Shown here: positions 1 through 36,235 of the stretch, piece after piece | Numbering within the stretch: the stretch's first letter is position 1 | Layout: every line of letters starts with the position of its first letter | DNA from: a gamma proteobacterium SCGC AB-629-P17 | Lineage (GTDB): Bacteria > Pseudomonadota > Gammaproteobacteria > PS1 > Pseudothioglobaceae | DNA: 36,235 nt | Direction of reading: 5' to 3' | Assembly: GCA_000372785.1 (NCBI GenBank) | Contig: KB889759.1 | Coordinates: 1 to 36,235 of the forward strand | Made by a program: the position numbers and the translations under genes | The notes under the pieces: model-generated | Database searches by the model: none | Told to the model about the DNA's origin: nothing | Seen by the model: only the letters and a program-made list of their open reading frames with translations

Positions 1-657
1 TGTGAAAAATCTATTGAGTTGATGCGTTCCCATTGTGAGCCTGGAATTACTGAGCAAAAACTCTGGAGTCATTTCCAAATGGAGGCTGTTTCTAGAGGAG
101 CTGAATGGATCGAAACGCGTCTACTTGCGGCCGGCCCTAGGGCTAATCCGTGGTATCACGAATGCTCTTCACGCCCTATTCAGAATGGAGAGTTAATAGG
201 TTTTGATACAGATTTAGTTGGTGCATACGGATACTGTACCGACATTTCTCGTACCTGGATGTGTGGTGATAAGTCGGCAAGTTCAGCACAAAAAGAAATC
301 TATACTATGGCTTATGAACAGGTTCAACAAAATTTAGAGATATTACGACCAGGTCTTACCTTTAAAGAGTTGTCATTTTCTTGTAGAGAGTATCCGAAAA
401 GTGAGTTTCGACACTATTCGATGTTGTTTCATGGAGTCGGATTATGTGACGAATATCCCGCCATTCCCTTTACATGGGAGTGGGATGAAAACAGTTGTGA
501 TGGCGTCATAAGACCAGGAATGGTTTTAACTGTGGAGAGCTATGTTGGACACTGTGATGGTGGGCCAGGTGTCAAATTAGAGGAACAGGTTTTGATTACT
601 GAAAAGGGTCACGAAGTGCTATCAAATTACCCTTTCGAATCTGACTTGTTGCTGTAA
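1..657 (+). CDS. dddP: DddP-like M24 enzyme (DMSP lyase family), 5'-truncated by window start
   Basis: The frame is open from base 1, so the N-terminal part lies outside; 218 codons remain. It is a creatinase-fold (M24) catalytic domain. The stretch GAEWIETRLLA, GPRANPW, then FDTDLVGAYGYCTDISR and HGVGLCDEYP closely resembles what I remember of roseobacter DddP, which cleaves dimethylsulfoniopropionate to DMS and acrylate in the cytoplasm. All six expected metal ligands can be seen: two Asp in DTDLVG, Asp in CTDISR, His in FHGVG, Glu in TVES and Glu in KLEEQ. Ordinary Xaa-Pro peptidases also carry these ligands, so the DddP call rests on the surrounding motifs. A zinc-type dehydrogenase follows 33 bp downstream and may be co-transcribed. 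Family confidence is high; substrate confidence is moderate. Confidence 0.72.
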   Translation, partial: CEKSIELMRSHCEPGITEQKLWSHFQMEAVSRGAEWIETRLLAAGPRANPWYHECSSRPIQNGELIGFDTDLVGAYGYCTDISRTWMCGDKSASSAQKEIYTMAYEQVQQNLEILRPGLTFKELSFSCREYPKSEFRHYSMLFHGVGLCDEYPAIPFTWEWDENSCDGVIRPGMVLTVESYVGHCDGGPGVKLEEQVLITEKGHEVLSNYPFESDLLL

Positions 658-690
658 TGCTAACTGAATAGTGTTTTTTAAGAAGAAGGG

Positions 691-1785
691 ATGATAAGTA
701 TTCCAAAAAAGATGAGTGCAGTCTTAACGACCGGCCATGGCGGTTTTGATGTTTTGGATTTCCGCACTGATGTTGAAGTGCCTAGTCCAAATTCAGGTCA
801 AGTACTCATTAAGGTTTTGGGTGCAGGAATTAACAATACTGACATCAATACACGTACTGCCTGGTATTCAAAATCGGTAACAGGTGAAACAAGTGTTGGA
901 GGTGCTGAAGGTTTTGATAATGCTGAGAATGATGACGGAAGTTGGTCAGGCGTTCCTCTCAGTTTTCCCATCATTCAGGGAGCAGACTGCTGTGGTGAAA
1001 TTGTTGCAGTTGGTGAACAGGTCGATGCTAAGCGAATAGGCGAGCGTATTTTAGTGCGCACTATGCAACAACATGCAGTTGACTACCAACCCTTTGAGTG
1101 CTGGACCGTGGGCTCAGAATGTAACGGCGCCTTTGCTCAATATATGGTCGCTTTTAGTGATGAAAGTTTTAAAATCGAGAGTGACTGGAGTGATATTGAA
1201 TTAGCCTCTATTCCTTGTGCCTACTCAACAGCTGAAAATCTTTTGGAGCGCTCAAATGTTGGTAGGGATGAAACTGTTTTGATTACAGGATCGTCTGGTG
1301 GTGTTGGATCGGCTGCAATCCAGTTAGCTAAGAGACGTGGAGCACAAGTTATCGCAGTAACTAGCGAAGAAAAAATCACCGACGTCAAAAATATCGGTGC
1401 TGATGATGTCGTAAAACGAGAAGACAATTTAATTAAGATTCTGGGTAAGGAATGCGTTGATGTAGTGGTTGATCTTGTTGCTGGCAGTAAATGGGGAGAA
1501 TTACTTGAGGTGCTGAAGAAGGGTGGTCGCTATGCAACAGCAGGGGCGATTGCTGGACCAATCGTTGAATTGGATGTTAGGACTTTGTATTTAAAGGATT
1601 TAACTCTTATAGGATGTACTTTTCAGAGTAGCGAAGTTTTTAAAAATTTGATTGGTTATATTGAGAGAAATGAAATCAAACCTTTGATTGCTAAGAACTA
1701 CCCTCTCAAAGATATTGTTCGAGCGCAAAAAGATTTCTTGGCGAAAAAATATGTCGGAAAACTGGTTTTAGTCCCACTTAAGTAA
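691..1785 (+). CDS. Medium-chain dehydrogenase/reductase (quinone reductase or alcohol dehydrogenase type)
   Basis: A 364-residue member of the zinc-type alcohol dehydrogenase superfamily. It has an N-terminal GroES-like half (PNSGQVLIKVLGAGINNTD) and a Rossmann half with the nucleotide-binding loop TGSSGGVGSAAIQLA around residue 200. The start is uncertain: a purine-rich stretch abuts the ATG at 691, and a second ATG at 712 gives MSAVLTTGHGG, the usual beginning for this family. It lies 33 bp after the dddP-like gene. Acrylate from DMSP cleavage is often handled by the related AcuI, but this protein is longer than AcuI (about 330 residues) and has an insert near residues 60-85, so I do not call it AcuI. 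The substrate is unknown. Confidence 0.75.
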   Translation: MISIPKKMSAVLTTGHGGFDVLDFRTDVEVPSPNSGQVLIKVLGAGINNTDINTRTAWYSKSVTGETSVGGAEGFDNAENDDGSWSGVPLSFPIIQGADCCGEIVAVGEQVDAKRIGERILVRTMQQHAVDYQPFECWTVGSECNGAFAQYMVAFSDESFKIESDWSDIELASIPCAYSTAENLLERSNVGRDETVLITGSSGGVGSAAIQLAKRRGAQVIAVTSEEKITDVKNIGADDVVKREDNLIKILGKECVDVVVDLVAGSKWGELLEVLKKGGRYATAGAIAGPIVELDVRTLYLKDLTLIGCTFQSSEVFKNLIGYIERNEIKPLIAKNYPLKDIVRAQKDFLAKKYVGKLVLVPLK

Positions 1786-1794
1786 TAGTTGGTT

Positions 1795-2538
1795 ATGTTG
1801 TCTTATAAAAAAATAGGAACCGGATATCCTCTAGTATTAATTCATGGATATCTAGGTGGTCAATCCATGTGGAAATTTCAGGAAGAATTAAAGAATGATT
1901 ATGATTTAATAATGCCATCTTTGGCAGGTTATGGAGAAAGCTCTCATATGACTGCGCCATCTACAATAAAAGAAAATGCAAATCAAGTATTTGAGCTTTT
2001 AGATTATTTAAAAATAGAAAACTTTAATTTACTCGGTCATTCTATGGGTGGAATGATAGTTCAAGAAATGGCCGCTCTTTATCCAGAACGTATCAATAAG
2101 TTAATTTGTTTTGGAACAGGTTCTATTGGTGTTTTACCCAACAGATTTGAAACCATAAATGAATCAAGAACTAAAATTAACAAATTTGGTTTAAATAAAG
2201 TTAGAAAAGACATAGCGAAAACATGGTTTATTGATTATTTAATAGGTGATGGGTTTAATTTATGCATCGATGAAGGTAAAAAGGCTTCAACACAAGCTGC
2301 ACTCGCTAGTCTTGATGCTTGGGAGTGTTGGGATGGAAGAGCACAACTGAAACATATTAAGTGTCCAACTCTAATTATATGGTCAGATAAAGATCGTTCT
2401 TATGATTGGTCTCAGCAAAAAATATTAAAAAAAGGCATAGTTGATTCTAGAGTAGAGATTATTGAAAACTGTGCCCATAATTCACACATGGAAAAACCAA
2501 AATTATTTAATCAGATTGTAAAAAATTTTCTTTTATAA
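1795..2538 (+). CDS. Alpha/beta hydrolase
   Basis: A protein of 247 residues with the alpha/beta-hydrolase fold. The oxyanion region is LVLIHGYLGG near residue 15; the nucleophile elbow is GHSMGG near residue 83; an acid sits in WSDKDRS; the catalytic His is in NCAHNSHMEKP near the C-terminus. There is no signal peptide, so it is cytoplasmic. I chose the ATG at 1795 over a TTG two codons upstream because no ribosome-binding site supports either, and ATG gives the usual family start. It starts 9 bp after the dehydrogenase stop, so the two are probably co-transcribed. The gene is visibly richer in A/T than the two before it. The substrate (ester, lactone or thioester) cannot be told. Confidence 0.8.
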   Translation: MLSYKKIGTGYPLVLIHGYLGGQSMWKFQEELKNDYDLIMPSLAGYGESSHMTAPSTIKENANQVFELLDYLKIENFNLLGHSMGGMIVQEMAALYPERINKLICFGTGSIGVLPNRFETINESRTKINKFGLNKVRKDIAKTWFIDYLIGDGFNLCIDEGKKASTQAALASLDAWECWDGRAQLKHIKCPTLIIWSDKDRSYDWSQQKILKKGIVDSRVEIIENCAHNSHMEKPKLFNQIVKNFLL

Positions 2539-2740
2539 AAGATCTTTTTTTCTACAAATTCATTTTCATATTCTAAATTACAATATAAACAAACTCTGCA
2601 AATGAGTTTTATTGTAATCAATTTCATGTTAATATCCCGTTTCCACATAAACAAATTGCTTCAATTTATTAATTGGCTCTGGCGAGCTTTTTTCTAAAAA
2701 GAAATTATTTTTCTTGTGGTTATGTATCAATTAAAAATAT

Positions 2741-2747
2741 TAAGGAG
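2741..2747 (+). promoter_or_regulatory. Strong ribosome-binding site of proX
   Basis: TAAGGAG lies 8 nt before the proX ATG. It is one of the best Shine-Dalgarno matches in the window and fits the high expression expected of a periplasmic binding protein. The 217-bp AT-rich spacer 2539-2755 upstream must hold the promoter, but no convincing -35/-10 pair stands out. Confidence 0.7.
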
Positions 2748-2755
2748 TAGTAAAA

Positions 2756-3718
2756 ATGAAAATATTAAGCAAGACTTGCATGGCAGGATTGATTGCATTT
2801 TCTATGTCAATGTCCAGTTATGCAGAAAAAGTTAATATCGGTGATCCAGGTTGGACAGGAGCAACTGCAATTGCTAACTTGCTGTCTGCAGTTATTACCG
2901 ACAAAATGGGCGGAGAAGTGGAACTTGTTCCTGGAAACAATACAGCTATTTATGCAGCTATTGATAGGAGCAAAGGTGAAATTGAAGTTCACCCTGATAT
3001 CTGGTTACCTAACCAACAGGCCTATACTAATGACCTCGTACCTAAAGGAACACTTAAGTTAAGTCCTCTAAGTTACGAAGGAAACCAAGGCTACTGTGTC
3101 TCTCAAGACTTTGCAGCAAAGATGAATATAACTTCAATTTTCGATCTTGGTAGACCTGAGGTTGTTGCAGCTATGGATAGCGATGGCAACGGCAAAGGCG
3201 AGTTTTGGATTGGTGCTGATGGATGGGCATCTGCAAACGTCAATGAGGTAAAGGTAAGAGATTACCAACTACTTGACGCTGGAATTGAGCCAATTAGAGC
3301 TGCTGAAGCTGTAAAAAATGCTCGCGTCTTAGACTCAATTAAGAAAGGCGAAGGTTATGCATTCTATTGCTATAAGCCACACGCTATTTGGGGAATGGCT
3401 GATGTTGTGATGTTGACTGAGCCTACTCATGACCCAGAGAAATACATAATGATTCAACCAAAAACTGATGCAGATTGGTATACAAAATCATATGTAGCTT
3501 CAAAGGATGCATTGAAGAATATTCAAATTGGTTGGGGCACTTCGCTAGAAGCTAAGTCACCAGCAATTGTTGAATTTTTCAATAACTTCCAGCTTACATC
3601 TGATGATGTTTCATGGCTAGCTTATGAAGTGTCTGTCAATAAGAGAGATCCTGCAGAAGTTGCTAGAGATTGGATGTCTCAAAACGAAGGTACTGTTGAT
3701 GGCTGGTTAGGTTTATAA
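2756..3718 (+). CDS. proX: Glycine betaine/choline-type ABC transporter, periplasmic binding protein
   Basis: A 320-residue OpuAC/ProX-family solute-binding protein. The signal peptide covers about residues 1-23, with a Lys-containing N-region, a hydrophobic core and probable cleavage after SSYA. Mature motifs such as GDPGWTGATA, EVHPDIWLPNQ, GADGWASANV and KPHAIWGMADV supply the tryptophans that typically form the aromatic cage for quaternary ammonium ligands. It is followed by an intrinsic terminator and then proV and proW, so it is the capture component of a betaine-class importer. Glycine betaine, choline, proline betaine or DMSP are all possible ligands, and the sequence alone does not decide. 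The presence of sarcosine and glycine catabolism nearby favours methylated glycine compounds. Confidence 0.9.
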   Translation: MKILSKTCMAGLIAFSMSMSSYAEKVNIGDPGWTGATAIANLLSAVITDKMGGEVELVPGNNTAIYAAIDRSKGEIEVHPDIWLPNQQAYTNDLVPKGTLKLSPLSYEGNQGYCVSQDFAAKMNITSIFDLGRPEVVAAMDSDGNGKGEFWIGADGWASANVNEVKVRDYQLLDAGIEPIRAAEAVKNARVLDSIKKGEGYAFYCYKPHAIWGMADVVMLTEPTHDPEKYIMIQPKTDADWYTKSYVASKDALKNIQIGWGTSLEAKSPAIVEFFNNFQLTSDDVSWLAYEVSVNKRDPAEVARDWMSQNEGTVDGWLGL

Positions 3719-3735
3719 TTTAACTAGTTCGTCTT

Positions 3736-3766
3736 AAAACCGGCGTTTTAGGCGCCGGTTTTTTTT
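3736..3766 (+). terminator. Intrinsic terminator between proX and proV
   Basis: A perfect 10-bp stem (3736-3745 with 3753-3762, AAAACCGGCG paired with CGCCGGTTTT) with a 7-nt loop is followed by a run of T to 3766. It sits 18 nt after the proX stop and 18 nt before proV. Partial read-through would give abundant binding protein and less of the membrane complex. Confidence 0.9.
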
Positions 3767-3783
3767 CATTAAAAATAAATATT

Positions 3784-4848
3784 ATGTCGTCTGAAAACTC
3801 TGGAAGCTTCATTGAAATTCAAAATATCACTAAGGTATTTGGAAACAATTCTCCTGAAGCACTAGAAGCAATAACTAAAAAGAATATTTCTAAGCAAGAT
3901 GCTTTAGAGAAGTACAATTCAGTAATTGGCGTCTCCGATGTTTCATTTGATGTTAATCCAGGGGAAATATTCTGTGTCATGGGACTCTCTGGAAGCGGTA
4001 AATCAACCCTTGTAAGACATATTAATAGGTTGCTCGAGCCCACACTGGGGCAAATCTTAATCGATGGGCAAGATGTAATGGAATTAGAAAAAAATCAACT
4101 ACAAGAATTTAGAAATAAAAAGATTGGTATGGTTTTTCAAAATTTCGCCTTAATGCCCCATCGATCTGTAATTGATAACATTGCTATGCCATTAGAGATT
4201 AGAGGCATTAATAAAAATAAAAGATACGCACAGGCGAATGAAATTTTAAATACAGTTGAACTTACAGGGTGGGGTAATAAATATGCACATGAGCTCTCTG
4301 GTGGTATGCAACAGCGGGTAGGATTGGCAAGAGCTTTGGCGGCTGATCCTGAGATATTATTAATGGATGAGCCTTTTAGTGCCCTAGATCCATTAATCAG
4401 AAGGCAGCTTCAAATAGAGTTTATTAAGCTATCAAAAAAATTAAGAAAAACAACAGTCTTTATCACTCATGACCTAGATGAGGCAGTTAAAGTTGGTCAT
4501 CGTATTGCAATTATGATGGATGGCAAAGTTATTCAAGTAGGAACCCCTGAAGAAATAGTCTTGAAGCCAGAGGATGATTATGTGGCGGACTTTGTGAAAG
4601 GGATTTCAAGACTCCAAGTTGTACAAGCGAATACAATTATGAAGCCAATAGATGAATATACTAAGAGTTATGGCGATATTCCAAAAGATGCGATAAGAAT
4701 GAATGAAAGTGATGTTTTAAGTAGTTTAATTGAAAAATCAGTATCCAGTGATAGCCCTATTATTATAACTAATGCAGACGGTAGAGATATAGGGGTCATA
4801 TCTCAAAAAGACTTATTAGTTTCTGTTGTTGAGGGTCAAGATGAGTGA
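3784..4848 (+). CDS. proV: Betaine-type ABC transporter ATP-binding protein
   Basis: A 354-residue ATPase of the ProV/OpuAA group. Walker A is GLSGSGKST near residue 68; the Q-loop is in MVFQNFALMPH; the signature is LSGGMQQR; Walker B is ILLMDEPFSALD; the switch His is in ITHD. The N-terminal insert before Walker A (EALEAITKKNISKQDAL) is typical of ProV and absent from generic importers. The C-terminal tail (about residues 275-354) looks like one degenerate CBS unit, whereas E. coli ProV (about 400 residues) has two; this may alter ionic-strength sensing. The stop overlaps the proW start by 8 nt, so the two are translationally coupled. Confidence 0.92.
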   Translation: MSSENSGSFIEIQNITKVFGNNSPEALEAITKKNISKQDALEKYNSVIGVSDVSFDVNPGEIFCVMGLSGSGKSTLVRHINRLLEPTLGQILIDGQDVMELEKNQLQEFRNKKIGMVFQNFALMPHRSVIDNIAMPLEIRGINKNKRYAQANEILNTVELTGWGNKYAHELSGGMQQRVGLARALAADPEILLMDEPFSALDPLIRRQLQIEFIKLSKKLRKTTVFITHDLDEAVKVGHRIAIMMDGKVIQVGTPEEIVLKPEDDYVADFVKGISRLQVVQANTIMKPIDEYTKSYGDIPKDAIRMNESDVLSSLIEKSVSSDSPIIITNADGRDIGVISQKDLLVSVVEGQDE

Positions 4849-6337
4849 AAATAACTATCTAAATACAAATCGAATTAAAGATTTTGTAAAGACCAATCCT
4901 GACTACTATATTAATGAATTTGAGCGAATCAATAATGCCTCAAAGTTTATTTTCTCATTTAATTTATCAGCCTTTTTATTTGGCTCAACATGGTTTGGAA
5001 TTAGAAATATATGGAACTGGTCACTGGCATTTTTAATTATTGAAACTTTTGCTATTGTTCAAATTGTTAGGGGCTTCTTTGGAAATATTAGTATAGAGGC
5101 TTATAAAAAAATTGATCAAATTCAGTCAACAATTGATTTTAGACAGAAACAGCTTCAAGCTGCAATAGAAAGTAATTCAGACAAAGTAGATATGTTCAAA
5201 AGAACGATCAAGTCATTGGAAGATTCAATAGCTGGTTACGTACAAGAGGCTGAACGTATAGAAGCTTCTGGAGTTGCAATTGCCATTGGAGGGATTGTTT
5301 TATTTATTCTTATAAGATCGTTACAAGGAGTATTAGCCAATTCAATTTTAGAAAAGAGATTTTCTGAATGGCTTTCAAATAAGCTTATCAGTTCAGGAAT
5401 GGAATTAAAAAATTACCTGCTGAGTATAAGTTTTTCACTGATAATTATTATCTTTTCGACGATTCACTATAGTTTTCCAGATTTAGTGAAGTTGTTTGCT
5501 GACTTTCCTACACATCCAGATATAAGGCTTGCCTCAATAGATGGTGTAGAAGGGGCCTTTGATTATGCAGTTATTAAGGGTGATGCTCTTTTTAGTGCCA
5601 TCACGTATGGAATAAGAAGTGTCTTGGATTCACTGGAAATGTTATTTGTTAAAACGCCATGGGTTGTGGTCATAAGTGCAATAGTATTAATGACCGGACT
5701 CTCTGCAGGACCGCGTGCAGCAATCTATTCTCTCGCATTTTTAGCTTATATGGGCTTTTTAGGGTTTTGGGTTAAGGCCATGACAACTTTGGCTTTATTG
5801 GGTACTGCTGCAATATTAAGTATATCTATTGGAATCCCTCTTGGAATTTATTGTGCTACAAGACCTAAATTCTATTCTTTCATCAGACCCATAATGGATT
5901 TTATGCAAACCATGCCTGCATTCGTGTTTATGATTCCTGTCATTGCTTTTTTTGGAACTGGAAAGGTTTCTGCTGTAATTATTACCATGATTTTTGGTGG
6001 AACCCCGGTAGTCAGGTTGACAGTTTTAGGGTTGAAAGGAGTTCCTGAGGCGATAAGGGAGGCTGCAATAGCTTATGGTGCCTCTAAATGGTATCTATTA
6101 ACAAAGGTTGACTTGCCTCTCGCTATGCCAACAATTCTTGCCGGCGTTAATCAGACAGTTATGTTGAGTTTGGCAATGGTTGTTGTTGCCTCTCTGATTG
6201 GTGCAAAAGGACTTGGGCAGGACGTTTTAGAAGCGTTACAATATGCAAATGTGGGTCAAGGAATTTTGGCTGGTATTGCCATCTTGTTTTGCGCTTTAAT
6301 ACTCGATCAAGTCATACAAGGCAAGAAGAAAATGTAA
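4841..6337 (+). CDS. proW: Betaine-type ABC transporter permease with extended N-terminal region
   Basis: I chose the ATG at 4841, which overlaps the proV stop, over a TTG at 4826; this gives 498 residues. The C-terminal half (about 300-490) is a standard ProW permease with several membrane segments and the EAA loop EAIREAAIAYGASKW that docks on the ATPase. The N-terminal half is unusual. It has a hydrophobic pair near residues 35-80, a charged helical stretch at about 90-145 that looks like a coiled coil (DQIQSTIDFRQKQLQAAIE), another membrane helix, and then more hydrophobic segments. E. coli ProW is about 354 residues, so roughly 140 residues are additional. The role of the extension is unknown; osmosensing or oligomerisation are guesses. 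Confidence 0.9.
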   Translation: MSENNYLNTNRIKDFVKTNPDYYINEFERINNASKFIFSFNLSAFLFGSTWFGIRNIWNWSLAFLIIETFAIVQIVRGFFGNISIEAYKKIDQIQSTIDFRQKQLQAAIESNSDKVDMFKRTIKSLEDSIAGYVQEAERIEASGVAIAIGGIVLFILIRSLQGVLANSILEKRFSEWLSNKLISSGMELKNYLLSISFSLIIIIFSTIHYSFPDLVKLFADFPTHPDIRLASIDGVEGAFDYAVIKGDALFSAITYGIRSVLDSLEMLFVKTPWVVVISAIVLMTGLSAGPRAAIYSLAFLAYMGFLGFWVKAMTTLALLGTAAILSISIGIPLGIYCATRPKFYSFIRPIMDFMQTMPAFVFMIPVIAFFGTGKVSAVIITMIFGGTPVVRLTVLGLKGVPEAIREAAIAYGASKWYLLTKVDLPLAMPTILAGVNQTVMLSLAMVVVASLIGAKGLGQDVLEALQYANVGQGILAGIAILFCALILDQVIQGKKKM

Positions 6338-6361
6338 ACGGACTTATATCAAATGATATAT

Positions 6362-7342
6362 TTAGAAAGCCCATTCATATGCATGCAACGAAGCAGCACC
6401 TCCAGTATGAATAAATAAGATTTTATCTGTATCTGTAAAATATTTATTTTGTATTAAATCAATCAGACCAGCAAATCCTTTTCCTGAATAAACGGGATCC
6501 AAGAGTATAGCTTCTTTTGTTGCCATGAGATTAACGGCTTCATTCATTCCATTCGTTGGTACGCCATAACCGTCACCCACATAGTCATCAAAAACAAGTA
6601 CATCTTCACGTTTTGGTTCGTCGCATTGAATATAGTCGCAACCTTCCTTAGCTAATTCAAAAACTTTCTCTTCTTGATCATGTTTTTTATCTTTAACACT
6701 AATACCAACAATTTTTATATTACTCTTGTAATATGTTTTACCCGCTATAGAGCCTGCATGTGTTCCTCCACTGCCACTTGCCAACACAATGTGAGTAAAC
6801 GAATTGTCTTGATCGTCTTCAATAATTTCTCTCATGCATTCAATATATCCAAGTTCACCAATATAATTACTGCCACCAACAGGAATGTAATAAGGATTAG
6901 CGCCATCATTTTTTCTTTCTGCCATTATTTCTTCAGCATATTCTTTGACATCTTTTCCACTAGGGCATAGCAAGACTTCAGCGCCAAAAAGCTTGTCCAA
7001 GAAAACATTTCCTGATGTCATGTAAGCATTTGGAGCATCTTTCAATCTTTGTTCTAAAACAATGAGACACTTCAAGCCAAGTTTTGCACATGCAGCAGCA
7101 GTTTGACGGGTATGGTTGGATTGAACGGCACCCACAGTAACAACAAGATCAGCCTGTTTATTAATGGCATCAGGCATTAGAAATTCCAATTTTCTTGTTT
7201 TATTTCCGCCTGTCGCTAAACCAGTACAATCATCTCTTTTTATATATATTTGAGGACCGTTTAAATGTTCGGTAATATTATTTAAATATTCTATAGGAGT
7301 TGGAAAATGACCTAATTTAATTCTATCAAACTGTTCAATCAT
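6362..7342 (-). CDS. cuyA: L-cysteate sulfo-lyase / D-cysteine desulfhydrase family PLP enzyme
   Basis: A 326-residue fold-type II PLP enzyme. The PLP lysine is in GGNKTRKLEF near residue 47, the substrate-recognition loop is QSNHTRQTAA, and a phosphate-binding loop is SGSGGTHAGS. The motifs KRDDCTGLATGGNKTRK and PVYSGKGFAGLIDL match the roseobacter CuyA pattern as I recall it better than E. coli DcyD (KRDDVTPMAMGG, PVYTGKAMAG). CuyA splits L-cysteate into pyruvate, sulfite and ammonia; DcyD acts on D-cysteine; ACC deaminase is a third member of the fold. It is cytoplasmic and transcribed toward proW, with 24 bp between the stops. No sulfite oxidase or exporter is visible nearby. Confidence 0.7.
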   Translation of the reverse strand: MIEQFDRIKLGHFPTPIEYLNNITEHLNGPQIYIKRDDCTGLATGGNKTRKLEFLMPDAINKQADLVVTVGAVQSNHTRQTAAACAKLGLKCLIVLEQRLKDAPNAYMTSGNVFLDKLFGAEVLLCPSGKDVKEYAEEIMAERKNDGANPYYIPVGGSNYIGELGYIECMREIIEDDQDNSFTHIVLASGSGGTHAGSIAGKTYYKSNIKIVGISVKDKKHDQEEKVFELAKEGCDYIQCDEPKREDVLVFDDYVGDGYGVPTNGMNEAVNLMATKEAILLDPVYSGKGFAGLIDLIQNKYFTDTDKILFIHTGGAASLHAYEWAF

Positions 7343-7788
7343 AAAAACTAACCTTAATTTATTTGTGTTCTGATCCTAGATTTATAGCACTCACAAATGG
7401 AAATTCGGTTATTTTAACACCAAAAATATCAGACTTAGGCATCACTTCGAATAGATATTTTGGTAATAAATTTATAGGGTTTAATTAGCGATTATTTTTC
7501 TTTGCCTGCGCTTATCTCTTTCCAACGAATATAGCCATTAACACCTATCCACATCAGAGGTTTTAGGGGGAGTTTTTTTTGGAGCTTCTTCGGTTTTAAA
7601 ATTAGGATAGATGAATACAAAAGAATTATTATGCATTGTGATTTAAAAGTCAATAATAGTTGAAGTGAGCACAAAAATAGTCTTGATTTAGTGCAAAAGT
7701 GTATTATTTAGCCATTAAGTGACTTAATCCGTTGAAAAATCACAAACACAGAGTAAAATTCAGTCCTTTAAAATCATCAAAACTTTAC
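7343..7788. other. Divergent intergenic region, 446 bp, AT-rich
   Basis: Lies between the cuyA-like gene (-) and the aldehyde dehydrogenase (+), so it must carry promoters in both directions. No -35/-10 pair is clearly better than the AT-rich background. Its only notable content is a possibly frameshifted small minus-strand reading frame at 7492-7636, listed separately. Confidence 0.5.
7492..7636 (-). pseudogene. Possible broken small ORF (about 47 residues if frames are joined)
   Basis: From an ATG at 7636 one minus-strand frame reads MHNNSFVFIYPNFKTEEAPKK and soon stops. A second frame covering the same bases ends in the protein-like tail WIGVNGYIRWKEISAG just before a stop at 7492. The switch would fall near a run of eight A and a run of five C in the minus-strand sequence, where a one-base indel, a sequencing error or slippage could join them. 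The tail has a balanced composition unlike random AT-rich frames. I do not recognise a family and no clear ribosome-binding site is visible. It may equally be chance. Confidence 0.25.
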
Positions 7789-9237
7789 ATGTCAAATTTA
7801 TCAAATAATTTTATTGCTGGTGATTGGATTGCAGGTCCTAGCACTATATCAAACATTAATCCCTCCGATACCAACGATGTTATTGGTGAATATGCTCAAG
7901 CAAGCAAGTCGCAACTAGAGGACGCACTTAACTCGGCTCAAATTGCACAAAAGAAATGGGCTGCTACCGGTTTAGAACAGCGTCAAGCCGTATTAATGAA
8001 GATTGGTGAGGAGATGATGGCTCGTAGTGCTGAGCTAGGCGAATTGTTGTCTCGCGAGGAAGGCAAACCAATTGCTGAAGGGAAAGGAGAGGTATATAGA
8101 GCAGGTCAGTTTTTTACATATTATGCAGCTGAAGTCCTTCGACAAAGTGGAGATACTGCTGATTCTGTAAGACCTGGAATTGAGATTGATGTTCGTCGAG
8201 AGCCAATGGGAACTGTAGCAATTATTTCACCATGGAATTTCCCGACAGCTACCGCAAGTTGGAAAATTGCCCCCGCTTTAGCATTTGGTAATGCCGTAAT
8301 TTGGAAGCCAGCAAACCTAACACCAGCAAGTGCAGTAGCTTTGACAGAAATAATTTCTAAGCAAGATATTCCGAAAGGTTTGTTTAATTTAGTGATGGGT
8401 TCTGGGCCCTCTATTGGCGAAGCTTTAGCTGAAAGTCCTAAAGTACATGCGATAAGTTTTACAGGGTCATACGATGTTGGACTTCAGATTGCAAGTTCAG
8501 CAGCAAAAAATTTGACTAAATTCCAACTAGAGCTAGGGTCAAAAAATCCACTAGTCGTTATGGATGATGCTGATATGGATGTTGCTGTTGCTGCTGCGAC
8601 TGCAGGAGCATTTGGCTCTACTGGACAAAAATGCACAGCCTCGTCAAGGTTAATTGTTCATTCAGCAATTCATGATGAATTTGTAGATCGAATGAGTAAA
8701 TCAACATCTGATCTTCAAGTTGGTCATGCACTTGTTGAAGGGACACAAATTGGACCAGCGGTTAGCCAACAACAATTAGACTCGAACCTTAGTTATATGA
8801 AGTTGGCTCAAGAAGAGGGTTGCGAAGTAATCTGTGGTGGCCAAAAACTTGAGCTCGATAATCCTGGATTTTATATGCAGCCTTCTTTATTGGCTGGAGG
8901 AAATAATTCAATGAGAGTCAATCGTGAAGAGTTGTTTGCGCCAATTGCATGTGTAATAAAAGTTAGCGACTATGATGAAGCACTTGAAATTGCAAACGAC
9001 ACTGATTTTGGCCTAGTATCGGGAATTATTACTCAGTCACTTTCACGAGCTAATCATTTTAGAAGAAATTCAGAGAGCGGATGTGTCATGATAAATCTGC
9101 CAACTGCTGGAACGGATTATCATGTGCCTTTTGGCGGTAGAAAAAATTCCAGTTTTGGTCCAAGAGAGCAAGGACAGTATGCAAAAGAGCTCTATACCCA
9201 AGTCAAAACATCTTATATCCTGGCAGGAACCCCGTAA
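7789..9237 (+). CDS. NAD(P)-dependent aldehyde dehydrogenase
   Basis: The start was set at the ATG at 7789 (MSNLSNNFIAGDW, the usual ALDH opening) rather than a TTG at 7732, giving 482 residues. The cofactor-binding motif is SPWNFPTATASWKIAPAL, the general base Glu is in LELGSKNP, and the catalytic Cys is in GSTGQKCTASSR. The last motif resembles alpha-ketoglutarate-semialdehyde and related semialdehyde dehydrogenases, so a semialdehyde product of amine or osmolyte breakdown is a likely substrate; this is inference. The stop codon overlaps the next ATG (TAATG), so it is translationally coupled to the M19 protein. It probably opens an operon that continues into the uncharacterised gene. Confidence 0.88.
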   Translation: MSNLSNNFIAGDWIAGPSTISNINPSDTNDVIGEYAQASKSQLEDALNSAQIAQKKWAATGLEQRQAVLMKIGEEMMARSAELGELLSREEGKPIAEGKGEVYRAGQFFTYYAAEVLRQSGDTADSVRPGIEIDVRREPMGTVAIISPWNFPTATASWKIAPALAFGNAVIWKPANLTPASAVALTEIISKQDIPKGLFNLVMGSGPSIGEALAESPKVHAISFTGSYDVGLQIASSAAKNLTKFQLELGSKNPLVVMDDADMDVAVAAATAGAFGSTGQKCTASSRLIVHSAIHDEFVDRMSKSTSDLQVGHALVEGTQIGPAVSQQQLDSNLSYMKLAQEEGCEVICGGQKLELDNPGFYMQPSLLAGGNNSMRVNREELFAPIACVIKVSDYDEALEIANDTDFGLVSGIITQSLSRANHFRRNSESGCVMINLPTAGTDYHVPFGGRKNSSFGPREQGQYAKELYTQVKTSYILAGTP

Positions 9238-10229
9238 TGCCACATCCGTCTCTATTTATTGACGCACTGCAATACAACAACTGGAGTGAGGAAATATTCC
9301 AACAAATTCAAGATGGTGGTCTGAGCGCAATTCATGTCACTATTTGCTACCACGAGGATTTTGATGAAATGATGCAAAATGTGAATGATTGGAACGATCG
9401 ATTTGAGCTATATACAGATAAAATTTTCTTAGGCCGAACTGCAAGTGATGTGCGGAAGGCGCAAAAAGAGGGACGTACAGCGATATTTTTTGGATTCCAA
9501 AACTGTTCACCAATTGAAGACGACATTGAGTTAGTAGAGGCATGCTATGAACTAGGGGCGCGATTCATGCAGCTTACCTATAACAACCAAAGCCTGTTAG
9601 CAACTGGTTGCTATGAACAGAATGATTCTGGGGTTACGAGAATGGGAAGGCAAGTTATCAAGGAAATGAATAGAGTAGGTTTGGTTGTTGACATGAGTCA
9701 CTCAGCTGAGCGTTCAACACTAGACGCTATAGAAATTTCCGAGCGCCCTATTGTAATCTCGCATGCCAATCCAAGTTTTTGGCATCCGGCATTGAGAAAT
9801 AAATCTAATGAAGTTCTCAAAGCGTTGGGCGAGAGTGGCGGCATGTTGGGTTTTTCAATGTATCCACATCACTTAAAGGACAACTCAAACTGCACACTAG
9901 AAAGTTTTTGTGAAATGATTGCCAGTACAGCTGATTTGATGGGTATTGGGCATATTGGGATTGGTAGTGATCTATGTCAAAACCAACCTGATAGTGTTGT
10001 TGAATGGATGAGAAATGGTACTTGGACAAAGGAGCGCGACTTCGGTGAAGGTTCTGCTAGCTCTGCCGGCTTTCCTGATCAGCCTTCATGGTTTCGAGAT
10101 AACCGCGATTTTTCAAACATTGCCTTGGGTCTAAAAGATGTTGGCTTTTCTGATGATGAAGTTGCTGCTGTGATGGGAAATAATTGGCTGAACTTTTTTG
10201 AATCATCTTTCGGGCCTATAGTTAATTAG
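9237..10229 (+). CDS. M19 (renal dipeptidase) family protein with degenerate metal site
   Basis: A 330-residue TIM-barrel amidohydrolase of peptidase family M19. The two late histidines are present in DMSHSAERS and VISHANPS, as is a late Asp in GIGSDLCQ. The first metal motif (normally HxD in DGHND) reads IDALQYNNW, and the bridging Glu position reads FGFQNC. Half of the binuclear site therefore appears lost. The same pattern occurs, as I remember it, in the Pseudomonas aeruginosa M19 protein beside the dimethylglycine demethylase genes of glycine betaine catabolism. It may have a non-peptidase role in methylated-amine metabolism. It overlaps the aldehyde dehydrogenase by 1 bp and is followed by the next gene after 10 bp. 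Confidence 0.82.
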   Translation: MPHPSLFIDALQYNNWSEEIFQQIQDGGLSAIHVTICYHEDFDEMMQNVNDWNDRFELYTDKIFLGRTASDVRKAQKEGRTAIFFGFQNCSPIEDDIELVEACYELGARFMQLTYNNQSLLATGCYEQNDSGVTRMGRQVIKEMNRVGLVVDMSHSAERSTLDAIEISERPIVISHANPSFWHPALRNKSNEVLKALGESGGMLGFSMYPHHLKDNSNCTLESFCEMIASTADLMGIGHIGIGSDLCQNQPDSVVEWMRNGTWTKERDFGEGSASSAGFPDQPSWFRDNRDFSNIALGLKDVGFSDDEVAAVMGNNWLNFFESSFGPIVN

Positions 10230-10239
10230 CTAATTAATT

Positions 10240-11073
10240 ATGATGTCTGATTCAAACTTGTCTAATCTTAGCGTGGAATTTATGCGCCCGCCTGAACAGG
10301 TTATGCGTTTAGATAGAATGGGATCTTCTCATCAAACTAGGCTAAGCTTTATGCGCTCTCTGATTAGACGCATGTCTAGGGAGAATTGGAAATTTGAATG
10401 TCTTCGACGTGATATTGATAATGACGGTTTTGGTGTAAGTGTTTATGCTGTAACTACCCCACTAAGAACATACTCATTGATTGCTTTTACTCAGGATATT
10501 CCACCAAAAAAACGTACCGACAGAGTCATAGCAGAAGTTTGGGATGCTACTTTTAACTTGTATGATGGTATTCCAACTCAAGCAGATATAGATTATTTGG
10601 CGAACAATACTCCTAAACAGGAAGGTGGTAGATATCGCCCCAGTGAACTTGTTTTAGCGAGAGCTAATAAAAGTTTGAGAGTTTTCGAACACGTTATATC
10701 CACACTAGCGAAAGGCAATCAACCAGATATTGAATTGCTGTCTTCAGTAGGTTACTTGATGCGCACTACAGCAGTTTATGGTAGTGGTAAATTTGGTTGC
10801 GCTGATAGAGCTAAAATTGCTGACCGTGAAGAGTGTAAGGGTGCATTTCAAATTGAACTTCTAGCCGTATACTTAATTCGTTGGTTCACGATAGATTTGG
10901 CTGAGCATTTGGCGAGAAAAAGAGGTGGTGACAAGGCAGTTAAGTTTGAACCACATATTCGTCAATTTATCGGTGTTGGTAATGCTACTGGTTTAGGTAT
11001 GGCTCCCTTTTTGTTAAAACATCCTGTTTTAATTCATAACCTGGCAGCTAAACACTCACGATGCACTGCTTGA
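10240..11073 (+). pseudogene. Uncharacterised protein, N-terminal 268 codons, cut at an inverted-repeat junction
   Basis: The frame begins MMSDSNLSNLSVEFMRPPEQ 10 bp after the M19 gene. It encodes authentic protein to HPVLIHNL (residue 268, base 11044), then runs into about nine junk codons read from the opposite strand of soxA. The same bases 10950-11044 recur inverted at 36141-36235, where the reading frame continues for another 300 or so codons. Joining the two gives 568 residues. The protein is soluble, rich in Arg and aromatic residues, with no signal peptide or recognised catalytic motif. ERVIAEVWD-like and GRYRPSELVLARANKSLRVFE segments look conserved but I cannot name a family. As it stands here it is a truncated copy. 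Confidence 0.8.
10950..11044. repeat. 95-bp perfect inverted repeat, left copy
   Basis: Identical, as the reverse complement, to 36141-36235. The match ends abruptly at 11044, where the two sequences diverge (CAGCTAAACAC here, TCATGGCC in the other copy). It lies inside the uncharacterised gene, encoding PHIRQFIGVGNATGLG and the residues after it. The soxA stop codon at 11034-11036 also falls within it. Confidence 0.95.
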
Positions 11074-13022
11074 TGAATATTTTCACCAGTTTTTGGATAA
11101 TACCAGGGACGATACCATTGCCCTACAACTTCAAACTCTGCGCCACTTGCAACATGGGAATCATGGATTGTCGTATAGCGTTGAGGATCAAAAAAGTCTC
11201 CAACCTCTCTACCTGCCATAGCGCCAAAATCTACTCCAGTATACGCAGGACGAAAAGTCGTCGTGCCTACTTCCGACATCGTGATTCCCAACAATTCGGC
11301 TGTGACTGCAATACCATTAATATTGCCTGTTTTCCCTTGGTCAGTCCCAAATCCCATGGCTGTATAGCGTTTAATATGTTCAATCGAACGATAGCCTTCT
11401 CTTATTGAAAGGGCGACATCCAAAGTAGTCACATCATTTTGCAAGTCAAGGAATACTTTTGGTTTATTGAGGATTTCTTTTGGGGTAAAAAATTGACTAA
11501 CATTGAAATAGTTCGAGTAATTTTCACTCAAGATTTCTTGTGTCAACTTGCTAAAAGTACCCAACGCATTGAGAGTAAATTGGGCTTTATTTTTGCCATC
11601 ATTGATGGCATCTTGCCAAGCGCCTGCGCCTGCTACTGCGCCACATACCTCCCTATTATCTCGTTCTTGTTGTGGTAAAAATGATTGTGAAACTTCATCA
11701 AAATAAGTTTTAGCACCGTTATGACAGTCAAGATGCACGACTGGATTAAAGCCGCCAGAAGTTGCCACCAAGTCACAACTCAATGTTTGTGTATCTCCAA
11801 AAACCTGCCAATTATTATCTTGAAGCCTTGTTTGTACAATTTCAACACCTGTAACCCGGTGCGAACCAAGCGCTTTAACAATAGAATAACCCTGTAAAAC
11901 CTTTACACCTGAGTCTTTTAGTTCGGCAACAATCTCAATGGGTTCTTCGGATGACCTGACGTCAACAACTACACATTCAATGTCATTAACATGGAGGTCT
12001 CTGGCGGTACTATAAATACTGTCATTGTTGCCATATACAACAACTTTTTTACCTGAAATTACACCATATTCATGCAGGTAACGTCTCACTGACTGACTCA
12101 ACATAATATTGGTCAAGTCATTGGCCTCAAAAAGCATAGGGCGTTCATGGGCACCAGTCGCTAAAATGACTTCTTTGGCCCGAATTCTATGCACTATTTT
12201 TCTAGCCTTTTGAGGCTCCGATGAAGTTAATGACTCAGCTGTTGTGATGGTTTCTAGAACTTCAATGAAGTTCTGGTCATGCCACGCATAGGCAGTTGAT
12301 TGGGTCAGCAAGGTAAATCGTTCACTGTCCTCATTAGCAAAAGATAATAATCTATTAACACTGTCCTTGTGCCATGTCATGGCTGCTTCATCACTCGAGA
12401 ATTCATTAAATAATTCGCCACCTAATTGACTGCGTTCATCAACCAGAATAACTCTTTCTTTCTGAGAATTATTGAGAACCCCCAATGCTGCTGAAATGCC
12501 TGCAGCACCGCCACCAATGACAACGACTTCAGCATGATGAAAGATATGGTCGTAAACATCAACATCTTCCTCGGTTGGCGCTTTGGAAAAGCCTGAAAAT
12601 GCACGGATACGGTCTTCTACTTTTGCCCAAACCTTTTGTTTGATAAAAGTCTTATAGTAAAAACCGGCCGGCATAAAACGATGCAATGGTTTGATAAAGG
12701 CTCGCATATCGAATGCATTTGGGTTGCTGGCACTGATAGCACTTAGGCCATCATAGAGCATAATTTCAGTAGCCTTTAGGTTAGGCGTATAACGACCACC
12801 TATTTCTAATGATACCAAGGCATTTGGCTCTTCAACGCCTGCAGCCATTAGGCCCCGTTTTCGTCCATACTTAAAACTTCTTGTAAACAAAAGGGCATCA
12901 TTCGCCAGTAATGCAGATGCTAAGGTGTCGCCCTCATAACCTTTATAGCGTTTATTGTTAAAAATAAAATTTAACGACTTAGAATAGTCAACTTGATGGC
13001 TTGGATGTTGCGCTAATCTCAT
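11034..13022 (-). pseudogene. soxA: Sarcosine oxidase alpha subunit, lacking the C-terminal aminomethyltransferase domain
   Basis: A 662-residue frame; family members are close to 1000. The N-terminal region GYEGDTLASALLAND is the 2Fe-2S-like fold; the dinucleotide loop is VVVIGGGAAGISAALG near residue 168; a second Rossmann segment (KKVVVYGNNDSIYS) is near 325. The sequence then reaches YRPWYYPKTGENIHQAVHREC, where the GcvT-like tetrahydrofolate domain normally begins with LAARN. Instead it ends LAARL-stop, the last two codons and the stop being read from the inverted repeat. About 330 residues and soxG are therefore missing from this window. The alpha subunit shapes the tunnel to the folate site that converts the released methylene to 5,10-methylene-THF. 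The start overlaps the soxD stop (ATGA). Confidence 0.9.
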
Positions 13023-13303
13023 AATTCAGTCTCGCTATTTCTTGCACCGAAAGGTGCCACTTGTAATATCTGGTGACTGATAGTTGAGCGCTCTACCAAA
13101 AAATATTTTCGACAGCCGTTAGTGTGAACCCATTGTTCCCAATGATTGCCTTTGTGGTTTGTGCGGTAAAAAACGTAATCGGCCCACTCTTCGTCACTGA
13201 TACCTTCTGGACTTTCAGGCCTTGCAATAAACGCCTCTCCAGCTGGGGAAAATTCACTCTGGTCTCTTGATTCTTTGCAGTATGGACAATGAATTAATAG
13301 CAT
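13019..13303 (-). CDS. soxD: Sarcosine oxidase delta subunit
   Basis: A 94-residue small zinc subunit of heterotetrameric sarcosine oxidase. The zinc ligands expected of the family are visible: Cys6 and Cys9 in HCPYCK, His60 and Cys64 in VHTNGCRKYF. The segment SDEEWADYVFYRTNHKGNHW is also typical. It stabilises the complex and has no separate activity. It sits 19 bp after soxB and overlaps soxA by 4 bp, the canonical B-D-A order. Confidence 0.95.
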   Translation of the reverse strand: MLLIHCPYCKESRDQSEFSPAGEAFIARPESPEGISDEEWADYVFYRTNHKGNHWEQWVHTNGCRKYFLVERSTISHQILQVAPFGARNSETEL

Positions 13304-13322
13304 ATTATTACCTTTTTATTAA

Positions 13323-14573
13323 CTAGTGAGCCACACCTGCAGCGCCGTGCTCGTCAATTAAACCGCCAGTTGTAAAACGATCAATGTGGAATGGCTCTGC
13401 TAGTGGGTGCTGTTTGTCTTGTGCAATGGTATGTGCAAAAACATTGCCAGAGCCTGGTGTTGCTTTAAAGCCTCCTGTGCCCCAACCACAATTAAAGTAC
13501 AAACCCTCAACCTTTGTCGGACTAATAATAGGGCAAGCGTCAGGACAGACATCAACGATACCGCCCCATTGTCTGTTCATACGGACGCGCGAGAATATTG
13601 GAAATAATTCCAATATAGCTGCAGCAGCATGCTCGACAATCTTTGTGCTGCCTCTCTGAGCATAGGAGTTATAACTATCAATCCCAGCACCGATGACAAG
13701 GTCTCCTTTATCACTTTGACTAATATAGCCATGAACAGCGTTAGACATCACAACAGTATGTAGTACCGGTTTCATTGCTTCAGAAACAAATGCCTGCAAA
13801 GGATGGCTCTCAATTGGCAATCTAAGACCAGCCATTTTTGCCAGCACTGAAGAATGACCTGCACTGACACAACCAATACGGTCTGCCATAATTTCTCCTT
13901 TGGTTGTTTTAACGCCTTTCACTCTTCCTTCTTCGACCTCAATATCAATCACTTCGCAGTCTTGAATGATGTCAACCCCAAGCATTGAAGCAGCTCTAGC
14001 AAATCCCCAAGCAATACCATCATGTCTTGCAACACCCCCGCGTGCCTGATAGGAAGCACCCATAATTGGATATCTTGCATTTTTTGATGTATTTATAATT
14101 GGAATTTGTTGCTTTATCTCATTAGCGTCAACAACCACAGCATCGACACCATTCAGAACGTTTGCATTAACTCTACGTTCAATATCTCGCATATTTTGTA
14201 GGCTATGACCTAGATTGTAGACACCTCTCTGGCTAAACATGACATTAAAATTGAGATCTTCACTGATACCTTCCCAAAGTTTCAGTGCATGTTCATAAAG
14301 GCTTGAAGCCTCATCTCTAAGATAGTTTGAACGAATAATAGTAGTGTTTCTACCGGTATTACCACCACCAATATAACCTTTTTCGACAACAGCAACATTG
14401 TTGATGCCGCATTCTTTTGCTAAATAGTAAGCTGTCGCTAAGCCGTGCCCACCACCGCCAATGATAATGACGTCATATTTAGATTTAGGTTGAATCAACG
14501 GAATCGCTTGATCCCAATCTTGGCCACTCAAGCCAGCCTTTAGTAGTGAATACCAGGAATATTTTTTTTGCAT
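13323..14573 (-). CDS. soxB: Sarcosine oxidase beta subunit
   Basis: A flavoprotein of 416 residues from the ATG at 14573; a TTG four codons upstream is less likely. The FAD loop is [18 protein letters not shown] around residue 36, followed by Glu in [21 protein letters not shown] places His184 at the position that carries covalent FMN in the family (about His173-175 in characterised enzymes). [15 protein letters not shown] near the C-terminus is the substrate-site and FAD-contact region. It catalyses oxidative demethylation of sarcosine to glycine. It heads the soxBDA operon, and its promoter must lie in the 280-bp gap to the divergent oxoprolinase gene. Creatinase 7.5 kb away would supply sarcosine. 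Confidence 0.95.
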
Positions 14574-14853
14574 AATTCTACTCAATCAATAAATCTATAA
14601 TTCCAGAACATAATATATAAAATCGCAATTGTAGCACTCAGTGTTATGTAAATCCCTGAGAACACAAAATATACAGAGACTATACTTCAATATCTATTAC
14701 TAACAGTTTATTAATTAAATTAAAGCAGAAAGTAAAAAGAGTGAATTTTATCAATGAAGTATGATCAAAGCAATAATTTTGTTCTGACCATAATAAAACT
14801 TGCAGATTGAATTTAAAATATACTATATCAATTCAAACTTAACTGCGTAGTGC

Positions 14854-17800
14854 ATGAATTTAAAACCTCAACAGGATAAAAAACTTTGGCAATTTTGGAT
14901 TGATCGTGGCGGAACCTTTACAGATATCGTTGGCTGCAACCCAGATGGTGAGATTTTGATACATAAATTACTCTCTGAAAATCCAAATCAATATTCTGAC
15001 GCTGCGATTCAGGGCATACGAGATTTGCTCAAGTTAACTCATGAAGAGGCAATCCCAATGACTCAAATTGATGTCGTAAAAATGGGTACAACGGTTGCCA
15101 CAAATGCCTTACTAGAAAGACAAGGGGAAAAAACATTGCTTGCAATTACTCAAGGTTTTAGTGATATCTTAAGAATTGGTTATCAAAATAGACCCAAACT
15201 CTTTGCAATCGATATTCAACTACCAGAAATGCTTTACAGTGACGTTATTGAAATTGACGAGCGCCTAGACCCGCATGGTTATGTTATTAAACCGCTTGAT
15301 GAAAAAAACACCGAAAAGCAATTGCAACAATATTTTGTTGATGGTTATAGAACAATTGCAATTACCTTGATGCATGGCTATCGATATCCTGAACATGAAA
15401 AAAAAATAGCATCCATTGCGCAGAGAATTGGTTTTACTCAAATTTCGATTAGTCACCAAGTCAGCCCCTTAATGAAAATTATTCCTAGAGGTGATACTAC
15501 TGTTCTAGACGCATATTTATCTCCAGTACTTAGACGATATGTCAGCCAAGTAGAAAACGCACTGGGCAGAGAAGCAGAACAGACAGGTCGCTTAATGTTT
15601 ATGCAATCCAATGGTGGACTAACCGATGCGCGCTTCTTTGCAGGAAAGGATGCAATACTTTCAGGACCTGCAGGTGGTGTTGTAGGAATGGCTAAAACAG
15701 CAAAAGAAGCAGGTTTTAATAAGTTAATTGGGTTCGACATGGGTGGCACCTCAACAGATGTCTCTCATTTCGCTGGTGATTACGAACGCGCCTTCGAAAC
15801 CGAAGTTGCTGGAATCCGATGTTGCGCGCCAATGATGCTCATCCATACCGTTGCCGCTGGTGGAGGCTCTATACTTCATTTTGACGGATCACGCTATAGA
15901 GTTGGTCCTGATTCTGCAGGCGCCAATCCAGGTCCCGCATGTTATCGAAATGGAGGACCTTTAACGATTACAGATTGTAATGTCATGTTAGGCAAATTAG
16001 ACCCAGACTTCTTTCCTAAAGTTTTTGGTCCGAAAGCTGACCAATCTCTTGATATTGAAGTTGTAAAAGAGAAATTTAATGATCTAACAAAAAAAATCGA
16101 ACATGCAACCGGCAAACCAACCTCACCCCAAGAAGTTGCAGAAGGTTTTCTATCTATCGCCATTGACAACATGAGCAATGCTATCAAAAAGATCTCAGTT
16201 CAGAGAGGTCATGATGTAAGTGACTACACCTTATCGTGTTTTGGTGGTGCAGGCGCACAGCATGCATGCCTAGTGGCAGACAATTTGGGGATGAAGCAAA
16301 TCCACCTCCACCCATACGCAGGGGTTTTGTCAGCATTTGGTATAGGTCTTGCAGACACTCGCACAATTAACGACATGGCAATTGAAGCTCAACTTGATCA
16401 ACAACTGATCACAACCATTTCTTTAGAACTTGAGACACTCAAACAAAAAGGCGTTGAAGACTTATTAGTCCAAGGATTAGATACCTCAACACTGATCTAC
16501 CATAAACGTGTTTATATCCGCTATCTAGGCTCAGATACAGCAATAGCTGTCACCTTTAACGATCTTGAGGAACTTATAAAAGAATTTGAAAGCATTCATT
16601 TTGACCGATTTGGCTTCACTTCTCCTGAAAAAAAATTGTTAGTTGAGTCCATTCAAGTCGAAACTGTATCAAAAAGTACACAAACTACCTTAAAACGAAG
16701 CTCCTTAGGCACAAAGAAAATCTCAAAATTGGCTGAACGCCAAGCTGTAATGGTCGGCAATAAACTCAATGTTTGTTTTTATGATCGTGAACAAATCCCT
16801 ATACACTTTGAAATTAAAGGGCCTGCAATTATCATTGAACAAGCCTCCACTATTGTTATTGAGCCAGGCTGGAAGGCACAGCTTTCATCAAATAATGATT
16901 TAATTCTAGAACGAATTGAACCACTCAAAAGGCAAAACGCTATAGGCACTAATGTTGACCCTGTGATGCTTGAGATATTTAATAACCTGTTTATGAATAT
17001 TGCTGAACAAATGGGTACGGTCCTTGAAAATACTGCGGCCTCCGTGAACATCAAAGAGAGACTTGACTTTTCCTGCGCAATTTTTACACCTGAAGGTGAG
17101 CTTGTAGCCAATGCACCACATATACCAGTACATTTAGGATCAATGAGTGAATCCATAAAAACAACTATTCGTGAAAACGCCACCTCAATGAAACCAGGTG
17201 ACGCATTTTTAATGAATGCACCCTACAACGGAGGGACTCATTTACCTGATATCACCTTAATCAAACCCGTATATGATGAGAACAATAGTAAGGTCATTTT
17301 TTATGTTGCTAATCGTGGACATCACGCTGATATTGGAGGCATGACACCTGGCTCTGCACCTGCCAACTCGACACATGTTGATGAGGAAGGAGTTCTCATA
17401 GACAACTTCAAACTTGTATCTTCAGGCAAATTTTTAGAAAGTGATATACATCAACTGCTGGATTCTGGTCCCTACCCTTCAAGAAATATTAAACAAAATA
17501 TCGCTGACTTAAAAGCACAAGTAGCTGCAGCAGAAAAGGGCGCGAAAGAATTACTAATTATCATCGAGCGCTATGGTCTTGATGTTGTCCATGCTTATAT
17601 GCAGCACGTACAAGACAATGCAGAGGAGTCAGTTCGCAGGATTTTAGATGTGCTGGAAGATACTAGCTTCACCTACAAAATGGACGATGGTCATCAAGTA
17701 AGTGTTGCCATTAAGGTTGATAAAATAAGACGTTGCGCAACGATTGATTTTACTGGCACCAGTTCACAACACCCCGGCAACTATAATGCGCCAATTGCAA

Positions 17801-18486
17801 TCTGCTATGCCGCTGTACTTTATGTCTTTCGCTGTCTAATTGATGATGATATCCCGCTAAATAATGGATGCTTTAAGCCACTGAATATAATCGTACCTGA
17901 GAAGAGTATGATTAATCCCGTCTATCCAGCCGCCGTTGTCGCCGGCAATGTTGAGACTTCTCAATATATAGTTGATGCACTGTTTGGCGCCTTGGGGAAG
18001 ATGGCTGCATCACAGGGCACAATGAATAATTACATTTGGGGAAATGACAGAATACAAAACTATGAAACTATATGTGGTGGTTCTGGCGCTAGTGCACATC
18101 AAAACGGATGTAGTGCAGTTCAGACTCATATGACTAATACCAGATTAACAGACCCAGAAGTTTTAGAGTGGCGCTTTCCTGTAAGACTTGAAACTTTTAA
18201 AATTAGAAAAAACTCGGGTGGCAAAGGCAAGTACAAAGGCGGAGAGGGGGTGGAGCGACAGATGCGCTTTATTGAGCCAATGACCGTTAATATGATTGCT
18301 GGACATCGAATTGAACCTCCTTATGGAATCGCAGGTGGTGAACCGGGTGCGATTGGTGAAAATTATGTCGTTCACTCTGATCAAAAAGTGACAGATATAG
18401 GAACAAAGGGTCAAGTCGAAGTTAAAAAAAATGATATTTTTATCTTAAAAACTCCCGGTGGTGGTGGTTATGGCCATCCTGACTAA
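14854..18486 (+). CDS. Fused ATP-dependent 5-oxoprolinase / hydantoinase (HyuA-HyuB)
   Basis: A 1210-residue single-chain enzyme like eukaryotic OPLAH (about 1290). The N-terminal HyuA half starts with WIDRGGTFTDIVG (nucleotide-binding) and contains FDMGGTSTDVSHF near residue 295. The HyuB half begins about residue 700 (DPVMLEIFNNLFMNIAEQ) and contains YNGGTHLPDI, NRGHHADIGG, SHMTNTR-type HMTNTRLTDPE and a closing TPGGGGYGHPD. It uses ATP to open a cyclic amide: 5-oxoproline to glutamate in OPLAH, or N-methylhydantoin to N-carbamoylsarcosine in creatinine degraders. The fused, OPLAH-like layout favours 5-oxoproline; the creatinase and sarcosine oxidase neighbours favour an N-methylhydantoin-type substrate. 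The bacterial enzymes are often split into two chains. Confidence 0.88.
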   Translation: MNLKPQQDKKLWQFWIDRGGTFTDIVGCNPDGEILIHKLLSENPNQYSDAAIQGIRDLLKLTHEEAIPMTQIDVVKMGTTVATNALLERQGEKTLLAITQGFSDILRIGYQNRPKLFAIDIQLPEMLYSDVIEIDERLDPHGYVIKPLDEKNTEKQLQQYFVDGYRTIAITLMHGYRYPEHEKKIASIAQRIGFTQISISHQVSPLMKIIPRGDTTVLDAYLSPVLRRYVSQVENALGREAEQTGRLMFMQSNGGLTDARFFAGKDAILSGPAGGVVGMAKTAKEAGFNKLIGFDMGGTSTDVSHFAGDYERAFETEVAGIRCCAPMMLIHTVAAGGGSILHFDGSRYRVGPDSAGANPGPACYRNGGPLTITDCNVMLGKLDPDFFPKVFGPKADQSLDIEVVKEKFNDLTKKIEHATGKPTSPQEVAEGFLSIAIDNMSNAIKKISVQRGHDVSDYTLSCFGGAGAQHACLVADNLGMKQIHLHPYAGVLSAFGIGLADTRTINDMAIEAQLDQQLITTISLELETLKQKGVEDLLVQGLDTSTLIYHKRVYIRYLGSDTAIAVTFNDLEELIKEFESIHFDRFGFTSPEKKLLVESIQVETVSKSTQTTLKRSSLGTKKISKLAERQAVMVGNKLNVCFYDREQIPIHFEIKGPAIIIEQASTIVIEPGWKAQLSSNNDLILERIEPLKRQNAIGTNVDPVMLEIFNNLFMNIAEQMGTVLENTAASVNIKERLDFSCAIFTPEGELVANAPHIPVHLGSMSESIKTTIRENATSMKPGDAFLMNAPYNGGTHLPDITLIKPVYDENNSKVIFYVANRGHHADIGGMTPGSAPANSTHVDEEGVLIDNFKLVSSGKFLESDIHQLLDSGPYPSRNIKQNIADLKAQVAAAEKGAKELLIIIERYGLDVVHAYMQHVQDNAEESVRRILDVLEDTSFTYKMDDGHQVSVAIKVDKIRRCATIDFTGTSSQHPGNYNAPIAICYAAVLYVFRCLIDDDIPLNNGCFKPLNIIVPEKSMINPVYPAAVVAGNVETSQYIVDALFGALGKMAASQGTMNNYIWGNDRIQNYETICGGSGASAHQNGCSAVQTHMTNTRLTDPEVLEWRFPVRLETFKIRKNSGGKGKYKGGEGVERQMRFIEPMTVNMIAGHRIEPPYGIAGGEPGAIGENYVVHSDQKVTDIGTKGQVEVKKNDIFILKTPGGGGYGHPD

Positions 18487-18555
18487 TATATCTATTTATA
18501 ATGGAGCAGACTTACCTAGACGCTCATCATTAAAACTGGAACAGAGAGTTGAACT

Positions 18556-19419
18556 ATGAAAAACATCAAACAAAACCAGGCCCCTCTTGATGCCCATAAA
18601 CGCCAACAAAATAAACCCGTTATCGCCTACCCCATAGATGGCTTGCCTGGATCAAATAACGAACTCTACGAATCTGCAAGAAAGCAATTAACTCTGATTG
18701 ATGAAACCATCATATCTCCAAGAGAGGCAAAAACCTTTGTTGTTCCTGCGGGTCATTTTTTTCGAATTGTATGTATCGAAGGCCCACAAGTAGGAGATCT
18801 AAACCTTTGGAATAATGACAACATCAATGAGCACTTTTATAGTGGTAAAACGAGGGCACTTTATGGCACCCATGTTAGTACCGCTGATCGCCTATATTCA
18901 AATTTTCCTTATCTCAGACCGATGGCGACTATCACCCACGACACACTAGATTGGTATGGCTGGGACGAGGATGGTGGAGGTGTCCACGATGTCATTGGTA
19001 CTCGCTGCGACCCCTACACTCATATGGCGCTTAGTGGAAATGAATATCATTATTGTTGCCATTCAAACCTTTGTCGGGCTCTATCCAAGCAACAAAGAAA
19101 ACCAATCTCTGAAATAGAAACCCTAGTCCATGATGTGCTTAATGTTTTCATGTGTACTGGCTTTACCAAAGACACTCACCAGTACTTTATGAAAGCGAGC
19201 CCAGTTCGCCCTCATGACTTCATTGAAATGTTTGCTGAAATTAATTTGTTGGGAGCTCTGTCTGCCTGCCCTGGAGGAGACTGTAGCTCTTCACATTCAA
19301 GTGACTCGGCGACTTGTTACCCTTTAAAGGTTGAAATCTATAAACCAAATCAAAATAGCTTGAATGACTGGCAACCACCGGTAACGAACAAATATTCTGG
19401 AGGTCATGGTTACAAATGA
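18556..19419 (+). CDS. DUF1989 (urea carboxylase-associated) family protein
   Basis: A 287-residue protein with the DUF1989 pattern: an N-terminal VVPAGHFFRI, then GPQVGDLNLWN, KTRALYGTHVSTADRLYSN, PMATITHDT, a GTRC motif, CHSNLCRAL and a C-terminal LSACPGGDCSSSHSSDS. Members occur beside urea carboxylase, and two (CgdA and CgdB) form carboxyguanidine deiminase in guanidine degradation; this is from memory. Here there is no urea carboxylase in the window, and the gene sits 69 bp after the oxoprolinase. That context suggests action on a ureide or guanidino compound, possibly as a deiminase, but this is a hypothesis. No signal peptide is present. Confidence 0.85.
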   Translation: MKNIKQNQAPLDAHKRQQNKPVIAYPIDGLPGSNNELYESARKQLTLIDETIISPREAKTFVVPAGHFFRIVCIEGPQVGDLNLWNNDNINEHFYSGKTRALYGTHVSTADRLYSNFPYLRPMATITHDTLDWYGWDEDGGGVHDVIGTRCDPYTHMALSGNEYHYCCHSNLCRALSKQQRKPISEIETLVHDVLNVFMCTGFTKDTHQYFMKASPVRPHDFIEMFAEINLLGALSACPGGDCSSSHSSDSATCYPLKVEIYKPNQNSLNDWQPPVTNKYSGGHGYK

Positions 19420-19449
19420 AACTGCATTATATACAATCAAATATAGTCA

Positions 19450-21060
19450 ATGACTAGTTACGATTACATTATTGTCGGCGCTGGTTCATCAGGCTGTGTA
19501 TTGGCCAATCGTCTCAGTGCAAATCCTGAAAATAGTGTTTGTTTGATTGAAGGAGGCGGTAGCGACAAAAGTCCATGGATTCAAATTCCAGCTGGAATTT
19601 TTGGAGTGTATGGCCACAAGGAGTTTGATTACGCATACCAAGGGGTACCTCAAATAAACCTAAATAATCGTACTATCACAGTCAATCGTGGCAAGTGTCT
19701 TGGCGGCTCCAGTTCAATCAACGGTATGATCTACATACGTGGCAACAAAAATGACTATGACAATTGGGCTAAACAGGGCTGTGAAGGCTGGTCCTACGAG
19801 GAAGTACTGCCTATATTTAAAAAAATTGAAAATGACCAAACAGGGGGAGATCCACAATATCACTCATCAGATGGAGAATGGCCAGTAGTTAAACCACAAG
19901 ATGTGAACGCAACTGCCAAACGCTTTGTTAAGGCTGGAGAAAAAATCGGACTACCTCATAATCATGACTTTAATGCCAACTCACAATTGGGCCTCGGAAT
20001 TTATAATGTAAACCAAAACAAGGGCACTCGAGTGAGTTCTTATACAGCCTTTGTCGAACCTATTCTAACAAGACCAAATCTGACAATCCTGACCCATGCA
20101 AGGGTTAAAACACTAGATATTGAGGGCGATTGTGCTAAGGCTGTCAATATAGTAATTAATGCAACCGATAATAGATTAATTTGCAACAAAGAAATTATTC
20201 TTAGTGCCGGTGCTATAGATTCACCCAGAATCCTCCTTGCCTCAGGCATTGGAAATAAAAAGGACCTTGACGAGCTAGAAATAACTTGCAAACACGACGT
20301 GGTTGGTGTTGGTGAGAATCTTCAAGATCACCTAGACTCTATGGTTACTATTCGTTCGAAAAAAGCTGAATCTATAGGTGTCTCGTGGAAATCTTTATTA
20401 CCTGATGTAATTACTGCCCCGTTTAAATACTATTTTAATAAGATGGGCTGGTGGACAACAAATTATGTCGAAGCAGGCGGCTTTGCTGATACCAAATATG
20501 CCAATATAGACTACCCAGATGTTCAGTTTCACTTTACTCCCATTTATAGAAGTCACCGCGGCAAAAAATTTGAATTTGGTCATGGCTACTCGCTTTTCAC
20601 TTGCTTATTGCGTCCTCACAGCACTGGCTCTATCAAATTGGACAGGGATGGATCGAAATTCAAACTTCTTATTGATCACAATTTTTTATCTGACCCAAGA
20701 GATGAAACAATCATAATCGAAGCAGTAAAAAAAGCCAGAGAAGTCCTATTATCGACAGAATTTGACGAAGTTCGTGGCAAAGAAATGGCTCCAGGTAAAA
20801 CAGTACAAAGCGATCAAGAAATATTGGAATACATACGCAAAACTGCACTAACGGTCTACCATCCAGTTGGAACCTGCAAAATGGGAATTGATGAACTAGC
20901 GGTGGTTTCGCCAGAAAATTTAAAGGTAAAAGGGATGCATAATTTGCGTGTTGTCGATGCCTCAATTATGCCAACCATTGTCAGCGGGAATACCTCAGCG
21001 CCAACCATGATGATTGCAGAAATGGGATCGAAAATGATACTGAATGAATCGTACTCCTAA
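19450..21060 (+). CDS. GMC-family FAD-dependent oxidoreductase (choline/alcohol dehydrogenase-like)
   Basis: A 536-residue glucose-methanol-choline oxidoreductase. It has the FAD loop YIIVGAGSSGCVLANRL at residue 5, GGGS, the GMC signature 1 region NRGKCLGGSSSINGMIYIRG, signature 2 GAIDSPRILLASGIG near residue 258, the active-site His in VYHPVGTCKMG, and the partner Asn in SGNTSAPTMM. It is often annotated as choline dehydrogenase (BetA), but the family is broad and the BetA-specific context (betaine aldehyde dehydrogenase BetB, BetI) is absent. It lies 30 bp after the DUF1989 gene, so it is probably in the same transcript. The alcohol substrate is unknown. Confidence 0.85.
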   Translation: MTSYDYIIVGAGSSGCVLANRLSANPENSVCLIEGGGSDKSPWIQIPAGIFGVYGHKEFDYAYQGVPQINLNNRTITVNRGKCLGGSSSINGMIYIRGNKNDYDNWAKQGCEGWSYEEVLPIFKKIENDQTGGDPQYHSSDGEWPVVKPQDVNATAKRFVKAGEKIGLPHNHDFNANSQLGLGIYNVNQNKGTRVSSYTAFVEPILTRPNLTILTHARVKTLDIEGDCAKAVNIVINATDNRLICNKEIILSAGAIDSPRILLASGIGNKKDLDELEITCKHDVVGVGENLQDHLDSMVTIRSKKAESIGVSWKSLLPDVITAPFKYYFNKMGWWTTNYVEAGGFADTKYANIDYPDVQFHFTPIYRSHRGKKFEFGHGYSLFTCLLRPHSTGSIKLDRDGSKFKLLIDHNFLSDPRDETIIIEAVKKAREVLLSTEFDEVRGKEMAPGKTVQSDQEILEYIRKTALTVYHPVGTCKMGIDELAVVSPENLKVKGMHNLRVVDASIMPTIVSGNTSAPTMMIAEMGSKMILNESYS

Positions 21061-21102
21061 ATTGATTTCGAAGATTTTGTTAAATTAACTTTCAGGCGAA
21101 AA

Positions 21103-21969
21103 ATGGAAAATTTACGGGGTATTTTATTCATGATTCTGGCTATGGCTGGATTTGCTCTTGAAGATTTATTTATTAAACTTCTTTCATCACATGTACCAGT
21201 ATCACAGATATTATTCATTCTTGGCTTTAGTGGAACCACTGTATTCTTAATTATTGCACTTCTAACAAATGCACCAATTCTTCACAGAGATCTATTAAAT
21301 AGGCCCGTTATCGTTCGGACATTTTGTGAACTGTTTGCAGCATTGTTCTTTACTTCAGCGATTGCTTTAACACCGCTTTCATCTGCAGCATCAATTTTAA
21401 TGACAACCCCGTTAATGGTGACGATGGGAGCTGCAGTATTTTTTGGAGAAAAAGTTGGTTGGCGGCGCTGGACTGCAATAATGATTGGATTTTTTGGGGT
21501 TTTATTAATCTTGCGCCCAGGATTTGATAGTTTTATGCCAGCTTCTCTACTAGCTGTTATTGCAACTATATTTTTAGCAGTAAGGGATTTAGCTACCCGT
21601 GCCATGAAGTTTGAGATTTCAACGACAACAGTTTCTATTTATGCATTTTTTGCAGTCGGCATCTCAGGTTTTTTTGCTATGCCTTTCTTTTCAGCTATGG
21701 TTATTCCTTCTTCAATTGAAATAGTGTATTTAATCTCAGCCACGTTTGTCGGCGTAATTGCCTATTACGCAATCGTGCTTGCTACTCGCGATGGAGATGT
21801 ATCAGTTATATCGCCATTCCGTTACTCACGGCTGGTGTTTGCTATGCTTTTATCAATCATAATTCTTTCAGAAAGGCCAGACTTATTAACATTGAGTGGA
21901 GCTTCAATAATTGTGGTTTCAGGCATTTATACATTTATTCGTGAAGGTCGTTTGAAGCAAATCCACTAA
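21103..21969 (+). CDS. DMT-superfamily (EamA) transporter
   Basis: A 288-residue integral membrane protein with about ten hydrophobic segments arranged as two EamA repeats (roughly 1-140 and 145-282). The first helix is ILFMILAMAGFALEDLFIKLL, and the second repeat ends LLTLSGASIIVVSGIYTFI. These are inner-membrane exporters or importers of small metabolites; substrate cannot be inferred from sequence. It lies 43 bp after the GMC gene and before creatinase, so it may move a compound of this pathway such as creatine, creatinine or a cyclic ureide, or export a product. Confidence 0.85.
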   Translation: MENLRGILFMILAMAGFALEDLFIKLLSSHVPVSQILFILGFSGTTVFLIIALLTNAPILHRDLLNRPVIVRTFCELFAALFFTSAIALTPLSSAASILMTTPLMVTMGAAVFFGEKVGWRRWTAIMIGFFGVLLILRPGFDSFMPASLLAVIATIFLAVRDLATRAMKFEISTTTVSIYAFFAVGISGFFAMPFFSAMVIPSSIEIVYLISATFVGVIAYYAIVLATRDGDVSVISPFRYSRLVFAMLLSIIILSERPDLLTLSGASIIVVSGIYTFIREGRLKQIH

Positions 21970-21991
21970 AGTGGTGTTGATAGTTTTCTTC

Positions 21992-22021
21992 TTGTTACAG
22001 CATAAGAATATACTGTATAGA
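21992..22021 (+). promoter_or_regulatory. Possible promoter and operator of the creatinase gene
   Basis: TTGTTA (21992-21997) and TATAGA (22016-22021) are separated by 18 bp. The dyad TATACTGTATA (22009-22019) overlaps the -10 element and could be an operator. It is based on sequence appearance only. Confidence 0.3.
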
Positions 22022-22074
22022 AAAAGCTTGCTTTCCTAAGTAAACTTTATTAACATCCGCAGGATAAATCACAT

Positions 22075-22080
22075 CGAGGA
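22075..22080 (+). promoter_or_regulatory. Strong ribosome-binding site of creatinase
   Basis: GAGGAG lies 6 nt before the ATG at 22087 and fixes that start. Most genes in this window have weaker sites, so high translation of creatinase is likely. Confidence 0.75.
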
Positions 22081-22086
22081 GATGCT

Positions 22087-23295
22087 ATGAATTTGCCAAG
22101 AACAAAACTGATACCAAACGGCGACAATATCGTTCATACGTTTACCGATACAGAATATAAAAACCGTCAAGCTCATCTTAGACAGCATATGGCAGCAAAT
22201 AATATTGATGCTGTAATTTTTAGTTCTATCCATGGCATTAATTACTATAGCGACTTTCTATATTGCTCTTTTGGACGACCTTACGCACTAGTTGTAACCC
22301 AAGACAAAGCCACAACGGTAACAGCTAACATTGATGGAGGTCAGCCATGGCGTCGCTCCTTTGGTGAAAATCTGGTTTATACCGACTGGCAAAAAGACAG
22401 TTACTTCTATGCTTTACAGCAACTAATAGAAAACAAAGGGACAATTGGTATTGAACATGACCATATCACTATGGAACGATTAGACAAACTTCAAAGTGCT
22501 TTCGATAAAGCTAAACTTGTTGATATTTCGGTTGACTGTATGCAAATGCGTTCAATCAAATCAGATGAAGAAATAGCTCACATCATTCAAGGGGCCAATG
22601 TCTGTGATATCGGAGGTGCAGCTTTGGTGGAAGCGGTTAAGGAGGGGGCTCCAGAACATGAAGTGGCGCTTCATTCCACTCAAGCAATGGTTAGAGAAAT
22701 CGCAAAGAGATACCCACACTCTGAACTGATGGATACTTGGACCTGGTTTCAGTCTGGAATTAATACCGATGGTGCACACAATCCTGTCACTACAAGACAA
22801 GTTCAAAAAGGTGATATTCTGAGTCTCAACTGTTTTTCTATGATTGCTGGTTATTACGTTGCACTTGAACGCACATTATTCTACGACCACGTTGATGATG
22901 AATCCTTAAGACTATGGGAAATCAATGTTAAAGTTCACAAAGAAGGCATGAAATTAATTAAGCCAGGTGTTGCATGTAAAGATATCGCTCTTGAACTGAA
23001 CAAAATTTTCGAAGAATACGGCTTACTTGAAAGCCGTACCTTTGGCTACGGTCATTCTTTCGGAGTGTTATCTCACTATTACGGTCGAGAAGCTGGTGTC
23101 GAATTGAGAGAGGATATCGACACAGTTCTTCAGAAGAATATGGTGGTTTCAATGGAACCGATGATTATGATTCCTGAAGGTCAACCGGGTGCAGGAGGAT
23201 ATCGTGAACATGACGTTATGGTAATAACAGAGGATAACGCCTATGATATTACCAAGTTCCCTTACGGACCGGAGCACAATATTATCACTAATTAG
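22087..23295 (+). CDS. Creatinase (creatine amidinohydrolase)
   Basis: A 402-residue protein that can be followed almost end to end against Pseudomonas putida creatinase (403 residues) as I remember it. Shared segments include INYYSDFLYCSFGRPYALVV, NIDGGQPWRR, TWTWFQSGINTDGAHNPVTT, GYGHSFG, SHYYGREAG and TKFPYGPE. Catalytic and binding residues are present: His231 (P. putida His232), Glu261 (Glu262), Glu357 (Glu358), Phe62, Arg64 and Arg334 (Arg335). It hydrolyses creatine to sarcosine and urea in the cytoplasm without metal, although the fold is that of M24 metallopeptidases. SoxBDA and the glycine cleavage genes flank it, giving a direct route for the product. No urease is in the window to use the urea. 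Its stop is 15 bp from the convergent GcvR-like gene. Confidence 0.95.
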   Translation: MNLPRTKLIPNGDNIVHTFTDTEYKNRQAHLRQHMAANNIDAVIFSSIHGINYYSDFLYCSFGRPYALVVTQDKATTVTANIDGGQPWRRSFGENLVYTDWQKDSYFYALQQLIENKGTIGIEHDHITMERLDKLQSAFDKAKLVDISVDCMQMRSIKSDEEIAHIIQGANVCDIGGAALVEAVKEGAPEHEVALHSTQAMVREIAKRYPHSELMDTWTWFQSGINTDGAHNPVTTRQVQKGDILSLNCFSMIAGYYVALERTLFYDHVDDESLRLWEINVKVHKEGMKLIKPGVACKDIALELNKIFEEYGLLESRTFGYGHSFGVLSHYYGREAGVELREDIDTVLQKNMVVSMEPMIMIPEGQPGAGGYREHDVMVITEDNAYDITKFPYGPEHNIITN

Positions 23296-23310
23296 TGTGC
23301 CGAGGCTTGA

Positions 23311-23826
23311 CTAACTTTCGTAAGAGTATATCTCCACCATCATCTCGTCAGCTATTAGCTCTAGCTTATCTTTGATGAGGCGTTCATCGATAGAAGTTGG
23401 CAAATGCAAGTTGATTTGTGCCTTAAAAAGTTTCTCGCCTGACATCGATGCGTCAATTATTTCGGTCTTTATCCCCTCCACATTAGCTTTTAGATCATAA
23501 GTTAAGACGTGAGACAAGTGATTAATAATGCCTACATGGTTTTGACCTATGAGCTCAATATTGTAGCTCTTATAATCAGATAGCGTAACTGGTGCTGTCT
23601 CTTCACACGCAATTTGTAACCCTAACTTGGATGAGGTTAGCTCTTTAATAAGCTTTTTGGCATTCTTTGATGGTACGTTCACCCTTAAAATACCAGCAAA
23701 CTTGGCCTCGACGGTTGACATGTTGCTTTCTATCCAGTCGCCATCATTTGAGACGATTATCTCCGACAGACTATCCAATAGTCCTGGTTTATCATCGCCC
23801 AACACACTGATTAAAATTGATTTCAT
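23311..23826 (-). CDS. GcvR-like double-ACT regulator
   Basis: A 171-residue protein made of two ACT domains (about 1-75 and 90-171). The first opens ISVLGDDKPGLLDSLSEII and the second ELIGQNHVGIINHLSHVL, the usual ligand-binding turn of ACT modules. It matches the GcvR family; in E. coli GcvR binds GcvA and, with glycine, controls gcvTHP. It has no DNA-binding domain and no GcvA homologue is visible here. It sits 6 bp after gcvP in the same direction, so it is the last gene of the gcv operon and may sense glycine for its own operon. The partner is unknown. Confidence 0.8.
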   Translation of the reverse strand: MKSILISVLGDDKPGLLDSLSEIIVSNDGDWIESNMSTVEAKFAGILRVNVPSKNAKKLIKELTSSKLGLQIACEETAPVTLSDYKSYNIELIGQNHVGIINHLSHVLTYDLKANVEGIKTEIIDASMSGEKLFKAQINLHLPTSIDERLIKDKLELIADEMMVEIYSYES

Positions 23827-23832
23827 AACAAC

Positions 23833-26685
23833 TTACTCGTAATTTTCTATACTAGGACAAGAACAAATTAAATTCTTGTCACCATAAACATTATCTACTC
23901 GGGAAACAGGGGGCCAATACTTAACCTTTTTTAGTGTCTCTACCGGATAAGCTGCGTCTTCTCTCGAGTAAGAAAAATTCCAAGATGAAGATGATACCAT
24001 TTCTAATGTATGAGGCGAATTTATTAGCGGATTATCTTTGACCGAATAATCACCCGATTCAACTTTTCTTATCTCTTCTCTGATTTGAATCATTGCGTCA
24101 CAAAAACGATCCAATTCATCTAATGATTCTGACTCTGTTGGCTCAATCATTAATGTTCCAGCAACAGGAAATGACATTGTAGGCGCATGAAAGCCGTAAT
24201 CAATCAAACGTTTTGCAACATCATCCACACTAATATCGAACTTTTCCTTGATGGGACGAAGGTCAACAATGCATTCGTGAGCGACCCTGCCATTCTCATC
24301 ACTATAGAGTATAGGATAATGCTTTGACAAACGAGTTGCTATGTAATTTGCATTCAATATTGCATTTGTGGTCGCCTCGTAAAGACCATTCTTACCAAGC
24401 ATAGCAATATACATCCAGCTAATTGGCAAAATACTGCCCGAACCCCAAGGCGCGCCAGCAATACTACCGACACCAGTATTATTTAATGGTGTTGTCGGTA
24501 AAAAATCTACCAAATGCTCCTTAACTCCGATAGGACCAACTCCTGGACCTCCGCCTCCGTGGGGTATGGCAAATGTTTTGTGTAAGTTCAGATGAGAAAC
24601 GTCACCACCGAATTCACCAGGAGCTGAAATTCCAACCATCGCATTCATGTTAGCACCGTCGATGTATACCTGACCTCCGGCTTTATGAACAACCTTACAA
24701 ACCTCTTTAACATCTTTTTCAAACACTCCGTGAGTAGAGGGATAGGTAATCATAATGGCTGCCAAATTATCTGCATTTTCTTTGCACTTAGACTTTAAAT
24801 CTGACATGTCGATGTAGCCATTATCTGCAGTCTTAACTACGACCACTTTCATCCCCGCCATTTGCGCAGAGGCCGGATTGGTTCCATGGGCCGATGCGGG
24901 AATTAAACAAATATTTCGATTCTCCTCGCCGTTACTTCGATGAAAAGCACGAATTGCTATAAGTCCTGCATATTCACCTTGGGCTCCCGAGTTAGGTTGC
25001 AAAGAAATTGCCGCGTATCCAGTTGCTTCGCATAGCATCTCTTCAAGTTCACTGATCATTTGTTGATATCCTATTACCTGATTCATTGGCACTGCAGGGT
25101 GGATTTGAGAAAATTCTGGCCAAGTAACGGGTATCAATTCAGCTGCAGCATTTAACTTCATAGTACATGATCCAAGCGGTATCATTGCTCGGTCAAGCGC
25201 GAGATCTTTATCGCCTAGATATCGAATATAACGCATCATATTGGTTTCTGAGCGATAGGTATTGAAAACATCATGGGTCATGAATTCTGAATTTCTCTTT
25301 AGGTTTTTACTGATTTGAGATTTATTTTTTTCAAACAATAGTTGTGCGCTTTGCTTAGATTCTGTATTAAATATCTTCCATAAATACTCTATATCCTCTG
25401 GAGTGCTGAGCTCATCAAATGAAACTGAAACGAGGGTTTTACTAAAAACATTTATGTTGTATCCATTTTTTTCAGCCTGCATGACAACTGCGTCGGAGTT
25501 TTTAACTTCTATCGTTAATGTATCAAAAAATGTTTCGTTTACAATACGAAAACCCATTTCAGAAATACCATCTGCAAAAACAGCCGCATAACGAAAAATT
25601 CTTTCAGCAATCTTTTTAAGACCTTTAGGGCCATGATAAACGGCATACATGCTCGCCATAACAGCCAGAAGAGCTTGCGCCGTGCATATATTGCTGGTGG
25701 CTTTTTCACGTCGAATGTGTTGTTCACGGGTTTGTAGGGCTAGTCGATACGCCAACCTACCTTTGCTATCAACCGTAGCACCAATAATTCTTCCAGGCAT
25801 AGAGCGTTTATGTTTTTCCTTGATTGACATATAGGCTGCGTGAGGTCCGCCATAGCCGATTGGCACTCCAAATCTTTGTGTATTACCAATCACCACATCG
25901 GCGCCCATTTCACCAGGGGGCTTTAAAAGCGTTAACGATAATAAATCTGCACTAACGGCAGCTAAGGCTTGCTTTTCATGAATTGAATCTATTAGTTTTG
26001 AGTAATCTCTAAAGTTGCCATAAGTATTCGGATATTGCAGCAATACACCAAAACAATCATGTTTTTCTAGTTCTACTAATGGGTCGCCGATTACCACTTC
26101 AATGCCTAATGGCTCAGCTCTTGTTAGCACTACTTCAATATTCTGAGGGTAGCAATCATTTGCAACAAAAAAAACTTTGCTCTTCGATTTACTTACTCTC
26201 TGGCAGAAACTCATAGCCTCGGCACAAGCACTAGCCTCATCTAGCATTGATGCATTTGCTAACTCCATTCCCGTTAAATCAGTAACCATTGTTTGGAAGT
26301 TCATTAATGCCTCTAAACGGCCTTGAGATATTTCTGGTTGATATGGAGTATAGGCCGAATACCAGGCAGGATTTTCCTGGATATTGCGCTGTATCACTGG
26401 CGGTGTAATTGAATTGTAATAGCCCTGTCCAATGAATGATTTATAGCGGATATTCATTCTCGCTAAATTTCTTAACTGTTTAAGTGCCGCTAATTCTGAA
26501 ATACCATCAGCTATATTCATCGGCTTTTTCCGACGAATAATATCTGGCACAATTTCTTCAATCAAGTCATCTAAGTTATCAAAACCAAGATAATCAAGCA
26601 TCTTTTTTTTCTGAGCACTGGAGGAACCAATATGCCTATTGGTAAAAACGTCGTTATTTAATAAATCTTCTATCTTAGTGGCCAT
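23833..26685 (-). CDS. gcvP: Glycine dehydrogenase (decarboxylating), P-protein
   Basis: A 950-residue single-chain P-protein, the length usual in proteobacteria (E. coli about 957), not the split alpha/beta form. The N-terminal half carries FTNRHIGSS and the inactive PLP-like domain. The C-terminal half holds the PLP lysine in [17 protein letters not shown] near residue 700, with [13 protein letters not shown] and [11 protein letters not shown] as further cofactor and glycine contacts. It decarboxylates glycine and passes the aminomethyl group to the lipoyl arm of GcvH. It lies 12 bp after gcvH. Sarcosine from creatine would feed it with glycine. Confidence 0.97.
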
Positions 26686-26697
26686 TTATTTTTCAGT

Positions 26698-27069
26698 TTA
26701 ATCTTCGATAAAAGTTTGATAGGCATCGTCATCCATTAGGTCATCCAACTCAGATGCATTGGAAAGTTTGACTTTAACAAACCAGCCATCGCCCATCGAG
26801 TCTTCTGAAACAAGTTCCGGCTCATCTGCCAATCTGTCATTTACCTCAACGATCTCTCCAGAAACAGGAGCAACCAAATCTGAAGCCGCCTTAACCGACT
26901 CAATCACAGAAATGTTGTCTCCTCGACTACACTCATCACCGACCTCTGGTAGTTCAATAAAAACCAAATCGCCCAATTGTTCTTGAGCAAAATCGGTTAT
27001 TCCTATAGTCACCAGGTCTTCTTCTTGCACCTTAACCCACTCATGATCTTCGGAATATTTAATACTCAT
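26698..27069 (-). CDS. gcvH: Glycine cleavage system H-protein
   Basis: A 123-residue lipoyl carrier protein. The lipoylated lysine is Lys60 in VIESVKAASD, and the start YSEDHEWVKV and the segment GITDFAQEQLGD are standard. It shuttles the aminomethyl group from GcvP to GcvT and is reoxidised by lipoamide dehydrogenase, which is not in this window. A purine-rich GGGGG site precedes the ATG. It is the middle gene of gcvTHP. Confidence 0.97.
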   Translation of the reverse strand: MSIKYSEDHEWVKVQEEDLVTIGITDFAQEQLGDLVFIELPEVGDECSRGDNISVIESVKAASDLVAPVSGEIVEVNDRLADEPELVSEDSMGDGWFVKVKLSNASELDDLMDDDAYQTFIED

Positions 27070-27092
27070 TACTGCCCCCTATTTTGTTTTTT

Positions 27093-28217
27093 CTAACCTC
27101 TAAAATAATTTTGTTTAACGAAAGGTAATTTTACTACACTTACAGGAATCTTCTTATCGCGAACCAATGCAAACAAGTTGGATTTACCATCAATATAACT
27201 CACTTCAATTCTTGCAATAGCTACAGGTTTTCCTGCAGTGGGGCCAAAACTACCACTGGTAACTTGGCCGACTCGATTACCCGCACCATCCTCAATCAAA
27301 GCGCCATCACGAACCGGCACCCTGCCCTCAGGTTGCAAGCCAACTATCTTGACTTTAGTGCCTTCAGAAAGATGACTCATAACAATTACATCCCCAGGAT
27401 AGCCGCCAGGACGCTTACCACCGAGTCTTCTCGTTTTCGATAACGCCCAACTCAACGAAGACTCCACTGGAGTATGTTGTTCGTCTAGTTCATGACCATA
27501 TAGCGACAGGCCAGCCTCCAAGCGAAGTGAATCTCTTGCTCCAAGTCCAACCCATTCAACCATCTCATCTGATATTAAAAGTTTGGCAATACTTTCAGCC
27601 TGATGCCCTGGTATTGAAATTTCAAATCCATCCTCTCCGCTATAACCAGACCTTGTTGTTAAGCATTCAACTCCATCAATCTTTAATATCTTAGCCGTCA
27701 TAAAGGTCATCTCAATACAAGAAGGTGCAAATTTCGCCAACACTTCACATGACTTTGGGCCTTGCAAAGCCAACAGCGCAACATCTTCAAGAAGCTCAAC
27801 TTCACAACCAATATCAACTAAACTCTTCAAGTGTTCAAAATCTGCAACCTTGCATGCCGCGTTGACTACTAAGAACAAGTTATCATCACCAATATTCGTC
27901 ACCATCAAGTCATCCATTACACCGCCATTGCTATTTGTAAAGACAGCATAACGTTGTTTCATTAGAGGTAAATCAACTATATCGACTGGAACTAGGGTCT
28001 CCAAAGCTTGTTTTACGTTCTGACCTGTAAGCTTGATTTGACCCATATGAGAAACATCAAAAAGACCAGCGTTTTCGCGTGTATGCAGATGCTCCTTTTT
28101 AATCCCTAACGGATACTGAAGAGGCATTTCATAGCCCGCAAACGGCACCATTTTTGCATCAGCATCAAGATGCATTTGATGCAGCGGAGTAGTTAGTATT
28201 CGGTCAACAGATGACAT
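27093..28217 (-). CDS. gcvT: Glycine cleavage system aminomethyltransferase (T-protein)
   Basis: A 374-residue folate enzyme starting TTPLHQMHLDADAKMVPFAG. Other family landmarks are GLFDVSHMGQIKLTG, the conserved Asp region VMDDLMVTN, TRSGYSGEDGFEIS and the folate-site Arg/Asp segment LGARDSLRLEAGL. It transfers the methylene unit to tetrahydrofolate and releases ammonia. It heads the operon gcvT-gcvH-gcvP-GcvR-like. The same 5,10-methylene-THF product would come from an intact SoxA, so the two systems converge on the folate pool. Confidence 0.97.
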   Translation of the reverse strand: MSSVDRILTTPLHQMHLDADAKMVPFAGYEMPLQYPLGIKKEHLHTRENAGLFDVSHMGQIKLTGQNVKQALETLVPVDIVDLPLMKQRYAVFTNSNGGVMDDLMVTNIGDDNLFLVVNAACKVADFEHLKSLVDIGCEVELLEDVALLALQGPKSCEVLAKFAPSCIEMTFMTAKILKIDGVECLTTRSGYSGEDGFEISIPGHQAESIAKLLISDEMVEWVGLGARDSLRLEAGLSLYGHELDEQHTPVESSLSWALSKTRRLGGKRPGGYPGDVIVMSHLSEGTKVKIVGLQPEGRVPVRDGALIEDGAGNRVGQVTSGSFGPTAGKPVAIARIEVSYIDGKSNLFALVRDKKIPVSVVKLPFVKQNYFRG

Positions 28218-28291
28218 TAAAATAATTACTTAAAAACTCATTTTTATCTACTGAAAAATGCAGTCAAAACTAGCGCTTAAAGAGAAGCATT

Positions 28292-28331
28292 ATTATATTC
28301 TCTTATTTTAATTTGATTCAATTTATTGAAT
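28292..28331 (-). promoter_or_regulatory. Putative gcv promoter with overlapping palindrome
   Basis: On the minus strand TTGAAT (28321-28316) and TATAAT (28297-28292) are spaced by 18 bp and lie about 75 bp upstream of the gcvT start. A perfect dyad ATTCAAT-TT-ATTGAAT (28316-28331) overlaps the -35 element and could bind a regulator. I saw no glycine-riboswitch core in the 203-bp gap 28218-28420. Confidence 0.45.
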
Positions 28332-28420
28332 TAAATTATCTTCAAACGGATAATGACTTATCTGATAGTTTTGTCGCGGGTATTATTTGGGTTAGCTCGT
28401 CCATCTGATTGTTATTCTAT

Positions 28421-29359
28421 TTAGTAACCTTTGACGCTATCATAAACCGGAAACGGCCGTTTCCCATCCTCCATTCGGCGAATATTTTCAGCAATCGTTT
28501 TTGCTGAAGATTGCGGATTGCTTTGTCCTGCAATATGAGGCGTAATGTAGACGGACGGGTGAATCCAGAGAGGACTATTTACAGACAAAGGCTCTTGTTC
28601 AAATACATCCATAGCCGCGGCAGTAATGTGTCCTTCATCTAGTAGAGAGCATAAATCTGCTTCGTTGACAATGCCCCCTCTACCCATATTTATAATAAAT
28701 GCACCTCTAGGCAAACGTTGAAGCTCTTGTTTTCTGAGTATATTAGTTGTGCCTTCAGTTAAAGGCAGTACGTTAATTAATATATTTGTCTTACCCAAGA
28801 AATCGCCTAACTGCTCATCTCCAAAAAAATATTTGATATCACCCAAAGATGATTTTTGATGGGCGCCCCATCCCAAAACCTTAAAACCTTGATTAACTAG
28901 TGAATCGCCAATACCTCTTCCAATATTACCCAAACCCATTATTCCAACTGTCCTATCTTCGGGCTGTATGGAGCCTTTCTGTTGCCATTTTTTGTCCTTC
29001 TGTTGTTTCATGTACAGAAAGTGGTCACTATGAAAATGCAACACCCAATGAAGAGCATGAAAACACATCTCGTGCGTTAATTTAGGGTCAACTAAACGAA
29101 CAATTGGTAAATCCACTGGTAAATCGGGATCACTGAGAATATGATCCACTCCTGCGCCTAAAGATAGAATTGCCTTTAAATTTGGGTATTTCTTTAAAAT
29201 TCCATGGGGATGCTTCCATGCCGCTACGTACTTAATTTCATTAACATCACCATCATCAGGATATACCCGAACATCCATCTCGGGCAACTCTACCTGGACC
29301 CATTGACGCCAAATTTTTTCATCTTCCCAAAATTCACTAACCGAAATTAATAATGCCAA
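28421..29359 (-). CDS. ghrA: Glyoxylate/hydroxypyruvate reductase A-like 2-hydroxyacid dehydrogenase
   Basis: A 312-residue D-isomer-specific 2-hydroxyacid dehydrogenase of the GhrA type. The NAD(P) loop is GIMGLGNIGRGIG near residue 140. The catalytic triad is Arg in NMGRGGIVNE, Glu in DVFEQEP and His in ITPHIAGQS. The start is a TTG: an in-frame stop lies just upstream and AGGAG at 29366-29370 is 6 nt before it, so no ATG start is possible. The AG of the preceding gene's stop codon forms part of that site, indicating coupling. It reduces glyoxylate or hydroxypyruvate to glycolate or glycerate, and fits a serine/glycine or C2-C3 hydroxyacid role. Confidence 0.85.
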   Translation of the reverse strand: MALLISVSEFWEDEKIWRQWVQVELPEMDVRVYPDDGDVNEIKYVAAWKHPHGILKKYPNLKAILSLGAGVDHILSDPDLPVDLPIVRLVDPKLTHEMCFHALHWVLHFHSDHFLYMKQQKDKKWQQKGSIQPEDRTVGIMGLGNIGRGIGDSLVNQGFKVLGWGAHQKSSLGDIKYFFGDEQLGDFLGKTNILINVLPLTEGTTNILRKQELQRLPRGAFIINMGRGGIVNEADLCSLLDEGHITAAAMDVFEQEPLSVNSPLWIHPSVYITPHIAGQSNPQSSAKTIAENIRRMEDGKRPFPVYDSVKGY

Positions 29360-29365
29360 AACTGA

Positions 29366-29370
29366 CTCCT
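29366..29370 (-). promoter_or_regulatory. Ribosome-binding site that decides the TTG start of ghrA
   Basis: AGGAG, 6 nt before the TTG codon at 29359-29357, overlaps the TAG stop (29371-29369) of the upstream gene. It supports a non-ATG start and translational coupling. Confidence 0.7.
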
Positions 29371-30268
29371 ATTTTTTGTTTCTCAGCTGTTGATTATGTT
29401 TTTCTTCAATTAATCGAACAACACTTAAATGAGGCGCCTCATCGCCGTACACCTTTATTGCTTCTTGATAAGTGTTATAAACTTTTTCCCCGAGTGGAAT
29501 TGAGATACCAAGATGCTGGCCGAGTTCGACAATCAGTTTCATATCTTTTTCAGCTAGCCCAAGTGCAAACGATGTATCGTAGCTTCCATCCAATACTTTT
29601 GGGATATAGTTTTCAACTACATAACTTTGAGAACAACTATTCATCAACACTGAATGAAGGGCGTCTAAGTCCAAATTAGCTTTTGCTCCCATCATTAGAG
29701 TCTCCCCAATACCTTGTGCAGTAAGATAATTTAAATGCAGTTGTACCAATTTGGTGACATAGCCTGATCCTGATGGGCCCATACGAACTACCTTATTTGC
29801 ATAAACTTTTAATAACGCTTCAAACTTTTGCAAAACTTCTTTTTCAATACCAAGAAAGGTAGTTAAAGTTCCTGCCTGAGCTCTCTCAGCTCCACCACTA
29901 ACTGGAGCATCAACAAGTGTCAGATGGGTAGGTGCAATTGCTTTAATTTTTTCCCAGTGTGACAACTCGTTTGTACTGGTTTCAAACCATGTAGCGCCTT
30001 CTTTTAAGGTTTTCAAAATACCTTTTTCACCTGTTGCTAAAAGATTGATCTCTTTTGAACTAGGTAGTGATGTAAATAACACATCACACTGTGGACACAT
30101 ATTTGATGTACCTTCTCCATCAATAGCTCCTTTGTCAATAAATTCAGTTAAGACTGTTTTATTAATATCAAATACAATTAAGTCATCTCCTGAGTCTTTA
30201 CAGTACGTTAATAAATTATGTGCCATACCAGCACCCATATTACCTAGACCAATAAATCCTATTTTCAT
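29369..30268 (-). CDS. 3-hydroxyisobutyrate dehydrogenase / tartronate semialdehyde reductase family
   Basis: A 299-residue beta-hydroxyacid dehydrogenase. The NAD(P) loop GFIGLGNMGAGMAHNL starts at residue 4. The substrate-binding segment is DAPVSGGAERAQAGTL near residue 122, and the catalytic Lys is in GYVTKLVQLHLNY near 172. The family oxidises 3-hydroxyisobutyrate, 3-hydroxypropionate or related acids, or reduces tartronate semialdehyde to glycerate. The neighbours (GhrA-like reductase, class II aldolase, enolase-superfamily dehydratase) suggest a sugar-acid or C3/C4 hydroxyacid pathway, but the substrate is not determined. It starts 9 bp after the oxygenase gene and overlaps the ribosome-binding site of ghrA. 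Confidence 0.82.
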   Translation of the reverse strand: MKIGFIGLGNMGAGMAHNLLTYCKDSGDDLIVFDINKTVLTEFIDKGAIDGEGTSNMCPQCDVLFTSLPSSKEINLLATGEKGILKTLKEGATWFETSTNELSHWEKIKAIAPTHLTLVDAPVSGGAERAQAGTLTTFLGIEKEVLQKFEALLKVYANKVVRMGPSGSGYVTKLVQLHLNYLTAQGIGETLMMGAKANLDLDALHSVLMNSCSQSYVVENYIPKVLDGSYDTSFALGLAEKDMKLIVELGQHLGISIPLGEKVYNTYQEAIKVYGDEAPHLSVVRLIEEKHNQQLRNKK

Positions 30269-30277
30269 GCGTTATAC

Positions 30278-31162
30278 CTAGTCAGTTAAATTGTCGGGTC
30301 GTTCTAAATTGCGCTCATGATGGATCTGCATTGAGCGTCCATAGAAAGCTTCAGCGTGATGAGGCCTGTTCACCAAGTATGGATTTTTTACATATGTTGG
30401 TAGGGCAATGATTCTTGGTGAGTCACCCCGAGTGACAGTGACCCTATGCAACGAATAACGCCCACTAAATATTTGTAAATCCCCCGTTTTTAATCTTAAC
30501 ACCTTTACTTTGTCACGATCACCTTCAAGTATGCTTTTTACACCCTCAAAGTTTTCATTGCCTGGTGAACGAATATCCGGGACATACTCAAAGTCCCCAC
30601 CCTTGTTGGATTCATTGACAAGTATGCTGACCGTAAAGTCATTACCATCAAAGTGCCATGGGAAATAGTCGCCATTGTTCATAATACTATATGGGTTTCG
30701 ACCTAAAGGTTCTGCCCATCGATAAATAGGTCCAACATTTAAACATTCAGAGACAAAATGCACTACTACGTCAGAATCATAGATTTTTCTGAGCACTGAA
30801 TCGCTTTCTAAAAAATCTGAATTTATAAATGAAGATGTTCTTTCTTCAAAAAAACGCTTAGGGTGATCCTTTGGCAAAGTAGTATCTTCTTCTGTAAGAT
30901 ATGGATTAACCAATGTATGTGCTCTTCTAGCCACACCCATAAGTCGGAATGCTTCATCTTTCATTTTCTTAATTGCCGAAGGTAAAATGAAATCAGGTAT
31001 ATGTGCGCACCCCCATTTTTTTATATCTAAATGACAATCTTCAACTAATGAAGCCCTATTTGGATTGGTTAAGTCATGGATTGGAAATTTCTCTAGATCA
31101 ATAAATTCATCTAAACGAATTTCTGCAGAACTATAGGCTGAAGGAACACTAATTTCCGACAT
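30278..31162 (-). CDS. 2-oxoglutarate/Fe(II)-dependent oxygenase (HalD/BesD- or PhyH-like)
   Basis: A 294-residue double-stranded beta-helix oxygenase. The iron facial triad is visible as His and Asp in FPWHFDGNDF near residue 170 and the distal His in GRYSLHRVTVTRGDSPR near 240, where the following Arg is the likely 2-oxoglutarate ligand. The surrounding pattern (WAEPLGRNPYSIMNNGDYF, FEYVPDIRSPGNENFEGVK) resembles the family labelled HalD/BesD-like. True halogenases replace the Asp with Gly; here Asp is kept, so hydroxylation or oxidative dealkylation is more likely than chlorination. It lies 13 bp after the class II aldolase and 9 bp before the next gene, so it is in the same operon. Substrate unknown. 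Confidence 0.75.
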   Translation of the reverse strand: MSEISVPSAYSSAEIRLDEFIDLEKFPIHDLTNPNRASLVEDCHLDIKKWGCAHIPDFILPSAIKKMKDEAFRLMGVARRAHTLVNPYLTEEDTTLPKDHPKRFFEERTSSFINSDFLESDSVLRKIYDSDVVVHFVSECLNVGPIYRWAEPLGRNPYSIMNNGDYFPWHFDGNDFTVSILVNESNKGGDFEYVPDIRSPGNENFEGVKSILEGDRDKVKVLRLKTGDLQIFSGRYSLHRVTVTRGDSPRIIALPTYVKNPYLVNRPHHAEAFYGRSMQIHHERNLERPDNLTD

Positions 31163-31175
31163 AATTCTTCCCTAT

Positions 31176-31913
31176 TTATTTTTTATAAGAGGGGTCCAGT
31201 CGGTCACAACGACGCAACAAAGCTGGCCACTCATAAATACCTGGAGCAAAAGCTTCATATTGTTCACAGGCTAACTTCCACATTTCAGGGCTAGTCTTTA
31301 CTCTAGATAGAGAGGAAGACTCCACTTGCAGGGCGACTTCGCACATACGAATTAAATAATACATTTTCATAAAACACTCGCCAGCCGTCTCACCAGCAGT
31401 TAAAAAGCCATGGTTTCGCATCACTAACAAGCCATGCTCGCCCATATTCCTAGAAATACGGTGACGTTCATCAGGATCAACTGATAAGCCTTCCCAGTCA
31501 TGGTATCCAACTTTGCCATAAAGCATGGATGAGTCCTGAATTAAGTAGGGTATTTCCCCAAAAACAGTTGCAGCAATCGCACTGGGTGGATGAGCATGGA
31601 AAACAAATTTATTATGCGGATGATTTAGGTGGATTGCACTGTGAATAATAAATCCCGCCGTATTAACATCCTCAGGCCCTTCCAAAACATTTCCATGTTC
31701 GTCAACCTTGATTAAATTTGAAGCACACACTTCTTCATAACTAAGACCAAAACGATGCATATAGAAATGATGATCTGAGCCTGGTACACGTGCGGTAATA
31801 TGATTCCAAATAGTATCATCCCAACCGTACATAGCGGTCAGTCTAAACATAGCAGCTAAGTCAACTTTGACTTTTTCTTGTTGCTGTTCTAAATTTAACG
31901 TAGTTTTGCTCAT
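31176..31913 (-). CDS. Class II aldolase/adducin-family protein
   Basis: From the ATG at 31913 (a TTG at 31925 is less likely) the product has 245 residues. The zinc ligands of class II fuculose-type aldolases are visible: His-x-His in VFHAHPPSA near residue 105 and a later His in MRNHGFLTAGET near 163. DDTIWNHITARVPGSD and the HRFGLSYEEV region are typical of the aldolase/adducin-like group that is common in bacteria and rarely characterised. Possible reactions are retro-aldol cleavage or decarboxylation of a hydroxyacid. It is the first gene of an operon with the 2OG oxygenase and two dehydrogenases, divergent from the enolase-superfamily gene. Confidence 0.83.
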   Translation of the reverse strand: MSKTTLNLEQQQEKVKVDLAAMFRLTAMYGWDDTIWNHITARVPGSDHHFYMHRFGLSYEEVCASNLIKVDEHGNVLEGPEDVNTAGFIIHSAIHLNHPHNKFVFHAHPPSAIAATVFGEIPYLIQDSSMLYGKVGYHDWEGLSVDPDERHRISRNMGEHGLLVMRNHGFLTAGETAGECFMKMYYLIRMCEVALQVESSSLSRVKTSPEMWKLACEQYEAFAPGIYEWPALLRRCDRLDPSYKK

Positions 31914-31984
31914 GTTATAAAACAATAGTTAAAATCCGAATTATAAACCAGAATTACCTAACTACTGTTGATAAAATAAAGTTG

Positions 31985-33064
31985 ATGAAAATTACCAAAA
32001 TAGCTACTCGAATTATAAATTTACCCTTTGAAAGTACTATTACAACCGCTGTCCACGAAATGTCATCAGTTGGTTGTGTTTTGTTAACTATTGAAACTGA
32101 CGAAGGGATAGAGGGACAGAGTTATTTGTTTAGTTTGAATGCTGCTAATATTCATTCCTTTGATGAAAAACTCAAAGGTTTTGAAATGCATCTGATTGGT
32201 AAAGACCCTCACCTTATCGAAGTTATTGAGCAAGAGATTTGGCAAACAATTAGTTCAGTTAAAAATACACATATTGCTATTGCAGCTCTTTCAACAATTG
32301 ATACCGCTATTTGGGACATTGTTGGTAAAACAGCTAACTTGCCTCTTCACCGACTTTTTGGAGCCTGCCGTGAAAAAATAAAAACTTATGCCAGTGGTGG
32401 ATTATGGCTATCTCAATCAATCGATTCACTACTAAAAGATGCACAAAACTTTCTCGACCAAGGTTTTCGTTCTATGAAAATTCGTGTTGGCAGTAATGAC
32501 TGGAAGAAAGATGTTGAACGTGTCAAAGAAGTCAGAAATGCTATCGGCATGGAAATTGAACTGATGGCAGATATCAATCAAGCACTGCAGCCTAAACAGG
32601 CGATTCAACTTGGGGAAAATCTGAAAGAATATGATTTGCTATGGCTAGAAGAACCAGTAGCATCTAATAACCGTGTTGGTCATGCTGAAGTTAGAAGCGC
32701 ACTAGCTACCCCAATAGCTTCGGGTGAGAACGAATACAGTCTATCCGGTATGCATGAAATGATTGAAGCCAAAGCTTGTGACATTCTAATGCCCGATTTA
32801 CAACGCATTGGTGGGATTTCTGAGATGCGCAAAGTTGCAGATTTGGCCGAGTCTTACAATCTACCAATTTCAACTCACGTCTTTACCGAACATAGTTTGA
32901 GTGTTGCTGGATCATCTTCTAATTGTCTTTCAGTAGAACATATGCCCTGGTTTTCTAAGTTGTTCAATGAACAAATCGTTGTTGTCAATGGTTTTATAGA
33001 TATACCTGAGCGCCCAGGAACAGGTTTTACTTTTAACGATACATATATAGAAGAATTTCTGTAA
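31985..33064 (+). CDS. Mandelate racemase/muconate lactonizing enzyme family (enolase superfamily)
   Basis: From the ATG at 31985 the product has 359 residues. The N-terminal capping domain (about 1-120) is followed by a TIM barrel with Lys-x-Lys-like FRSMKIRVG, metal ligands Asp in MADINQA, Glu in WLEEPV and Glu in ASGENEY, and a catalytic His in STHVFTEHS. This layout fits the mandelate racemase subgroup, which includes sugar-acid dehydratases and racemases. The substrate is unknown. The gene diverges from the aldolase operon by about 70 bp, so the two probably share a control region, and serine dehydratase follows after 14 bp. Confidence 0.87.
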   Translation: MKITKIATRIINLPFESTITTAVHEMSSVGCVLLTIETDEGIEGQSYLFSLNAANIHSFDEKLKGFEMHLIGKDPHLIEVIEQEIWQTISSVKNTHIAIAALSTIDTAIWDIVGKTANLPLHRLFGACREKIKTYASGGLWLSQSIDSLLKDAQNFLDQGFRSMKIRVGSNDWKKDVERVKEVRNAIGMEIELMADINQALQPKQAIQLGENLKEYDLLWLEEPVASNNRVGHAEVRSALATPIASGENEYSLSGMHEMIEAKACDILMPDLQRIGGISEMRKVADLAESYNLPISTHVFTEHSLSVAGSSSNCLSVEHMPWFSKLFNEQIVVVNGFIDIPERPGTGFTFNDTYIEEFL

Positions 33065-33078
33065 AAGGTAAAAGTATT

Positions 33079-34458
33079 ATGTTTATTAGTGTTTTAGATT
33101 TATTTAAAGTAGGAATTGGCCCGTCAAGCTCTCACACTATGGGTCCAATGGTTGCTGCCAACGACTTTATGCAATATGTCAGAGAATTTGCAAACGCCAA
33201 TCCAGAAATCAATAATTACCAGATTAGATGCACACTAAAAGACTCTTTGGCATACACAGGTGTGGGACATGGTACAGATCGAGCAGTAACGCTTGGTTTG
33301 CATGGCTATTTACCAAATACAATTATCAATGAGAAAATAAGTGAAGTGATTGAGCGTGTTTGTGCGGCAAAAAGTGTGCCTATCAATGTTAAACAAAATG
33401 CATCTTTCTTCTCAGAAAACGACATAATTTTTGATACCACAAATTCATTAAAACAAAACCCAAATGGATTGATTTTTGATCTCCTTGATAATACAAATAG
33501 GATACTCATATCTCATACGTATTTTTCTATCGGTGGTGGCTTTATATCAACTTTGGAAGAAATAGATAATATTGAAGCTCCGATTGCTTATGAGCCAAGC
33601 GAGTCTTACCCTTTCCCTTTTGACAACTCAAACGAGATGCTGGAAATGTCAGCAAAGAGCAACAAAACAATCTGGGAAATAGCAAAGGCCAACGAACTAC
33701 ACAATATTTCCGAGAAAGAACTCAACGATAAGCTAGATCAGATCTGGGCTGCAATGCGAAGTTGCGTTGAAAGTGGACTTTCAGCAGAAGGCATCTTGCC
33801 TGGTGGCCTAAACACAAAAAGACGTGCAAAAAAATTACATGAAAACCTTCAAAGCGACCCAGAAAATACAATCTTTAACGATTGGCTTTGTGCCTATGCA
33901 ATGGCAGTTAATGAAGAGAATGCTGCTGGTCATTTAGTTGTCACAGCACCCACTAATGGCGCAGCTGGTGTCGTCCCTGCAACTCTCTATTTTTGCTATA
34001 AACACAAATCAGCAACTGCCGAACAAATTCGCCAATTCTTGTTAACAGCTTCCGCAATAGGCGGTCTGATTAAACACAATAGCTCTATATCAGGCGCCGA
34101 AGTCGGTTGTCAGGGTGAAGTAGGTTCAGCTTCATCTATGGCTGCTGCAGGCCTCTGTTCAATAAGAGGAGGCACGAATGCCCAAATTGAAAATGCTGCT
34201 GAAATGGCGCTCGAACATCACTTAGGTATGACCTGTGACCCAGTCAAGGGTCTAGTACAAGCCCCGTGCATCGAACGCAATGGTTTCGGAGCGGTTAAGG
34301 CCTACACTGCGAGCTCCCTAGCGCTCAGAGAAAGTGGCGAACATTTGATTTCTTTAGACCAATGTATATCAGCCATGAAGAAAACAGGCCTTGACATGTC
34401 ACATAAATATAAAGAAACCTCTCTAGGTGGATTAGCGGTAAGCTTTATTGAGTGCTAA
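33079..34458 (+). CDS. sdaA: L-serine ammonia-lyase (iron-sulfur L-serine dehydratase)
   Basis: A 459-residue type II L-serine dehydratase with beta and alpha domains in one chain. The start VLDLFKVGIGPSSSHTMGPM is diagnostic. The cysteines expected to hold the oxygen-labile 4Fe-4S cluster are seen in EVGCQGEVGSAS, MTCDPVKGLV and QAPCIERNG. It deaminates L-serine to pyruvate and ammonia in the cytoplasm. Glycine from sarcosine plus a one-carbon unit can give serine through GlyA (not in the window), so this enzyme would close the route from creatine to pyruvate. AAGG about 10 nt upstream supports the ATG. Confidence 0.95.
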   Translation: MFISVLDLFKVGIGPSSSHTMGPMVAANDFMQYVREFANANPEINNYQIRCTLKDSLAYTGVGHGTDRAVTLGLHGYLPNTIINEKISEVIERVCAAKSVPINVKQNASFFSENDIIFDTTNSLKQNPNGLIFDLLDNTNRILISHTYFSIGGGFISTLEEIDNIEAPIAYEPSESYPFPFDNSNEMLEMSAKSNKTIWEIAKANELHNISEKELNDKLDQIWAAMRSCVESGLSAEGILPGGLNTKRRAKKLHENLQSDPENTIFNDWLCAYAMAVNEENAAGHLVVTAPTNGAAGVVPATLYFCYKHKSATAEQIRQFLLTASAIGGLIKHNSSISGAEVGCQGEVGSASSMAAAGLCSIRGGTNAQIENAAEMALEHHLGMTCDPVKGLVQAPCIERNGFGAVKAYTASSLALRESGEHLISLDQCISAMKKTGLDMSHKYKETSLGGLAVSFIEC

Positions 34459-34506
34459 ATGACATCTGATTTTTTCAATTAACGCAGAATTCACCTCAAA
34501 AAAAAA

Positions 34507-35238
34507 TTAATCTGTATCAACCATTCCTGCGCCCGCACCTGAGGCACGAGACTCGGCTGTTGATTTCACCAAACAACGCGAAAAATAGTCGTAAATGCCT
34601 GGCCAGTGCTCTCCGACCTTGACTCCGGTTTGGAGTATTTTTTCTTTTTCTTCAATTGTAACAAATTTCTTTAAAACCGCATTGGCGGGGTATTTTTTTG
34701 TTTCAACTAGGGGACGAATAATCATACTCCCTCCCTTGCTTGACTCTATCGGCTGCGTATTTGAACTAACCATTTCCCAAACTCCGGGCTCAGTAAAGTT
34801 TACTAAATACTCGTAATTACTCTCATCCAACCAGATTGCCTGCCAACCACTACATTGATTTGCTCCCATTGCTGCAATCACCAGTAGCGGTGAATCTACA
34901 TTTTTAACAATCAATTCAACACCTCGAGATCCGATATTAATCCAATCGACGACACTTACAGAGGCAATTAGAGAAGATAAATACACATTATTTGGATTAA
35001 CGAAATGAATCTGCGAATCAGACTTTTGCAACTCTACAGCCAAATCACTTGCATGACTATCAAGATTATTAAGCGCTTCTATACTGCAACTAGAAGGATC
35101 AAAACCGTTTGCTGCTATCCACATATTACTGCTTGCAAAATCCTCGGATATACCGATCGGAGCATTCACCCCAAATCCAGCACGAGTGAAGAAAAACAAC
35201 ACCTCATTAAGTGAAATAGTTAATTGTTCTGTTGCCAC
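34507..35238 (-). CDS. DUF3726-like protein of unknown function
   Basis: A 243-residue protein starting with GTG placed directly after the TAG stop of the preceding gene, so coupling is certain in outline. The opening LTISLNEVLFFFTRAGFGV followed by PIGISEDFASSNMWIAANGF resembles the DUF3726 family pattern (SLNEI, RA, G.P.G.AE, W.A.G) as I remember it; this is a weak, short-motif match. It has no signal peptide, membrane segment or known catalytic motif. It is not convincingly SoxG, although SoxG was considered. It forms a pair with the uncharacterised 568-residue protein, and by restoring the inversion the pair would follow ALDH and the M19 protein. Confidence 0.6.
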   Translation of the reverse strand: MATEQLTISLNEVLFFFTRAGFGVNAPIGISEDFASSNMWIAANGFDPSSCSIEALNNLDSHASDLAVELQKSDSQIHFVNPNNVYLSSLIASVSVVDWINIGSRGVELIVKNVDSPLLVIAAMGANQCSGWQAIWLDESNYEYLVNFTEPGVWEMVSSNTQPIESSKGGSMIIRPLVETKKYPANAVLKKFVTIEEKEKILQTGVKVGEHWPGIYDYFSRCLVKSTAESRASGAGAGMVDTD

Positions 35239-36235
35239 CTAAATTACCTGCTTTGGTGTAACAGGGAAGAACCAATTGTCGCAATCAGGATTAGATAACT
35301 GATCTGGCATTGGAGCCCCTTGATACATTGAGATTCTAGTCCATAGGTCTGACTTGGGGTCAAATTTAGAAGCACCAAAAAACGCCAACTTGAAGCGCAA
35401 CAAATCCAACGGCCTCATAGACTCATCCAATAAATTATCCTGAACTTCGGAATAAGGTCTTTGAAGAGTGTTTTGGATACGACGGATAATATGTCTAAAC
35501 TTTGGGAAAGACAGTACAAACTCACCTACCAACGTTTCATCACTTGCTGAAAACAAGGCGTGGTTAAGTTCATGTGCATCTCGACCTATAGCCAAGGGCA
35601 TTTCTTGTTCCGAACCTTCATCAACATCACGAGAGCCAAAACGTGGTTCTAATTTATCTTCTGAGTAATACCAAAAATGATGCTGTGACTCTGTGAGCGT
35701 GAAATCAATTGAAGTTGCCCAAACATAGTAATCTTTAACGATCTCTTTTAATTGACTTAGCGTCATGTCAGCTACCAACTTCGGAGTAGAGGCGGAAGAC
35801 ATTGTTTCAGCCAAATCATCCACCAAAGATCCATGAGGTTCGATGATTAAAGACACAACCATTTCTTGGCATTCTAAGGAAAAACGATCTTCAACATACT
35901 GATAGATTCCATTCCATGGGTAGGGCTTAAATAAGTTAATTTGATCACTGCACCAATGACTAAGTGATTCAATTTCATCCTTAAGACGATCAATTCTTGT
36001 TGTTTGCACTTCATCCTCTACAGACCACTCTCTAAGGTGTTGGCTCACTTGGATCAGTGACTTCGTAAATTTTTCAAGCGTGCCTTTGAGAGGAGTTTCC
36101 ATACTTCTGACTCTTGCTAATGCGCTTTCTTTGGCCATGACCAGGTTATGAATTAAAACAGGATGTTTTAACAAAAAGGGAGCCATACCTAAACCAGTAG
36201 CATTACCAACACCGATAAATTGACGAATATGTGGT
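35239..36235 (-). CDS. Uncharacterised protein, C-terminal 332 codons, 5' end beyond window
   Basis: The frame is open to the end of the window and encodes PHIRQFIGVGNATGLG, then continues past the repeat with VMAKESALARVRSMETPLKG. Residues match the last part of the truncated gene at 10240-11044, then extend into a real C-terminal half. Joined at the repeat the protein would have 568 residues. The C-terminal half is soluble and mostly alpha-helical by composition, with conserved-looking WSVEDEVQTTRIDRLKDEI and KPYPWNGIYQYVEDRF, and ends FFPVTPKQVI. I recognise no family. It is followed directly by the DUF3726-like gene (TAG then GTG). This copy is the intact version as far as can be seen. 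Confidence 0.85.
   Translation of the reverse strand, partial: PHIRQFIGVGNATGLGMAPFLLKHPVLIHNLVMAKESALARVRSMETPLKGTLEKFTKSLIQVSQHLREWSVEDEVQTTRIDRLKDEIESLSHWCSDQINLFKPYPWNGIYQYVEDRFSLECQEMVVSLIIEPHGSLVDDLAETMSSASTPKLVADMTLSQLKEIVKDYYVWATSIDFTLTESQHHFWYYSEDKLEPRFGSRDVDEGSEQEMPLAIGRDAHELNHALFSASDETLVGEFVLSFPKFRHIIRRIQNTLQRPYSEVQDNLLDESMRPLDLLRFKLAFFGASKFDPKSDLWTRISMYQGAPMPDQLSNPDCDNWFFPVTPKQVI
36141..36235. repeat. 95-bp perfect inverted repeat, right copy, reaching the window end
   Basis: Exact reverse complement of 10950-11044 over all 95 positions. The match stops sharply at 36141 on the inner side and at the last base of the window on the outer side, so the true length may be greater. Confidence 0.95.

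Follow-up and report, generated by a model that had tools for sequence, protein, structure and literature searches.

An exact 95-bp inverted repeat at the end of a bacterial contig most probably marks an amplification chimera seen through a fixed-length assembly overlap

Introduction

Adjacent edges of a SPAdes assembly overlap by k bases. The settings SPAdes -sc -k 25,55,95 are printed for single-cell genomes (PMC8364033) and likewise for mini-metagenomes (PMC7065516); two other single-cell studies give SPAdes --careful --sc, with no list of k in the accessible part of their text. As for the chimeras that arise in multiple-displacement amplification (MDA), the accessible text of one survey counts 406 inverted among 475, of which 337 spanned less than 10 kb, and finds shared bases in 93.5% of the inverted chimeras shorter than 10 kb and in 34.8% of the longer ones (Lasken and Stockwell 2007, PMC1855051). 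Another paper, as far as its accessible text goes, puts the peak of the overlaps at 6 nt and the distances at 0 to ~5 kb (PMC4595205).

Here we analyse a window of 36,235 bp, the whole stretch of DNA under study, which is at the same time an entire contig (C3) of the genome G000. The assembly of this genome consists of 1,424,092 bases in 70 contigs and is estimated to be 77.41% complete and 5.41% contaminated. Matches to the soxA gene of the window include records of Candidatus Thioglobus, the SUP05 cluster and the PS1 clade, the four closest at 93-96%. The window ends in an inverted copy of its own interior, and we argue that this repeat is most likely the mark of a misjoined amplification copy that was trimmed to a fixed length by the assembler.

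Results

The two arms of the repeat (Table 1) are 95 nt long and 100% complementary, with 25,096 nt between them, and they form the sole inverted pair of at least 40 bp in the window (repeat search with a minimum length of 40 and a seed of 20), a result with which string comparison concurs. Because the window is the entire contig, the right arm ends where the contig ends. The preliminary description of this DNA had given one arm as the reverse complement of the other, exactly 95 bp long and ending with the sequence itself, and both statements hold, the right arm being the last 95 bases of C3. The arms differ from the very next base (C versus T after 11044): past this position the contig reads CAGCTAAAC, and the opposite strand of its right end reads TCATGGCC. 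A tRNA scan of the window found none.

Table 1 Features of the window (positions from its first base; ALDH and M19 are genes so recognised by Pfam)
Feature	Position	Strand	Remark
Unit e1, left part of the contig, in native order; closes with ALDH, M19 and the first 268 codons (N-terminal part) of the 568-residue gene	1..11044	+
N-terminal 268 residues of the 568-residue gene	10240..11043	+	no Pfam or NCBIfam match
Interior copy of the 95-bp repeat	10950..11044	+	part of the normal coding sequence of this gene
Truncated soxA (sarcosine oxidase alpha), 661 residues matching relatives	11034..13022	-	C-terminal ~345 residues missing
Probable 4-base microhomology CCAG (CTGG on +)	11041..11044	-	deduced from locus L057
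Predicted false (chimeric) junction, splitting the 568-residue gene and soxA at once	11044..11045		not found in 28 same-genus genomes
Unit e2, 25,096-bp loop, drawn opposite to its native orientation	11045..36140		order reversed in G017, G006, G012 and G003
C-terminal 300 residues of the 568-residue gene	35239..36141	-
Predicted native junction inside the 568-residue gene	36140..36141		one open frame across it in relatives
Terminal copy of the 95-bp repeat	36141..36235	-	probable assembler k-mer overlap at the contig end

A gene of 568 residues lies in two pieces at opposite ends of the loop. Joined in native order, its halves give 570 codons from stop to stop, equal to the gene in G017 and G021. 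The N-terminal half was matched just once in each of 13 other same-genus genomes, and in 12 of them it is followed immediately by the C-terminal half within a single open frame of 582-593 residues; in G001 the halves are found at the ends of two contigs, and part of the C-terminal half occurs once more on a third. When a query of 331 residues across the right junction was applied to nine further genomes of the genus, six gave one open frame of 566-586 residues. No match to the gene was found in G005 and G008 with the half-gene queries, or in G018, G020 and G023 with the 331-residue query. The native join is thus present in 18 of the 19 same-genus genomes possessing the gene, and because the gene is whole in one open frame in these relatives, the comparison points to 36140/36141 as the native junction. 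Flipping 11045-36140 was said in the preliminary description to restore the 568-residue gene beside ALDH, M19 and a DUF3726-like gene; the restored gene (268 + 300 = 568) and the two named neighbours stand, the latter by Pfam, whereas the DUF3726-like label for 34507-35238 is unconfirmed, since neither Pfam nor NCBIfam gave a match.

The same description had 11044/11045, the junction that we take to be the false one, damaging soxA together with the uncharacterised gene, in agreement with what we see: the likeness of soxA to its relatives ends at residue 661, and its open reading frame covers only positions 8-654 of the 996 in the TIGR01372 profile, scoring 659.6 bits where the cut-off is 1164. 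Among the 21 same-genus genomes with an orthologue (at least 67% identity), the soxA frame is at least 1007 residues long in 19. The exceptions are G009, with a frame of 756 (C4 122019-124001), and G023, where the gene is split near residue 489 (C10 12861-14844), so neither breaks at 661, and a relative sharing the truncation, which had been named beforehand as one part of the evidence against an artefact, was not among the 21. The same search found only a paralogue in G022 and no match in G020 and G024. The join at 11044/11045, with up to 3 mismatches allowed, was found in its own genome and in none of the 28 other genomes of the genus, where divergence could mask it in the distant ones; a scan of viral contigs, uninformative in itself, gave 0 matches to the false junction. 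The missing tail of soxA was sought in the own genome with a 345-residue query from L055, which returned only paralogues, the best at 43% identity, and contigs shorter than 3 kb, which this search did not cover, could contain it; the native partner of the window's false junction was therefore not found.

The gene order of relatives had been proposed as a check on the rearrangement, and it restores the order predicted by the flip. Compared gene by gene, G017, G006, G012 and G003 all show ALDH, M19 and the 568-residue gene, then the genes of 36140-11045 reversed, and then soxB and soxA, with some genes of the reversed block absent in each of the four. Unit e1 is collinear with G017 in its open reading frames from 691 onward, and with G006, G012 and G003 in ALDH, M19 and the 568-residue gene. 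In all 11 genomes whose 568-residue gene and soxA share a contig (G002, G003, G006, G007, G009, G010, G012, G014, G016, G017 and G019), the two lie on the same strand with soxA downstream. As to individual genes of the loop, the 536-residue open reading frame at 19450-21060 has a counterpart in G017 but lacks one in the G006, G012 and G003 stretches, and the serine dehydratase gene at 33079-34458 has counterparts in these three and none in the G017 stretch.

The length of the repeat recurs elsewhere in the assembly. We compared 76 contig tips of G000 with 774,650 bases, comprising 30 whole contigs and end stretches of six others, and counted self-overlaps for the 71 tips whose own contig was covered wholly or for the nearest 20 kb (C1s, C1e, C2s, C2e and C13s were left out of the comparison with their own interior; s, start; e, end). 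Sixteen of the 71 tips, on 14 contigs, are exact 95-bp inverted copies of the interior of their own contig (C3e, C4e, C5e, C9s, C11e, C12s, C12e, C15e, C17s, C19s, C23e, C24e, C46s, C68s, C68e and C69e), and direct self copies number 0 of 71. When only the 30 wholly covered contigs are considered, the inverted self copies are 12 of 60 tips. Apart from these, self matches of at least 20 bases from a tip number two, of 32 bp (C17e) and 34 bp (C35s). As a weak control, containing only three distinct whole contigs, 11 loci of other assemblies showed no tip self-overlaps.

The 774,650 bases hold 34 maximal exact repeats of at least 40 bp; 19 of these are exactly 95 bp long, and no other length occurs twice. 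Seventeen of the 19 are inverted with one copy at a tip, namely the 16 above and C11 start/C68, which is an overlap between two contigs. Since one fixed length is found on different sequences, the length must have been set by the assembler. The other two are direct and interior (G000:C7 24370/25590 and G000:C69 32586/41882), which is consistent with a path crossing one k-mer twice; the C69 pair has its first 6 bases in common with the interior copy where that copy ends at the false junction. Tips were also seen to overlap other contigs by other lengths: C1 start/C15 by 254 bases, C13 end/C12 by 200, the two ends of C26/C11 by 204 and 253, C2 start/C5 by 81 and C70 end/C4 by 156. The overlaps of C1 start/C15, C13 end/C12 and C26 end/C11 are native partners of false junctions; for those of C26 start, C2 and C70 we offer no explanation, and C70 and C4 also have 800 bases in common.

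The loops of the 16 cases range from 1,224 to 25,096 bp, nine being shorter than 10 kb and that of the window the longest. For five of the 16 junctions the native continuation on the false side is present in another contig, and the bases shared before divergence are 6 at C9/C10, 5 at C11/C26, 5 at C12 start/C13, 7 at C15/C1 and 10 at C68/C11; C5 and C69, whose loop starts matched a second place in their own contig (70- and 95-bp direct pairs), are not counted among the five. At C9/C10, positions 1-7182 of C9 equal 139-7320 of C10 at 100% over 7,182 bases (L211, L213), and positions 1-233 of C10 are the reverse complement of 7177-7409 of C9. C10 is the native form and C9 the chimera of one locus, assembled side by side, and this is the source of a false duplication.

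As for the window's own junction, the probable microhomology was read from soxA of L057, which runs ...GCTGCCAGAACC, against the native gene strand, which runs ...CATGACCAGGTTATG; L055, L056 and L058 vary within the four bases CCAG. The open frame spanning the junction is longer in the native join in 11 of the 16 cases and longer in the chimeric join in five, where a cut gene may be reading on by chance. A soxA paralogue at G000:C4 20933-23694 (L202) is likewise cut by a false junction, its frame of 962 in the contig growing to 995 in the native join, as long as in G017.

Discussion

We put the probability at about 0.95 that what the window presents is no biological rearrangement of the bacterium but an inverted MDA-type chimera, made visible by an assembly overlap of k = 95, and that contig C3 is a record of the assembly graph and not of the chromosome. 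The preliminary description had arrived at the same reading, an overlap of k = 95 at a branch caused by such a chimera, and it gains support from the 16 of 71 tips, the order in four relatives, the native partners at five of 16 junctions and the printed recipe; the value of k, given there as used in some single-cell recipes, does appear in the accessible text of PMC8364033 and PMC7065516. G000 would then be a single-cell or otherwise amplified genome, presumably amplified by a strand-displacing polymerase of the phi29 kind and itself assembled with k = 95.

The order in the cell would be e1, the flipped 11045-36140 and the remainder of soxA. As whole-genome amplification proceeded, a 3' end that was copying soxA in the direction of its C-terminus would leave its template, anneal through about four bases (CCAG) to a displaced strand at the end of e1, 25 kb back, and from there return along e1 as it copied, giving an inverted chimera of the form e1 - loop - e1 reversed; we infer this strand switch step by step. 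With k = 95, the de Bruijn graph would branch at a vertex, made of the final 95 bases of e1, that the loop both enters and leaves, so the assembler would have written out e1 and then the loop in the wrong orientation, ending at this vertex's reverse complement. Some observations count against a chimera: the loop of 25.1 kb is above the usual published range as well as the longest of the 16, the soxA tail of the window was not found, the chimeric frame is the longer one in five of 16 cases, and two of the 95-bp pairs are direct and interior.

A real inverted duplication in the chromosome, consisting of e1, the 25-kb loop and an inverted second e1 of which only the first 95 bases were printed, would look alike in the graph alone, since e1 would be joined to both loop ends. 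However, at least 16 such structures would be required in one 1.4-Mb genome, and at C9/C10 the native form was assembled beside the false one. The four compared relatives have the plain order, and the search of 28 further same-genus genomes did not return the false join. We regard this duplication as very improbable, and many real inverted duplications in one chromosome as all but excluded.

The contig contains both the native and the inverted joins on the side of e1, as might be expected if a mixed population, with 11045-36140 inverted in some of the cells, had been co-assembled into one contig. But a plain inversion should also have joined the C-terminal half of the 568-residue gene to the tail of soxA, and in the contigs searched this tail occurs only as paralogues of at most 43% identity; the inverted join was again not found in the 28 other genomes, and such a mixture seems to us even less credible than the duplication. 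A perfect inverted repeat on both sides of a segment is also what a phase-variable, site-specifically invertible segment with 95-bp recombination sites would leave. Here, however, the repeat consists of plain coding sequence, matched only once in each of the 13 relatives that have the N-terminal half, it lies at a contig end, its exact length recurs at the tips of 13 other contigs, and inversion between true repeats would leave the soxA tail in place, so that the chance of phase variation is negligible. Real inversion, inverted duplication and phase-variable inversion were all rejected on these grounds.

If the repeat is read as the trace of an amplification chimera, the rearrangement and the soxA truncation in G000 are both false and drop out of its record, and 15 further tips of its assembly with the same mark are flagged, together with one 7.2-kb false duplication (C9/C10). 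Where gene order, pseudogenes or duplications are taken from such assemblies, the tips should be checked for an inverted self-overlap of fixed length. Whether exact inverted tip self-overlaps of length k are in general a read-free fingerprint of amplification chimeras, an idea that we do not claim as unpublished, we would call an even bet; if they are, false junctions and split genes could be looked for in public single-cell genomes with no more than the assembly.

Invertible segments would carry their repeats at both ends in relatives, and a single match was found in 13 of 13. Like the inverted MDA chimeras in the accessible parts of the published accounts, the window joins opposite strands with the intervening sequence skipped, within one genomic neighbourhood and with a probable short complementarity at the junction, and the self-overlaps at the 71 tips are 16 inverted and 0 direct. 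Unlike most of those chimeras it has a loop of 25.1 kb, and it is known here from the contig, not from reads; since the spans given in those accounts are mostly below 10 kb, or 0 to ~5 kb, the 25 kb of the window stands at the long end. Like the k-mer overlap expected of a de Bruijn assembler run with the printed SPAdes -sc -k 25,55,95, the repeated stretches at tips are exactly 95 bases each, with equal length at different tips (16 within a contig and one between contigs, C11 start/C68). Unlike an ordinary k-mer overlap, the contig here overlaps with its own reverse strand, as would follow from a chimera that folds the graph onto itself.
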